From an uncultured Bacteroidales bacterium (GTDB taxonomy: Bacteria > Bacteroidota > Bacteroidia > Bacteroidales > Paludibacteraceae), in contig CACXYM010000011.1 of NCBI GenBank assembly GCA_902771935.1, forward strand, positions 1 through 59,015: a stretch of DNA of 59,015 nucleotides, read 5' to 3'. The notes under the pieces are model-generated. The model searched no databases, had not been told where the DNA came from, and worked only from the letters and a program-made list of their open reading frames with translations. A program made the translations under genes and the position numbers. This document shows positions 1 through 59,015 of this stretch, in pieces; positions within the stretch are counted from its first letter, which is position 1, and the number at the start of each line of letters is the position of its first letter.

Positions 1-363
1 TGGATGCTTCCGCGCTTTAACGACTTCAATGTATCGAATACCGACCCTGCTAAAATGCTCGACTGCGGATTCATGCACTGGCTGTTCGGACACAAGAAAT
101 ATCGTTGGGATGCACGCCTCAAAGGTGGTCGCCGCGCGATCATCGTCTCCGGCGAATACGACAAAGTGTTCCCGATGGATATCTACCCCGAGTACCTTAT
201 TAAAGCAATGATTGCTTGCAATCTGGATAAGATGGAGCAACTCGGCGCCAATGAGGTAGCACCCGAGGACTTTGCGCTCTGTGAATATGTATGTACCTCC
301 AAAATGCCGCTACAAGCAATTGTACGCGAGGCGTTGGATTATATGAAGAAGGAGATTGAGTAA
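1..363 (+). CDS. nqrA: NQR subunit A, C-terminal part
   Basis: This is the C-terminal 120 residues of subunit A of the Na+-translocating NADH:quinone reductase; the gene enters from the left edge of the window and has no start here. The reading frame is open from base 1. The segment ends in the family's conserved tail, with CEYVCTSK followed by LQAIVREALDYMKKE. NqrA is the peripheral cytoplasmic subunit of the six-subunit complex that couples NADH oxidation and quinone reduction to Na+ export. The stop codon overlaps the start of nqrB as TAATG, so the two are translationally coupled. Confidence 0.93.
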   Translation, partial: WMLPRFNDFNVSNTDPAKMLDCGFMHWLFGHKKYRWDARLKGGRRAIIVSGEYDKVFPMDIYPEYLIKAMIACNLDKMEQLGANEVAPEDFALCEYVCTSKMPLQAIVREALDYMKKEIE

Positions 364-1565
364 TGGAAAAGTTCTATCAATTATGGAAGAAGTTCGGCAA
401 GAACTTCGAACAAGGCGGTAAGCTGTCGTGGTTGAGCAGTTTCTATGACGCCTTCGATACGTTCCTCTTCACGCCACAAACAACCGCAAAGCGCGTCGGC
501 GCACAGATTCACGACGGTTCGGATAGCAAACGCACGATGATTATCGTTGTATTGGCTCTCGTTCCTGCGCTGCTCTTCGGTATGTTCAATGTAGGTTATC
601 AACACCTGCTCGCCACAGGTCAATTGGCAGAAGGTCTGACCTGCGCATTGTGGTGGAAAGCTTTTGGCTTCGGACTGTTGGCAGTGCTGCCGCTGATTAT
701 CGTTTCCTATGCCGTTGGTCTGGGAATTGAGTTCGTTGTAGCACAAATCAAGCACGAAGAAGTTGCAGAAGGATTCCTGGTAACCGGATTTATTATCCCG
801 CTGATTGTTCCGATTAACACTCCGCTGTGGCAAGTAGCTATTGCGGTGGCTTTCGCAGTTATCTTCGCGAAAGAAGTATTCGGCGGAACAGGTTATAACA
901 TCTTCAACGTAGCTCTCATCGCACGTGCGTTCTTGTTCTTTGCTTACCCGTCATCCATGACCGGTGACAAGGCGTTTATCCGCACAGAAGGCACATGGGG
1001 TTGGGACGGTGGCCAAACACTGGTTGACGGTTTCACCGGTGCTACCCCACTCACCCAATTGGCTACTACCACCGAGGCAAACCTTATGCCGGCAGACTTC
1101 TGGACGGCTGTGAACGGACTGATTCCGGGTTCTGTAGGTGAGACATGTGTTTGGGCAATCGCTCTGGGCGCAATCTTACTGCTTGTGACTGGTGTAGCTT
1201 CTTGGAAGACTATGCTTGCAATCCTTGCAACAGCGGGCTGCACAGCTTGGTTGTTCAACGAATTTGGTCCTGATACCGCAGTTGCTAACTATCCTTGGTA
1301 CCTGCACCTGGTTACCGGTGGTCTGCTGTTCGGTGCTGTGTTCATGGCAACAGACCCTGTTACGTCAGCTCGTACCGAGTGCGGTAAGTGGATTTACGGT
1401 ATCCTAATCGGTTTCATGGTTATCGTTATCCGCATGTTCAACGCCGGTTATCCGGAAGGCATGATGCTTGCTATCCTGCTTGGCAATGCCTTTGCTCCGC
1501 TGATTGACTGGTGCGTGGTTCGTGCTAATATTAACAAACGCGCTAAAAGAGCGGCAATTAAATAG
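363..1565 (+). CDS. nqrB: NQR subunit B, FMN-binding membrane subunit
   Basis: Integral membrane subunit of the sodium pump, 400 residues with many hydrophobic helices from about residue 58 on. The sequence GFTGATPLT contains the flavinylation motif; Thr228 is the expected residue that takes covalent FMN through a phosphoester bond, by analogy with the NqrB family. The soluble N-terminal 50 residues precede the first membrane helix, as in other NqrB proteins. The start is fixed by the one-base TAATG overlap with nqrA. The gene lies in the order A-B-C-D-E-F, with Shine-Dalgarno sequences in front of nqrC, D, E and F that are unusually strong for this phylum. Confidence 0.96.
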   Translation: MEKFYQLWKKFGKNFEQGGKLSWLSSFYDAFDTFLFTPQTTAKRVGAQIHDGSDSKRTMIIVVLALVPALLFGMFNVGYQHLLATGQLAEGLTCALWWKAFGFGLLAVLPLIIVSYAVGLGIEFVVAQIKHEEVAEGFLVTGFIIPLIVPINTPLWQVAIAVAFAVIFAKEVFGGTGYNIFNVALIARAFLFFAYPSSMTGDKAFIRTEGTWGWDGGQTLVDGFTGATPLTQLATTTEANLMPADFWTAVNGLIPGSVGETCVWAIALGAILLLVTGVASWKTMLAILATAGCTAWLFNEFGPDTAVANYPWYLHLVTGGLLFGAVFMATDPVTSARTECGKWIYGILIGFMVIVIRMFNAGYPEGMMLAILLGNAFAPLIDWCVVRANINKRAKRAAIK

Positions 1566-1576
1566 GAGGACGAATT

Positions 1577-2356
1577 ATGGCAAAGAAATATATTTGTAAG
1601 GTGTGCGGCTACGTTCACACAGGTGACAAAGCGCCGGCTGTTTGCCCACAATGCCAACAGACCAATTGCTTTGAGCCCGAGAAGTCCAAGGGACTTGACA
1701 CCAACTCGAATGTTTATACGATTATCTACGCAACTATTGTAGTGGTGATTGTGGCTGTGCTGCTGGCAGTTATCAGCCAAGTGCTTAGTCCACGTCAGGA
1801 GGCGAACAAACGTCTCGACGTGCAGAAGCAGATTCTCACCGCTCTCAATGTGGATTACAGCCAAGCTGATCCCGCTGCGCTCTATGACGAATATGTCAAA
1901 GAGGAAGAATGGGACGGCAAGCCTGTTTTCTATGCAACAATAGATAATACCAACTACACCGTACTTCCGTTGAAGGGACAAGGTCTGTGGGGCGGCATCT
2001 GGGGCTATATTGCTTTGGAGGACGACCTCAATACCGTTTACGGTATCAACTTCGGCCACGAGTCAGAGACTCCGGGCTTGGGCGCTGAAATCGTGACGGA
2101 GAAGTTCCGCAGTCAGTTCTTCGGCAAGCACATCAAGGATGGCGAAGGCAATCTCCGCTCCATTGCCGTACTCAAGGAAGGCAAACGTGCCGACGAAGGA
2201 CAAGAGCAAGTGGATGCCGTCAGTGGTGCTACCATCACTTCTACCGGTGTCAACGACATGTTGCTCAACTCGCTCGACGAGTACAAGGATTTCCTCGAGC
2301 AGATTCCTGCTGCAGGTGTAGAAGAATTGTTAAACGATAACGAAGAGGAGGATTAA
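1577..2356 (+). CDS. nqrC: NQR subunit C with N-terminal rubredoxin-like domain
   Basis: FMN-carrying subunit of the sodium pump. The normal NqrC body starts near residue 41 with NSNVYTIIYATIVVVIVAVL (single membrane anchor), then HESETPGLGAE at 161-171 and the flavinylation motif SGAT with Thr219 as the predicted FMN attachment site. Ahead of this sits an extra 40-residue module, YICKVCGYVHTGDKAPAVCPQC, spanning residues 5-26, with Cys7, Cys10, Cys23 and Cys26. That is the two-knuckle pattern of rubredoxin or of the rubrerythrin C-terminal domain, so it probably binds one Fe or Zn. The module faces the cytoplasm if the anchor has the usual orientation. A strong ribosome site (AGGAGG) seven bases before ATG 1577 supports this start and therefore the fusion. 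In canonical NqrC the protein begins just before the anchor. Confidence 0.93.
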   Translation: MAKKYICKVCGYVHTGDKAPAVCPQCQQTNCFEPEKSKGLDTNSNVYTIIYATIVVVIVAVLLAVISQVLSPRQEANKRLDVQKQILTALNVDYSQADPAALYDEYVKEEEWDGKPVFYATIDNTNYTVLPLKGQGLWGGIWGYIALEDDLNTVYGINFGHESETPGLGAEIVTEKFRSQFFGKHIKDGEGNLRSIAVLKEGKRADEGQEQVDAVSGATITSTGVNDMLLNSLDEYKDFLEQIPAAGVEELLNDNEEED

Positions 2357-2357
2357 T

Positions 2358-2990
2358 ATGGCACTTAGTAAGAAAACAAAAGAGGCCTTCCTTGGTCCTC
2401 TCAACATCAACAACCCTGTCCTCGTGCAGATTCTGGGTATCTGTTCTGCTTTGGCAGTAACGGTACAACTCAAACCTGCTTTGGTGATGGGTATATCAGT
2501 GACCATCATCGTCGCTTTGTCGAACGTAGTGGTTTCACTGATTCGTAACTCGATTCCCGCTCGTATCCGTATCATCATCCAACTGGTGGTTGTAGCGGCG
2601 CTCGTGACTATCGTGAGCGAAGTACTCAAGGCTTTTGCTTACGATGTAGCGATGCAACTGAGCGTTTATCTCGGTTTGATTATTACCAACTGTATTCTGA
2701 TGGGTCGTCTGGAGGCGTTCGCTATGTCGAACAATGTCTTTGACTCATTGCTTGACGGTCTGGGCAACGGCTTTGGTTATGCGTGGATCTTAGTGGTCGT
2801 AGCGTTCGTGCGCGAGCTCTTTGGAGCCGGTACACTGCTCGGTTATCAAATCATTCCTCAGAGCTGGTATGTGGCCAATGGCGGCTTCTATGAGAACTGC
2901 GGTATGATGCTTATGCCGGCTATGGCACTTATTCTCGTGGGATGTATCATCTGGGCTCACAGAGCCATTAACGACAAGGAGGCTAAGTAA
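2358..2990 (+). CDS. nqrD: NQR subunit D, membrane subunit
   Basis: Membrane subunit of the sodium pump, 210 residues, almost wholly hydrophobic with about six helices. It is the homologue of RnfE/NqrD. Recognisable blocks are the [15 protein letters not shown]-type segment near residue 108, containing the cysteine that together with one in NqrE ligates the intramembrane [2Fe-2S] centre in the known complex, and the C-terminal hydrophobic tail. AGGAGG stands eight bases before the ATG. Only one base separates it from the nqrC stop codon, and its own stop overlaps nqrE by one base. Confidence 0.95.
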
Positions 2991-3598
2991 TGGAACATGC
3001 TATTAGTTTGTTTGTTCGCTCGATTTTCGCGGACAATATGATTTTCGCTTTCTTCCTCGGCATGTGTTCGTACCTTGCCGTGTCGAAGGACGTTAAGACA
3101 GCAGCCGGTCTGGGTGTGGCAGTTATCTTTGTCGAACTCATTACCTTGCCGGTTAACTACCTGCTGCAAGTATATGTTCTTACCCCGCTGGGCTTAGGCT
3201 ACCTGAGTTTCATCCTCTTCATCGCTGTGATTGCCGCTATCGTGCAACTCGTCGAGATGATTGTTGAGAAGTTCAGCCCCTCGCTCTATAACGCACTGGG
3301 TATTTTCCTGCCCCTTATCGCCGTTAACTGCGCGATTATGGGTGCCTCTCTGTTCATGCAACAGCGCGTGCAACTTGACCCCGAGAACGTGAAAGCTATC
3401 GCCAATATCGGTGACGCCTTCGCTTACGCTATCGGTTCCGGTATCGGATGGATGCTGGCTATCGTAGCCCTCGCGGGTATTCGTGAAAAAATGGAGTATA
3501 ACGACGTTCCGAAGCCGCTGCAGGGTATTGGTATCACCTTTATCACTGTAGGTCTGATGGCGCTTGCCTTCATGTGCTTCTCAGGACTTAATATCTAA
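2990..3598 (+). CDS. nqrE: NQR subunit E, membrane subunit
   Basis: Membrane subunit of the sodium pump, 202 residues, paralogous to NqrD with inverted topology. The start [20 protein letters not shown] is nearly invariant in the family, and the [11 protein letters not shown] segment carries the conserved cysteine that should share the intramembrane iron-sulfur centre with NqrD. The end, [19 protein letters not shown], is followed by one more hydrophobic helix. The gene starts at the TAATG overlap with nqrD. A strong AAGGAGG ribosome site follows its stop codon and serves nqrF. Confidence 0.96.
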
Positions 3599-3610
3599 GG
3601 AGGAACAACT

Positions 3611-4891
3611 ATGAATATTACAGCTATTTTATATGCAGTGTTGGTATTCCTCGTAGTGATACTCCTGCTCGTTGTTATTCTGCTCGTGGCTAAGCGTTAT
3701 CTCGTTGCTTCCGGCGACGTGAAAGTAACCATCAACGGTGACAAAGTCTATGACATCCCTGCCGGCGGTACCCTACTCGCTTCACTCAATAACGCCGGCG
3801 TGCACCTGCCTTCCGCTTGCGGTGGTAAAGGTAGTTGCGGACAGTGCAAATGCCAAGTCCTCGAAGGCGGTGGAGAAATCCTCCCGACTGAAACGGTGCA
3901 TTTCTCACGTAAACAACAGAAAGACCACTGGCGTCTCGGATGCCAAGTCAAAGTAAAGAATGACCTCTCCCTCAAAATGGATGAGTCTATTCTCGGCGTT
4001 AAGGAATGGGAATGCGAAGTTATTTCGAACAAGAACGTTGCAACCTTTATCAAAGAGTTCAAAGTCGCACTGCCTCCTGGAGAGCACATGGACTTCGAAC
4101 CCGGTTCATACGCCCAGATTCGTATTCCTGAATACGATATCGATTACGACCGCGACATGGATAAATCGCTTATCGGCGACCTCTATCTGCCGGCTTGGAA
4201 GAACTTTGGACTCTTCGGACTGAAACAGAAGAATACAGAAGCTACTATCCGTGCTTACTCTATGGCCAACTATCCGGACGAAGGTGATATCATCACCCTT
4301 ACTGTTCGTATTGCAACTCCGCCTTTCAAACCGAAAGACCAGTGCCCGAACGGACCGGAATTTATGGATGTGCCATGCGGTATTGCTTCCACCTATATCT
4401 TCTCGCTCAAACCCGGCGATAAGGTTATGATGTCCGGTCCTTACGGTGAGTTCCACCCTGTTTACGATAGTAAGAAGGAAATGATTTGGGTCGGTGGTGG
4501 TGCCGGAATGGCTCCTCTGCGTGCGCAGATCATGCACATGCTCAAGACACGCAACTGCCGCGACCGTGAAATGCACTATTTCTATGGTGCACGTGCTATC
4601 GACGAGGTATTCTTCCTCGAAGACTTCCTCGCTCTGGAGAAAGAGTTCCCGAACTTCCACTTCCATCTGGCACTCGACCGTCCGGACCCGAAGGCAGATT
4701 CACTCGGCGTCAAATATACAGCCGGCTTCATTGCTCCTGTCATGGGTGATACGTACCTCAAGCAGCACGAAGCTCCGGAAGACATTGAGTACTATCTCTG
4801 CGGACCTCCAATGATGGCGAAGACCGTCCTCGACCTGCTCCACTCTCTCGGCGTCAGCGACGAGGACATCCGATTCGACAATTTCGGATAA
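3611..4891 (+). CDS. nqrF: NQR subunit F, NADH-oxidising subunit
   Basis: Entry point for electrons in the sodium pump: takes a hydride from NADH to FAD and passes electrons through a [2Fe-2S] cluster. Residues 1-28 form the membrane anchor. The plant-type ferredoxin domain has Cys70, Cys76, Cys79 and Cys111 (pattern C-GGKGS-C-GQ-C), with the same spacing as characterised NqrF proteins. The ferredoxin reductase-like part has the FAD motif RAYSMANYP at about 214-222, the nucleotide loop GGGAGMAPLR, and CGPPMM near the C-terminus. Length 426 is typical. It is the last gene of the operon; a hairpin terminator follows 22 bases later. Confidence 0.96.
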   Translation: MNITAILYAVLVFLVVILLLVVILLVAKRYLVASGDVKVTINGDKVYDIPAGGTLLASLNNAGVHLPSACGGKGSCGQCKCQVLEGGGEILPTETVHFSRKQQKDHWRLGCQVKVKNDLSLKMDESILGVKEWECEVISNKNVATFIKEFKVALPPGEHMDFEPGSYAQIRIPEYDIDYDRDMDKSLIGDLYLPAWKNFGLFGLKQKNTEATIRAYSMANYPDEGDIITLTVRIATPPFKPKDQCPNGPEFMDVPCGIASTYIFSLKPGDKVMMSGPYGEFHPVYDSKKEMIWVGGGAGMAPLRAQIMHMLKTRNCRDREMHYFYGARAIDEVFFLEDFLALEKEFPNFHFHLALDRPDPKADSLGVKYTAGFIAPVMGDTYLKQHEAPEDIEYYLCGPPMMAKTVLDLLHSLGVSDEDIRFDNFG

Positions 4892-4912
4892 TCCGTCAAA
4901 TGGATTTATATC

Positions 4913-4946
4913 AAAAAAGTGCAGGGTTTCGGTCCTGCACTTTTTT
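4913..4946. terminator. bidirectional intrinsic terminator
   Basis: Perfect stem AGTGCAGG/CCTGCACT extended by A6 on the left and T6 on the right, with a loop of eight bases. It lies between the convergent ends of nqrF (plus) and the vWA gene (minus) and can end both transcripts. The stem sequence recurs in other terminators in this window (35467-35501 and, partly, 39211-39236). Confidence 0.9.
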
Positions 4947-4964
4947 ATTGTGGTTGTTGAAAAT

Positions 4965-5648
4965 TTACTTCTCAAAATACTCTTCAGAGAAGCGGGCACG
5001 CATCTTCTTTTTCTCAGCCACCGAAGCTCCAACGCAGCAAGGCGCAGCCATCTTGTCATAGAAACGTTCACTCGCATTCTCGCAAGTAGCGAACATCTGC
5101 TTCGTTCCTTTGCCGGTCTTTTCCCAAACAACCGTGTTCGTAATAGCAATCGTAGATGCAACGCGTGTAATGTCCTCACCGGCGCCAATAAAGGCAAACA
5201 TCCAACCATCGGCCTTGCAATCGTCTATCAGTCTTTTGATAGCAGAGGCTGTCCATTCTTTGGAAGCATTCTCGTAGCCGTCGGTAATAATGGTAACAAG
5301 TACGGCAGCATCTTCGATATCTTTGATATCGTTTTTCAGATGCTTGATGGTCGACCCGATAGCATCAAAAAGCGGTGTAGAGCAACATGGCTCGTACTGA
5401 GCGGGTGTGAGCTTGTCTGCTTCGGCAATCGGTTTCTTATCCAAAATCATTTGCACACCACATCCGCAGAAAGCAGCAAGTGAAACAAAATGTTCCTGCG
5501 TGTCTTTGTGCTTGTCTTGCGCCACACGAATAGTGCCAAGTGTCTCATTGTAACCGTCGATAGCTTCCTTGCGGATATCTTCCATCGAACCGGATTTGTC
5601 AAGAATAACAAGATTGAAGACTTGTGTTTTTGTTGATGTCGTTTTCAT
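4965..5648 (-). CDS. von Willebrand factor A domain protein
   Basis: A 227-residue cytoplasmic protein that is essentially one vWA domain. The metal-ion-dependent adhesion site is intact: D-K-S-G-S at residues 17-21, Thr91 in CSTPLFDA, and Asp123 in ITDGYEN. No signal peptide or membrane segment is visible. Such single-domain, TerY-like vWA proteins usually act as metal-dependent protein-interaction modules, but the partner is not shown by the neighbours: nqrF converges on it and the next gene upstream is divergent. Two unusual CC pairs occur (residues 88-89 and 204-205). The start is ATG 5648, about 50 bp after a good -7 box. Specific role unknown. Confidence 0.85.
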   Translation of the reverse strand: MKTTSTKTQVFNLVILDKSGSMEDIRKEAIDGYNETLGTIRVAQDKHKDTQEHFVSLAAFCGCGVQMILDKKPIAEADKLTPAQYEPCCSTPLFDAIGSTIKHLKNDIKDIEDAAVLVTIITDGYENASKEWTASAIKRLIDDCKADGWMFAFIGAGEDITRVASTIAITNTVVWEKTGKGTKQMFATCENASERFYDKMAAPCCVGASVAEKKKMRARFSEEYFEK

Positions 5649-5698
5649 AATGCATACAATTTAGTGGTTAAACATAGGATTTATGTCGTTTGACGGTG

Positions 5699-5706
5699 CA
5701 AAAGTA
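5699..5706 (-). promoter_or_regulatory. -7 box for the vWA gene
   Basis: Read on the minus strand this is TACTTTTG, a match to the Bacteroidota -7 consensus TAnnTTTG. No convincing TTTG is present 20 bp upstream, so the promoter is incomplete. It lies about 50 bp ahead of the vWA start. Confidence 0.5.
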
Positions 5707-5788
5707 CTATAATTATATATAATAAGGAGTATAGAAACGAATTACAAGGCTTGCAAAGCATAAAAATTGCCATTTGTAGGGTTTAGGA

Positions 5789-5820
5789 TTTGGAGGAATG
5801 AATTATTTTTTGTACTTTTG
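5789..5820 (+). promoter_or_regulatory. promoter for the gene at 5843
   Basis: TTTG (5789-5792), 20 bp, TACTTTTG (5813-5820): exact Bacteroidota housekeeping promoter. Transcription should begin near 5827, so the in-frame ATG at 5798 cannot be the start of the downstream gene. Confidence 0.85.
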
Positions 5821-5842
5821 CCGTCGGAAAAGTATGTTTTGT

Positions 5843-6655
5843 ATGAAAGACGCACAATTACTTCGCTTACGCTACCGTTATCCAAGTTTGGACGAAGCGG
5901 ATCTGCAGATAGAAGCCTCGTGGCAGGAACTTGAACGAGAAGCCAAAGGATGTGGCCGACGCATGGTTGAGAAGATGGCAAGACCGATGCGGGCTCGGAT
6001 GGCCGAACCGTGCTATATGGAAGAAGCAATGGATGAAGCGCCGTGTGCAGGTGCTGCCGGAGCACGACTCTTGGCTGCTGAACTCGAGCCGGTTCCACAG
6101 GAAATAGACTATGACTTTGAGACGGAACGTCAACGGATGATGCAGGAGATTCGTGAGCGTATTGAACGGCTACGCGAGTTGGGCGTAGATGAACTCGTCC
6201 TACGGAAATTGCTGGAGAAAGAAGATACACTCAGTCGGCTGGTCATCACACGTGATTACCGCATTATACTGCCCGATTACCATGATATGGAGATTGAGAT
6301 GACACCTCTGCCGAAAGCCGTCTTTCTGCTTTTTCTGAAACACGAGGAAGGTATTCCTTTCAAGTTTCTGTCGGACTACGAAGAAGAACTACGCACTATT
6401 TACATGCAACTCACAGACCGCGTACAGACCGAAGTGATAGACAAAAGTATTCAGGCACTGTGCGACCCGACGCAGAACGCTATCAACGAGAAATGCGCAC
6501 GCATACGCGAAGCCTTTGTCAGTAAGTTCGACGAGCGTTTGGCGCAGTATTACTTCGTAACGGGCAAGCGTGGTGAATCCAAACGCATCCAATTACAAAG
6601 AAACTTAGTTATTTGGGATTCTTCTTTTCCTCACGCAGTTCATCCAAGTAACTAG
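5843..6655 (+). CDS. conserved Bacteroidales protein, function unknown
   Basis: A 270-residue soluble protein. I recognise the C-terminal half as a block widespread in Bacteroidales genomes: VITRDYRIILPDYHDMEIEM, then PLPKAVFLLFLKHEEGI, NAINEKCARIREAF, and a GKRGESKRI-like end. The PLPKAVFLLFL region looks like the start of a winged-helix fold, but that is inference. The N-terminal part is helical, charged and rich in Met, Ala and Arg (residues 25-75), unlike the rest. ATG 5834 is a possible alternative start; ATG 5843 begins MKDAQLLRLRYRYP. The family usually ends soon after the VIW motif; here the frame runs about 12 residues further, and the 3' end overlaps the convergent K+ channel gene by 47 bp. 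Confidence 0.75.
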   Translation: MKDAQLLRLRYRYPSLDEADLQIEASWQELEREAKGCGRRMVEKMARPMRARMAEPCYMEEAMDEAPCAGAAGARLLAAELEPVPQEIDYDFETERQRMMQEIRERIERLRELGVDELVLRKLLEKEDTLSRLVITRDYRIILPDYHDMEIEMTPLPKAVFLLFLKHEEGIPFKFLSDYEEELRTIYMQLTDRVQTEVIDKSIQALCDPTQNAINEKCARIREAFVSKFDERLAQYYFVTGKRGESKRIQLQRNLVIWDSSFPHAVHPSN

Positions 6656-7337
6656 CTGTAATGACGCCAGATGGTAACGCTATAACTGCTATGCCGAAAA
6701 CAGCAGAGAACATACTGATAACACGGCCGATATCCGTCTCCGGATATATGTCGCCGTAACCAACTGTCGTAAGCGTAGTAGTAGCCCAGTAAAGCGCATC
6801 AAAGAAGGAGCCAAACATCTCTGAATCCTCCAAGTTGAACATAATGAGCGCTGTGGTAATGATATATCCTACTGCTATAAGAAAGACCGTGAACAAAATG
6901 CGACGCTCCTTACGCAACACACGAAAGAGAATACGGATGTTTTTCGAATAACGCATGAAACGTAGAACGCGCAATATCTTAAATAGACGCGTGATACGGA
7001 ACAGTTTGAAGGCACGACTGAAGAAGGTAAAGGACGGAATAATGGACAACAAATCCACAATAGCCAATGGTGTGAAAGGATAAAGCAAGAACGCCTTCCA
7101 TTTAGGACGATTGGACAGTTTATAATCCGCTGTCATCCAGCGAAATATGTAGTCGATAATAAAGACGCAAACCGACACACGGTCAAACCAGATAAACATG
7201 GGTGTTTGCTCACGGAAAGCCAGCGGGATAAGGCTGATAACAATAAAAATCAGCATCAGCCAATCGTACAACTTGCTATTAACGGCAGGGCTATCCGTCT
7301 CGATGATGTCATATAAATTCTTTCTCCAGTTACTCAT
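6609..7337 (-). CDS. voltage-gated-type potassium channel
   Basis: Six-transmembrane ion channel subunit of 242 residues (Ion_trans family). S1-S3 cover about residues 25-105. The S4 voltage-sensor-like helix runs from about 108 to 128 with basic residues every third position (RAFKLFRITRLFKILRVLR). The pore carries the K+ selectivity filter TVGYGD at 191-196, followed by S6 ending near 230. There is no cytoplasmic RCK or cyclic-nucleotide domain, so it resembles compact KvAP-like bacterial channels. It should act as a homotetramer in the inner membrane. Its promoter at 7375-7406 is separate from the mutA-mutB transcript. Confidence 0.92.
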   Translation of the reverse strand: MSNWRKNLYDIIETDSPAVNSKLYDWLMLIFIVISLIPLAFREQTPMFIWFDRVSVCVFIIDYIFRWMTADYKLSNRPKWKAFLLYPFTPLAIVDLLSIIPSFTFFSRAFKLFRITRLFKILRVLRFMRYSKNIRILFRVLRKERRILFTVFLIAVGYIITTALIMFNLEDSEMFGSFFDALYWATTTLTTVGYGDIYPETDIGRVISMFSAVFGIAVIALPSGVITASYLDELREEKKNPK

Positions 7338-7374
7338 ATAAGTTCACTTTCTTGTTCTGCACGCATTCAGCGTG

Positions 7375-7406
7375 CAAAAGTACATCAAAAAAATGACATA
7401 CGCAAG
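7375..7406 (-). promoter_or_regulatory. promoter for the K+ channel
   Basis: Minus strand: CTTG (7406-7403), 20 bp, TACTTTTG (7382-7375). The -33 box has one mismatch, but the spacer (CGTATGTCATTTTTTTGATG) matches the extended pattern seen in other promoters here. It overlaps the terminator hairpin of mutB. Confidence 0.75.
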
Positions 7407-7425
7407 CGCATATGTCATTTTTTGA
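7385..7425 (-). terminator. terminator of the mutA-mutB transcript
   Basis: Long hairpin, TCA7TGACATA / TATGTCAT6GA around the loop CGCAAGCGCA, starting 17 bases after the mutB stop codon. It provides a T-run on the minus strand. The same DNA holds the -33 region of the next promoter. Confidence 0.8.
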
Positions 7426-7441
7426 TAGAATTGGTGCAATT

Positions 7442-9586
7442 TTACTCTTGCATCAAGAGTTGCATCACAATCTTAGCAGAGTGCGCAACGCTCGTACCGG
7501 GACCGAAGATAGCGGCAACGCCGGCTTTGTAGAGGAAGTCGTAGTCCTGTGCGGGGATGACACCACCGGCAGTAACCATGATATCCTCACGACCGAGTTT
7601 CTTGAGCTCAGCAATCACTTGCGGGATGAGGGTCTTGTGACCTGCTGCAAGAGAGGAGACACCCAGTACGTGAACGTCGTTCTCCACGGCCTGTTTAGCG
7701 GCCTCTTCCGGTGTTTGGAAGAGCGGACCCATATCTACGTCAAAACCGCAATCGGCATAGCCGGTAGCTACTACTTTGGCACCACGGTCGTGACCGTCTT
7801 GTCCCATTTTAGCAATCATGATACGCGGCTGACGACCTTCTTTCTTGGCGAACTCAGCCGTAAGACGACAAGCTTCCTGGAACTCGGCGTCCGAAGTTGT
7901 TCCTGCTTTATACACTCCTGAAATAGTTCTAATAGTTGCTTTATAACGTCCAACGACTTTCTCGCAAGCGTCGGAGATTTCACCTAATGAAGCGCGCAGG
8001 CCGGCAGCCTTGACAGCGAGTGCGAGGAGGTTCTCTCCCTTACCGCCATCAGCCCAAGCCTGAACGGACTTAGTGATTTCAGCCAATGCCTCTTGTACAG
8101 CCTTCTCGTCACGATGTGCACGGAGTTCTTTGAGACGAGCTACTTGCTCTTCGCGAACAGCGGTGTTATCAATCTCAAGGATGTCAATTGGATCCTCGTG
8201 GTCAAGACGATATTCGTTCACGCCGATAATCTTCTGGTTGCCGGAGTCTATACGTGCTTGCGTACGTGCAGCAGCTTCCTCGATACGCATCTTAGGAATA
8301 CCGGTTTCGATAGCAGCAGCCATACCACCGAGTTTCTCAATCTCTTGGATATGCGCCCAAGCTTTGTCCATAATCTCTTTAGTGAGAGACTCTACATAGT
8401 ACGAACCAGCCCAAGGGTCAATCTCCTTGCAGACTTTGGTTTCCTCTTGGATGTAGATCTGCGTGTTACGTGCGATACGAGCAGAGAAGTCCGTCGGCAG
8501 TGCGATAGCCTCGTCAAGCGCGTTGGTGTGGAGCGACTGGGTATGACCAAGTGCAGCACCCATTGCCTCGATACAAGTACGACCAACGTTATTGAATGGG
8601 TCTTGCTCGGTGAGTGACCAACCGGATGTCTGGCAGTGGGTACGAAGAGCCATGGACTTCGGATTCTTAGCGCCGAAGGACTTAACAATCTTCGCCCAGA
8701 GCATACGTCCGGCACGCATCTTGGCGATTTCCATGAAGTGGTTCATACCGATTGCCCAGAAGAAGGACAGACGCGGCGCAAACGTATCGACAGACATACC
8801 TGCATTGACACCTGCACGGAGGTATTCCATACCGTCGGCCAGCGTGTAAGCCAACTCGATATCAGCGGTGGCACCTGCTTCCTGCATGTGGTAACCGGAG
8901 ATAGAGATAGAATTGAACTTAGGCATGTTCTGCGAGGTATATTCGAAGATATCAGCGATAATCTTCATCGAGAACTTAGGCGGATAGATATAAGTGTTAC
9001 GCACCATGAACTCTTTAAGAATATCGTTCTGGATGGTACCGGCCATTTCCTCGAGCGATGCACCTTGCTCAAGACCTGCATTGATATAGAACGCCAGAAT
9101 AGGCAGCACGGCGCCGTTCATGGTCATGGAGACGGACATCTTGTTCAAAGGAATACCTGCAAAGAGGACTTTCATATCCTCGAGCGAGCAGATAGATACG
9201 CCGGCTTTACCTACGTCACCTACGACACGCATGTTATCGGCATTGTAGCCACGGTGTGTCGGCAGGTCGAAAGCTACGGACAGACCTTTCTGACCGGAAG
9301 CGAGGTTACGGCGATAGAACGCATTGGACTCGGCAGCAGTGGAGAATCCGGCATACTGACGGATAGTCCAAGGACGGAGCGGGTACATTGCTGAATACGG
9401 GCCACGGAGGAATGGCGGGATACCTGAAGCGTAGTTCAGATGCTCCATGCCTTGGAGGTCTTCTTTAGTATAAACAGGCTTAACGTCGATGAGTTCCGGC
9501 GTCTGCCAGTCGGCTGTGTTCGGTCCCAGCACCTTTGTTGCTGAAACCTTCTTGATATCAATTTTCTTAAAATCTGGTTTCCACGT
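7442..9586 (-). CDS. mutB: methylmalonyl-CoA mutase large subunit, no normal start codon
   Basis: Catalytic, adenosylcobalamin-dependent subunit that interconverts succinyl-CoA and (R)-methylmalonyl-CoA, the key step of propionate formation. The homologous region begins at [11 protein letters not shown] and runs through [18 protein letters not shown] and [14 protein letters not shown] to the C-terminal B12 domain with DGHDRG (base-off, His-on motif), about 714 residues in all. The frame has no ATG, GTG or TTG at the expected place; upstream codons read ACA TTC GCT GCA ACG TGG AAA CCA. I place the start nominally at ACG 9586; GTG 9532 would cost 18 conserved-region residues. The gene overlaps the mutA end by 20 bases in another frame. 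See the finding on this junction. Confidence 0.85.
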
Positions 9587-11465
9587 TGCAGCGAATGTGG
9601 ATAAAGTTCTGGATTCCGAGCTTTTGGAGGTCTTCCATGCAAGCAGGAGCACCAGCCACGATGAACATCTCTTTGGCGCCTTCGAGTTCGAGCCAAGCCT
9701 GCGGAGCAAAGGTTGCATATTCGTCATCGGACGAACAGAGGACGATGATGTCGGCTTTCGCTTTACGAGCAGCCTTGATACCTTCGTGAACGGACTTGAA
9801 GCCGTTATTGTCGATAACCTTATAGCCTGCGCAAGCGAGGAAGTTACAGCTGAACTGTGCACGGGCGATACGCATAGCGAGGTTACCGATAGTGAGCATA
9901 AAGGCAACAGGTTGTTTCTTAGCACCTTCGGTCTCGAGACGGAGTTGTTCGAACTCTTCGGCAGCACGAGCGACGGGAAGCGTCGGTAAGCAAGCTTCGC
10001 CTTTGTTGCCACAGCCACAAGATGACTTAGTTTCTTTCTTGTCCTTGCAGTTGCAGATAGAGCTGCAAGCGCCGGCGTTGTCCTTTATCTTCTTAGCCGC
10101 TTTCTCGTTGAAGTTCGGGAACTGGTTGGAACCGAGCAGCACCTCTTTGCGTTTAGCTACGTCAGCGAGACGAGCTTTGAGGTTAGCAGCAACAGCTTCT
10201 TGCACTTTACCTGCCTTAACCATTTCGAAGAAACCACCCTGCTCTTGGATAGCGAGGAACTGTTTCCATGCCTCAGCAGCGATTGAGTTGGTGAGGTTCT
10301 CCAGATAGTACGAACCGGCAGCAGGGTCAACGACCTTGTCAAAGTGTGCTTCCTCTTTGAGCAGGAGTTGTTGGTTACGTGCGATACGCTCAGCGAAGTC
10401 GGTTGGGCGCTCGTAAGTAACGTCAAACGGCGTAACAACGATTTCATCTACACCCGCTAAGGCAGCAGACATCGTCTCTGTTTGCGAGCGGAGCAGGTTT
10501 ACGTATGCGTCGAATATGGTCATGTTGAAGCGGCTGGTCTCAGCGCAGACATTCATCTTAGCAGCATCTTTGAGTGCGTGGGTGAAAATAGGCGCTTTGT
10601 AAGCCTCAACAATCTTCGCCCAGAGCAGACGAGCTGCACGGAACTTAGCAATCTCCATGAAGTAGTTGCCGCCGATACCCATGTTGAAACGAATCTCACG
10701 CGCTGCGAGGTAGTTTGGCACACCTGCTTCGGTCATCATCGTCATGTACTCAGCACCCCATGCGAGAGCATAAGCCAACTCTTGTGCACAATATGCGCCG
10801 GAGTTATTGAATACAACGCTGTTCACGCCCACAACGCGGTAGTTAACGAGCGTCTTGCAGGCATTAACGGTAGCAACAAGTCTCTCTGCAACTTGTTCGC
10901 GGCTCAGGTCTTTCCCCTTGAGCAACATGCCCTTTATCGGATCCACGTTAATAGAGCCATAAACAGCCTTGAAGTCGTACCCGCAACGTCCGTAGTAGCG
11001 CACGAGGATATTTGCTAACTCAGGCGCCTTGCAAGGACAGATAGTGAAGTTGATGTTGATAGCGCGCGCATCAATATCCTTTAGCAGGTTCTTGATGTAG
11101 CGGTAGTTGAGTTTTTCTGCATTAAGGCAGAAACCGAGAGAAGTAATACCTTTGTTGAGAATGTCAAGCGCAAGCTTGTTTGCTTTGCGCGCGTTCTCAC
11201 AGGCACAAACGTTTTGGCGAATAGCCCACTCGTTGTTTGTTTTCGTACCACGAACATAAGGGAATTGTCCGGGAGCAGAAACTGTTGTTTTCAGTCCGCG
11301 CAGGTCTTCCTGGCGGTAGAAAGGCTGTACATTAAACCCTTCCGGTGTGCGCCATACAAGTTTCTTGTCGAAATCGGCGCCTTTGAGGTCGGTGATGATT
11401 TTGTCCTTCCACTCTTTGGTCGAGACGGCAGGAAAATCAGCCAACAGGTTCAATTTTTCTTCCAT
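9567..11465 (-). CDS. mutA: methylmalonyl-CoA mutase small subunit
   Basis: Non-catalytic partner of MutB in the heterodimeric methylmalonyl-CoA mutase, 632 residues. It has the barrel (for example [15 protein letters not shown] at about 276-290) and a C-terminal B12-like domain without the DxHxxG histidine, as expected for the small subunit. A cysteine-rich linker (Cys467, 471, 473, 483, 485, 492) joins the two parts. The end, [12 protein letters not shown], appears short by about a dozen residues against related small subunits as I remember them. The gene starts at ATG 11465, 30 bp after the endonuclease gene at 11496; no promoter of the usual type is visible in that gap, so it may be read from upstream. 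Confidence 0.93.
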
Positions 11466-11495
11466 GTTTTAAGTTGTTTGTTGTTATGTTGTTTA

Positions 11496-12554
11496 TTATT
11501 TAATTTCTTGTCCCATAATGTTATACATATGTCCGTCACGGAGAATAAGTACTTGTCCGTTACGGAAGATCTTCGTTGCTTTAGGCGTTACTATTACTGC
11601 GTCTATTGCTGTAATAGGTTCGTCAGACCAGCCGTCACTCTCGCCCGGAATAAAACGCGGGTCGGTGGACGAAACAAGATGCGACATATCAACCGCCTTG
11701 CCTGCCATCTTGCCCCAAATATACTCTGCGAGGTAAGGATAGTCGATATACGGATTACGATTATGCTGGAAGTCACTCACAGCGTCTGCACGCTTGATTT
11801 CTTTCACGGAAACAGGGTCTTGACGATGCCATTGGATAATCACTTCCTGCTCCCAAGGCTGAAACTCCAAATAGTTGTCATTCTGCATGGCAAATTTGGA
11901 GCCCACATCATTATTATCGATACGCCAGCCTTTATATTGTTTGCATACGATATCTATGTTGCCGTTTTTGTCTTTACCGTAACAAGTGGCCATGTACATA
12001 TAGGCACGCGCAAAATCGCCTTTATACTCATCTTTAGGCTCAAAGATGGAGAAATCCTCATTTAATGCCTCGTGGTGTTGAGTGCCTATTTTGAGTGAGC
12101 CTGCCGTTTTGGTTAGGTTAACTACATTACCCAAAGGATAGTTGCCTCGTGCACTATTGGCAGTTGAATTGGACGGATTAAGATGATAGCAGTCCATATA
12201 GGCTGCATTCTTACCGCCACCCCACCATGATTTGGCAAAGCTATGTTCAATATTACAACCGGTAGCCACATCTCCCGGATTATTTACTTTGTACCACTTG
12301 TCGCAATACATATCCATCATACAACCTTCCTCATTGCGGTCAGAATAGTAGAACACTTCCCATGTTTTCCCTATTCCTGAGCCATAAGGAATCGAATCAT
12401 GTTTGCGGATACAAGTTCTAATCGCGCCTTTCAGTTCCGCATCTTTCAGGCCGTCAATACCGTTGTAATAGCCCGTAGGCATTTCTTCCGCAAAAAGCGG
12501 CAGGCAGAAAATAATCAATAAGGAAAAGATTCCTATGTTTTTGCGTACATTCAT
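11496..12554 (-). CDS. secreted endonuclease I with C-terminal tail
   Basis: Secreted nuclease of the Endonuclease_I family (PF04231), 352 residues. Residues 1-22 are a signal peptide (ending LPLFAEE). The family's active region is present: CNIEHSFAKSWW followed by DCYHLNPSN, then WHRQDPVSVKE and NPYIDYPYLAEYIWG. It should cleave extracellular DNA non-specifically for nutrition. The protein ends in the short tail FRNGQVLILRDGHMYNIMGQ, shared by other secreted proteins in this window, which I interpret as a sorting signal. It lies 4 bp downstream of a second endonuclease I gene, suggesting tandem duplication followed by strong divergence. Confidence 0.9.
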   Translation of the reverse strand: MNVRKNIGIFSLLIIFCLPLFAEEMPTGYYNGIDGLKDAELKGAIRTCIRKHDSIPYGSGIGKTWEVFYYSDRNEEGCMMDMYCDKWYKVNNPGDVATGCNIEHSFAKSWWGGGKNAAYMDCYHLNPSNSTANSARGNYPLGNVVNLTKTAGSLKIGTQHHEALNEDFSIFEPKDEYKGDFARAYMYMATCYGKDKNGNIDIVCKQYKGWRIDNNDVGSKFAMQNDNYLEFQPWEQEVIIQWHRQDPVSVKEIKRADAVSDFQHNRNPYIDYPYLAEYIWGKMAGKAVDMSHLVSSTDPRFIPGESDGWSDEPITAIDAVIVTPKATKIFRNGQVLILRDGHMYNIMGQEIK

Positions 12555-12558
12555 AATA

Positions 12559-14268
12559 TTACTTAATTTGTTGTCCGGTTATTGTAAATATTTTTTCTCC
12601 TATTAGGATATATAACTTGCCGTCTATCAGCACTTTCTGTGCCGCAGGTTGCTGTTTCTGCACGTGTTGCACTTCCATTGAGCTTCCGTCACAATTTGTG
12701 AGATAATCCGAATAGATGAAGACTGTAGTATTATCGTCGTAGGTTACTTTGATTGCACTCAAACCACGATGGCCGCTATCGCCGTCAACCGTAAAGACAA
12801 GATTAGACGAACTTCCTGTCCACACAAGTCCGGTATCGTCCATCTTACCGCTATTCGGTTTGAGCATATTACCCTTGTCATTCGAACCGGGAACAAATTC
12901 AACTTTGTTTATATCAGCACCATAAAGCGTAATCGACGACTGAGCATAGCATCGGATCTCAGTATAATATTTGGTTGGATTAGTTCCACCTGCAAACGCA
13001 ATAGTCACTTTGCCGGCAGTAGCAGAAGTCACAGCATCACCACGCTTGTATCCGTCATTTTCGGTAAAGGAGGCTTTGGCCGTTACATCACCCTGTCCTT
13101 GTCCTTGTTCCATATGAGCAAAGACAGCATGTAAAGTAGTATTTGAACCTATCGCGGGCGATTCCTCTACTGACATAAACAGGTCTGCAGGCTTTGTTTG
13201 AGCCTTACCGGCTATAGCATATTTACTCCATCCGACAAACGTATTGCTGTATTCGGAGCAGGAAACAGGTGACGTCGGCAATATGGACAACTTATGGTTC
13301 TTAAAAACAGAGTCTGTTTGTATCTTTTGCCCGTTGACAAACCAATTGACACCATATTTGGCATAGTCCTTATCATTACTGCCACCTTCTGTATCAAGAG
13401 GAATATAGTCTTTGCTATAAGCAGAAATGATTGTAGCCAAATTAAAATTCTCATTCTTCTTGTTTCCCCAGATATACTCTGCCAGTTCTGGGTAATCTAC
13501 AAACGGGTTACGGTTTCCTTGCTGTTTGTAAACGGAGTCGTTGCGGTTAATCTCTTTGACCGAAACCGGATCATTACGATGCCATTTCATTAGTAGTGCC
13601 ACAGAGTAATCTGTCAAACCGGCTTTACCGTCGGAGTATGTAAACATCTTGGAACCGCTTTGAGAGGTAAAATTCTTATTTAGGTAGCACGTAGCCATAT
13701 AGAAATAAATACGTGCAATATCTCCTTTATATCGGTCATCTGGCTCATACACATTGCCGATAGTTGTATAGCCGGAGAAACTACTTGAACCGTAATGACC
13801 AAGTGCCGCTGCGCCTACAGAAATCTTATCGGTGCGGGAATTAGTTTCACCGTACGCATCGTTACCACGAAGATTATTCACACGGGCATCTGTCGGTAGA
13901 ACATGAAAAATATCACTATACATCGGATAACTTTTTCCGAACCATGAAGAAGGAACCGTATGCTCTTTGTTCCAACCATCGCAGAAATCACTTTGAGCCT
14001 TGTTCGCCTTGTCCATCGTAAATTCACAGGTAGAATAGATATCCCATAATGTGCTATCGGGACGGAAATCCGTTGGAACGTAATATGATTCTAACGCATC
14101 GTAATTGAGCTGAGTATGAGAGGATATACAACTGTTCAACGCAGTACGAAGGGCTTCGCCTTTCTTGTTATTGGCATTAGAATAGTAGTTTGACGGTATC
14201 TGCGCAAACACCATTTGCGCCACCACACATACAAGGAACAATGCTACTATGTGCTTTTTCATGACCAT
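12559..14268 (-). CDS. secreted endonuclease I, larger paralogue
   Basis: Second Endonuclease_I family protein, 569 residues. Signal peptide at 1-22. The nuclease domain covers about 25-285 with EHTVPSSWFG, DIFHVLPTD, WHRNDPVSVKE and NPFVDYPELAEYIWG. Then comes an InlB-like beta repeat (GWSKYAIAGKAQ to LHAVFAHME), a beta-rich domain of unknown type (about 390-530), and the tail IDGKLYILIGEKIFTITGQQ. The start is ATG 14268 (TAATG overlap with the upstream gene) or ATG 14262; the second gives the more usual MKKHIVALFL signal peptide. The added domains suggest surface attachment or substrate binding. Confidence 0.88.
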   Translation of the reverse strand: MVMKKHIVALFLVCVVAQMVFAQIPSNYYSNANNKKGEALRTALNSCISSHTQLNYDALESYYVPTDFRPDSTLWDIYSTCEFTMDKANKAQSDFCDGWNKEHTVPSSWFGKSYPMYSDIFHVLPTDARVNNLRGNDAYGETNSRTDKISVGAAALGHYGSSSFSGYTTIGNVYEPDDRYKGDIARIYFYMATCYLNKNFTSQSGSKMFTYSDGKAGLTDYSVALLMKWHRNDPVSVKEINRNDSVYKQQGNRNPFVDYPELAEYIWGNKKNENFNLATIISAYSKDYIPLDTEGGSNDKDYAKYGVNWFVNGQKIQTDSVFKNHKLSILPTSPVSCSEYSNTFVGWSKYAIAGKAQTKPADLFMSVEESPAIGSNTTLHAVFAHMEQGQGQGDVTAKASFTENDGYKRGDAVTSATAGKVTIAFAGGTNPTKYYTEIRCYAQSSITLYGADINKVEFVPGSNDKGNMLKPNSGKMDDTGLVWTGSSSNLVFTVDGDSGHRGLSAIKVTYDDNTTVFIYSDYLTNCDGSSMEVQHVQKQQPAAQKVLIDGKLYILIGEKIFTITGQQIK

Positions 14269-14801
14269 TATTCTTCAATAAAATATTCTCTCACATAAAT
14301 CTTCCAGCAATAGAATTTCTCTGGCAATTCTTTCACCCAAACGGATCCTCCGTAATCTGGACCGTAGCCCGCATGAATAGAATACCATCTATCACCATGT
14401 TTAATTAAGCATTTTAATGTGCCGTATGCTTTCTCATACACTTTCGGCGCGGTCAATTCACCAGCCAACTTTGTATCACCATACGCTGGCTCTTTATACA
14501 CTTTGCCGTCGTTGGACGCTGCCTTAGCCGCTGCATAGACCTGTGCCACATAAGCATTTAACTGCTCAACTGTAATAGCACCAGGCGCGTCGCTATTATA
14601 GACATAAATAGCATCCTTTACCGGACGATGCTCCATGTCACGAACAGGCACTTTACGCTCAAGTATCTCACTACCGGTGGGAGGAACGAGCTTCGCAGAC
14701 TCTAACCCTGCAAACGCAAAACGGTCTCCAAAATCCAACTTCGGTGCCGCCATCACTCCGGCACTCACTAAGCATAATAATCCAATCAAAATCTTCTTCA
14801 T
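14268..14801 (-). CDS. small secreted protein, unknown function
   Basis: A 177-residue protein with a clear signal peptide (MKKILIGLLCLVSAGVMA) and no family I recognise. The mature part is mixed alpha/beta with aromatic residues towards the end (GDRWYSIHAGYGPDYGGSVW) and lacks the C-terminal tail of its neighbours. ATG 14813 is in frame four codons earlier; 14801 gives the standard signal peptide. It is the first gene of a possible transcript 14813-7442 (two nucleases, then mutA-mutB), driven by the perfect promoter at 14828-14859. Function not assigned. Confidence 0.7.
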   Translation of the reverse strand: MKKILIGLLCLVSAGVMAAPKLDFGDRFAFAGLESAKLVPPTGSEILERKVPVRDMEHRPVKDAIYVYNSDAPGAITVEQLNAYVAQVYAAAKAASNDGKVYKEPAYGDTKLAGELTAPKVYEKAYGTLKCLIKHGDRWYSIHAGYGPDYGGSVWVKELPEKFYCWKIYVREYFIEE

Positions 14802-14827
14802 ATAAGACGACATTTACATTCAGCCGA

Positions 14828-14859
14828 CAAAATTACAACAAAAATTGCACATACGCAAA
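14828..14859 (-). promoter_or_regulatory. promoter for the secreted-nuclease cluster
   Basis: Minus strand: TTTG (14859-14856), 20 bp, TAATTTTG (14835-14828). The spacer CGTATGTGCAATTTTTGTTG follows the extended pattern found elsewhere in the window. Confidence 0.85.
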
Positions 14860-15066
14860 TTTTTAAGCACAAAAATGAAGAAAATAGAATTTTATTCTAT
14901 TCAGAAGGCACAATTATGCACTTAGGTGCTCGCACATAAAGGGCATAATGGGACATTCTGTAAAGGGTTTACCCATCTTCATTTTTTGCTCTTTTTGCGT
15001 ATGTTCCGCAGGATGCGAACCTAATTTCGGGGGAATTGCGTAGCGTTAGCGAAGCAAGGCGGCGTC

Positions 15067-15108
15067 CGAAGTTACTACAAAAATTGCACATACGAAAATT
15101 TTTGGGTA
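15067..15108 (-). promoter_or_regulatory. decayed copy of the 14828 promoter
   Basis: Minus strand reads TTTTCGTATGTGCAATTTTT then GTAGTAACTTCG. This is nearly the promoter at 14828-14859 but with both boxes damaged (TTTC for TTTG, TAACTTCG for TAnnTTTG). It looks like an old duplication in the 380-bp space between the divergent genes. The rest of this space is GC-rich with GCGTAGCG/GCGAAGC motifs and holds no gene I can support. Confidence 0.45.
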
Positions 15109-15148
15109 TTTTTCGCGAATAATATAAAATTTTATGCTGAAACAATAG

Positions 15149-15165
15149 TTGGCACGATAATTGTA
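15149..15165 (+). promoter_or_regulatory. possible sigma-54 promoter
   Basis: TTGGCACG-ATAA-TTGTA fits the -24/-12 pattern (TGGCACG, four bases, TTGCA) except for GT in place of GC at -12. Transcription would start near 15176, 22 bases before the ATG at 15198. No TAnnTTTG promoter is present here. Confidence 0.5.
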
Positions 15166-15197
15166 CATCAAAATCCGTGATTGGAACTAATTGTTTT

Positions 15198-16520
15198 ATG
15201 CTGAAAAAGCTAATGATATTGGTTGTTTTATTGGCTATTATACCGCGTGCCGAAGCACGAAAAAGATTGCCCGTCGTACCAGATTCGCTGCAACGATTTA
15301 CGGTGAAAGTCAATGGCGTATCTTTGGAGATGCAACGCGTGGAAGGTGGTTCGTTTATGATGGGAGCAACTCCAGACCAAACAGATGCAGAGATTTATAA
15401 TGACAAGCCTGCACATCTCGTTTTTCTATCACCATTTTATATTGCCACAACGGAAGTCACCACTACACTATGGCAAAAAATTATGACAGAACGAGAGGTT
15501 CTCAGTCCGAAAGGGTTTCCTACACACCCTATAAATTATGTAACTTGGTATGATTGTCAGGAGTTCGTACGACGTTTGGATAGTATTACCGGATTGTCTT
15601 TTAGATTGCCTACTGAAGCAGAATGGGAATACGCAGCGCGGGGAGGACATAAAAGCAAAGCTTTTCGTTTCGCTGGTGGAAACGAACCCGATAGCGTGGG
15701 ATGGACTTATTCATGTTCCGGAAATTGGACCCACCCTGTTGCACGAAAACGACCAAATGAATTAGGATTATACGACATGACGGGAAATGTGTCTGAATGG
15801 TGTCAAGACCGTTATGGACGCTATCAATTGGGGACGGCACCCAACCCATGTGGCGTAGATACGGGAATGTATCGCGTCGTGCGAGGAGGAAGTTATGACG
15901 AATGTGCTGCCAATACGCATATTTCCTTTAGACGATGGCTTTTGCCTGAGACCTCAGCGGGATATATTGGGTTCCGCTTAGCCTTGACTTTGCCCGACGA
16001 TCCTATGACGAAAATAATTGAAGAAGAACCACCTCTTACACGTACTATAAAACTGAAAGACAGACGTTTACGGTTTATATACGTGCCTGCCGAACAGCCC
16101 TACTACATCTCGGAAGAAATTGAGTGTTCTTTGTGGAAGAAAATTATGAAATCTGATGCTACAGACCGCGTAAAACATGTGGCAGTCGGGATGAATCAAA
16201 ATGAGCGCATACAATTCGCGGAGAAATGCAGTCGGATAGCTAATCTAGCAATGTTTGTCGCGGCCGCAGAGTATATTGTAGCGGCAGAGCAAAAAGAGCT
16301 TATAGAACCATTCCACGATTCACAGGATAATCACCGTAAAACCCAGTCGATAAGACAGATACAACGGAAACGGCGCATGGCCGACAAACTGTCGCCATGG
16401 ACCGAATTAGTTGGCTTTCGTTTGCCAAAACCGGATGATCCTGTCTTGCTTCAGTTCAAAAAAGAAGATGATGACTCTCGTCCCCTCCGCTTAATGATCA
16501 AGTTGCCCAAAGCGGACTAA
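15198..16520 (+). CDS. secreted sulfatase-modifying-factor-like (FGE) protein
   Basis: A 440-residue secreted protein. ATG 15198 begins a signal peptide (MLKKLMILVVLLAIIPRAEA). Residues about 40-265 form one formylglycine-generating-enzyme/SUMF1 domain (PF03781): GGSFMMGATP, EVTTTLWQKIM, FRLPTEAEWEYAARGG, YDMTGNVSEWCQDRYG, VVRGGSYDECA, GYIGFRLAL. The remaining part (about 285-430) looks like a shrunken second copy: YYISEEIECSLWKKIM parallels the EVTTTLWQKIM region and LVGFRLPKPDDP parallels the GFRLALTLPDDP region. In Bacteroidota such secreted FGE-like proteins often lack formylglycine activity and serve other surface roles. The GC-poor codon use differs somewhat from neighbours. The stop codon abuts a block of tandem repeats. 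Confidence 0.85.
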   Translation: MLKKLMILVVLLAIIPRAEARKRLPVVPDSLQRFTVKVNGVSLEMQRVEGGSFMMGATPDQTDAEIYNDKPAHLVFLSPFYIATTEVTTTLWQKIMTEREVLSPKGFPTHPINYVTWYDCQEFVRRLDSITGLSFRLPTEAEWEYAARGGHKSKAFRFAGGNEPDSVGWTYSCSGNWTHPVARKRPNELGLYDMTGNVSEWCQDRYGRYQLGTAPNPCGVDTGMYRVVRGGSYDECAANTHISFRRWLLPETSAGYIGFRLALTLPDDPMTKIIEEEPPLTRTIKLKDRRLRFIYVPAEQPYYISEEIECSLWKKIMKSDATDRVKHVAVGMNQNERIQFAEKCSRIANLAMFVAAAEYIVAAEQKELIEPFHDSQDNHRKTQSIRQIQRKRRMADKLSPWTELVGFRLPKPDDPVLLQFKKEDDDSRPLRLMIKLPKAD

Positions 16521-16580
16521 TTCCTTTCCCTCGTCACCCGTTCCTTTCCCTCGTCACCCGTTCCTTTCCTTTGTCTCTTG
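16521..16580. repeat. 20-bp tandem repeat, three units
   Basis: Two exact copies of TTCCTTTCCCTCGTCACCCG (16521-16540, 16541-16560) and a third, decayed copy to 16580. It begins directly after the stop codon of the FGE-like gene. Almost no purines lie on this strand. Confidence 0.9.
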
Positions 16581-16619
16581 TTCTCTTTCTTTTTTCCCAT
16601 TTCCTTTGTCGCCTCTCAC

Positions 16620-16823
16620 ACTTTTCCACTATTCTCTTTAGTCTTTTCCGCCATCTTCTTTAGTCCTTGCCGCTATTTTCTTTCTAACTTGCCACCATCC
16701 TTCTTCGTCCTTGCCGCTATTTTCTTTCTAACTTTCCCGCCATCTTCTTTCGTCCTTGCCGCTATTTTCTTTCTAACTTGCCACCATCCTTCTTCGTCCT
16801 TGCCGCTATCCTCTTTCATTTTT
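16620..16823. repeat. 44/45-bp tandem repeat, about four units
   Basis: CCTTGCCGCTATTTTCTTTC recurs at 16665, 16709 and 16754, with a partial copy at 16798 (spacing 44, 45, 44) and a weaker unit before. Units alternate between CCGCCATCTTCTTT and CCACCATCCTTCTT flanks. Open frames across it encode only repeated hydrophobic peptide (PPSFFVLAAIFFLT-like) and are not credible genes. Confidence 0.9.
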
Positions 16824-16824
16824 T

Positions 16825-16906
16825 AATTTTTCTCCATTATTATTGCATTTATCTCCATTTTAATTGCAATTTTCTCCATTTTTATTGCATTTTTCTCCTT
16901 TTTTTC
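16825..16906. repeat. 21-bp tandem repeat, about 3.5 units
   Basis: TCTCCATTTTTATTGCATTT-like unit starting at 16831, 16852, 16873 and 16894, exact 21-base spacing. It continues the pyrimidine-rich strand bias of the preceding arrays and ends 12 bp before a perfect promoter. Confidence 0.88.
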
Positions 16907-16917
16907 TTCCCAAAAAA

Positions 16918-16949
16918 TTTGCACATTCCCAAAAAATTCATTATCTTTG
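16918..16949 (+). promoter_or_regulatory. orphan promoter reading into the 11-bp array
   Basis: TTTG (16918-16921), 20 bp, TATCTTTG (16942-16949). Transcription would start near 16956 and run straight into the 11-bp repeat; no coding region of meaningful length follows before mfd, which has its own promoter. Confidence 0.85.
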
Positions 16950-16966
16950 CACCCAAAATAAATTTA

Positions 16967-17109
16967 TGTCATTACTATGAAAAAACCATGTCATTACTAT
17001 ATCACTATAGTGATATTACTATGAAATTAGTATGTGATTACTATGTGATTACTATGTGATTACTATGTGATTAGTATGACATTACCATGATATTACTATA
17101 ACCTTAGTA
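16967..17109. repeat. 11-bp tandem array, 13 units
   Basis: Thirteen consecutive units of exactly 11 bases, consensus TGTGATTACTA, from 16967 to 17109 without a gap. Units at 17033, 17044 and 17055 are identical; others differ by one to several bases. Three or four weaker units may continue to 17153, including the small inverted repeat GATTCC-ATC-GGAATC (17122-17136). Eleven is not a multiple of three and all frames carry stops, so it is not coding. No CRISPR-like spacers. Confidence 0.93.
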
Positions 17110-17230
17110 TGTTAGAAGCCTGATTCCATCGGAATCCTAGTATAACTTAAATATCACAGCAAAATCTAACGCCTTTCATTCGCGCCGCTATTCTCAATGA
17201 ACTCAAAAATTCTTAAAAATTACATTTTTA

Positions 17231-17262
17231 TTTGCACATATCAGAAAAAAGCAGTACCTTTG
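17231..17262 (+). promoter_or_regulatory. promoter of mfd
   Basis: TTTG (17231-17234), 20 bp, TACCTTTG (17255-17262). The ATG of mfd is only eight bases after the -7 box, so the mRNA should be leaderless or nearly so. An in-frame TTG at 17232 lies inside the -33 box and cannot be the start. Confidence 0.9.
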
Positions 17263-17270
17263 CGCGCTCT

Positions 17271-20200
17271 ATGACTATAGAGGAACTACATACGCTGTTG
17301 GCAGGTCATCCTCAAGTGGAGGCAATACGAACGTATCTGCGCAAAAGAAGCGGTCATTTACTTTTGACCGGGCTACATGCGTCCGAACGATTTTTCATAC
17401 TCTCCGAACTCGCAGCCGAACAGCCGCTGTTCATCGTTATGGATAACCAGGACGAGGCGCAATATGCCTATGCGGACTTGCAGGCGCTGCAGGGGAACGA
17501 TGCAAAGGTTTTGTACTTTCCAACGAGTCGAAGACGCAGACAAGGTGTGGACGAGTCAATGCAGATTCAGCGAACCGAAGTGCTGACAGCGTTGGTGGAC
17601 AGGAAGGAAAATGTCATCGTCGTGACTTACCCGGAAGCGTTGTCAGAATCAGTACCGGATACGCAGACCTTGCGCTGCTCTACTGTGGTGGTAAAACAAG
17701 GGGAAAGCATCAAACAAACAACCTTGAGCGAACAGTTGGCAGAACTGAGCTTTGAACGTGTGGACTTCGTCTATCAGCCCGGACAATACGCCATCCGAGG
17801 AGGCATAGTGGATGTATATAGTTACTCGCACGATGACCCATATCGTTTGGACTTCTTTGGAGACGAAGTAGATAGTATCCGCACGTTCGACATTGAGACC
17901 CAGTTGTCCAAAGAGCGTGTGCAGCAAGCTGGAATAACCGGAGCCGGCGCGCAGGAAACAGATACGGCATCCATTGTCGATTATTTGCCGGAAAAGATAG
18001 TGTGGGTGAGTAACGATTGGAGTGTGGTTAAGTTCAAACTGGAAAGCCAAGGATTCCAAGGACTCCTCGACAACCTAATAAAAACAGTCGAGCTCGCAGA
18101 GAAGAGTTATTTCCCGACCTACGAGAAGATAGCGTTTAACACCCTGCCCCAACCAATCTTCCATAAGAACTTCGACTTACTGGTGGAAGATCTGCAAAAG
18201 CGAAGCTTAGAAGGATATCACATATACATCCTCGCAGACCAAAAGAAACAAACAGATAGATTACAAGCGATCTTTGAACAAATAGCAGAAAGCAATCAGC
18301 AAACACCTATTCGCTTTACCGCGGTAGATAAGACCTTGCACGCAGGATTTGTGGACAATGAAGCTAAGGTTTGTTGCTACACCGACCACGAAATCTTTGA
18401 GCGCTACCATCGTGTCAGCCTCCAGTCGGAGAATGCACGTCGCGGCAAAGCTGTTATCACGCTCAAAGAAATCAACCAGTTACGACTTGGCGATTATGTA
18501 GTGCACAGCGATCATGGTATCGGACAGTTCGGAGGACTCGTCACGACTACCGTCAACGGCAAACCGCAGGAGATGATTCGACTCACCTACCGCGAAGGAG
18601 ATACCATCTTTGTGAGCATTCACAATCTGCATCGTATATCCAAATACAAAGGTCGTGAAGGCACAGCTCCTACAATATCCAAACTCGGCAGCGGCGCTTG
18701 GGAACGACTCAAAGAGCGGACAAAAGATAAAGTGAAGGACATCGCGCGCGACTTGATTAAGTTGTACGCAACGCGCAAAGGACAACACGGTTTTGCTTAT
18801 ACGCCCGACGGATACATGCAGCATGAGTTGGAAGCATCGTTCTTGTACGAAGACACGCCCGACCAAGCCAAAGCAACTGCAGATGTTAAACGAGACATGG
18901 AGAGCCCGATGCCGATGGACAGACTCATTTGCGGAGACGTGGGATTCGGTAAAACAGAGATAGCCATGCGCGCAGCCTTCAAAGCCGCGACGGATGGCAA
19001 ACAAGTAGCTGTACTCGTGCCGACAACGGTATTGGCGCTGCAGCACTATAACACCTTCCAAGAACGGTTTAAGGACTTCCCCGTCAAAGTGGAATACCTC
19101 AGCCGCGCTAAAAGTGCCAAAGAAACAAGCGACGTCCTTTCACGCTTAGCGAAAGGTGAAATCGATATTCTCATCGGTACGCATAAGTTAGTCGGCAAGA
19201 ACGTAAAGTGGAAAGACCTCGGACTACTGATTATCGACGAAGAACAGAAATTCGGCGTGGCGGTGAAAGAGAAGATTAAGAGCCTACGCACGAACGTAGA
19301 TGTGCTGACTCTGACGGCGACACCTATTCCGCGAACACTACAGTTCTCGCTTCTCGGCGCAAGAGACCTAAGCGTGATGAACACCGCTCCGCAGAATAGA
19401 TACCCCGTTCAAACGGAAGTGATTACACCCGATGACGAGGATATAATCCAAGAGGCAATCGATTTGGAAATGAGCCGGAACGGACAAGTATTCATCGTCA
19501 ATAACCGCATCGAGATGTTGGACCGTATCGCTAACAAGATACAGCGCCTCTGCCCCGAAGCACGAATCGTCACCGCACACGGACAAATGCAAACGGACGA
19601 GATGGAGAAAAGGCTGGAGGACTTTATCAATTACGATTACGACGTGCTCGTATCAACGACCATCATCGAATCCGGAGTGGATATACCGAACGTGAACACG
19701 ATGATTATCTTCTCGGCGCAGCACTATGGTCTATCGGACTTGCACCAACTGCGCGGACGCGTGGGACGAAGTAACCGCAAAGCCTATTGTTACCTTGTCG
19801 CGCCGGATAGAGAACTGCTGACCGAAGATGCACGAAGACGATTGGACGCTATAACTACCTTCGCGGACTTAGGAGCCGGATTCCATCTGGCGATGCAAGA
19901 CCTGGATATCCGTGGAGCTGGAAACTTACTCGGAGCCGAACAAAGCGGATTCATCGCCGACTTAGGATACGAAACCTACCAGCGCATACTCAACGAAGCC
20001 GTTGAGGAGATAAAAGAAGAACTTGACATAAACAGCAGCGAAACTGCGTTGAATAGCTCCGAAGGAGCGTTTAACGGCGCACCGCGCCAGTGGTGTGCAG
20101 ACAGCCAATTAGAAAGTGACCTGCAGCTATGCTTCCCGCAAGACTACGTGGAAAACATCAGCGAACGTATCACGCTCTACAAAGAACTGGACAGCCTGCG

Positions 20201-20567
20201 TAACGAGGATGAGTTATTGAACTACCGCAAACGGCTTATAGACCGATTCGGGCCATTACCCGAACAAGCGGAAGAATTACTCAACGTAGTCAGACTAAGA
20301 TGGCTCTGCTGCCAAATGGGAATAGAGAAAATCTATCTCAAAGGTGAACGAATGACGCTGTATTTTATTACGAATAACGACAAATACTGGCAATCGGAGA
20401 CATTCGGCAAGATAATACTCTACGCAACACAACGACTCGACAGATGCCAACTCGTGGAAGATACAGATAAAAAAGGTGTCAAAACAGGAAAAAGACATAT
20501 AACAATCAAACAAGTAAAAACTTTAGGCGGAGCAATCAACCTACTAACGAAAATATGCAATTTATAG
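17271..20567 (+). CDS. mfd: transcription-repair coupling factor
   Basis: Mfd, 1098 residues: removes RNA polymerase stalled at DNA lesions and recruits UvrA. Domains in order: UvrB-like module (to about 330), RNA-polymerase-interacting CarD-like domain (LRLGDYVVHSDHGIGQFGGL, about 400-470), RecG-like superfamily 2 translocase with Walker A GDVGFGKTE at about 554, DEEQ at about 655 and TATPIPRT, the second helicase lobe (STTIIESGVDIPNVNTMI and LRGRVGRS), and the C-terminal TRCF domain from about 935. Between these last two, at about residues 920-945, sits an atypical Ser/Asn/Ala-rich stretch whose DNA contains two short hairpins. ATG 17271 is set by the promoter. The gene overlaps kdsB by 13 bp. 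Confidence 0.96.
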   Translation: MTIEELHTLLAGHPQVEAIRTYLRKRSGHLLLTGLHASERFFILSELAAEQPLFIVMDNQDEAQYAYADLQALQGNDAKVLYFPTSRRRRQGVDESMQIQRTEVLTALVDRKENVIVVTYPEALSESVPDTQTLRCSTVVVKQGESIKQTTLSEQLAELSFERVDFVYQPGQYAIRGGIVDVYSYSHDDPYRLDFFGDEVDSIRTFDIETQLSKERVQQAGITGAGAQETDTASIVDYLPEKIVWVSNDWSVVKFKLESQGFQGLLDNLIKTVELAEKSYFPTYEKIAFNTLPQPIFHKNFDLLVEDLQKRSLEGYHIYILADQKKQTDRLQAIFEQIAESNQQTPIRFTAVDKTLHAGFVDNEAKVCCYTDHEIFERYHRVSLQSENARRGKAVITLKEINQLRLGDYVVHSDHGIGQFGGLVTTTVNGKPQEMIRLTYREGDTIFVSIHNLHRISKYKGREGTAPTISKLGSGAWERLKERTKDKVKDIARDLIKLYATRKGQHGFAYTPDGYMQHELEASFLYEDTPDQAKATADVKRDMESPMPMDRLICGDVGFGKTEIAMRAAFKAATDGKQVAVLVPTTVLALQHYNTFQERFKDFPVKVEYLSRAKSAKETSDVLSRLAKGEIDILIGTHKLVGKNVKWKDLGLLIIDEEQKFGVAVKEKIKSLRTNVDVLTLTATPIPRTLQFSLLGARDLSVMNTAPQNRYPVQTEVITPDDEDIIQEAIDLEMSRNGQVFIVNNRIEMLDRIANKIQRLCPEARIVTAHGQMQTDEMEKRLEDFINYDYDVLVSTTIIESGVDIPNVNTMIIFSAQHYGLSDLHQLRGRVGRSNRKAYCYLVAPDRELLTEDARRRLDAITTFADLGAGFHLAMQDLDIRGAGNLLGAEQSGFIADLGYETYQRILNEAVEEIKEELDINSSETALNSSEGAFNGAPRQWCADSQLESDLQLCFPQDYVENISERITLYKELDSLRNEDELLNYRKRLIDRFGPLPEQAEELLNVVRLRWLCCQMGIEKIYLKGERMTLYFITNNDKYWQSETFGKIILYATQRLDRCQLVEDTDKKGVKTGKRHITIKQVKTLGGAINLLTKICNL

Positions 20568-21313
20568 GAATTATACCGGCACGCTATGCGAGCACCCGTT
20601 TTCCGGGAAAACCATTAGCAGACTTAGGCGGAAAGCCTGTGATTCAGCGTGTCTACGAACAGGCAAAGAAAGCGCTTAACACCGTTGTGGTTGCTACCGA
20701 CGACGAGCGCATTTACAACTGTGTCAAATCCTTTGGCGGCGAAGTGGTGATGACGCGTGCCGACCATAAATGCGGAACAGACCGCTGCCTCGAAGCATGG
20801 GAAAAGTTACAAATAGCTCAACCGGCTGTGGTGATAAATATCCAAGGTGATGAACCGTTTATTCAGCCCGAACAGATAGAAGCTATCAAATCCTGCTTCG
20901 ACGACCCGACGACAGAAATTGCCACCTTGGTTAAACCATTTACGGAGGAAGACGGATTGGCAGCATTGGAGAATCCGAATACGCCCAAAGTAGTGATGGC
21001 GCCGGATGGTACCGCCCTACTCTTCTCGCGCTCAGTTATTCCGTACTTGCGCGGCATAGACAAAAACGAGTGGCTCAAACAACATCTGCACTACAAGCAC
21101 ATTGGCATGTATGCCTACCGCACAAACGTGCTCGCACAAATAACCCAACTGGCACAAACGCCAATGGAGAAAGCCGAGAGCTTGGAACAACTGCGTTGGC
21201 TCGAAAACGGCTACAAAATCAAAGTGGCTGTATGCCACACCGCCTCTATCGGCATCGACACACCCGATGACCTACAAAAAGCAATAGAATTTTTAAACAA
21301 ACAAAATAAATAA
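20555..21313 (+). CDS. kdsB: CMP-KDO synthetase
   Basis: 3-deoxy-manno-octulosonate cytidylyltransferase, 252 residues, activates KDO as CMP-KDO for lipopolysaccharide inner core synthesis in the cytoplasm. The family signature is complete: IPARYASTRFPGKPLA at the N-terminus for CTP binding, VVATDDERI, VVMTRADHKCGTDRC, NIQGDEPF, and the end GIDTPDDL. Length is normal. It starts inside the last 13 bases of mfd, so the two are co-transcribed. Confidence 0.96.
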   Translation: MQFIGIIPARYASTRFPGKPLADLGGKPVIQRVYEQAKKALNTVVVATDDERIYNCVKSFGGEVVMTRADHKCGTDRCLEAWEKLQIAQPAVVINIQGDEPFIQPEQIEAIKSCFDDPTTEIATLVKPFTEEDGLAALENPNTPKVVMAPDGTALLFSRSVIPYLRGIDKNEWLKQHLHYKHIGMYAYRTNVLAQITQLAQTPMEKAESLEQLRWLENGYKIKVAVCHTASIGIDTPDDLQKAIEFLNKQNK

Positions 21314-21343
21314 TAGTATTAACCATTTAAAACACAAACAATT

Positions 21344-22057
21344 ATGGCATCAACAAATTGTCCGACTCCTCACATTGGAGCTAAGTATGGCGAAATCGCT
21401 AAAACAATGATTATGGCAGGCGATCCCCTACGCGCAAAACTGATGGCAGAGCGTTTCCTTGAGAACCCTGTACAAATCAACAACGTACGCGGTATGCTCG
21501 GCTATACCGGCACCTACAAAGGCAAACAGATTACCGTTATGGGACACGGAATGGGTATGGCTTCAATCGGTATCTACACGTACGAACTGTTTAACTTCTA
21601 CGATGTAGATACTATCATCCGCGTTGGTTCATGTGGTTCTCGCCAGATGTACGTAAACCTCGGCGATATCGTTATTGCACAAGGTGCTTGTACGGACAGC
21701 AACTACGGCGCACAATACAACCTGCCGGGTAACTTCGCTCCTATTGCAAGCTTCGACCTCTGCCGCAAAGCAGTGGACGCTTGCGAGAAATTCGGCTACA
21801 AGTACCACGTAGGTAATGTCTTCGCTACCGACGTGTTCTACTGTGAAGACGAACGCAAAGTGAACTGGACAAAAATGGGCGTACTCGCTGACGAGATGGA
21901 AGCACCGGCTCTCTATATGAACGCAGCTCGCGCTGGTAAGAAAGCACTCTGCATCTGCACCGTTAGTGACCATATTCTCACAGGTGAAGCTACTTCTGCC
22001 GAAGAGCGCCAGAACACCTTCACCAAAATGATGGATGTAGCGTTCTCAATTATTTAA
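21344..22057 (+). CDS. deoD: purine nucleoside phosphorylase, DeoD type
   Basis: Hexameric-type purine nucleoside phosphorylase, 237 residues, splits purine (deoxy)nucleosides with phosphate in the salvage pathway. Motifs: MAGDPLRAK (phosphate binding), GHGMGMASIGIYTYEL, RVGSCGSR, LADEMEAPALY and the catalytic-loop region TVSDHILTGE. Length and start (MASTNCPTPHIGA) match the family. The 30-bp AT-rich gap after kdsB has no recognisable promoter, so it may be read with mfd-kdsB. Confidence 0.95.
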   Translation: MASTNCPTPHIGAKYGEIAKTMIMAGDPLRAKLMAERFLENPVQINNVRGMLGYTGTYKGKQITVMGHGMGMASIGIYTYELFNFYDVDTIIRVGSCGSRQMYVNLGDIVIAQGACTDSNYGAQYNLPGNFAPIASFDLCRKAVDACEKFGYKYHVGNVFATDVFYCEDERKVNWTKMGVLADEMEAPALYMNAARAGKKALCICTVSDHILTGEATSAEERQNTFTKMMDVAFSII

Positions 22058-22075
22058 TAGCAAATACGAACTACA

Positions 22076-22861
22076 TTGAAAGCTAAGATTATTATCATAG
22101 TGCTTGCGATTATGCCGTTGTGCCTCATGGCACAGCGGCGGTCGCAGGACACCTATACACCTGCTCCGGATGAACAGGTGCGAGTCACTCAAACAGATAG
22201 TGACAATAACAAGAGTACAAAAAAGAGTAAGTCCGATTCTGATAAATCGGACAAGAAAATCTTCACAGGCTTCTCAGGCGGCATGATGATTCACGGCGGA
22301 TATGCCTTCTCACAGACGCCAAACGAACTATTCCGAAATGGTTCACTCAATAAGGACAAAATATCCGACCTTCCTAAAGACGGTTTTACTTTCGGTTTAG
22401 GTGGTATGCTTCGACTGCATCTGTTGGATCATATCCATCTCGGAGGTGAGGGCCATATGTCTTATATGCCACTAATGGGATCGGGTTCTAATATTCGCAG
22501 CAGCTGGGGAGCTGCTATGTGCGACTTCTATGCAAACCTCGGCATCATTCGACCACTCATAGGAATGAGTATTGGTGGCGGAGCGGTAAGACGTACCTAC
22601 GTGCCGGACGAAGCCAATGCGCCTACAGGAGTAAATGATATGGTGTATAACGCATCGTTCGTAAAAACACCGTTCTTCCTACTCGACCCATACGTAGGTT
22701 TGGAAATAGCATTGAATAAAATTGCTCTACTGCTTCGCTTGGATTATATGCTTCCTTTTGGTAAGGATAACGACGGCATAGCTGTTCCATCTGTCAAATG
22801 GAGCAATTTTGTCACACCAAGCGGACCTAGACTATATATCGGCGTTATATTCGGCCACTAA
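22076..22861 (+). CDS. outer-membrane beta-barrel-like protein, TTG start
   Basis: A 261-residue secreted protein of unknown function. The only start giving a good signal peptide is TTG 22076 (MKAKIIIIVLAIMPLCLMAQ); no ATG is available at that position. Residues about 22-62 are a hydrophilic Ser/Lys/Asp linker (for example NNKSTKKSKSDSDKSDKK). From about 65 on, alternating glycine-aromatic strands (GFTFGLGGMLRLHLLDHIHL, ending RLYIGVIFGH) suggest a small eight-stranded barrel of the OmpW/OprF-like type. The aromatic-x-hydrophobic C-terminus is weak (last residue His). It lies 18 bp after deoD and 39 bp before yidC. Confidence 0.65.
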   Translation: MKAKIIIIVLAIMPLCLMAQRRSQDTYTPAPDEQVRVTQTDSDNNKSTKKSKSDSDKSDKKIFTGFSGGMMIHGGYAFSQTPNELFRNGSLNKDKISDLPKDGFTFGLGGMLRLHLLDHIHLGGEGHMSYMPLMGSGSNIRSSWGAAMCDFYANLGIIRPLIGMSIGGGAVRRTYVPDEANAPTGVNDMVYNASFVKTPFFLLDPYVGLEIALNKIALLLRLDYMLPFGKDNDGIAVPSVKWSNFVTPSGPRLYIGVIFGH

Positions 22862-22900
22862 AATTTGAAAACAAATTGCAGATAAAATATATTATACAGA

Positions 22901-24811
22901 ATGGATAAAAATACTTGGATCGGCTTCCTTCTTATAGCCGCAATTATTGTCGGGTTCACGCTTATTACGCGTCCTTCCAAAGAAGAATTGGCACAACGTC
23001 AGCGTTATAACGACAGCATTTCACTTGTTCGTCAGATGGAGTTTGAGGCACAACAACTGAGTGCCGCTATAGCCGCCGAACAGGAACAAAATCAACAAAC
23101 CACCAATCAACAATCACAAACCACCAATGACCTATTACCATCGGTATTTGGTCCCTTTGCCCCATCAGCACAAGGAGAGAGTAAAGAAATCGTGCTCGAG
23201 AACAACAAGGTTAAGCTCTTTATCGACACCAAGGGAGGACGTATTTCTCGCGCCGAACTGAAGGAGTATAAGGCATATGGCGATTCGGTCAATAACCTCT
23301 GTCTCTTTCGTGCTGACGAGAGTGAGTTATCGTTTACTCTCATCACGGCCAATAACCGCATCATCTCCACCAAGAACCTCTATTTTGAGCCTATTCAGCC
23401 CAATGACCAGAATGTGATCATGCGCCTGCATTCGGATGTGGAAGATGCGTATATAGACTTCGTCTATACCCTGCCTGCGGATGATTATATGACTTCCTTC
23501 GTCATTGCGCCGCATAACACCAAAGCTGTTCTTGCTCAAAACGTCAATTCGCTTGAGATGCAGTGGTCTCAGCTCATTCCACAACAAGAGCGTGGCCGTA
23601 AGTTCGAGGAGCGTTATGCACAACTGCAGTACATGCTCGATGGAGGAGACATGGAGAAACTTAGCGAATCCAAAGCCGATACCGAACGCGAGAGTGCTCG
23701 TATTAAATGGATTGGCTATAAAGATCAGTTCTTCTCAACCGTCATGATTGCCGATGAAACGTTCGATGGTTCTACGCTGGAGTCTACGCCACAGTCCGAA
23801 CATACACGATATATCAAGGAATACAAGACCCGGACGAACGTCCCGTTCGATGTTAACGGACTCAAGTCAACCGGTTTCCGCTTCTATTTCGGTCCGAATC
23901 ACTATAACACGCTTAAGGCTTACGATGCAGACAAGCCAAAGGCTGAAAAGCTGCATCTCAAAGAACTCGTGCCACTGGGCTGGAAAATAGTAAGCTGGAT
24001 CAATATGATTCTCGTCATTCCGATGTTTGACTTATTCATGGGTTGGGGACTACATATCGGCCTCGTCATCTTCCTCATGACCTTGGTTATTAAACTTATC
24101 ATTCTGCCATTCGTGTTCGCGTCTTACAAATCGAGCGCGAAGATGCGTGCTCTCAAGCCGCAGATGGACGAGATTAACGCCAAGTATCCGGCCGACAAGA
24201 TGCAGGAGCGCCAACAGGCTACCATGCAGCTTTATTCGCGCGCCGGGGTGAGTCCGATGTCCGGCTGTCTACCGATGCTCTTCCAGTTCCCGGTACTGAT
24301 GGCTATGTTCTGGTTCTTCCCTACTGCTATCGAACTGCGTGGTCAATCGTTCCTTTGGGCAGATGACCTCTCCGCTTACGATGCTATTCTCACTTGGTCC
24401 ACATCTATTCCGCTGCTTGGTACGCACTTAAGCCTCTTCTGCTTACTGATGACCGCGGTGAACATCGTTTACACCTATATCACTATGCAGCAGCAGGCTA
24501 CAGACCCGAATATGAAATTTATGAAGTACATGATGTACGCGATGCCGCTCATGTTCCTCTTTATTTTCAACGACTATGCAGCCGGTCTGAGTTACTACTA
24601 CTTCCTCAGTCTCTTGCTCACGATTATCCAAACGATGATTTTCCGCCTCTCTATTGACGAGAAGAAACTGCTTGCCGAAATGGAGGCCAATGCCAAGAAG
24701 AAAGAAGGAAAGAAAAAGTCCGGTTTTATGGCACGACTCGAAGCCATGCAAAAAGAGCAACAACGTATGGCGCGTGAGCAAGCCAAAGCAAATGCTAAAA
24801 AACTACGCTAA
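22901..24811 (+). CDS. yidC: membrane protein insertase YidC
   Basis: YidC/Oxa1 insertase of 636 residues, inserts proteins into the inner membrane alone or with Sec. N-terminal anchor WIGFLLIAAIIVGFTLI, periplasmic beta domain to about 350, then five-helix core with MRALKPQMDEINAKYPADKM (coiled hairpin) and SPMSGCLPMLFQFPVLMAMF. The C-terminus is basic (KKKEGKKKS and onward), typical for ribosome contact. The Gln/Thr-rich linker at residues 63-80 is encoded by a heptad-type DNA repeat (23092-23134). The stop overlaps the next gene as TAATG. Confidence 0.95.
   Translation: MDKNTWIGFLLIAAIIVGFTLITRPSKEELAQRQRYNDSISLVRQMEFEAQQLSAAIAAEQEQNQQTTNQQSQTTNDLLPSVFGPFAPSAQGESKEIVLENNKVKLFIDTKGGRISRAELKEYKAYGDSVNNLCLFRADESELSFTLITANNRIISTKNLYFEPIQPNDQNVIMRLHSDVEDAYIDFVYTLPADDYMTSFVIAPHNTKAVLAQNVNSLEMQWSQLIPQQERGRKFEERYAQLQYMLDGGDMEKLSESKADTERESARIKWIGYKDQFFSTVMIADETFDGSTLESTPQSEHTRYIKEYKTRTNVPFDVNGLKSTGFRFYFGPNHYNTLKAYDADKPKAEKLHLKELVPLGWKIVSWINMILVIPMFDLFMGWGLHIGLVIFLMTLVIKLIILPFVFASYKSSAKMRALKPQMDEINAKYPADKMQERQQATMQLYSRAGVSPMSGCLPMLFQFPVLMAMFWFFPTAIELRGQSFLWADDLSAYDAILTWSTSIPLLGTHLSLFCLLMTAVNIVYTYITMQQQATDPNMKFMKYMMYAMPLMFLFIFNDYAAGLSYYYFLSLLLTIIQTMIFRLSIDEKKLLAEMEANAKKKEGKKKSGFMARLEAMQKEQQRMAREQAKANAKKLR
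23092..23134. repeat. heptad-type array inside yidC
   Basis: Units TCAACAA, (A)CCACCAA, TCAACAA, TCACAAA, CCACCAA, TGACC: T-N-A starts at 23092, 23107, 23114 and 23128 (spacing 15, 7, 14). It encodes a low-complexity Gln/Asn/Thr linker. Confidence 0.6.
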
Positions 24812-25524
24812 TGCGAATCATTATTATTGGACAAGGCAACGTAGCCTGTAATCTTTTAGCGGCCTTTAATCGCAATAACGTACCTGTCGAGATGGTATCC
24901 TCCTATACCGGGTTGGATACTATCCCGCAGAATGCGGATGTGTATATCTATGCCGTACGTGACCATGCACTCGCTGAGGTCATCAACCAGGTGCACACAC
25001 CTCAACGCGCACTGCATATACACACGAGTGGCACTATTCCGGTCTCTATCTTCGGGCCGGATAAACCCCACTGCGGTGTACTCTACCCTTTCCAGACGCT
25101 TTCTAAGGCGCATATCATCGAGGACTTCACCACCGTGCCTGTCTTCATCGAAGCACGCGGGATAGACGATATCTCGGCGCTATATACCCTGGCACTCACT
25201 ATCACGCCGCATATCTACGAGGCGTCACAATCCGACCGTGAAAGGCTGCATGTGGCGGGCGTGTTTGCCAATAACTTCTCCAACCTCATGTACGCTATCG
25301 CTAAGGATATCCTCCGTGATACCCATATCCCGTTCTCAGCGCTCTTACCGCTTATTGACGAGACGGCGGCTAAAGTGCACACGCTGCCACCAAGAGCTGC
25401 GCAGACAGGACCTGCTGTCAGGGGAGACCAAGACGTGATGGCGCACCACCTCGAGCTCATTAAACAGCCCGAGTACCGGGAGGCATATAAGCTGCTATCT
25501 TCGCTTATTAAGCATGAAGATTAA
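24811..25524 (+). CDS. Rossmann/DUF2520 oxidoreductase-like protein
   Basis: A 237-residue protein with an N-terminal NAD(P)-binding fold (MRIIIIGQGNVACNLLAAF; GxGxxA) and a C-terminal helical DUF2520 domain (VFANNFSNLMYAIAKDIL, LPLIDETAAKV, TGPAVRGDQDVMAHHLEL). The fold resembles pyrroline-5-carboxylate reductase and ketopantoate reductase, but the substrate of DUF2520 proteins is unknown. In Bacteroidales it is commonly a single-copy housekeeping gene. It overlaps yidC by one base and mtaB by 11 bases, so it belongs to the same transcript. Confidence 0.85.
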   Translation: MRIIIIGQGNVACNLLAAFNRNNVPVEMVSSYTGLDTIPQNADVYIYAVRDHALAEVINQVHTPQRALHIHTSGTIPVSIFGPDKPHCGVLYPFQTLSKAHIIEDFTTVPVFIEARGIDDISALYTLALTITPHIYEASQSDRERLHVAGVFANNFSNLMYAIAKDILRDTHIPFSALLPLIDETAAKVHTLPPRAAQTGPAVRGDQDVMAHHLELIKQPEYREAYKLLSSLIKHED

Positions 25525-26746
25525 GATTGTCACATTAGGCTGCAAGCTCAACTTCGCGGAGTCGAGTGCCATCATGCACCAACTGCTCAGCGAGGGTCAC
25601 ACACGGGTCAAATCCGGCGAGCAGGCAGATATAGTAATCGTTAACACCTGTACCGTCACCGATACTGCCGACCATAAGGACAGGCAGGCTATTCACCGCG
25701 TGAGACGAGAGCATCCTAATGCCAAGATCATCGTCACCGGTTGCTATGCCGCCCTGCTGCAGCAGAAGCAGGAACGGAACGAACAACTCGCTTGCGCCGA
25801 TACCACCATCCTCGATGAGATAGATGTGCTGAAGCCTAAGGACCTCGTTAACTTTGTTAACGCCTACTCTCGTGACGACCGAACCCGATGCTTCCTCAAG
25901 GTGCAAGACGGTTGCAATTACTTCTGCACGTACTGTACGATTCCTTTCGCACGCGGGCGATCGCGCAATCCGTACATTAAAGATATCGTTGCCCAAGCGG
26001 AACAAGCGTTGCAGGACGGTGCCAAAGAGATTATCCTTACCGGCGTTAACATAGGCGACTTCGGTCGCTCCACCGGAGAAACGTTTCTTGACCTAATCAA
26101 AGCCCTCGATTCCCTTTCACCAATAACCTCTAACCTATCACCTTTACCCGATTACCGCATCCGGATCAGCAGTTGCGAGCCGAATCTCTTGAGCGATGAG
26201 ATCATTGACTTTGTCGCTAAGAGCCGACATTTCGCGCCGCATTTTCATATTCCCTTGCAATCAGGCAGTAACGAGGTGCTCCGTATCATGCACAGACGAT
26301 ATACGCGCGAGTTGTTTGCAGAGCGTGTAGCGCATATCAAGCGGGTCATGCCGCATGCTTTTATCGGTGTCGATTGCATGGTAGGTGTACGTGGTGAGAC
26401 CGAAGAGTGCTGGAACGACTATCTACAGTTTATTGAGCAACTACCTGTTAGTCAACTACATGTCTTCACCTATTCCGAACGGGCTAACACGCGCATGCTC
26501 GACATGGACCTGTATGTCGTGCCGCAAGCGGAACGCGAACGCAGAAGTAAGATTTTGCACAAAATAAGCGACGAGAAACTCGCTGCCTTTTATGCCCAAC
26601 ATAAAGGCTCTCAAGCCACAGTCCTATGGGAATCAAAGAAAACAGGAAACCAAATGAGCGGCTTTACAGAGAACTATATCAAGATATACGGTCCTTATGA
26701 CAAGGAGAAAATCAATACTTTTGAACATGTAACAATCAACGTATGA
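25514..26746 (+). CDS. mtaB: tRNA t6A37 methylthiotransferase
   Basis: MtaB, 410 residues: radical-SAM enzyme that converts t6A37 to ms2t6A in ANN-decoding tRNAs. It uses two [4Fe-4S] clusters: the N-terminal UPF0004 cluster with Cys10, Cys46 and Cys77, and the radical-SAM cluster CNYFCTYC with Cys134, Cys138 and Cys141. LTGVNIGDFG and HIPLQSGSNEVLRIMHRRYT are typical. The C-terminal TRAM-like part is short. A heptad repeat array (26117-26150) encodes the extra loop SPITSNLSPLPD before YRIRISSCEP. Confidence 0.93.
   Translation: MKIKIVTLGCKLNFAESSAIMHQLLSEGHTRVKSGEQADIVIVNTCTVTDTADHKDRQAIHRVRREHPNAKIIVTGCYAALLQQKQERNEQLACADTTILDEIDVLKPKDLVNFVNAYSRDDRTRCFLKVQDGCNYFCTYCTIPFARGRSRNPYIKDIVAQAEQALQDGAKEIILTGVNIGDFGRSTGETFLDLIKALDSLSPITSNLSPLPDYRIRISSCEPNLLSDEIIDFVAKSRHFAPHFHIPLQSGSNEVLRIMHRRYTRELFAERVAHIKRVMPHAFIGVDCMVGVRGETEECWNDYLQFIEQLPVSQLHVFTYSERANTRMLDMDLYVVPQAERERRSKILHKISDEKLAAFYAQHKGSQATVLWESKKTGNQMSGFTENYIKIYGPYDKEKINTFEHVTINV
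26117..26150. repeat. heptad array inside mtaB
   Basis: TCACCAA TAACCTC TAACCTA TCACCTT TACCCG: five registers, starting at 26117, 26124, 26131, 26138 and 26145, exactly 7 bases apart. It encodes a loop between two conserved segments of MtaB. Confidence 0.8.
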
Positions 26747-28593
26747 AACGATTCACTTTCCTGATTATATTACTCGCCTGTATCCGCCTTGCCACAGCTC
26801 AGATACACCAAGTGCGCAATTTCCCCGAATTATCTGGCTTGCAGCGGGCCGGATGGAAGATACAACACAGTTGTACCTCATTCGACAAGCGTACCATCAT
26901 ATTCTCCGCCAAGACACCTAATAGTACGGGATTTGACCTGTACGAAATGCACAAACAAAACAACAAATGGACCACACCTGTCGCACTCAACGGCATCAAC
27001 ACGCCACTGGATGAACTATGGCCAAGCATGACCAGTGACGAACAACAGATTTATTTCGTTCAACGTACACCTGCCATACCGAACAACAAAAAATCCGAAG
27101 ACCAATACACTATCCTGTTGAGCACCAAGCAAAACGACAGTTGGGAAAGCGGACAAACTATTATCATCTCTACCGGAGAAGATATATCCCCACTTATACT
27201 GCCGGATAACCAAACACTTCTATTTGCGTCAAAACGAGAAATTCCCGGAAAAAAAGAACGCCAATATGCTCTTTATTTCACGCGCAAAATCGGCAAATAT
27301 AACTGGTATTTACCAACACTTATCCATGCACCAGAAGAGAAAGGCATAAACTATTACGGCATCGCCATTACTGCTTCTACTGCCAATCCGACGATTCAAT
27401 TTACCAAACAGACATGCTCGAAAAAAGACACTACCTACACCACCGACTACCTACCTTTAGACAGCGCCTATAACGCGTTGCCCGTTATGACACTCTCCGG
27501 TATGGTCAAGGACAAAAACACCGGCCACTTAATCAACAACACCATCGCTATCTACGATGCCATCACCTCCAAATTGCTCTGCCGCCTGAACAATGAGGGA
27601 CAATACACTATTGCCCTGCCGGTCGGCACATCCTACCACATCGATGTCACCGCTCCAAATTATTCGCATCACTACATTGAGCAGGACTGCAGGCAACTCA
27701 AGGTCAACGCCATCGAGAGCCAAACGATAACGCTTGCCAAAAGCCTGCGTATTCACATCAATATCTTTGATGCAGACATGCAGATTCCGCTCAAGGACGT
27801 CCAATACCGCATTTCAAGCAATAAAATCAACAAAGTAGCACGAGCAGCAAAAGGAGAAGCCACTCTCGATTTGCCTATCGGGGACCTCTATACCATCGTC
27901 TTCTCTAAAAACGGATACGGAGAGGCCCCGCTCACTATCAACACCAAGAAAGAGGTGCTTCTCACCGAATCCGAATTAGATATTGACCTCACTCCCGCTA
28001 AAGTACCTGTACATATCGCACTATTTGATATAGATACCAAAGAGCCCATCACAGGGTCCGTACAACTCAGTAATCCGACGTATGAAGAAAACATCAACTA
28101 CATAGCTGATTCCACGTTCCTCAGACAAGGCGAGACCTATGCCCTACACGCCTCTGCAACCGGATATGTTTACTGCGACACCACCATTACTCTACCCTAT
28201 TCCGCTATGCCGACTAACTGGGCACTGGGACTGAGACAGCTGAAGCAGGAACTCGTTCTGCAACTACGCAATATCCTCTTCGAGTACAACTCCGCTGCAC
28301 TCATGGAATCATCCTATAACGAGCTGAATAAGGTTGTCCGGTTGCTTGAGGAGAATCCTACTATCAGCATCGAGCTCTCTGCCCATACCGACGACCGAGG
28401 CACCGATGCCTATAACGACAAACTCTCCAAAAAACGGGGTGAAGCCGTACGAACGTATCTTGTCAAGAATGGTATCCATCCACAACGTATCACAGCCACC
28501 GGATACGGCAAGAAACGCCCGCTCGTACCTAATGACAGCGAGACCAATCGGGCTATCAACAGACGTGTAGAATTTAAAGTAACCGGTATGTAA
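26743..28593 (+). CDS. OmpA-family envelope protein with PD40-like repeats
   Basis: A 616-residue envelope protein. N-terminal signal peptide (MKRFTFLIILLACIRLATAQ); LLAC could be read as a poor lipobox. Residues about 40-210 carry WD40-like PD40 segments (GFDLYEMHKQNNKWTTPVAL, DELWPSMTSDEQQIYFV, ISPLILPDNQTLLFASKRE). Then come carboxypeptidase-regulatory-like beta domains (about 245-490), and a C-terminal OmpA peptidoglycan-binding domain (ILFEYNSAALMES, SAHTDDRGTDAYNDKLSKKR, NRAINRRVEF). The architecture recalls PorE of the type IX secretion machinery but lacks the TPR part, so I do not assign that name. ATG overlaps the mtaB stop by 4 bases. Confidence 0.85.
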   Translation: MKRFTFLIILLACIRLATAQIHQVRNFPELSGLQRAGWKIQHSCTSFDKRTIIFSAKTPNSTGFDLYEMHKQNNKWTTPVALNGINTPLDELWPSMTSDEQQIYFVQRTPAIPNNKKSEDQYTILLSTKQNDSWESGQTIIISTGEDISPLILPDNQTLLFASKREIPGKKERQYALYFTRKIGKYNWYLPTLIHAPEEKGINYYGIAITASTANPTIQFTKQTCSKKDTTYTTDYLPLDSAYNALPVMTLSGMVKDKNTGHLINNTIAIYDAITSKLLCRLNNEGQYTIALPVGTSYHIDVTAPNYSHHYIEQDCRQLKVNAIESQTITLAKSLRIHINIFDADMQIPLKDVQYRISSNKINKVARAAKGEATLDLPIGDLYTIVFSKNGYGEAPLTINTKKEVLLTESELDIDLTPAKVPVHIALFDIDTKEPITGSVQLSNPTYEENINYIADSTFLRQGETYALHASATGYVYCDTTITLPYSAMPTNWALGLRQLKQELVLQLRNILFEYNSAALMESSYNELNKVVRLLEENPTISIELSAHTDDRGTDAYNDKLSKKRGEAVRTYLVKNGIHPQRITATGYGKKRPLVPNDSETNRAINRRVEFKVTGM

Positions 28594-28594
28594 T

Positions 28595-30061
28595 ATGAAG
28601 CGCTATCTACTTATACTCATCTTTGTCTCCCTCTGTGCCGGCATACACGCACAAGATTATTTCAGCGAGACGGCAGCTAAAGCAAAACGAGCCACGCCCC
28701 ATGAGGCTGCCTATATATGGTCCGAATACCAACAGTTTCTTCCCACGTTCCACGCCACCTACTTCCACTTGGGAAACATCTATTATGACCTTATCCCGAC
28801 GGAACACCCTATCCGCGATTACGAAGAACTGACCCAGTACCTCTATCGCACCAAACTCTATTACGGCAATTGCCTGCACTACGCCAAAGACCAAACCCTT
28901 AAGCCCATCCACTACGAAGGTTTACCTTATACCGGCAAGAGACCGGAATACGCTGATTTACAGCAGTTTATCAAGCAACGATTAGACTTCGTCAATCAGA
29001 CATCTCAAACAGCTAAGGCACTATACGACAGTTACAACCAACTCGTTAACCGCTATAATCTATGCCGTATTGTATTCTCGTCTTTTTCGGAAAAGTACGG
29101 TCGTGAGAAAATGGCGCATTTACATCTCTCTGACCAGGATAAACAGCAACTGCTCTATCTGCAAACACAAGCCGATTCACTCCAACATGACATCCAAAGT
29201 CTCCAACAGGCCCTTAACGACTTCCCTGTCAAGGACTACCATCCTAACTTCCGTTTTGAAGCCATCAATCTCTACCGTCTTGACGGATTAACCAGCATCA
29301 ACATTCTCCAGAACGAAGTCGTCCTATGGGATTATTCCTCATGGGCTAAGGACTTCTTATACGCGCAGGACCACACCTACCGTGACTATTTTGCCGCTAT
29401 CGACAACGAGTACAACGCGATGCGACACGCCATAGCGCATCCAAATGCCAAGATACGGATAAACGATATCCTACTGAACCGCATCAACCGCATGGATTAT
29501 CAGTCGCCACTCATAGACAGTATTGCACTTCTGCAACAGGCTGCACTCATCAAAAGCATCGAACAATCGCCTACTTTCAAACAGGACAAGGCGGACGATG
29601 AATATATAGAACAGAATCTTGCCCTTCTATTCAACCAACAGAAAGCGTATACACAACTACAATACCACTACGCCCAACTCCACTATCAAGACTCGACTTA
29701 TCTCCATCTTGCTGATAGCAGTTGTACCATAACCGCAACTACCTTTGCAGCACATATCCGACCGACTGCAAAGTCCATCACGTCTTATACCAATGATATT
29801 TCAGGAGAAACGTTCGGTATCCACGACATGCATTTTGCACTTGAGGACAGCGTGATAACTATCCTTCCGGTGGACACGAACTACCTTGTTGTTCTACCGC
29901 ATCAAACCATACTGTCCTCACTATCCGGGGAAATGTTGCTGAAAACACGTATAGAAAGCGACGCCCCGTTCTTCACTGCGTACAAATACAGCAACCATAT
30001 TGTCGCACTGGTCAGCGAGCGTCAGGTACTTTTTATTGACACGGACTCACAGCACAAATAA
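28595..30061 (+). CDS. secreted coiled-coil protein, unknown function
   Basis: A 488-residue secreted protein I do not recognise. The signal peptide is MKRYLLILIFVSLCAGIHAQ. The mature part is helical and rich in Tyr, Gln, His and Leu, with coiled-coil segments around 175-210 (DKQQLLYLQTQADSLQHDIQ) and 310-360. The last 100 residues look like beta strands (ISGETFGIHDMHFALED and following). It starts one base after the OmpA/PD40 gene and probably works with it in the periplasm. Its 3' end overlaps the convergent gene at 30022 by 40 bp. Confidence 0.75.
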   Translation: MKRYLLILIFVSLCAGIHAQDYFSETAAKAKRATPHEAAYIWSEYQQFLPTFHATYFHLGNIYYDLIPTEHPIRDYEELTQYLYRTKLYYGNCLHYAKDQTLKPIHYEGLPYTGKRPEYADLQQFIKQRLDFVNQTSQTAKALYDSYNQLVNRYNLCRIVFSSFSEKYGREKMAHLHLSDQDKQQLLYLQTQADSLQHDIQSLQQALNDFPVKDYHPNFRFEAINLYRLDGLTSINILQNEVVLWDYSSWAKDFLYAQDHTYRDYFAAIDNEYNAMRHAIAHPNAKIRINDILLNRINRMDYQSPLIDSIALLQQAALIKSIEQSPTFKQDKADDEYIEQNLALLFNQQKAYTQLQYHYAQLHYQDSTYLHLADSSCTITATTFAAHIRPTAKSITSYTNDISGETFGIHDMHFALEDSVITILPVDTNYLVVLPHQTILSSLSGEMLLKTRIESDAPFFTAYKYSNHIVALVSERQVLFIDTDSQHK

Positions 30062-30918
30062 GCCGCGTCATGATTGGGCAAGCAGTCTAACTCCCAGACC
30101 GGCACAGCCTCTATCACCTTACGTATCACCTCGTACAACTCGTCCCGCACGGCTTCCGTGAACTTCAGTCCGCTGCATGAGCCGTATATCTCCACATACG
30201 CCTTGCTCGGACGCGCCTTGGTGATGCTATTCCGCGGTGCCTGATGCAGGCGCACAAATGCTCCCACGCGCGCACGTGCGTTTTTATAACACGGAGTCTT
30301 ACCGCTCCAGGGGCTGCCATAGACCCAAACGCCGTCGTCTTCGATACGCACTACCGGATTATCGTCATTGAGTAACCATGCGTCATCAAACGCCTCCTGC
30401 CACATCCGCGAGTGAGTAGACTTGCCGGTGCCCGACTTTCCCAAGAACAGATAGCCTTTTTCATCCTTTACAACCACGGACGCATGCAGCTCCAGCGCTT
30501 TGTACTTGAGGGCTGTGAAAGCGAATAGAAGCATCGTCGCATTATTGATGGCGAAGTCCCTCACGGCTGCTATCGGAGAACAGACCACTAACTCTGCTTC
30601 GGCGAAGTTCTCACTTGCTTGTAGCATTGCGCAGATCTCACTATCGCGTGTCATGGACATATTGATGAGCCAGCCGCGCGAGCTTTGGTAGATTTCCAAC
30701 CTCGGCATATCGGCTTCGCTGATGTCATTATGCACCAGCGTCCAGTCGCCTTTTTCCGATAGACTATCCGTTAGCCGGTCACTGACGCGCAGGATGAACA
30801 AAGGCGTAGCCTCCACATGTGCCTCAGGCACAATAAACGGCTGATAGTTGCCAGGCACCTCGCTAAACGCTAAACCCTCAACCTTAAACGCCAACCCGCC
30901 TATTGCGCAATAAATACA
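30022..30918 (-). CDS. HPr-kinase-like ATP-binding protein
   Basis: A 298-residue protein related to the C-terminal domain of HPr kinase/phosphorylase. P-loop LFLGKSGTGKSTHSRMW at about 155-170, followed by LLNDDNPVV and the GSPWSGKTPCYKN segment typical of the Bacteroidota branch. It lacks the HPrK N-terminal domain and substrate signature, and the true substrate is unknown; relatives often accompany PqqD-like or natural-product genes, none of which is here. ATG 30918 overlaps the upstream DMT-transporter gene by 19 bases. The first residues (IGGLAFKVEGLAFSEV) are encoded by a heptad repeat array. Confidence 0.75.
   Translation of the reverse strand, partial: CIYCAIGGLAFKVEGLAFSEVPGNYQPFIVPEAHVEATPLFILRVSDRLTDSLSEKGDWTLVHNDISEADMPRLEIYQSSRGWLINMSMTRDSEICAMLQASENFAEAELVVCSPIAAVRDFAINNATMLLFAFTALKYKALELHASVVVKDEKGYLFLGKSGTGKSTHSRMWQEAFDDAWLLNDDNPVVRIEDDGVWVYGSPWSGKTPCYKNARARVGAFVRLHQAPRNSITKARPSKAYVEIYGSCSGLKFTEAVRDELYEVIRKVIEAVPVWELDCLPNHDAAYLCCESVSIKST
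30864..30898. repeat. heptad array at the start of the HPrK-like gene
   Basis: Plus strand TAAACGC TAAACCC TCAACCT TAAACGC CAACCCG, registers at 30864, 30871, 30878, 30885 and 30892. It lies just inside the N-terminus of the gene read on the opposite strand and encodes GGLAFKVEGLAF. Confidence 0.8.
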
Positions 30919-31250
30919 CATCCGCCTAAGATCAACACTATTCCAACCCACTGCTGCCAGTGCGCTGTCTCGTGGAAGAAGAAGATGCCCACTAACATAC
31001 CCATCACGTATGCCATACTAATCAGCGGATAAGCGTGGCTGAAGGGGAAATGGCGGAGGATATACATCCACATCACAGCTGAGGCAGCAAAGCCCAGACC
31101 GCTACCGAGCAGCCAGAGGTTGCCTAAGATCTTACTCCAACACGCCCACGTCCAGCTGAACGCCGGGACCTTACTCATCGCTATTTTCAATAGCGTCTGA
31201 CTACCGCAGAGCAGTATGCTCTGCACAATTGCCAATAAAATCAGTCTCAT
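30900..31250 (-). CDS. half-size EamA/SMR-type membrane transporter
   Basis: A 116-residue, four-helix membrane protein of the drug/metabolite transporter superfamily. It has FSHAYPLISMAYVMGMLVGI and the closing helix WVGIVLILGGCVFIAQ, close in size and pattern to ArnE/ArnF-like or EmrE-like dimeric transporters. ArnE/F flip undecaprenyl-phosphate-linked sugars, but nothing adjacent supports that substrate. It is followed by the HPrK-like gene with a 19-base overlap. Dual topology cannot be judged from sequence alone. Confidence 0.8.
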   Translation of the reverse strand: MRLILLAIVQSILLCGSQTLLKIAMSKVPAFSWTWACWSKILGNLWLLGSGLGFAASAVMWMYILRHFPFSHAYPLISMAYVMGMLVGIFFFHETAHWQQWVGIVLILGGCVFIAQ

Positions 31251-31547
31251 ACCTTATATATTAAACATTTTACCTCTCACCTTTTATTTATGCTCGCTCA
31301 GCCCGTTCGATGACCTTCGCTCGCTCCAGACATTGTGTCTTTCCCTCCTGGGGATGTGGTTAGTAATCAATTCGATCGACTTGTGAACAACTGCCGAAAA
31401 TATAGCGCGTAGCGAGCGTCTATAAAATCGTATGTCTGAGCGCTTCCCGTACGTCCGCCTAACGGCGCGAGTTTAGATTTTTAGCGAGCTGCGCTATTCT
31501 TTTTTTCGAGCGGTTGCGAACCGGAGAACGATTGATACAACCACTAA
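31251..31547. other. intergenic space without a gene
   Basis: About 300 bp between manC and the DMT transporter. It contains several copies of the short motif GCGAGCG/CGCTCGC and the palindrome-like AGCGAGCTGCGCT, but no open frame, tRNA or clear promoter that I can support. It resembles GCGTAGCG-rich spacers at 15035-15070. Confidence 0.5.
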
Positions 31548-32909
31548 CTACCATGTATAGTCAAATCGTTCAATGTCTTCTTCGATCAGCGGATTGCCGA
31601 GCTGCACCTCAACGAACGTGAGGTTGGTAATCGCCCGAATCGCATGATACTGCTCTCGCCGAATGATGCAAACATCTCCGCGCTGTATCTTCCGCCTCTC
31701 GCCGTCGAGGACGAACTCGCCTTCACCGTCAATAATGGTCCAGACCTCGTCTCTGCGATGGTGAATCTGGTAAGATATGTTCTTTCCTGCCTGCAGAGTG
31801 ATGGTCTTGGTCAGAGCTCTTTCGCCGGGCTGATACTCAACGTCGCTTAGCACCTTGTATGTCCCCCAGCGACGCTCTTCGTACATGGGGCGCAGGGTTA
31901 GTCCGTCCACATATTTCTTTATTGTCTCTGACTTGTCTTTGGCGCAGACTAATATGCCGTCCGGGCTGGCTGCTACAACCACGTCGCGTAAGCCGTTCAC
32001 GAACACGGGCACTTCCTGTTCGTTGATGACGTGGGTGTTCTCGTTCTCGTCTCCCATGAGCACATTACCTATGGCGTGTTTGCCGAGCTCTTCGGTCAGA
32101 GTGTTCCATGTGCCGAGGTCTTTCCATTTGCCGCTATACGGCACCACCGCTACACTCTTGGCTTTCTCTGCCACTTCGTAGTCGAAGCTAATCTTAGGGA
32201 ACTCTCCGTATCGTGCGTAGGTTTCGTCGAAGCCGGAAGCCTGCATGTATTGGCGCACTATGTGCATCATATAGCCGAGTTGGAAGGCAAAGACGCCGCC
32301 GTTCCAGAAGGCTCCCTCGCGCAGGAGCTCTTTCGCCACCTCTGTGGTCGGTTTCTCCGTAAAACGCGATACCGGCAATGCCTCCTCTAAACGCTCAACG
32401 CTAAACGCTAAACTGTCGTTCCGTACGGGAACGACGTAGCCGTATTTCTCCGAGGGATACGTCGGCTTGATGCCCATGAGGACGAGGTCGGCGGCGTTGT
32501 TTTCGACGGCGTGTGCCATCTTGGCTATGGTTTGGAAGTAGCCTATTTCTGTATAAGGGTCACTGGGCATGACTACTACTACCTCGTTGTCGCTGCATTG
32601 TTTGACGAAGTGGAGGTATGAGACGGCAAGCGCGATAGCGGGGAAGGTGTCGCGGCGTTCGGGTTCGGCAACGATGTCGACGTCGGAGCCGAGTTGGTTG
32701 ATTATACTGTCTCGTTGCGCAGCGTTCGTGGCGAAAGTGATCTGCGCTTGCAGTTTCGCCTCACGAGCTTGACGTACCACGCGTTGCACCATCGACTCCA
32801 TCTTCCCGTCTGCCGTTTCGAGTAACGGCAGGAACTGCTTCGAACGAGCATTATTCGACAGCGGCCAGAGCCGCTTACCGGAACCACCCGATAAAAAGAT
32901 CAATTGCAT
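31548..32909 (-). CDS. manC: mannose-1-phosphate guanylyltransferase/mannose-6-phosphate isomerase
   Basis: Bifunctional-type enzyme, 453 residues, makes GDP-mannose from mannose-1-phosphate for glycans, with a C-terminal cupin isomerase domain. N-terminal nucleotidyltransferase signature LSGGSGKRLWPLS plus FTEKPTTEVA and NGGVFAF; the phosphomannose isomerase-like cupin covers about 335-450 (YQIHHRRDEVWTIIDGEG, GDVCIIRREQYHAIRAI). It begins eight bases after the secreted gene upstream. The loop NDSLAFSVERLEEALPVS before FTEKP is longer than usual and partly encoded by a heptad array. Confidence 0.92.
   Translation of the reverse strand: MQLIFLSGGSGKRLWPLSNNARSKQFLPLLETADGKMESMVQRVVRQAREAKLQAQITFATNAAQRDSIINQLGSDVDIVAEPERRDTFPAIALAVSYLHFVKQCSDNEVVVVMPSDPYTEIGYFQTIAKMAHAVENNAADLVLMGIKPTYPSEKYGYVVPVRNDSLAFSVERLEEALPVSRFTEKPTTEVAKELLREGAFWNGGVFAFQLGYMMHIVRQYMQASGFDETYARYGEFPKISFDYEVAEKAKSVAVVPYSGKWKDLGTWNTLTEELGKHAIGNVLMGDENENTHVINEQEVPVFVNGLRDVVVAASPDGILVCAKDKSETIKKYVDGLTLRPMYEERRWGTYKVLSDVEYQPGERALTKTITLQAGKNISYQIHHRRDEVWTIIDGEGEFVLDGERRKIQRGDVCIIRREQYHAIRAITNLTFVEVQLGNPLIEEDIERFDYTW
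32388..32415. repeat. heptad array inside manC
   Basis: Plus strand TAAACGC TCAACGC TAAACGC TAAACTG, four registers exactly 7 apart (32388, 32395, 32402, 32409). It is opposite to the coding direction and encodes part of an extra loop in ManC. Confidence 0.8.
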
Positions 32910-32917
32910 ATAGTAAA

Positions 32918-34336
32918 TCAGTTAATTTTCCGACCAAATAAATCAAAGAATAAGCCATCTTTCTCGATAAGCAAAATTCCGTTTTGTAGTTTTTTGTTTG
33001 GTTTTGTTTCTATAGTAAGTTTATTCAGTTTATCCCATCCGAAAGGATGCGTTGTCCAAACCGTAGAAGAACCCGAAGTCGGTACGTCCATAACGTCAAA
33101 AAGGAGGATATACTCATAATTTTCCGGCAGTTGCATAGTCGACACTTGAAACGTCATGTCACCGGCAAGGTCCTTTTTTATCGGTAGTAACAGCTTGGCT
33201 TCTATTTGGTCGTTTTTCAACACCGGCGCAAAATACATAGCTGCTGAGTGATTCTGTCCTCGCATCCAACTCCACTCTTGGCTGTTCGCTTCCAACGTGG
33301 TCGCATTATGTCCTATAGAGGTGGAAGTGCCCAAATTCGATATTTTCAGTGTCTCGCCATAGAACTCAACAAGATAGCGCGCAGCGGCCGGCACTGAATT
33401 TGCCATCAGTTGATAGCGTTTGTCCGATTGCATCTCCACTTCGCACGCATTTGTTTCTAATGCTTTGTTCGTCACACCGCCTTTTGCCATCCAGTATTCA
33501 GTCTCACCGCCTCTCATCACGATAGCGTACTCTCCGGAACGATAGAGGGTGTCTTGCATAATAATGACCTCTTCGCCATCCTGCCGATAAACAGCATATA
33601 GGGAGGTGTTACGAACCGGATAAAAAACTTGACCTGCCTTGATCATGGTCGGCGCACTCTTCATTTTAGCCAGAATGCGATCGTCGGTCCATCCGGTGAA
33701 TACCCAATCCTCGCCGTCTAAAACAAACGATGATAGTGCACATTCAGGAAGAATAACTCCGGCACCTATACTTTTCTCAGTGAGGGCGGTTTGTAAATCT
33801 CCATTTTCCGTATTCCAATTCAGAGTGACGGTATATGGTCTTGCTTCTGCCTCCGACATAGAGATTTCTATTTTACTGAAATACAATGAGTTAGCACTTG
33901 CACTTACTTGAAGTACCAAAGTAGCACCGTCGTCAACTTCACAATTACCGGAAAAATAAATCGGCACGTATTCTGCCACGAAACTTGTTTGCCCAGGCCA
34001 TTCGGAAAACTTTTTATCAGCTACGGAGCCAATGGTCACATCGTTTAGATTGAGAGAGAGCGAACCGGCGCCACCGGTTTTGTTAGAATGCATATAAACC
34101 GCAATATAATCAATATTCCCCGCCGGTAAATGGAGTATAGATAATTTCGCAGTATTATCAGCAGTTATACGGTCCTTGTAATTGCTTGTAGTTTCAAATA
34201 CAGCTTCAACCAAACCTGTCTCATCGCCCGTCACCTTAGCTTCCGTTTTGGAAGTCACAGTAGCCGTAATCACCGCCGACTGACCGGTTATGGCGGTAAA
34301 GAGACTAAGGAGAATTATGACGATGCGATTTTTCAT
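32918..34336 (-). CDS. secreted beta-rich protein with C-terminal tail
   Basis: A 472-residue secreted protein of unknown role. Signal peptide MKNRIVIILLSLFTAITGQS. Residues about 25-160 form a beta-sandwich-like region, and an InlB-like repeat follows (YTVTLNWNTENGDLQ to FTGWTDDR to SLYAVYRQDGEE). A further beta domain runs to about 440. The end, LQNGILLIEKDGLFFDLFGR, is the tail shared by the secreted nucleases and others in this window. It lies between a CNNM transporter gene (20 bp upstream) and manC (8 bp downstream), probably on one transcript from 35435. Confidence 0.75.
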   Translation of the reverse strand: MKNRIVIILLSLFTAITGQSAVITATVTSKTEAKVTGDETGLVEAVFETTSNYKDRITADNTAKLSILHLPAGNIDYIAVYMHSNKTGGAGSLSLNLNDVTIGSVADKKFSEWPGQTSFVAEYVPIYFSGNCEVDDGATLVLQVSASANSLYFSKIEISMSEAEARPYTVTLNWNTENGDLQTALTEKSIGAGVILPECALSSFVLDGEDWVFTGWTDDRILAKMKSAPTMIKAGQVFYPVRNTSLYAVYRQDGEEVIIMQDTLYRSGEYAIVMRGGETEYWMAKGGVTNKALETNACEVEMQSDKRYQLMANSVPAAARYLVEFYGETLKISNLGTSTSIGHNATTLEANSQEWSWMRGQNHSAAMYFAPVLKNDQIEAKLLLPIKKDLAGDMTFQVSTMQLPENYEYILLFDVMDVPTSGSSTVWTTHPFGWDKLNKLTIETKPNKKLQNGILLIEKDGLFFDLFGRKIN

Positions 34337-34356
34337 GATGAATTACGGCGTTTAGA

Positions 34357-35415
34357 TTATTTTTCTTTTTTGGGGATTGGTTTATTGAATCTTTTTTGTC
34401 TTTGTGTCCATCTGTCACGAGCGTACGCTTGCATGTCCGCAATTTCGTCGTTTTCGTCGATGATCTCGAGTCCGAAGATGGTCTCGATGACGTCCTCGAG
34501 CGTGAGGATTCCTCTGAAACAACCGTAGTCGTCGATGACGACTCCAATCTGCGATTTGAGTTTGAGCATCCGGTCGAAGATATCCCCAATAGTAGCCTCC
34601 TCGTTAAACATAGGGAGCGGTCGCTTGATCTCTCCGAGCGTCATATTGAACTTATCCTCAGTGAGGTTCTCCAGAGCATCGTTGCGGTGGATATAGCCGG
34701 TGATATATTCGGGTTTCTCGGCATAGACAGGAATACGAGAGAAGTGGTCGTAGCGGTCGTCGTCGTAATACTCCCGGAGAGTCATTTTCTCGGGCGCGAT
34801 AGCCGCGACGACACTGGGCGTCATGACGTCGTAGGCTTTGACCTCGTCGAGTCGCATGACGTTCCGTATGATCTTATTCTCGTCCTCCTCGATAACGCCT
34901 TCCTCTTCACCTACATTAGCGAGTGCGACGACTTCCTCCCGGCTGACGGTAGCCTCATCCGGCTCTGGGAAGAGTCGGGTGATATACTGAATGAGTAAAA
35001 CGAAGGGATACATGATCCATGTAAGGAAGGTGATAGCATTGGCGGTGAAGCCCATCATCTTCTTCCAATAGGTAGTACCGAGGGTTTTAGGTATGATCTC
35101 GGAGACGATGAGGATAAGCAAAGTGACGAGGATAGAGACAAGTCCGAACCACTTGCTTCCGAAGAGGAGTGTAGCCTGTCTGCCTATACCTGCAGCGCCG
35201 ATGGTGTTAGCGATGGTGTTGAGCGACAAGATGGCCGCAAGGGGTTTATCGGTATCGGTTTTATATTGCTTCATGCGTACAGCGGGCTTATAGCCTTCGT
35301 TCTCTCGCATGGTGATATAACTGAGGGTTGTGGACATTAGCGAGGACTCCAAAATAGAGCATAGAAAGGAAATGCCCAGCGCCAAAAATAAATAGAGTAA
35401 AAGATATAGTACCAT
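34357..35415 (-). CDS. CNNM/CorC-type transporter with CBS domains
   Basis: A 352-residue inner-membrane protein. The DUF21/CNNM domain with about three to four helices covers 1-150 (FLCSILESSLMSTTLSYI, NTIANTIGAAGIG, IIPKTLG), followed by a CBS pair at about 190-320 (VMTPSVVAAIAPEKMTLREY, GVVIDDYGCFRGILTLEDVI). The large C-terminal CorC domain is absent. Proteins of this kind are Mg2+/Na+-linked transporters, often labelled hemolysins in older annotations. The perfect promoter at 35435-35466 stands just before it. Confidence 0.88.
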   Translation of the reverse strand: MVLYLLLYLFLALGISFLCSILESSLMSTTLSYITMRENEGYKPAVRMKQYKTDTDKPLAAILSLNTIANTIGAAGIGRQATLLFGSKWFGLVSILVTLLILIVSEIIPKTLGTTYWKKMMGFTANAITFLTWIMYPFVLLIQYITRLFPEPDEATVSREEVVALANVGEEEGVIEEDENKIIRNVMRLDEVKAYDVMTPSVVAAIAPEKMTLREYYDDDRYDHFSRIPVYAEKPEYITGYIHRNDALENLTEDKFNMTLGEIKRPLPMFNEEATIGDIFDRMLKLKSQIGVVIDDYGCFRGILTLEDVIETIFGLEIIDENDEIADMQAYARDRWTQRQKRFNKPIPKKEK

Positions 35416-35434
35416 AAAATTATCAAAAATCGCG

Positions 35435-35466
35435 CAAAGGTACTACAATTTTTGCATGTATGCAAA
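35435..35466 (-). promoter_or_regulatory. promoter of the CNNM transporter transcript
   Basis: Minus strand: TTTG (35466-35463), 20 bp, TACCTTTG (35442-35435). The inverted repeat TTTTTGCAT-GT-ATGCAAAAA (35449-35468) covers the -33 box and the upstream half of the spacer. Confidence 0.9.
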
Positions 35467-35501
35467 AAAAAGTGCAGAAATTTAAGAATTCCTGCACTTT
35501 T
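35467..35501 (-). terminator. terminator of the 1192-aa secreted protein gene
   Basis: Stem AAAAGTGCAG/CTGCACTTTT with a 14-base loop, 23 bases after the stop codon, followed on the minus strand by a further run of T. It directly abuts the promoter of the next gene. Confidence 0.85.
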
Positions 35502-35523
35502 AATGAGTTAGCAAATTAGCGAA

Positions 35524-38500
35524 TTAACGGACGCGTCGTCCCATGATATCGAATGAGCCGTACGGTGTATCGATCATGATGAGACCGTTACGCAGCACTT
35601 TGCGTACGGCGCCATCTTGCGACTCAGAGATAACGACTTCTTCGATATGGACATCCTTACGACGGAGAGAAGCCTGCAAGAAGAGCGGAGTCTTAGCGAA
35701 CTTATATCCGAGCGGCAGGTCGGAGTCGTTAAGCTCGTAAGAAGCCTTGTTCTCGTTGAGGTTAACGTTCCAGAGGTCGCCACGGTTGACGATAGTACCG
35801 ATAGCTTCACCTGCGGCGTTATAGGCTGTAATGACGAGCTGAGCGAGTGCAGCCTGAGCGTCGGCTATGCCGCCATCGGACGGGATATTAACGTAGGTCT
35901 GGTTGAGCTTAGCGGTAGCCACTTGCGGCACGAGATCGTTAGCGCTCTTAGCCACACGTACGTAGTACGGAGCAGCCTGAACACGCGGGTTTTTGTATAC
36001 ACCGAGCACGCTGTAGGTCTTGTTGGCTGAAGTGGTGTTCTTAAGACCATACTGTTCGTACGGATAAGCGTATGGTACGTCGTCAACGATAATAGGTGTA
36101 GTATTGGGATAGATGTAGATAGCTACATCGTCGTCACCACCGAACTCAACATAGAGCGAGTCACCTGCGGCTACTTTTACTTCCAACGACAGTACGTCGT
36201 AGGCACCATTCTTCTGGATCCAGGAAGTGCCGTTATCAAGGAAGTGATAATAAGTACTCGGAAAGACCTCGCGGTTACCGTCGAAGCTACCCTCATGCTT
36301 GAACGGCATATCTTCAGGATTCACTTTGATAGCATCGCCTGCAGCATCCTCAAGGGAGTAAACTTGGTTGACAGAGAACTCGTAAGCGAGCGTGTCTTGT
36401 GCAGACGATCTATACTGCACGCCACCGATGACGATGGTATAATCACCTGTAGCGGTAGGTTTGAAGTCGATGACTTCCCAGTATCCATCTTCTAAGGATG
36501 TTGCAGCTATTACGGTGCGGTCCGTGAAGGAACCGGACTTAGCCGGGTCGAGGACGGTAATAGCGAAGCGACTGATATTATCCTTATCGGTGCTGATGTC
36601 TCTGAGCTGGTGTGCCGTAATGAAGTAGCTTGTATTCTTCTCGAGGTGGGCCGTGTAGTAGTTTACGGTACCATAGTTGGTAGTAGAATAACCACCTATT
36701 CCTTCGTTGTTGTTACGGAAGGGATGCAGTACAGAGAGTCCGTCCTGATAGCCTTTGTTGATTTCGATAGGTTTGCCCTTGATATTGTCCGCCGGTGTTT
36801 TAGCACGCAGGTCGAGGCGAAAATCGACATTGATAGCATACTTGGAGAGAACGACCGCATAATAGTGTGTACCCGATGCATCGCCTGTGAAGGTGGTGTA
36901 GTTAAAATGGGCATTAGTAACTAAACATGAAGCAAATGGTGTTCCGTCAATGTCACCTTTGTAGATTGCAAGCTGCGCGCCCTTGAGCACATTCGGATCG
37001 TCAGCAGACTCGCCGAGAGCTTCAATGGAGTATGCGATAGGCGTATCTTCTTTGAGGACGAACTCATAGACTTTACCGATACATCCGAGCTCGTTCACGA
37101 CATCGTCCTTGGTTATTTTATCGGTGATGTGTGCATCGAGGTTGATGCGTTTGGTCTGGGTTGGTTCGTCGGATTTGCGCCCGAGGAAGAACTGATAGGT
37201 ATCCGTGAGTTTACCTCCGTACACAGGATCTACGCCGACCACAAAGAAGTATGTTTCTCCGGCGGTTAAAGAGAGGGAGGTATGAACCGGATTGCCATAT
37301 GAACTTATTTGGTTGAGAGAAGTGAGATATTCCCGATATACAAAGCAGCGGACTGCGTAGAAAGCATCATTACCGGAGTTCATTTGGAAGAATACCGTTT
37401 GATCTTCCGAGGGTTGATAGCGGAAGATATTCGCGGACACTACATTACCTCCGGCATCAAAGTCTTGGGCTTTGGAGAAGTCTCCCTCAGCGAAGAAATT
37501 GAGCGAGGTGATGTCTGTGATTTTCGGCTCTTTCGCCTTATTGATTTTGAGTGTGTATTCATCGCCGGGGTCTATAGTAAATACGAGGTAGTAGTTACCG
37601 GCTTCTAACTCCCATTCGCCTCCAGTGGAAGAGCCTTTGAGAACAAACGGGTTACCGTCTCCAGGATCCTGGTAGAGGTCAAAATTCATGGAATACTCTA
37701 ACTCGGATGAGGTAGCGTTGAACATGAGCTTGGTGTCCTCCGCGAGTGTGAAGTTATAGACGGTATAATGCCCCCATGAACTTTTGTCCGGTCCAAGACC
37801 GACAGCGTTGGCTATGAAGTCTCCCTTCTCGGTGTATGGGATATTGATCTTCTTAGCGAGTGCGGGCAGTGTTACCTCCGTACCAGCAGGTACCCTTGGT
37901 TGGCAAATGATAGCATCTGCCCAAGTACCTTTCTTGCCCTCGTTGCAGACAGTACGTACAAAGACGTGCTGGATAGCGTTCGCCTTGCCGGAGATTTTGT
38001 AGGATTTATCGGTAACGGCTTTGGCAGCTTTGTTGATTTCCGCCTCGGTAGGCGCGCATTTCTGGAGGACAGCTACTTCGTAGCTATCGGCACCGGTAGC
38101 ATCCCAAGTGACAGTATACTCGGTAGCATCGCTATTTGCAGCAAAGTCGAAACTGGTAACGAGCGCAGCGCACGGATAAGAACAGAGTTGGAAATCCTGC
38201 AGTGGTGTTCCGTCAGAGAGTTTAATCACCGTTCCGGAAGTACTCTTATATTCATATGATGCATCCTCAACATAAAGGAGTTCTTGGCCATCACCGGCAA
38301 AGATTTCGAAACTGATTTCATTGTCATACTTACCGGATATCCAAGTAACCGTAGCGGGATAGCCGTTAGAGTGATATTCCGCCCAGCCTTCCTTACCATT
38401 TTCGAGGGTGAATGTTTTTGTTACGCCGTTCTCCTGGATAGCAATTTCGGCGCCGTTCCACCCGTCGCCATATGAGTCCCACATATGTACAAGATATCCG

Positions 38501-39102
38501 CACGGAGCGATATTAGACCTAGGTATGAATTGGAGCGTGAAGACTTCCGGAGACATATGGTCTGCATCGGTACCACCTTGGAGGTGTGCATAGTAGGTAC
38601 GACCAGCCTCCAAGCCGGACACTTCCTGCTCGGTTTTGGTGGTGCTGTAGGCATTTTTCCAGTAAGCGGGGTTACCGGCTTCCGCTTTTTCAGAAATCAT
38701 GAGTCGGAAAGCCTTGAAGTCACCGGACTGATCCTCCCAAACGATTTTAGCAGCCGAGCCATCGCCGACCCAGCGTGTTTGGAACTTGAAGCCGGGCTGG
38801 TACATAGCGGGTTGGGTAACGGTGTACACGCCGTCAACGAAATCCGAAGCGTTCAAGGTCTTGGAACTTGACCAATTCTTTTGGTCGTTAGTCGAGAAGC
38901 GCCAACTCGGGTTAGCCGAGAAGTTGACAATGAGTGTTTTGCCTAACTCCACATCACCGCCTGTAAACGGGCTACCATTGTAGGAAGCGGTCCAGGTGCA
39001 GTGGGGCATGTCAGCAAACTTAACGGTGTACGCTGCCTGTACATTAGCAACCATCACCCACGCGGCAACCAGTGCCACGAAAAAAGATAGTTTTCTTTTC
39101 AT
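35524..39102 (-). CDS. large secreted multi-domain protein with C-terminal tail
   Basis: A 1192-residue secreted protein. ATG 39102 gives the signal peptide MKRKLSFFVALVAAWVMVANVQA; earlier in-frame codons lie in the promoter. It has a fibronectin-III-like segment (about residues 115-190), a DSYGDGWNG-containing beta domain (about 210-320), another fibronectin-III-like unit (about 330-415), and several pre-peptidase C-terminal-like beta sandwiches to about 1040. It ends in LRNGLIMIDTPYGSFDIMGR, the tail shared with other secreted proteins here. No protease or glycosidase motif was found, so an adhesive or structural role at the cell surface is the cautious reading. Confidence 0.8.
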   Translation of the reverse strand: MKRKLSFFVALVAAWVMVANVQAAYTVKFADMPHCTWTASYNGSPFTGGDVELGKTLIVNFSANPSWRFSTNDQKNWSSSKTLNASDFVDGVYTVTQPAMYQPGFKFQTRWVGDGSAAKIVWEDQSGDFKAFRLMISEKAEAGNPAYWKNAYSTTKTEQEVSGLEAGRTYYAHLQGGTDADHMSPEVFTLQFIPRSNIAPCGYLVHMWDSYGDGWNGAEIAIQENGVTKTFTLENGKEGWAEYHSNGYPATVTWISGKYDNEISFEIFAGDGQELLYVEDASYEYKSTSGTVIKLSDGTPLQDFQLCSYPCAALVTSFDFAANSDATEYTVTWDATGADSYEVAVLQKCAPTEAEINKAAKAVTDKSYKISGKANAIQHVFVRTVCNEGKKGTWADAIICQPRVPAGTEVTLPALAKKINIPYTEKGDFIANAVGLGPDKSSWGHYTVYNFTLAEDTKLMFNATSSELEYSMNFDLYQDPGDGNPFVLKGSSTGGEWELEAGNYYLVFTIDPGDEYTLKINKAKEPKITDITSLNFFAEGDFSKAQDFDAGGNVVSANIFRYQPSEDQTVFFQMNSGNDAFYAVRCFVYREYLTSLNQISSYGNPVHTSLSLTAGETYFFVVGVDPVYGGKLTDTYQFFLGRKSDEPTQTKRINLDAHITDKITKDDVVNELGCIGKVYEFVLKEDTPIAYSIEALGESADDPNVLKGAQLAIYKGDIDGTPFASCLVTNAHFNYTTFTGDASGTHYYAVVLSKYAINVDFRLDLRAKTPADNIKGKPIEINKGYQDGLSVLHPFRNNNEGIGGYSTTNYGTVNYYTAHLEKNTSYFITAHQLRDISTDKDNISRFAITVLDPAKSGSFTDRTVIAATSLEDGYWEVIDFKPTATGDYTIVIGGVQYRSSAQDTLAYEFSVNQVYSLEDAAGDAIKVNPEDMPFKHEGSFDGNREVFPSTYYHFLDNGTSWIQKNGAYDVLSLEVKVAAGDSLYVEFGGDDDVAIYIYPNTTPIIVDDVPYAYPYEQYGLKNTTSANKTYSVLGVYKNPRVQAAPYYVRVAKSANDLVPQVATAKLNQTYVNIPSDGGIADAQAALAQLVITAYNAAGEAIGTIVNRGDLWNVNLNENKASYELNDSDLPLGYKFAKTPLFLQASLRRKDVHIEEVVISESQDGAVRKVLRNGLIMIDTPYGSFDIMGRRVR

Positions 39103-39165
39103 ACGATTAAACATTAAATTGGTTAATTTATAACGATTTGTGTTATATATTCCTAAATTACCGCG

Positions 39166-39197
39166 CAAAATTACTGCTTTTTTTGCATATATGCAAA
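39166..39197 (-). promoter_or_regulatory. promoter of the 1192-aa secreted protein
   Basis: Minus strand: TTTG (39197-39194), 20 bp, TAATTTTG (39173-39166). The perfect 16-bp palindrome TTTGCATATATGCAAA (39182-39197) begins with the -33 box. Confidence 0.9.
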
Positions 39198-39210
39198 TAA
39201 ATTAGAAAAA

Positions 39211-39236
39211 AAATGCAGAAAAGATTACTTTCCTGC
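39211..39236 (-). terminator. terminator overlapping the acyltransferase stop codon
   Basis: Stem TGCAGAAAAG/CTTTCCTGCA (one mismatch, loop ATTA), followed on the minus strand by T8. The stop codon of the acyltransferase gene (39225-39227) lies inside the hairpin, so the last codons are part of the terminator. Confidence 0.75.
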
Positions 39237-39887
39237 ACATTGTGGGTTGTTATACCATTCTTCGAGTCGCTCGTTGAACTCGCGTCGTGTTAGTGTTTTT
39301 GCCCAGTTTCGCACATCGTCCGTATGGTCCTCAAAGTGCAACGTGACCGTTCTGCGCCACTTCCATTTTTTTGGTTTGAGTTTAGACCATTTGCTGGACT
39401 CGAGTCCTCGCATGTGGCAGAATATAACTCTCACGCCTTCAGGCAGTTCTCTGCATACTTCGTACGCCATTCGTCGGTTGCCGATGATCTCTTTATCAAC
39501 GGTTTTGACGTGTCCGGAAGGATAGAAGCATATTTGTTTTCCTGCCGCGAGGCTATCGAGTGCGATACGGCTGAGTTGTCCCGCCACCGCCGCTCCTTCT
39601 TCGCGGCTCATAGCACTTTTGTTGAGGTCCGGCACCTCGATGGCATCGGCTTTACGTACGACCCAACCGGCGATTTTCTGCCGCATAAAGGCTTCGTCCA
39701 CCATGGGGCAGATAGGTACGTCCCAGAACTCGGAGAAGAGAATAAGCGGGTCGATATAGGCGGTGTGATTGGGTAAAACGAGATGGATGCTCTTGTCCCG
39801 CAGCAGCTCTTCGCCCGTAACTCGGATGTCGTAATGACAATGGAGCAGGAACTTAAATATTTTTCCTAAGAAATATCGGTCAATCAT
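39225..39887 (-). CDS. 1-acylglycerol-3-phosphate acyltransferase-like protein
   Basis: PlsC-family acyltransferase, 220 residues. The catalytic HxxxxD motif appears in LVLPNHTAYIDPLILFSE, with the substrate-binding segments ICFYPSGHVKT and EGVRVIFCHMRGL further on. It should acylate lysophosphatidic acid or a related lipid at the membrane. ATG 39887 overlaps the stop of the PAQR gene as ATGA; an open frame extending 59 codons upstream only runs through that neighbour in another frame. The C-terminal residues NPQCAGK are encoded within the terminator stem. Confidence 0.85.
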   Translation of the reverse strand: MIDRYFLGKIFKFLLHCHYDIRVTGEELLRDKSIHLVLPNHTAYIDPLILFSEFWDVPICPMVDEAFMRQKIAGWVVRKADAIEVPDLNKSAMSREEGAAVAGQLSRIALDSLAAGKQICFYPSGHVKTVDKEIIGNRRMAYEVCRELPEGVRVIFCHMRGLESSKWSKLKPKKWKWRRTVTLHFEDHTDDVRNWAKTLTRREFNERLEEWYNNPQCAGK

Positions 39888-40510
39888 AGTAGTATCAAGT
39901 AAGTTGCCATAGTGTGAGAAAATGCGCCGAGTGTGATGAAGATGTGCCAAATAGCGTGCCAGTAAGGGTGCTTTTCGTCGCCATGGAAGAAATAAGCTCC
40001 CACGGTATAGAAGACGCCTTCCGCCACAATCCACCAGAAGGCTTCGTGCGGCATATTGAGCCACATGGGTTTGAGGATTAACAGCGCCACCCAGCCCATA
40101 GCGAGGTAGAGGATAAGGGATAGATTCGGGTACTTACCGAGGGCTATTACCTTACCGAAAATACCAGCCGCGACGCAAGTCCAGAGGAAAATAAACAGCG
40201 TCCAGCCTACCCAACCGCCCACCACATACAGGCAAATGAGGGAATAGGACCCTGCAATCATGAAATAGATAGCGATATGGTCAAGAATGCGTAGTCTTGT
40301 TTTGATAGTGGGCTCTTGCACAGCGTGGTAGAAGGTAGAAGCAGCAAACATCTGCACCAACCCGAGGAGAAAGAGAAGAGTGCCGGAGAGTGCAAAGGAA
40401 TTAAGCGCTAATGCCATACGCACCAGCGGCTTAATCACAAAAAATGACCCGATAAGCGGAAAAAGATGGGTCAGCGTGTTAGCTACCTCTTCACTGGACC
40501 AACGCTTCAT
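39884..40510 (-). CDS. hemolysin III/PAQR family membrane protein
   Basis: A 208-residue, seven-helix membrane protein of the PAQR/hemolysin III family. It starts with SSEEVANTLTHLFPLIG and keeps the conserved metal-site residues: FAASTFYHAV, LRILDHIAIYFMIAGSY, and HPYWHAIWHIFITLGAFSH. Bacterial members affect membrane fluidity or act as putative metal-dependent hydrolases; function is not settled. It sits between a PepSY-like lipoprotein gene (one-base overlap) and a PlsC acyltransferase (ATGA overlap), a context that fits lipid homeostasis. Confidence 0.88.
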   Translation of the reverse strand: MKRWSSEEVANTLTHLFPLIGSFFVIKPLVRMALALNSFALSGTLLFLLGLVQMFAASTFYHAVQEPTIKTRLRILDHIAIYFMIAGSYSLICLYVVGGWVGWTLFIFLWTCVAAGIFGKVIALGKYPNLSLILYLAMGWVALLILKPMWLNMPHEAFWWIVAEGVFYTVGAYFFHGDEKHPYWHAIWHIFITLGAFSHTMATYLILL

Positions 40511-40947
40511 TAATCATCGACACCAATAAAATCGTAGCGGCGATTGAAACGGAGTTCGAGTTTATTGTTCAACTCTGCCTTCCATCCGCCATCTTCTGCG
40601 CCCCACTCAACGATGAAAGCTTGCGGGAACTGCGCTTTCACCTGCTGGCGCACGATTTCGGGAACGAGCGCTTCCGGTACGGCCTGGAACTTACAGTCCA
40701 CTTTCTTGAGCACGCCGTCGCTCTTGAACTTGAGTTCAGATCCGTCGGTCAAGCGCACTTCGTACTCGTTGCCAAACAGCTCTCTGTCAAGCAGCACGTA
40801 GCTAACGGTTTCCACGTTAAAATTAGCTTTCACTGTCTGCTGAGCCGCTGCGGGGAGTTGCTCAAAAGTGATGATTTGATCGTTGTCTGCGCAAGCATTC
40901 AAGCTGCACATCATTACTGCCATAATGGCTACATAAAATATACGCAT
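40510..40947 (-). CDS. PepSY-like lipoprotein
   Basis: A 145-residue predicted lipoprotein. The signal peptide ends in CSLNAC with Cys19 as the lipidation site (L-N-A-C). The mature part holds two repeats of the PepSY-like/DUF2874 fold common in Bacteroidota: FEQLPAAAQQTVKANFNVET then VRLTDGSELKFKSDGV, and VPEIVRQQVKAQFPQAFIVE then ELNNKLELRF. These periplasmic domains may inhibit proteases or bind other proteins; no specific role is known. It is the first gene of a three-gene transcript from the promoter at 40977. Confidence 0.8.
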   Translation of the reverse strand: MRIFYVAIMAVMMCSLNACADNDQIITFEQLPAAAQQTVKANFNVETVSYVLLDRELFGNEYEVRLTDGSELKFKSDGVLKKVDCKFQAVPEALVPEIVRQQVKAQFPQAFIVEWGAEDGGWKAELNNKLELRFNRRYDFIGVDD

Positions 40948-40976
40948 AATCCTATATATTTATAGCAATTCGGCTG

Positions 40977-41007
40977 CAAAGGTACACTTTTTTTTGGATA
41001 GTACAAA
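40977..41007 (-). promoter_or_regulatory. promoter of the PepSY-PAQR-PlsC genes
   Basis: Minus strand: TTTG (41007-41004), 19 bp, TACCTTTG (40984-40977). It interleaves with the divergent rlmN promoter. Confidence 0.8.
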
Positions 41008-41024
41008 ATTTTTCACTACTTTTG
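40993..41024 (+). promoter_or_regulatory. promoter of rlmN
   Basis: TTTG (40993-40996), 20 bp, TACTTTTG (41017-41024). The in-frame TTG at 41022 is part of the -7 box, which excludes it as a start codon. Confidence 0.87.
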
Positions 41025-41039
41025 CGCAAAAATAATAAT

Positions 41040-42080
41040 GTGGAGACTCTTTTAGGTAAAAACCTGGCAGAATTGCAAGCGGTGGCAGCCGCAGTAGGTT
41101 TGCCCCGTTTTGCAGGCAAACAGTTGGCAGAATGGCTGTATGTGCGTCGTGTCACTTCGTTTGACGAAATGACTAATATTTCGTTGAAGGGTCGTGAGTC
41201 GTTACGTGCCGCCTACTCTATTGGCCGTCATGATCCGATAGCTCAAGCCACATCGGCGGACGGGACGGTGAAATATCTGTTTGAGGTGGAGATAGCCGGC
41301 ACGAAGCAGCATATAGAGACCGTTTATCTGCCGGAAGATGACCGCGCAACACTATGCGTCTCGACTCAAGCGGGCTGCAAGATGGGCTGCCGCTTCTGCA
41401 TGACCGGTACACTGGGTTTCCACGGCCAACTGTCTGCCGGAGAAATACTGAACCAAGTATTCAGTATTCAGTGCTCAGCAGTCAGCAATCAGCTGCCGGA
41501 CTTAACCAACCTTGTACTGATGGGTGAAGGAGAGCCGATGGACAATATAGACAACGTACTCCGTTCGCTGGAGATACTGACGTCTTCATATGGTTGCGGA
41601 TGGAGTCCGAAGCGTATCACGGTGTCAACGGTAGGTGTATTGGACGGTTTACGTCGTTTTCTAAACGAGAGTGAATGCCACTTGGCGATATCGCTGCATA
41701 ATCCTTTTGGGTCAGAGCGTGCGGCGATTATGCCTTCCGAGAAAGCGTGGCCTATACGTGACGTGATGGCCCTTCTTCGCGAGTATGACTGGAGTCACCA
41801 GCGGCGTGTGTCGTTCGAATATATCTGCTGGGGAACGCAGAACACAACGATTAAGCACGCAAAAGAATTGCTTCGGATACTGAACGGCTTGGAGTGCCGA
41901 GTGAACCTGATACGTTTCCACGCAGGTGTAGATAAAGAATTTGCCGCTTCAGACGAACGGCAAATGGTTTGGCTGCGCGATTATTTGTCGGAGCACGGAG
42001 TGACGACGACTATACGCAAATCGCGAGGGGAAGATATCTTAGCAGCCTGCGGAATGCTGGTTAATTCGTTGAGCGTTTAG
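41040..42080 (+). CDS. rlmN: 23S rRNA/tRNA adenine-C2 methyltransferase
   Basis: RlmN, 346 residues, methylates A2503 of 23S rRNA and A37 of some tRNAs using a radical-SAM ping-pong mechanism. Radical-SAM cluster CKMGCRFC (Cys113, 117, 120), the MGEGEP motif, TVSTVG, and the mechanistic cysteine in ILAACGML near the C-terminus. The start is GTG 41040, the first plausible in-frame start after the transcription start (VETLLGKNLAELQ). The segment SIQCSAVSNQ between GEILNQVF and LPDLTNLVLMG is encoded by a perfect heptad array. Its last codons overlap the convergent DUF4293 gene by 4 bases. Confidence 0.93.
   Translation: METLLGKNLAELQAVAAAVGLPRFAGKQLAEWLYVRRVTSFDEMTNISLKGRESLRAAYSIGRHDPIAQATSADGTVKYLFEVEIAGTKQHIETVYLPEDDRATLCVSTQAGCKMGCRFCMTGTLGFHGQLSAGEILNQVFSIQCSAVSNQLPDLTNLVLMGEGEPMDNIDNVLRSLEILTSSYGCGWSPKRITVSTVGVLDGLRRFLNESECHLAISLHNPFGSERAAIMPSEKAWPIRDVMALLREYDWSHQRRVSFEYICWGTQNTTIKHAKELLRILNGLECRVNLIRFHAGVDKEFAASDERQMVWLRDYLSEHGVTTTIRKSRGEDILAACGMLVNSLSV
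41461..41495. repeat. heptad array inside rlmN
   Basis: TCAGTAT TCAGTGC TCAGCAG TCAGCAA TCAGCTG: five units exactly 7 apart, with the constant TCAG and three variable bases. It encodes a non-conserved loop in the radical-SAM barrel. Confidence 0.85.
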
Positions 42081-42517
42081 CGGATTCTGTCGGCAGCACG
42101 GACTAAGGCTTCGTCCTTAAGGATACGGCGCGTTGCGCCAAGGGTTAACACAAAGCATATCAACGGAATACAAGCCCAGAAAGTGATGTGCCACTCTTCC
42201 GCGAAATTCATCTTCGCAAACCAAATATACATGAATAGAATGCCGTAGTACCCGAGGCATAAGATTGCTAGGAAGATATTCAGACGCGCTTGTAGGATAC
42301 GCTTTTTAAACAGGAAGATATCCACAAAAGCTAAAGCCGGAATCAGAATCGTCGTGAGGGCGAGTCCCCAAATGCCTTCCAAAGGCACATGGCTAAAAGC
42401 AGAGAGTTCATACACATGGAACTCGTTCGTTACCAACTCGGCAACAGGTAGCCAAATCAAAGCTATACCAAGTGCCACTATTCCTAACAAATATAAGGTT
42501 TGTATTCGCTGTATCAT
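42077..42517 (-). CDS. DUF4293 membrane protein
   Basis: A 146-residue membrane protein with four hydrophobic helices, matching the Bacteroidota-specific DUF4293 family. It starts [17 protein letters not shown] and ends in a basic tail after the last helix ([15 protein letters not shown]). Function is unknown. It is the last gene of the long minus-strand transcript and overlaps wbpD-like by ATGA; its 3' end overlaps convergent rlmN by four bases. Confidence 0.85.
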
Positions 42518-43029
42518 TTCATTGCTTCTTCTAACGTTTCACATTTATCTCCGTTGGCATTAACCCAGCCGATTTGTTTAGCGGGGTTTCCAACCATCAG
42601 GGCGTAAGCCGGTACATCTTTGGTCACGACCGAACCGGCACCGATAAGGCAGTATTCGCCTAAGGTATGCCCGCAAACGATAGTGGCATTCGCACCGACA
42701 GAGGCACCTTTTTTAATGATTGTCTCTCGGTACTCATGCTTACGGCTGACGGCAGCACGCGGGTTGATGACATTGGTAAAAACCATCGACGGACCGAGGA
42801 AGACATCATCCTCGCAACGCACTCCTGTATAGACAGATACATTATTCTGTATCTTGCAATTGCGCCCCAGAACCACGTCCGGCGAGATAACTACATTCTG
42901 CCCGATATTGCAGTCCTCACCGATGACGCAACCCGACATGATATGACTGAAATGCCATATCTTCGTACCTTTACCTATTTGACAATTGTCGTCCACATAA
43001 GACGACTCGTGAACAAAGTATTCTGCCAT
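42514..43029 (-). CDS. hexapeptide-repeat sugar N-acetyltransferase, WbpD-like
   Basis: A 171-residue left-handed beta-helix acyltransferase. It resembles WbpD/WlbB, which acetylates the 3-amino group of UDP-2-acetamido-3-amino-glucuronate for O-antigen synthesis: [70 protein letters not shown]. No dehydrogenase or aminotransferase partner (WbpB/WbpE) is nearby, so the exact sugar is uncertain. It stands between rseP (16 bp upstream) and DUF4293. Confidence 0.85.
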
Positions 43030-43045
43030 AAATCACAAATGCTTT

Positions 43046-44488
43046 CTAAAAGAAAAGCTTGAGTATATCATTTCCATTCGCAAAGATAAGTAGGGCTAAG
43101 AGCAACCAAAAACCGATGTTATTAGCCACTTCAAGGAACTTATCGCTGGGTTGTTTACCCGTAATCATCTCAAAGAGCAGGAAGAGCACGTATCCGCCGT
43201 CGAGCGCCGGAATAGGCAGGAAATTCATGAAAGCAAGGATGAGGCTGAGGAAAGCCGTCATGTGCCAGAAAGCAAACCAATTCCAGAAGCCTGGGAACAT
43301 ACTACCGATAGCGCCAAAGCCACCAACGGACTGCGCTCCTTCTTTGGTGAAGACAAGCCGCATCTGCTTAACGTAAGTTACGAGCGTAGCCCAGCCGTAC
43401 TTAATGCCAGCCGGAATAGACTCTAAGAACGTATAGGATTTATGCTCTATCGGGAAGTACTGATACTTATTCTTGATGATGACGCCGATAAGCGCCTGGT
43501 CGCCGATGAACAGGTGTGCTTGGTGCAGTTCACCTTGACGGTAATAATCGAGGGTTATACTGTCGCACGGGTGCTTCTGGAGTTCGTTGGTTACTTGCAC
43601 GTGACACGGCGTAGGAATACCGTTAACCGCCACCACGCTATCACCTTTCTGCATACCGGCCAAGTCGGCTGCGTGCAGCGGCATCACCGAATCGATGACG
43701 AAGGGCACAAACTCCGTTGCGAGGATATAGTTACGCTTCATATAGGTCTTATCCGCACGTTTCTTATCGCGTTCAGCCCGAGCAAAATCATTCTGCTCGG
43801 CGAGGAAGCGGTTGCCTAAATCATCGGACATAACAAGACCGATAGTGTCCGCTCCGCGCAGAACGGTGACGTTCTTTCTTCCCTCCAAGATGATCCACTG
43901 CATGACATCGGTCACATCCTCCGGCTCTTGACCATCGATAGCGATAATCTTATCATGCTGTTGGAAGCCTTCGTCCACAAGAATCTGCGAGAAATACAAG
44001 CCACTATCCACATTGCGAAGTGGCAGCCTGTCCGTGCCGTGCGTGAAGAGTAAGGCGCTGAAAATAACCATCGCCGCTAAGAAATTGACCAAAATACCAC
44101 CAAGGATAATGAGCATACGCTGAAAGACATTCTTAGAACGGAACTCCCATGGTTCGGCAGGTTTTTTAGCTATATCCTCGCTGCTGTGGGTCTCGTCAAT
44201 CATTCCGGCTATCGCGCAATAGCCACCAAACGGCACCCAGCCTATACCCCACTCTGTGTTCTCGGGATGCTTCGCCCACTCGTCGTTCTCCTCGACGTTC
44301 TTGGCACAAAAAGCGAAATGCCATTTGCCGTCAAACTTCTTCGCACGGAAAAGCGAAAAACGCGGGTTAAAAAACATGTAGAACTTCTCGACACGCACTT
44401 TAAAAAGGCGCGCGAAAAGGAAATGCCCAAACTCGTGGATTACCACCAAAAAACTGAGGGCTAATATCAATTGTACAACTTGGATCAT
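43046..44488 (-). CDS. rseP: site-2 protease RseP
   Basis: Inner-membrane zinc metalloprotease, 480 residues, of the RseP/site-2 protease family, which cuts membrane-embedded anti-sigma factors and remnant signal peptides. The zinc site HEFGH is at residues 18-22 and the second motif NFLPIPALDGG near the C-terminus. Two PDZ-like domains lie between (around 170-230 and 265-330, the second with LAGMQKGDSVVAVNGIP). Cytoplasmic and periplasmic loops are of the size usual in Bacteroidota. It follows dxr by four bases, the classical gene neighbourhood for this protease. Confidence 0.93.
   Translation of the reverse strand: MIQVVQLILALSFLVVIHEFGHFLFARLFKVRVEKFYMFFNPRFSLFRAKKFDGKWHFAFCAKNVEENDEWAKHPENTEWGIGWVPFGGYCAIAGMIDETHSSEDIAKKPAEPWEFRSKNVFQRMLIILGGILVNFLAAMVIFSALLFTHGTDRLPLRNVDSGLYFSQILVDEGFQQHDKIIAIDGQEPEDVTDVMQWIILEGRKNVTVLRGADTIGLVMSDDLGNRFLAEQNDFARAERDKKRADKTYMKRNYILATEFVPFVIDSVMPLHAADLAGMQKGDSVVAVNGIPTPCHVQVTNELQKHPCDSITLDYYRQGELHQAHLFIGDQALIGVIIKNKYQYFPIEHKSYTFLESIPAGIKYGWATLVTYVKQMRLVFTKEGAQSVGGFGAIGSMFPGFWNWFAFWHMTAFLSLILAFMNFLPIPALDGGYVLFLLFEMITGKQPSDKFLEVANNIGFWLLLALLIFANGNDILKLFF
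43081..43110 (-). promoter_or_regulatory. weak candidate promoter inside rseP
   Basis: Minus strand TTTG (43110-43107), 18 bp, TATCTTTG (43088-43081), at the 3' end of rseP and 52 bp before the acetyltransferase. The boxes match but the spacing is short. Confidence 0.35.
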
Positions 44489-44492
44489 CTCA

Positions 44493-45653
44493 TTAATGTA
44501 TTAGTAATTCTTCGGTTATGCGGCGTGCTGCAGTGTCCGTAGCCACATAATCATCGTACGTCGGCTTGGCGATAAAGGTGGCCTTCGACATCGCTTGCGC
44601 GATGATTTCACTCATCTGAAGGAAGCCACATCTGCCTTCTCGGAAAGCGAGATTGACTATTTCGTTGGCAGCATTAAGCACACAGGGCATATTGCCGCCT
44701 TTAGCCGTGGCCTCGTACGCCAGGCGCAAGTTCGGGAAGCGCTCGAGGTCGGGTTTCTCAAATGTCAAGTCTTTGATGGCTAATAAATCCACTCTCGGAA
44801 AGTCGCTTAAGATACGCTCAGGATACGCTAAAGCGTATTGTATAGGCAAGTGCATATCCGGAGCACCTAATTGCGCCTTCACTGCGCCATCGGTGAACTG
44901 CACCGCCGAATGCACTATCGACTGCGGATGAATCAGCACCTCTATCTTTTCCGCCGGCACGCCAAACAGCCACTTTGCCTCAATCACCTCAAAGCCCTTA
45001 TTCATCATGGAAGCCGAGTCAATAGTAATCTTCGCGCCCATGTCCCAATTAGGGTGCTTGAGTGCATCGGCAGCTGTGACATGTGCCATTTGGTCCAAGG
45101 AATAAGTGCGGAACGGTCCACCGGAAGCCGTGAGAAGGATTTTCTCTATCTCATTGGTATGCTCGCCTACAAGTGACTGAAAAATAGCCGAATGTTCACT
45201 ATCCACCGGCAAAATAGGTGCATGATGTTTTTGCGCCTGTTCGCATATCAATTCGCCGGCAACGACGAGTGTTTCTTTATTGGCAAGTGCAATTGTCTTA
45301 CCCGCCTCAATAGCCGCTATCGTCGGACGTAAACCCGCATAACCGACCATCGAAGCAACGACGATATCGATACTGGGGAAGGTCACCATATCGGCAATAG
45401 CATCTGTGCCTGCCCAAATCTTGCCTTGGAAGTGTAGTGCTGAGAGTTTGGCCTTGAGCGCATCATACTGCGTCTCATCCGCGATGCACACCACTTCGGG
45501 TTTGAACTCGCGTGCTTGCTCGACCAGCAAATCCACGTTGCGATGCGCACAGATAGCATACACCGCGAAACGGTCAGGATTACTCCGAACCACATCCAAT
45601 GTCTGTGTGCCGATAGAGCCGGTTGAACCTAATATGGCAAGTTGTTTGGGCAT
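44493..45653 (-). CDS. dxr: 1-deoxy-D-xylulose 5-phosphate reductoisomerase
   Basis: DXR, 386 residues, makes 2-C-methyl-erythritol 4-phosphate in the non-mevalonate isoprenoid pathway with NADPH and a divalent metal. N-terminal NADPH loop GSTGSIGTQTLDV, then LANKETLVVAG, PVDSEHSA (metal and substrate), TASGGPF, and HPNWDMGAKITIDSASMMNK. Length is typical. It overlaps the LytM gene by one base and is followed by rseP, a common order. Confidence 0.95.
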   Translation of the reverse strand: MPKQLAILGSTGSIGTQTLDVVRSNPDRFAVYAICAHRNVDLLVEQAREFKPEVVCIADETQYDALKAKLSALHFQGKIWAGTDAIADMVTFPSIDIVVASMVGYAGLRPTIAAIEAGKTIALANKETLVVAGELICEQAQKHHAPILPVDSEHSAIFQSLVGEHTNEIEKILLTASGGPFRTYSLDQMAHVTAADALKHPNWDMGAKITIDSASMMNKGFEVIEAKWLFGVPAEKIEVLIHPQSIVHSAVQFTDGAVKAQLGAPDMHLPIQYALAYPERILSDFPRVDLLAIKDLTFEKPDLERFPNLRLAYEATAKGGNMPCVLNAANEIVNLAFREGRCGFLQMSEIIAQAMSKATFIAKPTYDDYVATDTAARRITEELLIH

Positions 45654-46489
45654 TAGAAAACAATCACTTCTTCCGGATTTACACTCTCACCACGACGCCA
45701 TAACTCAAACAACAGCAGCTCGTTATTGGACACGATTCCAATACTCTCGCCTTCTTTAACCACATCTCCTGAATGTTTGAGCGGCTTGTCCAGATTGCGA
45801 TAAATAGAGATATAATCGCGGTGCTCCAACAACATCATATAGGTATTGTTTATCTGATACTGCACCAACAACACGGTACCAGGCAACACGGCCGTTGCGT
45901 TTTCATTGGCAGGCGTTTGGATAGCTACGCCAAACTGTTTATTCTCCGGCAAATAATGCTCCATCACGACTCCGTGAGCCGGCCTGAAGAATGTAACCAC
46001 TGGCGCAACCTGCTGCACGTCAAAGAGTTGCAAGTTATCCTTTTCCTTGGCTTCATATTGTGCCATAAACTCTTCAGTCGCTTCACTCTTGGCTTTCTGC
46101 AACAATTGTTCGCGTTGCACAATCTGCAGCGAGTCTAAACTCTTCACCGTATCCGACTTCACTTCACCCGCCATAATATCGCGGATAACGGACAGATACT
46201 GCGTCTGCACGCTGAGGGTCGAGCTGAGCGAATCAACACGGACTGTTTCCTCTACTAAACGCTGGCGAATACTCTCCGAATAACCCGGCAGAATATTACG
46301 TATAGGCGTGTAGAAAATAAGTAAAGAGTAAATGCCTAACGTGATGAAGAAAGAAAGCGTCAAGAGCACAAACACAGACATTCGACTCAGCCTCGTGTGC
46401 CAAATCTCAGTAAAAGTATCCTCGTTGAGAATGCTTAAACGATACTTATACAGCAGTCGTTTCCAAAAACCATCTCTCTTTTCCGGCAT
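45653..46489 (-). CDS. LytM/M23-like envelope protein, zinc ligands lost
   Basis: A 278-residue protein with one membrane helix (about 35-57), a coiled region (about 70-160) and a C-terminal M23-like domain (about 170-278). The fold marks are present (RNLDKPLKHSGDVVKEGESI, then LLLFELWRRGESVNPEE). The zinc ligands are not: the HxxxD motif reads around KQFGVAIQT, with no His and Ala for Asp, and the HLHFE motif reads LLLFELW. It therefore cannot be an active zinc endopeptidase; by analogy with EnvC or NlpD it could activate amidases or be structural. Its start lies directly after a heptad array that fills the gap from the fumarase gene. Confidence 0.85.
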   Translation of the reverse strand: MPEKRDGFWKRLLYKYRLSILNEDTFTEIWHTRLSRMSVFVLLTLSFFITLGIYSLLIFYTPIRNILPGYSESIRQRLVEETVRVDSLSSTLSVQTQYLSVIRDIMAGEVKSDTVKSLDSLQIVQREQLLQKAKSEATEEFMAQYEAKEKDNLQLFDVQQVAPVVTFFRPAHGVVMEHYLPENKQFGVAIQTPANENATAVLPGTVLLVQYQINNTYMMLLEHRDYISIYRNLDKPLKHSGDVVKEGESIGIVSNNELLLFELWRRGESVNPEEVIVF

Positions 46490-46492
46490 TTT

Positions 46493-46555
46493 CTTTCGAC
46501 TTTTGACTTTTGACTTTCGACTTTCGATTTTTTGCTTTCGACTCTTAACTAATTA
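46493..46555. repeat. heptad array filling the fumarase-LytM gap
   Basis: Minus strand: TAATTAG TTAAGAG TCGAAAG CAAAAAA TCGAAAG TCGAAAG TCAAAAG TCAAAAG TCGAAAG, nine consecutive 7-base units. The first two units include the last codons and stop codon of the fumarase gene; the last unit ends four bases before the ATG of the LytM gene. Confidence 0.92.
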
Positions 46556-48188
46556 TGGTGCAGCCTGCACAGGGCTTGAGTTGTTTGAAGAAATCATTTC
46601 CTTTGTCATCCACAAGAATAAACGCAGGGAAATCTTCCACTTCAATCTTCCAAATAGCCTCCATACCGAGTTCGGGATACTCAACGCACTCGATGGACTT
46701 GATGTTATTCTGCGCAAGAATAGCGGCAGGGCCGCCAATCGAACCAAGGTAGAATCCGCCGTGCTTTTGGCAAGCATTCGTTACGTCAATGGAACGATTA
46801 CCTTTAGCGAGCATGATGAGCGAACCGCCGTGCTCTTGGAACTCATCCACATATGGGTCCATACGTCCTGCCGTTGTCGGTCCCATCGAACCGCAAGGCA
46901 TTCCTGTAGGCGTTTTAGCAGGACCTGCATAATAAATAGGATGATCCTTAAGATATTGCGGCATTGGTTCGCCTGCGTCGAGACGAGCTTTGATTTTCGC
47001 GTGCGCAATATCACGGCCAACGATAATCGTGCCATTCAGACTCAAACGCGTACCAATAGGATATTTGGTAAGGATAGCGCAAACGTCTTTCATCGGCTGG
47101 TTGAGGTCGATACGAACAGCATCGCCTTCGCCTGCGTTACGCAACTCTGCCGGAATGAGACTGCCCGGATTATTATCCATCTTCTCAATCCATATACCTT
47201 CCTTATTGATTTTGCACTTGATATTGCGGTCAGCAGAGCAGCTGACACCCAGACCGATCGGGCAACTTGCGCCGTGACGCGGCAGACGGATAACGCGTAC
47301 GTCATGCGCCATGTATTTACCGCCGAACTGCGCGCCAAGACCGATTTTATAAGCCTCTTGCAGCAGTTGTTTCTCCAATTCGATATCGCGGAAAGCACGA
47401 CCGGAAGCATTACCTGTTGTAGGCAGACTGTCGTAGTAATGTGTCGAAGCCAGTTTAACCGTCAGCAGGTTCTTCTCGGCACTCGTACCGCCGATAACGA
47501 TAGCAATATGATACGGCGGACAAGCAGCTGTACCCAGACTCTTCATCTTCTCTACAAGGAACGGAATGAGTGTTCCCGGATTCTGGATGCGCGCTTTGGT
47601 CTCTTGGTAGAGATAGGTCTTATTGGCACTTCCGCCACCTTTGGTTACGCACAAGAAACGATACTCATTTCCCTCCGTCGCTTCCAAGTCTATCTGTGCG
47701 GGCAGGTTGCACTTCGTATTCACCTCGTCGTACATGTTCAGCGGAGCATTTTGACTATAGCGCAGATTGCACTCCGTATAGGTATTATATACACCTTCGC
47801 TCAATGCCTCTTCGTCACAGAAGCCAGTCCAGACTTCTTGTCCCTTCTCGCCATGAATAATAGCCGTTCCGGTATCTTGGCAAAGCGGCAGTTGACCTTT
47901 GGCAGACACTTCTGCATTGCGCAAGAACGTCAGTGCCACGTACTTGTCGTTATCCGATGCTTCCGGGTCACGCAAAATCTTCGCCACTTGCTCATTATGA
48001 CTACGACGCAGCATGAAACTCACGTCATGAAAAGCCTGTTGCGCCATCAGCGTCAGTCCTTCAGGCTGCACTTTCAAAATCTCGTGTCCTTCAAAATTAC
48101 CTACCGACACATAGTCTTTCGTCAACAGATAATACTCTGTTTCGTCTTTGCCGAGTTGGAACATCGGCTGGTATTCATAGTTCTTCAT
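46545..48188 (-). CDS. class I fumarate hydratase
   Basis: Iron-sulfur fumarase of 547 residues, hydrates fumarate/malate; in an organism of this type it mainly runs towards fumarate and succinate. The alpha part (to about 330) and beta part are fused, as in FumA/FumB. The [4Fe-4S] cysteines lie in [18 protein letters not shown] and [15 protein letters not shown]. The beta domain carries [18 protein letters not shown]. The start is ATG 48188; an in-frame GTG lies three codons earlier. The opposite strand is also open for 639 codons, but only as a shadow. It belongs to the transcript starting at 49443. Confidence 0.95.
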
Positions 48189-48201
48189 AGTATGCACTTA
48201 T

Positions 48202-49380
48202 TTACTCTACTACTTTTCCGTTCAAATCGTAAGCCTTGCCTTCGCGAATGATCAGCACTTGACCATTGCGAATCACCTTCACCATATTAGCCGACTTAGT
48301 AGCTACGTGGTCGATAGCCGTAGCTTTGTCGTGATAGTAGTAGGTATTGAAGCCTGTATTGATAAAACTGGACGATCCCGTGTTGTACATGTAGTAAAGT
48401 TGCTTCTTCACGTAGTCGGTACCCTCAATATAGACAGTTTCTTCTTTGTTAGTGTATCCCCATTGAGCACCGTCCCAATCTGCTTCTTTTGTTAATACCA
48501 GATTACCATCTGCATTGTATTCGAACTCTTGTATGTGACCAGGAACAAAATCGCTTATTATTGTACTATAGTTTTGCACCTCTATCGACAACAGTTGATT
48601 GTTCGTATCGTACATGTATAACCATTGAACTGTAGGATCCCAGTCGGTACCGGCACTGTTAATCGAATACTTAACATCCTTTGTCAAGTTGGAATTAGCA
48701 TCATAATCGAACGTCTCTTTATTAGATGGTTTCCAATCGTCGGATACCCAACTATCCTCTATAATTTCTGTCACTTTCTTGTTCGCATTATAGGTATACG
48801 TTTTGCGCCAAGAGTACACGAAGTCGTTGATGAGCGTATTATAATAGAAGGACAACTCGGTCTTCAGCAAACCGTTCTCGTAGTCATAAGTTATCTTGTC
48901 GTAATCTACCCATTTACCCGCTTCCCAACCGGAACCGAGATACAGGATAACTTGATTCGCTCCTTTGTACGTATATTTATCACGTTTTACGTTTTTTAGC
49001 GCTTTAGTCACATCGTCCCACTGCTTATAAATTTCCTCCAACTTATTTCCAGCTTCGTCAAATTTTCTTTCATAACCGAAGTTATCTCTCCAATCGTCGG
49101 ATTCCCAATTTTGATAAGTTTGGCTCGTTTGATTACCTGCTGCATCGTAAGTAAACATATATCTGCCGGAAGGAACCCACGTTTCCGTGCCACCGTCCCA
49201 GTTAGAATACGTCTCGGATAGCCGCTCGCCGGACGCGGTCCAGACGAACTCGGTCTTACTCTTACCACCGGCTCCTTCGAAGATCATACTGTCCAGAACC
49301 AAGGTTTTTGCTTGTACTGCCGCCATCAAAACCGGCGAACTCAACAGCGCAATTGCTGCAACTAAGATAGTTTTTTTCAT
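48202..49380 (-). CDS. secreted YD-like repeat protein with C-terminal tail
   Basis: A 392-residue secreted protein: signal peptide MKKTILVAAIALLSSPVLMA, then about seven repeats of 40-50 residues with the pattern Y-D/N-x-x-G-N-x(6-10)-W-x(3-5)-W-x(3-6)-K-x-x-Y (for example YMFTYDAAGNQTSQTYQNWE and FEYNADGNLVLTKEADWDG). This resembles RHS/YD or DUF3836-type beta repeats common in secreted Bacteroidales proteins. It ends VIRNGQVLIIREGKAYDLNG, the shared tail. Function unknown; probably surface-attached. It is the first gene of the transcript from 49443, with fumarase 14 bp downstream. Confidence 0.8.
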   Translation of the reverse strand: MKKTILVAAIALLSSPVLMAAVQAKTLVLDSMIFEGAGGKSKTEFVWTASGERLSETYSNWDGGTETWVPSGRYMFTYDAAGNQTSQTYQNWESDDWRDNFGYERKFDEAGNKLEEIYKQWDDVTKALKNVKRDKYTYKGANQVILYLGSGWEAGKWVDYDKITYDYENGLLKTELSFYYNTLINDFVYSWRKTYTYNANKKVTEIIEDSWVSDDWKPSNKETFDYDANSNLTKDVKYSINSAGTDWDPTVQWLYMYDTNNQLLSIEVQNYSTIISDFVPGHIQEFEYNADGNLVLTKEADWDGAQWGYTNKEETVYIEGTDYVKKQLYYMYNTGSSSFINTGFNTYYYHDKATAIDHVATKSANMVKVIRNGQVLIIREGKAYDLNGKVVE

Positions 49381-49442
49381 AATAATACCTATTTACTGCC
49401 TACTCTTCTACGGATTTTCGGCACACTCCACCAATTTGGCGG

Positions 49443-49474
49443 CAAAGGTACAAAAAATATTGCATCTATGCAAA
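49443..49474 (-). promoter_or_regulatory. promoter of the secreted YD-protein/fumarase transcript
   Basis: Minus strand: TTTG (49474-49471), 20 bp, TACCTTTG (49450-49443). The inverted repeat TTGCAT-CT-ATGCAA (49460-49473) overlaps the -33 box. It can drive seven genes down to DUF4293. Confidence 0.9.
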
Positions 49475-49561
49475 CTTTTTACCTTTTTTTTGAGAAATAA
49501 TTCCAAGTTGACAAGTTTACGTACAAAAAATACACTTTTTACAAAAAAAATGCTCAAAAAT

Positions 49562-49592
49562 TTTGTCAGTTCAAAAAAAAGCAGTACTTTTG
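49562..49592 (+). promoter_or_regulatory. promoter of tRNA-Lys
   Basis: TTTG (49562-49565), 19 bp, TACTTTTG (49585-49592). The leader between about 49599 and the tRNA at 49721 contains GGGGTCCCCG and the hairpin GGGCATAGCCC. Confidence 0.8.
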
Positions 49593-49720
49593 CAGCCGGT
49601 TTCCAAAAATTGGAGTGTTCGGGGTCCCCGGAAATTTTAATTTTTTGGGAAAGCGAAGCGTAACACGGCGCACTTTACAAGGGCATAGCCCGTAGTCGTG
49701 CAAGTGTTAACGCAAGCGTA

Positions 49721-49793
49721 GTCTCCCTAGCTCAGTTGGTAGAGCAACTGACTCTTAATCAGTGGGTCGAGGGTTCGAGTCCCTCGGGGGACA
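49721..49793 (+). tRNA. tRNA-Lys (anticodon CTT)
   Basis: Full cloverleaf: acceptor GTCTCCC with GGGGGAC, D arm with AGCTCAGTTGGTAGAGC, anticodon stem ACTGA/TCAGT around the loop CTCTTAA (anticodon CTT), and T arm CGAGGGTTCGAGTCCCTCG. Discriminator base A; CCA is not encoded. Confidence 0.96.
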
Positions 49794-49794
49794 C

Positions 49795-49836
49795 AAAACA
49801 GATGGACTGCCTTCAGGTAGCCCATCTGTTTTGTTT
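49795..49836 (+). terminator. tRNA-Lys terminator
   Basis: Long hairpin with outer stem AAAACAGATGG/CCATCTGTTTT and inner stem CTGCC/GGTAG, ending in TTTTGTTT. It begins two bases after the tRNA. Confidence 0.88.
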
Positions 49837-49850
49837 CGAGGGACTCGAAG

Positions 49851-49917
49851 AGTCCCGAGTGGGGCGGAGGTGTCCCCGCTTAACGGGGAAACCGGCTTCC
49901 GCCGGAAGGGGCTTTTT
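49851..49917 (+). repeat. structured 67-bp element, copy A
   Basis: Multi-hairpin element: TCCCCG/CGGGGA, then CCGGC/GCCGG (or the alternative CTTCCG/CGGAAG), ending GGGGCTTTTTT. It is 64/67 identical to copy B at 49944-50010. A further hairpin, related in sequence to the tRNA T arm (CGAGGGACT/AGTCCCGAG), lies at its 5' side. Confidence 0.85.
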
Positions 49918-49943
49918 TGGTGGTGCTTTACCTCGAGGGATGT

Positions 49944-50010
49944 AGTCCCGAGTGGGGCGGAGGTGTCCCCGCCAAACGGGGAAACCGGCATCCGCCGGAA
50001 GGGGCTTTTT
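49944..50010 (+). repeat. structured 67-bp element, copy B
   Basis: Second copy of the 49851 element; the three differences fall in loop or tetraloop positions (CTTAAC versus CCAAAC, GGCTTCC versus GGCATCC). It also ends in a T-run and lies 20 bp before the promoter of the AmgK-RapZ gene. Confidence 0.85.
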
Positions 50011-50030
50011 GAATTTTTCCAATTTAAATA

Positions 50031-50062
50031 TTTGGAGGATTGCATTTTTTGTTGTATCTTTG
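50031..50062 (+). promoter_or_regulatory. promoter of the AmgK-RapZ fusion gene
   Basis: TTTG (50031-50034), 20 bp, TATCTTTG (50055-50062). The first in-frame ATG after it is 50072. Confidence 0.9.
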
Positions 50063-50071
50063 CAGCCTAAA

Positions 50072-51472
50072 ATGCAAACAACTACTATGAAACAATCCGG
50101 TAGCAATCGTATCTACTCCCGCGAAGCCGATCCATCAGGCAATACTTTTATTCGCGTTCAAGGCACGTCACGCACAGAAAACCATGCTTTTATCACCATG
50201 GCAAGGCATTTTCGCGCGCTCAACCTGCCCGTGCCTGAAATCTATACAGTCAGCCAAGACGAGATGACATACACCCAGCAAGATTTGGGCGACACCTTAT
50301 TATTTGACTATATACGTAGCGGACGAGAGAATGGTGATTGGACAGAAGAGCAAATCTCTATGCTCGAAAAGACAATGCGCCAACTCGCCCATATTCAAGT
50401 CGAAGGTGCTCAAAACATGGATTGGTCGGTATGCTACCCCATTCCGGCTTTTGACCGGAAGAGCATTTTCTGGGACCTCAATTACTTCAAATATAACTTC
50501 CTCAAGCTCACAGGTATTGATTTCTCCGAGCCGGAACTGGAAAACGAATTTGAGAAACTCGCAGACGCACTCTTGGAAGTCCCGTGCGACGTTTTTATGT
50601 ATCGCGACTTCCAAAGTCGCAATGTGATGATTTATGAAAACGAGCCCTATTTCATTGACTTTCAGGGAGGTAGACGCGGCCCCATCTATTACGATTTAGC
50701 TTCGTTCCTTTGGCAAGCCAAAGCCAATTATCCGCAATTGCTACGAGAGCAACTCCTCAACGCTTACTTTGACGAACTTGAGAAGATTAATTACAAATCA
50801 CAAATCACCACGGCTCTGCCGATCGACAGAAATTACAAATTACAAACCTTTGTTCTCTTCCGCACTTTGCAGGTTCTCGGTGCCTACGGCTTCCGCGGAC
50901 TCATCGAGCGCAAGCAGCATTTTATCGACTCTATTCCGTTCGCAATAAAGAACCTCAACGAACTTTTCGACAATAACACGGACCTGAAAGCGGAGTTACC
51001 TCTCCTCTACATCCTTTCCACCGAATTACGCAAAAAGTGCGAGCGCATTGCGAGACCCTGCCCTGACGCCAACTTAACCTTAACTGTGGACATACTGTCG
51101 TTCAGTTTCAAGAAAGGCTTACCTGCCGACCCGTCCGGCAACGGTGGCGGCTATGTATTTGACTGCCGTAGCACACATAATCCCGGCAAATACGAGGAGT
51201 ACAAACAATTAACCGGCCTTGATCAGCCGGTCATTGACTTTCTGGAGTCGGATGGCGAGATACTCACCTTCCTCGACCATGTGTATGCTTTAGTGGATCA
51301 CCACGTAGAACGATTTATCGAACGAGGATTCACGCACCTGCAGATAGCTTTCGGTTGCACGGGTGGTCAGCATCGCAGCGTCTATTCGGCAGAAGCAACG
51401 GCTAAACATCTGCGCGCTAAATATCCCGGAATCAACATCTGCGTGACGCACCGAGAACAAACTAACGGCTAA
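50072..51472 (+). CDS. amino-sugar kinase-like protein fused to a RapZ C-terminal domain
   Basis: A 466-residue two-domain cytoplasmic protein. Residues about 1-330 are an APH/AmgK-type kinase (COG3178): loop [10 protein letters not shown], catalytic [10 protein letters not shown] (Asp179, Asn184) and metal motif IDFQGG (Asp196), then YYDLASFLW. AmgK phosphorylates MurNAc or GlcNAc at C1 in wall recycling. Residues about 335-466 match the RapZ C-terminal domain, which binds GlcN6P in Escherichia coli: [42 protein letters not shown]. Start options are ATG 50072 and ATG 50087. A heptad array encodes an insertion near residue 241-260. Its 3' end overlaps the convergent glycosyltransferase by 11 bp. 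Confidence 0.85.
50791..50846. repeat. split heptad array inside the AmgK-RapZ gene
   Basis: TTACAAA TCACAAA TCACCAC (50791-50811), then 21 bases, then TTACAAA TTACAAA (50833-50846). It encodes an extra loop in the kinase domain. Confidence 0.75.
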
Positions 51473-52799
51473 GTCGAGCGCGAAGTTCCCACGTGCGGAT
51501 TCTGTCCTTGTACCAGTTATTGCGGTTCATAGCCACAATATCGCAGTTCGCGTCGGAATTATCTTCCCAACGACGGCAGTTATACACCACATCGTATATT
51601 CGTCCAATCTTATACTCGCGACTCAAGCGCAAACCTACCGCATAATCTTCTCCGTACTTCGTAGTCGGGAAGTTAATCTCCTTTAGCACAGGCACATAGA
51701 AACCACGAGGTGCACCAAGACCATTAATGCGAAGAGCATTATTCATACCATTTTTATCTGTCCATTCGCGGTGGTCTATCACCCCAGGAGGTAACTCACG
51801 GCCATTGATATCAGTCATTCGGTAAGTTCCCACTACCATTGCGCACTTTTGCTCCTCAAAAGCGTCTATAAACCGCTGAACCGTGTTTTCGTCGAAATAC
51901 GTATCATCGCTATCCAACTGAATGGCATAGAGACCACATTTAGGATGGTGTAATGCAGCATTCCAGTTGCCGCCGATAGCGTGCCAAGTCGGATCTTGAG
52001 CAATATAAATCAATTTATCATTCTCACCATTAAGGCGAAGCCGGCTCATTTCATCATTAATTACATCAACCGTTCCGTCTGTCGAGTTATCGTCCACGAC
52101 AATCACATTATATGTATATGGCGCGCGCACGCGCTGGCTCAATGCACTCCGTATCGCATCGCCTATCGTACGAACTCTATTGCGGCATGGAATAATCACG
52201 CTCGCCGTCACTGGATAACTCTCGGCTCTCGGCACCTTTTGACTTTCGACTAATTTTAGCTGTCGATAGTCAACCAATGCGCCTAATTGTCTCAAATGCG
52301 CCGTTACGCACTTCTCCATCTCCACTTGGACTGCGCGATTCTTCGGGTCCACATAGTCAAACAGTTTCTCGCCCGACTTGCGCAGATCGGTCTCTACATC
52401 GTAGTACAAGAACTCCGGGATATGCACTATCTCACCCACTCTGCTCAATCGCAGACGCAAGTCATAGAAACCAGCAAACTCATAGTTTACATCCATTTGA
52501 GCTGCAACTTGCTTCAAAACAGCTACGCGCACTAAGATAGCGCTTCCAAAATCAAAATCGTCGCGCAAGGCTCCATCTTGATAATCAATCACAGGCGCAG
52601 GCTCCGGATTAAAGTGATCGCTATACACCATAACTGCGGTGGTATCATCACCAATCTGCTCCATACGTTGCAAGCCAAAAGCCACCCAACATATTTCTTC
52701 CCGCAATTGGATTAGGCACCATTTCCCTTCTGCCTTTGAGGCAATGTCTTTAATCAGAGCACTTGAACATACTCTTCCCGGCAATACAAAACTATTCAT
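51462..52799 (-). CDS. glycosyltransferase family 2 protein
   Basis: A 445-residue glycosyltransferase. The C-terminal domain (about 195-445) is a standard GT-A/GT2 fold: [33 protein letters not shown], and the DSDD metal motif in QLDSDDTYF. The N-terminal domain (about 1-180) resembles a decayed second GT-A fold ([47 protein letters not shown]). No membrane helices. Acceptor unknown. ATG 52799 is fixed by the promoter at 52817; the longer open frame begins inside that promoter. A partly decayed heptad array (52237-52264) encodes the linker between the two domains. Confidence 0.85.
52237..52264. repeat. decayed heptad array inside the glycosyltransferase gene
   Basis: Minus strand TCGACAG CTAAAAT TAG TCGAAAG TCAAAAG. 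The two last units match those of the array at 46493-46555. It falls between the two glycosyltransferase domains. Confidence 0.55.
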
Positions 52800-52816
52800 A
52801 TTAACTAATTTTGCTG

Positions 52817-52848
52817 CAAAGTTACAACAATTTTTGCATATATCCAAA
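52817..52848 (-). promoter_or_regulatory. promoter of the glycosyltransferase
   Basis: Minus strand: TTTG (52848-52845), 20 bp, TAACTTTG (52824-52817). It is interleaved with the divergent kinase promoter; both -33 boxes lie in one 16-bp near-palindrome. Confidence 0.88.
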
Positions 52849-52864
52849 ATTTATATTACTTTTG
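52833..52864 (+). promoter_or_regulatory. promoter of the GlcNAc kinase-SpoIID genes
   Basis: TTTG (52833-52836), 20 bp, TACTTTTG (52857-52864). The near-palindrome TTTGCATATATCCAAA (52833-52848) gives the -33 boxes of both directions. Confidence 0.88.
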
Positions 52865-52882
52865 CAGCAAAATTCACACAAG

Positions 52883-53779
52883 ATGATACTTTTAGCAGAT
52901 AGCGGTTCAACGAAAACGCATTGGTCCTTGATGACAGCCAATGGCCATCACCAGGAGTTTAAAACAGACGGTATTAATCCGATGCTTCAAACCGAAGAGG
53001 AGATATATCAATCAATCTCCGACCAACTCCTACCACAAATAGGCTCACAATTGTGGGCTGGCAAGATGACGCATATATACTTCTACGGAGCAGGCTGTAC
53101 GCCCGAGAAGAAAGTACTGGTAGCCAACGCATTACAGCGCATCTTCAAGCAAGCAGAGCCCATAGTAGCAAGCGATATGCTAGGCGCAGCACGTGCGCTG
53201 TTCGGCAAACAGAAAGGTATTGCATGCATCCTCGGAACAGGTAGCGGAAGTTGCTTTTACGACGGCGAAAACATCGAGTGGTCTGTTCCATCACTTGGTT
53301 ATATTCTTGGCGATGAAGGTAGTGCCGCCACGCTTGGAAAACGCCTCGTTGCAGATATTCTAAAAAACATATTGGGCGAAGACTTAAAAAACGCTTTTCT
53401 TACGGAATACAACCTCACACAAGCCGATATCCTCGACCACGTTTACAAACAACCTTTCCCGAATCGGTGGCTTGCTAACCTTGCACAATTCTGCCACAAG
53501 CACTTGGAGGATGATCGTATCTATCGTCTCGTTTACAACCACTTCGATGCCTTCGTCACGCGAAACCTACAGCAGTACTACGATTATCTGGGTGTGACAG
53601 GCGACTGGACCACAACAACAAAGATGCGAGTAGGATTTGTTGGAAGCGTCGCTTACTACTATCTCGACGTTCTGCGGAATGTGATGGTTGCACATAACTA
53701 CCCCATTGCTGCTATCATGCAAGATCCGATTGAAGGGCTCATCAAATACCACCAAAAAGACGTTATTCCCACTACATGA
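52883..53779 (+). CDS. BadF/BadG-type N-acetylglucosamine kinase-like protein
   Basis: A 298-residue sugar kinase of the BadF/BadG/BcrA/BcrD ATPase family, similar to GlcNAc kinases and MurK. Phosphate-1 motif LADSGSTKTHW, phosphate-2 region ACILGTGSGS, and LGDEGSAATLGKRL. It should phosphorylate GlcNAc or a related amino sugar with ATP in the cytoplasm. ATG 52883 is the first start after the promoter; 5' leader about 12 bases. It overlaps the SpoIID-like gene by ATGA, which suggests linked function in cell-wall sugar recycling. Confidence 0.88.
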   Translation: MILLADSGSTKTHWSLMTANGHHQEFKTDGINPMLQTEEEIYQSISDQLLPQIGSQLWAGKMTHIYFYGAGCTPEKKVLVANALQRIFKQAEPIVASDMLGAARALFGKQKGIACILGTGSGSCFYDGENIEWSVPSLGYILGDEGSAATLGKRLVADILKNILGEDLKNAFLTEYNLTQADILDHVYKQPFPNRWLANLAQFCHKHLEDDRIYRLVYNHFDAFVTRNLQQYYDYLGVTGDWTTTTKMRVGFVGSVAYYYLDVLRNVMVAHNYPIAAIMQDPIEGLIKYHQKDVIPTT

Positions 53780-54834
53780 ATATCCGGGTAGGCATATTAA
53801 CTGCACCACATATCGACTTTGAGCAACGCGCAAAGACTTTTATACTGCGCAATGTGCGCATCGGTATTGGTTTCCACTGGGATAGATGCGAAGACCAAGA
53901 GTTTGCAGGGCAATTAGAGGTTATTCGCAATGCGGACGGCACAGAAACGGCAGTAAATATCATAGACCTTGAAGACTATCTATGTAGCGTCATCTCGTCA
54001 GAAATGAGCGCTAACTCTCCGATGGAGCTACTCAAAGCGCATGCTGTCATTTCGCGCTCATGGGCTATTCGCGCCATAGAAGCTAATCGCGTAACGGCAG
54101 GAAAGATACAAAGTAGCGTGTATGAACAAAACGGACACATCAGTTTCGACGTGTGCGCCGATGACCACTGCCAACGATACGAAGGTCTTGGACGTATGAA
54201 CAATCGCGCCGTAGAGGCTGTTCGTGCTACCGAAGGGGAAGTACTATCATATGGGGACGAGATATGCGACTGCCGTTTCCACAAGTGTTGTGGCGGAAAG
54301 ACCGAAGAGTTTGAAACCTGCTGGGAAGATAAGCATGTGCCCTATTTAGAGTCCGTCGATTGTCCTTTCTGCGCGCCGGATTATCTAAAAGACACTTCGG
54401 CACTTCGCCAAAGTCTGAATGACTACGACCTCGAGACGAATGACTATCACGATTGGTCCGTTACCTACTCCGCTTCTGAACTGAGACAAATCATACTGGA
54501 TAAGTCGCACATCGACTTTGGGGAGATAACAGATCTCATTCCTCTCAAACGCGGGAAGTCGGGACGAATCTATGAATTAGAGATTGTAGGAACACTCCGC
54601 CGACAAGTCATCGGCAAGGAGCTGACTATTCGTCGATGGCTATCCCCATCCTGTTTGAAGTCTTCGTGGTTCGATATTAAAAAGAATTGCGACTCTTTCC
54701 GGTTAGAAGGTCATGGTTGGGGCCACGGCGTCGGTTTGTGCCAAATAGGCGCAGCTACAATGGCGATAGAAGGATATTCCTACCGCGATATTCTTGCCCA
54801 TTATTATCCTGGAACTCAGTGTAGAATCTTATAA
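53776..54834 (+). CDS. SpoIID/LytB-domain protein without signal peptide
   Basis: A 352-residue SpoIID-family protein. SpoIID of sporulating bacteria is a lytic transglycosylase acting on denuded glycan strands. The catalytic glutamate region is SSEMSANSPMELLKAHAVISR (Glu76), and the C-terminal GHGWGHGVGLCQIGA is the family hallmark. A Cys-rich stretch (CDCRFHKCCGG and following, with more Cys near CPFCAPDY) may bind zinc. The N-terminus MNIRVGILTAPHIDF has no signal peptide, so it may act in the cytoplasm. It overlaps the GlcNAc kinase gene (ATGA) and the convergent holA end (19 bp). Confidence 0.88.
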   Translation: MNIRVGILTAPHIDFEQRAKTFILRNVRIGIGFHWDRCEDQEFAGQLEVIRNADGTETAVNIIDLEDYLCSVISSEMSANSPMELLKAHAVISRSWAIRAIEANRVTAGKIQSSVYEQNGHISFDVCADDHCQRYEGLGRMNNRAVEAVRATEGEVLSYGDEICDCRFHKCCGGKTEEFETCWEDKHVPYLESVDCPFCAPDYLKDTSALRQSLNDYDLETNDYHDWSVTYSASELRQIILDKSHIDFGEITDLIPLKRGKSGRIYELEIVGTLRRQVIGKELTIRRWLSPSCLKSSWFDIKKNCDSFRLEGHGWGHGVGLCQIGAATMAIEGYSYRDILAHYYPGTQCRIL

Positions 54835-55844
54835 ATCAGTTCCTTCCACAAATCATCGTCCTTAGCAGAAGGGTTATCGACACCCTTACTACGTGCGTCT
54901 ATCTCGCGGAAGTAACCGATTATCTTAAAGGTCTTGCCGGCAGAGAAACGTTTGGCTGCTGCAACATAGTCTTTCATGAAGTAAGGATGAACTTTTAAAA
55001 CAGCAGCTGCTGCTCGTTCGCTTTTATCATCCAGATAATGATAAATCATCAAGTCGGCAAAGAAATTGTACAAAATACCCAATTCCTTCTGCATAGGATG
55101 GTCTTTCGATGACGCAAAATACTGCGTGATACGGTTCGCTTTTACCACGTCTCCTTTAATGAGCGCCGCTTGCAGTTCGAAGACATTATAATCTTTGGAT
55201 ATGCCTATATTGCGTTCCACCAAAGCGGCATCGATACGACTTTGTCCCTCTTGTCTGCCTAACATCAGCTTATCCACAGCGCTGACAATAGCAGATAAGT
55301 CTGAGCCAAGCGCATCTGCCAAGAGCTTTGGAACGACCGGATCAATGGTAATGGATTCTCCTAATTCGTTTACTCGTTGATTGAGATACGAACGAATCCA
55401 CTCTTCCACTTTGTAATCGCTGAGTTTCTCGCTCACCATCACCGCTCCGACCTTCTCGACTTTCTTCCACCAAGATTGTCGTTTGTCCGGCGTACCGTAC
55501 TTATAGCAGATAACTAAAAGCGTTGACGGTTGCGGATTATCCAAATAAAACGAGAGCGCTTCCCATTTCTTCAGTGCCTGTGCTTCCTTAACGATAACAA
55601 TCTTGAGTCCGCCCATCATCGCAAATCCACGCGCCGCAGAGACAGCAGGAGCAATATCCAATCCTTGCAGATCGCGGCCGTACACAACCGTCATATCGAA
55701 CGCTTTCGATGCCTCATCTAAGACATTATTCTCTATATAGTCCGAGATACGGTCTATATAATACGGTTCGTCCCCGCATAATAAGTACACGGGCGCATAC
55801 TTGCCGGCTTTAAGGCTCTTTTCTATTTGGTCAAAAGTCATCAT
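54816..55844 (-). CDS. holA: DNA polymerase III delta subunit
   Basis: HolA, 342 residues, the clamp-opening wrench of the clamp loader. N-terminal VYLLCGDEPYYIDRISDYIE (degenerate P-loop region), VIVKEAQALKKWE, LADALGSDLSAIVSAVDKL, YNVFELQAALIKGD, and helical collar domain to the end. Low overall conservation but this pattern is typical of the family. ATG 55844 overlaps the ABC ATPase stop codon. It ends inside the last 19 bp of the convergent SpoIID gene. Confidence 0.92.
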   Translation of the reverse strand: MMTFDQIEKSLKAGKYAPVYLLCGDEPYYIDRISDYIENNVLDEASKAFDMTVVYGRDLQGLDIAPAVSAARGFAMMGGLKIVIVKEAQALKKWEALSFYLDNPQPSTLLVICYKYGTPDKRQSWWKKVEKVGAVMVSEKLSDYKVEEWIRSYLNQRVNELGESITIDPVVPKLLADALGSDLSAIVSAVDKLMLGRQEGQSRIDAALVERNIGISKDYNVFELQAALIKGDVVKANRITQYFASSKDHPMQKELGILYNFFADLMIYHYLDDKSERAAAAVLKVHPYFMKDYVAAAKRFSAGKTFKIIGYFREIDARSKGVDNPSAKDDDLWKELIYKILH

Positions 55845-56560
55845 TCTATCGTGCTCATGTCAAAAATATTCATGCCAAAAGCCCTTTCAAAAGCATCGGA
55901 TTGCCGCAAGGCATTTGCGCTGTCTAACACGGCTCCTTTATCCGACAACAGAAGAATACGGTCGCTCAAGTTAAGTGCAAGTTCCAACTCGTGAGTGGAG
56001 ATGAGAATAGTCTTTCCTTGCTCATGCGCTAACCGTCTGAGCAGACGCAGCACCATGATGCGATTAGGCAAGTCCAGATGTGCAGTCGGTTCATCTAATA
56101 AGATGACAGAAGTCTGCTGCGCCAAGGCTTTAGCAATCAACACGCGCTGTTTCTCTCCATCAGAAAGGGAGTTAAAGAGTCTTGAGTCAAGCGAGGACAT
56201 ATTATCGCCAAACACTTCGCGCATAGACTCGTCCACAATGCGTTCGTCTTCCGAGGTCAGGGTTCCTAAAAACGAGGTATAAGGATAACGCCCCATCGCC
56301 ACAACGTCACGAACAGAGGTGTTCTCCAAGTTCAATCGGTCGGTTAGAACCACGGCCACATCGTCAATCTTAAATTGTCCGCCTAAAGCAGGTTGGAGTC
56401 CGGCCAGAGTGCGTAATAAAGTTGATTTACCGCAACCGTTACGACCAAGCATACAAACCATCTCGCCCTTATTGAGCGTCAGCGTCAAGTCGTGCTGCAC
56501 AACCTTAGTGCCATAACCGATAGTGAGTTGTTGCAATATGATGGACGCCTGATTACTCAT
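55841..56560 (-). CDS. ABC transporter ATPase, metal/heme-uptake type
   Basis: A 239-residue ABC ATPase of the FecE/HmuV type. Walker A GRNGCGKST (39-47), signature LSDGEKQRV (132-140), Walker B VILLDEP (152-158), H-loop in ISTHELELAL. FecE-like ATPases energise import of ferric siderophores, heme or cobalamin. No permease or binding-protein gene is adjacent; instead it sits between murF-alr (8-bp overlap) and holA (4-bp overlap), so the substrate is open. Cobalamin would fit the B12-dependent mutase in this window, but that is only a suggestion. Confidence 0.88.
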   Translation of the reverse strand: MSNQASIILQQLTIGYGTKVVQHDLTLTLNKGEMVCMLGRNGCGKSTLLRTLAGLQPALGGQFKIDDVAVVLTDRLNLENTSVRDVVAMGRYPYTSFLGTLTSEDERIVDESMREVFGDNMSSLDSRLFNSLSDGEKQRVLIAKALAQQTSVILLDEPTAHLDLPNRIMVLRLLRRLAHEQGKTILISTHELELALNLSDRILLLSDKGAVLDSANALRQSDAFERAFGMNIFDMSTIE

Positions 56561-58379
56561 ATGAATAAACGCGTTGTACGCGGCGGGAAACGGAAGTCAG
56601 TATCTCGTACGTGATGGTGCCTAACTTGTTCGCTAATTCCTCCAAAGGCATGTGTTCTCCAAACACCTCAACAATATCACCCGGTCGCGCGTCCGCTCCG
56701 GTGACATCAATCATCGCTTGGTCCATGCAGACATTACCAACGACAGGACAGCGCTTGCCACGAACCCAGACCTCGCCGCCATAATTGGAGAAACGGCGGT
56801 CAAAACCGTCAGCATAACCAATAGGAATAACCGCTATTACGCGATCTTCTTTAAGCGTAGTATGACGGCCGTAACCGATAGTCTCGCCTGCCTTAACGGT
56901 CTTAACGGAGAGAATGGTTGTTTCCAAGGTGCATACATTACGCAATTTAGCACCCGCGAACGAGAAACCATATAAGCCGATACCCAAACGGCACATATCA
57001 AACTGATAGTCACTGAAACGTTCTATACCTGCCGAGTTACAAATATGCTTTATAATCGGATACTGCAGTCCTGCTTTCAGTTCTTCGGCGCACGCATCAA
57101 AGTAGTGAATCTGTGATAGTGTGAACGCATCGAATTGCGGTTCGTCGCTTCCTGCTAAGTGCGAGAAGACAGATGCCACACGGACTGCTTTCGTCGAACC
57201 TAAACGCTCAATAAGCCACGGCATATCCTCTTTATAGAAGCCCAATCGGTGCATTCCAGAATCTATCTTCACATGAATAGGCACATTCTCTAAGCCCTTT
57301 GCTTGAGCAGCTGCTATGACGGTTTTCAGCGACTGGTGCGAATAGACATTCGGCTCCAGGTTATTCTCTAAAATGAGATCCATCGCAGCCACTTCGGGGT
57401 CCATGATAATAATGGGCAACGTGATTCCGGCACGGCGTAACTCTACTCCTTCGTCCGCCACCGCCACAGCAAGGTAATCAACTAATCCGCTTGCCTGCAA
57501 CGCTTTAGAAACTTCTACACTTCCTGCGCCGTAAGCAAAAGCTTTCACCATACAAGTGAGCTTCGTTTCGGGTTTTAGCAGGCTACGGAAATAGCGCACA
57601 TTATCAATCAAAGCAGAGAGATTGACTTTGAGCACGGTCTCGTGGGTTTGGTGTAAGATACGACTGGAGATTGTCTCTTCGTCATATCCAAGCGCACGCA
57701 TCACAGCCGCACAGGTACGCACGTTCTGATGCGATGGGTCTTCGATGATAACGGGGCAGCGGCTAAATAGTTTCATCTTCTCTTCGCGCTTCTGCTCTAA
57801 AGACGCGAAGTTCTCGTCGTGTTCATGGCCAATATACGTAATGACGCCTATATTAGGTCGTATCATCGGCTCCAAACGCTCCATTTCACCCGGTTGTGAT
57901 ATTCCGGCTTCAAAGATGCAAAGTTGCGGTTTAGACGGATTGGCTTGCTTTTGAGACTCAATCTGCCAAACGGACAGCGGAACACCTATTTGCGAGTTAT
58001 AGGACTTAGGCGAACGGATAATACAATAGTCATCTTTAAGCAGTTGGTATAGCCACTCTTTCACCACCGTTTTGCCGTTGGAACCAGTTATACCAATCAC
58101 AACACCTTGGAACTGTGAGCGAACAAAAGTGGCTAAGGCTTGCAAGGCTTCTACGGCATTCTCGCGGATAAAAACGCGCACGCCTTTCGCGTATAACTCG
58201 TCTATATACTTGGCGCCATCATTCTTAGCGGTTTTAATAGCAAAGAACATCGTCTGCTCCGGATGCGCACCTAATTGACGCGAGTCCGTTAGCAGATAGC
58301 GAATATCTACATCCTTATCGGCACGATTATCTACCGCGCAAACACCTGCTAATATGCGACTTATCTCCGATACAAGCAT
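56553..58379 (-). CDS. MurF-alanine racemase fusion with truncated MurF part
   Basis: A 608-residue fusion. Residues 1-240 are MurF-like: N-terminal domain (LLTDSRQ), P-loop GITGSNGKT (97-104) and KSYNSQIGVPLSV. The part then jumps from FSRCPVIIEDPSHQ to the helix NVRTCAAVMRALGYDEETIS and straight into alanine racemase. About 200 residues expected in Bacteroidales MurF-Alr proteins, including the Mur ligase C-terminal domain, are missing. Residues about 244-608 are a complete PLP-dependent alanine racemase: MVKAFAYGAG with Lys279, HVKIDSGMHRLGF, HICNSAGIERF, RLGIGLYG, IPIGYADGFDRRFS and GNVCMDQAMIDVT. Racemase activity is expected; ligase activity is not. Confidence 0.92.
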   Translation of the reverse strand: MLVSEISRILAGVCAVDNRADKDVDIRYLLTDSRQLGAHPEQTMFFAIKTAKNDGAKYIDELYAKGVRVFIRENAVEALQALATFVRSQFQGVVIGITGSNGKTVVKEWLYQLLKDDYCIIRSPKSYNSQIGVPLSVWQIESQKQANPSKPQLCIFEAGISQPGEMERLEPMIRPNIGVITYIGHEHDENFASLEQKREEKMKLFSRCPVIIEDPSHQNVRTCAAVMRALGYDEETISSRILHQTHETVLKVNLSALIDNVRYFRSLLKPETKLTCMVKAFAYGAGSVEVSKALQASGLVDYLAVAVADEGVELRRAGITLPIIIMDPEVAAMDLILENNLEPNVYSHQSLKTVIAAAQAKGLENVPIHVKIDSGMHRLGFYKEDMPWLIERLGSTKAVRVASVFSHLAGSDEPQFDAFTLSQIHYFDACAEELKAGLQYPIIKHICNSAGIERFSDYQFDMCRLGIGLYGFSFAGAKLRNVCTLETTILSVKTVKAGETIGYGRHTTLKEDRVIAVIPIGYADGFDRRFSNYGGEVWVRGKRCPVVGNVCMDQAMIDVTGADARPGDIVEVFGEHMPLEELANKLGTITYEILTSVSRRVQRVYSYE

Positions 58380-58381
58380 GA

Positions 58382-58579
58382 TTATTCTTGTCCTTGATTA
58401 GGCATGAGCAACATCAGTATTATGTATAGTAATATGCCCGGGAAGGCTGCCGAAAAAAAGGTCAACACTGCATAAATAACGCGGACCATTGTAGGATCTA
58501 CATCAAAATACTCTGCCAGACCGGCGCAAACACCGGCAACCATTTTGTTGTTACTACGACGTAATTTTTTCTGTTCCAT
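58382..58579 (-). CDS. PspC-domain protein
   Basis: A 65-residue protein made of one PspC domain: KLRRSNNKMVAGVCAGLAEY, FDVDPTMVRVIYAV, then one or two membrane helices (FFSAAFPGILLYIILMLLM). PspC proteins sense or respond to envelope stress. ATG 58579 is the start; the longer frame begins with TTG 58591. The first gene after the promoter at 58626 and two bases ahead of murF-alr. Confidence 0.88.
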   Translation of the reverse strand: MEQKKLRRSNNKMVAGVCAGLAEYFDVDPTMVRVIYAVLTFFSAAFPGILLYIILMLLMPNQGQE

Positions 58580-58625
58580 AATTATTTTCAATTATAAACG
58601 TTGACTTTTTGCACTATTCACGCTG

Positions 58626-58657
58626 CAAAATTACAACAAAAAAATGGAACTTGCAAA
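58626..58657 (-). promoter_or_regulatory. promoter of pspC-murF/alr-ABC-holA
   Basis: Minus strand: TTTG (58657-58654), 20 bp, TAATTTTG (58633-58626). Palindrome GCAAATTAATTTGC (58653-58666) overlaps the -33 box. Confidence 0.88.
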
Positions 58658-58690
58658 TTAATTTGCATTTTTGCATAGCAATATACCAAA

Positions 58691-58737
58691 ACAAAGAAGC
58701 CCTGAGACGAATCTCAAGGCTTCTGAAAGTGGCGGCT
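58691..58737. repeat. 47-bp direct repeat with terminator hairpin, distal copy
   Basis: Exact copy of 58878-58924: hairpin GAAGCCCTGAGA-CGAA-TCTCAAGGCTTC plus the last bases of the 5S gene (GTGGCGGCT). No 5S body adjoins this copy. Confidence 0.92.
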
Positions 58738-58877
58738 TCGTCGGAAGCTGCAATCCATGATTAAGTTACTACGTAACAAATATAATGGTTGCGCTTCCTC
58801 CTCTCCCCATGCGAAACGCTTCGCTGGTTTCTGTGGGGACCCCGATAGAAAGGAGAGTAGGTAGCAGCGCCACAAAT
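58738..58877. other. 140-bp structured segment between the direct repeats
   Basis: No gene. It contains an imperfect hairpin (GGAAGC... at 58743 with GCTTCC ending 58798) holding GTTAC-TAC-GTAAC, then a nested hairpin CTCTCCCCA ... TGGGG ... GGAGAG with GCGAAACGCTTCGC inside, and GGGGACCCCG (58835-58844). At its right end, GGAGAGTAGGTAGC (58852-58865) is an inverted copy of the 5S 3' end. Confidence 0.7.
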
Positions 58878-58913
58878 ACAAAGAAGCCCTGAGACGAATC
58901 TCAAGGCTTCTGA
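58878..58913 (-). terminator. 5S rRNA operon terminator
   Basis: Hairpin GAAGCC(T)TGAGA-TTCG-TCTCA(G)GGGCTTC followed by TTTG on the minus strand, a few bases after the 5S end. Part of the 47-bp direct repeat. Confidence 0.85.
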
Positions 58914-58916
58914 AAG

Positions 58917-59015
58917 TGGCGGCTACCTACTCTCCCACAAATGCAGTACCATCGGCGTTGCTGAGCTTAATGACCCTGTTCGGAATGGGAAGGGATGGGA
59001 CCTCAGCGCTATAAC
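58917..59015 (-). rRNA. 5S rRNA, 3' part
   Basis: Minus strand reads AGCGCTGAGGTCCCATCCCT, TCCCATTCCGAACAGGGTCA, AGCTCAGC..GCCGATGGTACTGC, GGGAGAGTAGGTAGCCGCC: the typical 5S core and 3' end of Bacteroidota. The 5' end lies outside the window, by about 10-15 bases. It implies that an rRNA operon continues to the right. Confidence 0.9.

Follow-up and report, generated by a model that had tools for sequence, protein, structure and literature searches.

Several families of tandemly repeated heptamers can share one genome in cyanobacteria, as do the STRR heptamers of Calothrix. Within the Bacteroidetes, MacGregor (2015, PMC4679880) describes repeats of the heptamer TAACTGA in five members, including Paludibacter propionicigenes, and direct repeats of the same unit in marine Beggiatoaceae and some Cyanobacteria. 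Rehm (2015, PMC4692102) describes the heptamers GGGAATC and GGGGA(C/T)T of Xanthomonas and Nostoc. Units of 7 nt were the commonest class of long repeat in most of the genomes surveyed by Mrazek (2007, as cited in PMC4679880), and Mrazek and Huang (2014, PMC4060949) emphasise, for the genomes they name, how under-represented such repeats are within coding regions. Such repeats raise the questions of why heptamers prevail among longer bacterial repeats and of how a single unit reaches dozens of unrelated places.

We analysed a stretch of 59,015 nt (the window) from an uncultured Bacteroidales bacterium of the Paludibacteraceae, together with loci from its relatives; the searches within the genus covered 101 species. 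The original prediction had likened the heptad arrays of this DNA to the cyanobacterial STRR, which was apt, as here too several tandem heptamer families occur within one genome; a 50-kb stretch of a Nostoc azollae plasmid, one short stretch only, held one lag-7 array, with a unit outside the list of this genus. The further remark that no described equivalent was known in Bacteroidales was too strong, given the TAACTGA repeats of P. propionicigenes (PMC4679880). Like those repeats, which are mostly intergenic, the arrays are tandem heptamers at many loci, with some in open reading frames, and are missing from the matching spacers of some relatives. Unlike TAACTGA, where one unit dominates, 136 distinct units make up 392 arrays in this genus, and whereas the reading-frame cases described by MacGregor lie at protein ends, many of ours lie inside conserved enzymes. 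TAACTGA itself is the unit of 2 of the 392 arrays; its doublets occur in 11 of 61 genomes of the genus (1-3 matches each, one in the window's own genome) against 2 of 61 for the reversed heptad. The heptamers of Xanthomonas and Nostoc are likewise dispersed at many loci and variable between related species, but those described in PMC4692102 are G-rich and quadruplex-forming, and neither GGGAATC nor GGGGATT was the unit of any of the 392 arrays. In contrast to the genomes named in PMC4060949, about a third of the arrays (131 of 397) were called inside genes, and 214 of 397 were intergenic. A literature search, thin on subscription journals, did not turn up a paper on heptads inserted into Bacteroidales enzymes. 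The repeats belong to a kind that is known from bacteria but has been poorly accounted for; in this genus they are unusually dense, and proteins tolerate them to an unusual degree.

In the window, 10 segments with a lag of 7 scored at least 8, seven at least 10 and four at least 12. Order-2 and order-4 Markov simulations (100 each) gave means of 1.3-1.4, 0.09-0.10 and 0.01, and maxima of 5-7, 2-3 and 1, at the same thresholds. The remaining lags from 4 to 14 yielded 0-3 segments scoring at least 10. The excess extends genus-wide, with 80-175 segments per Mb against 12 per Mb in other Bacteroidales families (168 kb from 14 genomes). The arrays are real, and their excess over chance is confirmed in both window and genus; the refuting condition named in the original prediction, as many 7-periodic runs in shuffled sequence, fails. 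Across 76 Paludibacteraceae loci, heptamers were the leading unit length among tandem runs: 241 segments were found at lag 7, 42 at lag 8, 41 at lag 11, 32 at lag 9, eight at lag 10, seven at lag 6 and none at lag 5. The arrays exceed chance length, as do long simple sequence repeats with units of 5-11 nt. With regard to the smaller excesses at 8 and 11 bp, the idea that 8-bp arrays are a heptad plus one base proved weak (32 of 82, against 22.4 +/- 3.8), and 11-bp arrays held a common heptad at chance level (30 of 108, against 28.3 +/- 4.3). Arrays containing N, or mostly accounted for by periods of 1-3 bp, were excluded. Loci L220-L222, which overlap the genome of L047, were left out of the vocabulary, orientation, stop-in-array, simulation, 8- and 11-bp, T-N-A-by-unit and unit-position counts, and were kept in the gene/intergenic split (397 arrays), the family comparison (168 kb) and the junction-end counts (181 arrays).

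Arrays were found where they had been predicted, with corrections to boundaries and unit numbers (Table 1). The strongest, expected to comprise nine units from 46493 to 46555 and to include a stop codon, does fill its gene junction, occupying the space between the ATG of the M23 gene (46487-46489) and the fumA stop codon (46545-46547), but its core is shorter and the stop lies just outside it. The array expected at 52237-52264 in a glycosyltransferase is present but holds only two units, and the one expected at 50791-50846 in rapZ resolves into two short arrays. After the same GMLVNS-type end of RlmN at which the window carries a two-unit remnant, L055 and L061 carry a (CTAAACT)n array, the sites having been matched by eye. 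Two segments scoring 8 (40327-40341 and 52219-52233) are at chance level.

Table 1. Heptad arrays of the window and the genes flanking the junction array
Feature	Position	Strand	Best-scoring segment	Remarks
TCRAAAG heptad array, fumA-M23 junction	46493-46543	-		lag-7; about 7.3 units, one degenerate
fumA	46545-48197	-		
M23-peptidase gene	45653-46489	-		
Two TCRAAAG units, linker just ahead of glycosyltransferase domain	52236-52249	-		encode LVESQK
rlmN loop array, TCAGnnn	41456-41495	+	41456-41493	within 13-residue loop; lag-7 score 16
Two-unit remnant, RlmN C-terminus	42066-42079	+		weak alone; missed by score alone
mtaB array	26117-26150	+	26124-26143	encodes SPITSNLSPLP; score of best segment only 8, weaker units further outward
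manC array, TAAACGC/TCAACGC	32387-32415	-	32387-32413	encodes DSLAFSVE
First rapZ linker array, TTACAAA/TCACAAA	50789-50808	+		
Second rapZ array, TTACAAA	50830-50846	+		
Array near start of HPrK-like gene	30861-30898	-	30861-30889	lag-7 score 12
Irregular heptad tract, Q/N/T-rich segment of YidC	23092-23139	+	23095-23139	lag-7 score 10.5; best segment irregular

The vocabulary of units was observed to be restricted. The 136 distinct units compare with 285 expected, and since intergenic arrays alone are also restricted (91 distinct units against 162.8), stop avoidance does not explain it. Pairs of arrays with the same unit within a species numbered 90, against 7.4 under letter shuffling and 31.1 +/- 6.2 under shuffling of species labels; when arrays less than 3 kb apart were merged, the excess over label shuffling was modest (49 pairs against 24.2 +/- 5.3, the largest shuffle reaching 50). 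Restricted vocabulary and extra sharing within species together mean that slippage from random seeds alone fails. In the window's own genome, of which 439 kb of 2.06 Mb were sampled, some stretches on C6, C13 and C38 having been picked because they hold TCAAAAG matches, TCRAAAGTCRAAAG gave 81 overlapping matches, hand-merged to 38 loci, and the reversed control gave none.

It had been proposed that units follow a T-N-A rule, with T at position 1, A at position 3 and position 2 variable. With free choice of register, T1 and A3 hold in 5/5 units in rlmN, 4/4 in mtaB, 4/5 in the HPrK-like gene, 4/4 in manC, 3/3 and 2/2 in rapZ and 1/1 in the glycosyltransferase, and in 4/9 of the strongest array. 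The pattern was present in 23 of 35 arrays of the own genome (22.0 +/- 2.5 when the letters of each unit were shuffled), in 183 of 241 arrays of relatives, many of them orthologous (154 +/- 6.2), and in 92 of the 136 distinct units (78.5 +/- 4.8). The rule was rejected, as the own genome is at shuffle level and the strongest family breaks the pattern; with the real but mild excess in relatives, T-N-A amounts to no more than a weak tendency. Nor is position 2 the most variable, its value of 0.095 lying below that of position 4 (0.126).

Comparison with orthologues bore out in part the proposal that the arrays were inserted, revealing insertions or longer linkers in mtaB, manC, rapZ and the fumA-M23 junction. 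The mtaB segment with the array is 7-9 aa longer than in five of seven orthologues, including by 9 aa that of G083 (91% identical), and shorter than in the other two; the manC segment is 7 aa longer than in G083 and 6-9 aa longer than in three others, while L162 exceeds it by 1 aa and L163 is just 2 aa shorter, and in both genes linker length differs among relatives for other reasons too. In the first rapZ linker, L049, L096 and L077 show heptad-encoded peptides from other units, and the second rapZ array adds a net 8 residues between ALP and FVLF that are missing in all eight aligned orthologues. When the fumA-M23 junctions of relatives were inspected by eye (for the 30 best of the 93 genomes in which FumA had a match), 21 of 30 had no array-like spacer, seven had clear arrays, which use several different units, and two were doubtful. 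The HPrK-like gene had a single orthologue (L158), of about equal length. In rlmN, many orthologues retain the 13-aa loop, some with DNA heptads such as AATCACC and others with none, and further orthologues have a loop of 4-7 aa. The other refuting condition named beforehand, equal loops lacking DNA heptads, thus holds in part for rlmN, whose loop is older and inherited. Fresh insertion of every array was therefore ruled out for rlmN, where the loop predates the species of the window.

Over 76 coding arrays, the orthologue gap fraction was 0.195 in the array against 0.024 in random windows drawn from those proteins, with 21 of the 76 gap-free against the orthologues used. Among relatives, self-periodic insertions of at least 12 nt had period 7 in 26 of 30 cases (from 151 insertions in all, counted per pair, so that one event may count repeatedly). 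The fumA genes of L075 and L088 contain a 30-nt GTCGAAA insertion relative to L063, at 91-92% DNA identity, and the displayed flanks of the empty site in L063 hold no copy of the unit. Unit number also changes by 14 nt between close relatives. Of the 64 arrays showing a gap, only 2 had a net gap length divisible by seven residues; coding insertions are therefore not simply three-unit slippage steps, and that origin was set aside.

The same protein sites carry arrays repeatedly: among 884 pairs of arrays in orthologous proteins, pairs that are not mutually independent, 182 overlap against 35 under random placement, and in 117 of these 182 the units differ. In the 13 long-loop species, the long loop of fumA hardly varies in net length and has its SDEEALS end in common, and within one tight clade the units of L060 are strongly unlike those of L075 and L088, while L063 is empty.

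Since 7 is not divisible by 3, an array of heptads yields the identical seven-residue peptide whichever frame is read; a stop-free unit is thus safe in any frame, and a stop-bearing unit stops all three. Of the coding arrays, 60 were stop-free in the sense direction only and 11 in the reverse case, and 41 of the 47 that are open in both directions are read as the more hydrophilic of their two peptides. In junctions of co-oriented genes the bias is reversed, with stops on the sense strand (82 against 29), and the upstream stop codon lies inside the array in 98 of 180 junctions. With gene starts taken from a home-made gene caller, 134 of 181 such intergenic arrays overlap the upstream stop or start no more than 10 nt from it, and 76 of 181 end within 10 nt of the downstream start. 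Through this frame independence, heptad arrays can generate linker peptides and stop codons in a simple way.

We observed excess, insertion, a restricted and partly species-specific vocabulary, recurrence at sites and an orientation bias. The explanation that we favour, while giving it only about an even chance, is that short heptad tracts are copied to new sites and then shaped by slippage, decay and purifying selection. The genus holds many small families of heptad arrays, with units of 7 bp and fewer of 8, 9 and 11 bp, and tracts of existing units would be copied into new places with no need for a dedicated element; the most plausible route would be break repair, or template switching guided by microhomology. 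Slippage would then alter unit number, point mutation would blur the array, and purifying selection would settle survival at gene junctions, where arrays often supply the stop codon of the upstream gene, and in hydrophilic surface loops. Against this explanation, no copying event was caught with an identified donor, the same-unit excess over label shuffling is modest after merging, and 21 of 76 coding arrays are gap-free. Some loops, such as that of rlmN, also hold their length while their units change, a pattern that insertion by itself cannot account for. A bolder version, which we put forward tentatively and would doubt sooner than defend, is an undescribed process moving short heptad tracts from place to place, a micro-transposition lacking a classical element, which would put different units repeatedly at the same loops of the essential enzymes FumA, RlmN, Mfd and RapZ and rewrite many gene ends via stop codons. 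If true, frame-independent peptides would routinely furnish new protein sequence.

Local slippage guided by an intrinsic preference is a possible but less probable explanation: arrays would be born in place, the replication machinery favouring realignment by 7 nt (and 11 nt), and the vocabulary would arise because only some heptamers slip well. It agrees with the view in print that the polymerase grips 7 nt at a time (Mrazek 2007; cited in PMC4679880 and PMC4692102), with the 14-nt changes between close relatives, and with the presence of TCRAAAG in a distant genus, where 16 of 23 genomes hold it, a finding as compatible with an intrinsic vocabulary as with spread; the reversed-heptad control of that count is not a clean negative, because in several genomes the reversed heptad is itself repeated. 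However, a seed could not fit into junctions with 0-3 nt from stop to start, none is seen at the 30-nt fumA insertion, and same-unit sharing within species is above label shuffling. Plain loss of MutS is not the cause, since MutS-family proteins were found in 25 of 25 genomes. An old insertion followed by gene exchange, in which a single allele with the long loop is spread through homologous recombination before its heptads are remodelled, seems quite improbable. If fumA alleles passed between species in this way, the result could look like repeated insertion, and the near-constant fumA loop with its shared end and the 13-residue rlmN loop of many species speak for it; yet it leaves unexplained the intergenic arrays, the families at 38 loci of one genome, and the units that differ within a tight clade containing an empty site.

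We consider it unlikely that the arrays are selected regulatory or translational elements, such as three-frame stop insulators, leader spacers or protein-binding sites. Their crowding at upstream stops and the sense-strand stop bias would suit such a role, and MacGregor (PMC4679880) proposes a translational one for TAACTGA near start codons, but many arrays lie inside housekeeping enzymes, array-less species retain the same genes, units at a single site differ between species, and the stop bias may follow from A-rich leaders and from insertion into the ends of genes. Chance, codon usage or assembly artefact is very improbable as an overall explanation: metagenome-assembled genomes can hold errors and the segments at 42066-42079, 40327-40341 and 52219-52233 are weak, but the Markov simulations speak against it, the same excess runs across 76 loci from mostly differently named rumen and gut assemblies, and the insertions align in frame within conserved enzymes. 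A general requirement for reverse transcriptase was also considered and is unsupported: RVT_1 was found in 5 of 16 genomes of the genus (draft genomes, one family), with one in G000 and none in the array-rich G007 and G009 (52 and 38 heptad matches, in a count whose reversed-heptad control is likewise not a clean negative).

This genus of gut and rumen bacteria offers many species, dense arrays, close relatives with and without an array at a given site, and arrays in conserved enzymes, so that trees can date when arrays arise, are copied and are lost. Its commonest family, TCGAAAG, varies mainly at position 3, with G changed to A in 33 of 149 units and C to T at position 2 in 12 of 149, and the main variant looks like an ordinary CpG transition, a further point against the copying explanation. 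A hairpin-like insert was observed within TCGAAAG arrays as one sequence only, twice in L128 and once at a locus of the own genome; hairpin-like inserts are in the style of cyanobacterial small dispersed repeats.

Tandem 7-base units (heptads), detected as lag-7 segments and termed arrays below, are in excess in the window: lag-7 runs far exceeded those in simulation and those at other lags, and the originally listed array positions were correct within small shifts, apart from two very weak items. The host's draft genome comprises 46 contigs (2.06 Mb), of which the window is contig C11. RlmN relatives place the host in a rumen and gut genus of Paludibacteraceae (Bacteroidales) known through MAGs; the closest named record shares 83% identity in RlmN. 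At a score of at least 12, 439 kb of the own genome yielded 35 lag-7 and 25 lag-11 segments, accompanied by harmonics at lags 14, 21 and 22; 11-bp arrays are its second most frequent class, and some of their units are common to different loci. Paludibacteraceae relatives (76 loci, 1.37 Mb) gave 241 segments at lag 7, 42 at lag 8 and 41 at lag 11, the rarer classes being lag 9 (32), lag 10 (8), lag 6 (7) and lag 5 (0). Fourteen genomes from other families of Bacteroidales (168 kb) gave two lag-7 segments and 118 kb of mixed other Bacteroidota gave three, one of them poly-A (four loci of this set by themselves, 76 kb, held three). The contrast in density is about tenfold, a figure that is only approximate because the outgroup counts are small.

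Among 397 lag-7 arrays, 214 were intergenic and 131 lay within called genes, the remainder being at gene ends or contig edges, in sequence of which 75-89% was called as coding. Genes were called with a purpose-written, simple codon-based caller, so start positions are rough. An array was present in 124 of the 854 co-oriented gene junctions examined in relatives, and 98 of 180 co-oriented intergenic arrays contained the upstream gene's stop codon. The stop codon that had been placed within the window's fumA-M23 junction array actually adjoins it.

Coordinates of individual repeat features
Feature	Sequence	Position	Description
fumA-M23 junction array	window	46493-46543	
11-bp tandem array	window	16965-17110	intergenic; TGTGATTACTA-like
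Tandem repeats	window	16521-16904	periods 20, 44/89 and 21 bp; same long spacer as the 11-bp array
Compound block	own genome, contig C6 (in locus L022)	83434-85401	TCGAAAG arrays interleaved with other heptads; higher-order repeat
Third copy of TCCGGACGAAGTCCTAAAG	own genome, contig C2 (L235-L238)	near 161.4-162 kb	

Whether arrays are indels relative to orthologues could be assessed for 76 of 131 coding arrays, those with enough orthologues. The gap fraction was 0.195 for these arrays and 0.024 for random windows (Wilcoxon p about 8e-9); 21 of the 76 lacked any gap. A total of 151 insertions of 12 nt or longer separated relatives at 78% or more DNA identity. Thirty of them were self-periodic, 26 with period 7; the clearest, a 30-nt run of GTCGAAA repeats, lies in fumA of loci L075 and L088. 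FumA matches were found in 93 genomes, and in the best 30 of these the spacers of the fumA-M23 junction, judged by eye, were not array-like in 21, clear arrays in seven and doubtful in two. The junction is empty in G083, the closest relative by MtaB and M23 identity. Its units are TCGAAAG in the host and in the relative G084, and elsewhere ATTACGA, GTTTAGA, GGTTAAN or 8-bp units.

Certain protein sites carry arrays repeatedly, often of different units. In FumA, otherwise about 90% conserved, one loop at residue ~126 takes 8-12 extra residues from differing heptads (L053, L060, L066, L074, L075, L077, L088, L094 and L099). Of the 38 species scored for this loop, 13 had the long form and 25 the short one, and loop length changed at least 11 times on a tree of 47 species, built from four proteins by a quick method with gappy columns removed and SH-aLRT support only. 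DNA-level heptads, of several units, were visible by eye in nine of the 13 long loops and missing from the other four. Of 884 array pairs in orthologous proteins, among them fumarase, Mfd, Dxr, RlmN and the AmgK-RapZ fusion, 182 overlapped, where random placement gave 35; in 117 of these 182 the units were more than one base apart.

All frames of a heptad array yield the same peptide of seven residues. Coding arrays stop-free on one strand only were open in sense in 60 cases and on the opposite strand in 11. Where both strands were open (n=47), the more hydrophilic peptide was read in 41 (mean GRAVY -1.64 versus 0.69). Arrays between co-oriented genes showed the opposite bias, with stops in sense in 82 versus 29. 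We read these biases as insertion either way round followed by selection, gene-end arrays providing new stops; alternatively, A-rich leaders may cause the stop bias between co-oriented genes.

The proposed T-N-A rule (T at position 1, A at position 3, position 2 variable) had no excess in the own genome (23 of 35 versus 22.0 expected) and a mild one in the relatives (183 of 241 versus 154 ± 6.2); among distinct units the count was 92 of 136 versus 78.5 ± 4.8. Variability at position 2 did not exceed that at several other positions, and arrays chosen for another spaced pair showed a similar dip at the chosen positions. In the TCGAAAG family, frequent variants fall at CpG.

The unit vocabulary is restricted: 392 arrays gave 136 distinct units, where shuffling the letters of each unit would give 285. 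Pairs of arrays that share a unit within one species numbered 90, against 7.4 expected from letter shuffling and 31.1 ± 6.2 from shuffling species labels; with arrays less than 3 kb apart merged, 49 remained against 24.2 ± 5.3 (label shuffling). A search of the own genome for doublets of TCRAAAG (TCGAAAG/TCAAAAG) gave 81 overlapping hits, which hand merging reduces to 38 loci; the reversed control gave no match there. With up to two mismatches, the triplet was present in 13 of the 25 genomes of the genus that were searched. The results thus show array excess, insertion, recurrence, a restricted vocabulary and selection, whereas copying of tracts from existing arrays into new sites is inferred; such a vocabulary would fit it. 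The vocabulary is partly common to lineages far outside the genus, which limits this argument: exact triplets were present in 23 of 395 Bacteroidota genomes, and 16 of these 23 belong to one distant genus of another family (g26; 16 of 23 sampled genomes positive). No donor array was identified for the proposed copying, and no machinery was linked to the arrays. All 25 of 25 genomes encode MutS-family proteins, and array-rich genomes such as G007 lack reverse transcriptases.

The g26 arrays show the same A/G variation as those of the host's genus. Reversed-pattern arrays were seen in five of 23 g26 genomes.

In published work, units of seven bases lead among long simple repeats in many genomes (as cited in PMC4679880). 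TAACTGA repeats are described from Beggiatoaceae, Cyanobacteria and Bacteroidetes, Paludibacter among them (PMC4679880), and heptamers that form quadruplexes from Xanthomonas and Nostoc (PMC4692102). Our literature search found no published account of such density, so many families or repeated insertion into the same housekeeping-enzyme loops.

A hairpin-like 19-mer, TCCGGACGAAGTCCTAAAG, lies within TCGAAAG arrays, twice in L128 (the fumA-M23 junction of G084). Small repeats are nested in cyanobacterial heptamers, and the 19-mer may be a similar arrangement.
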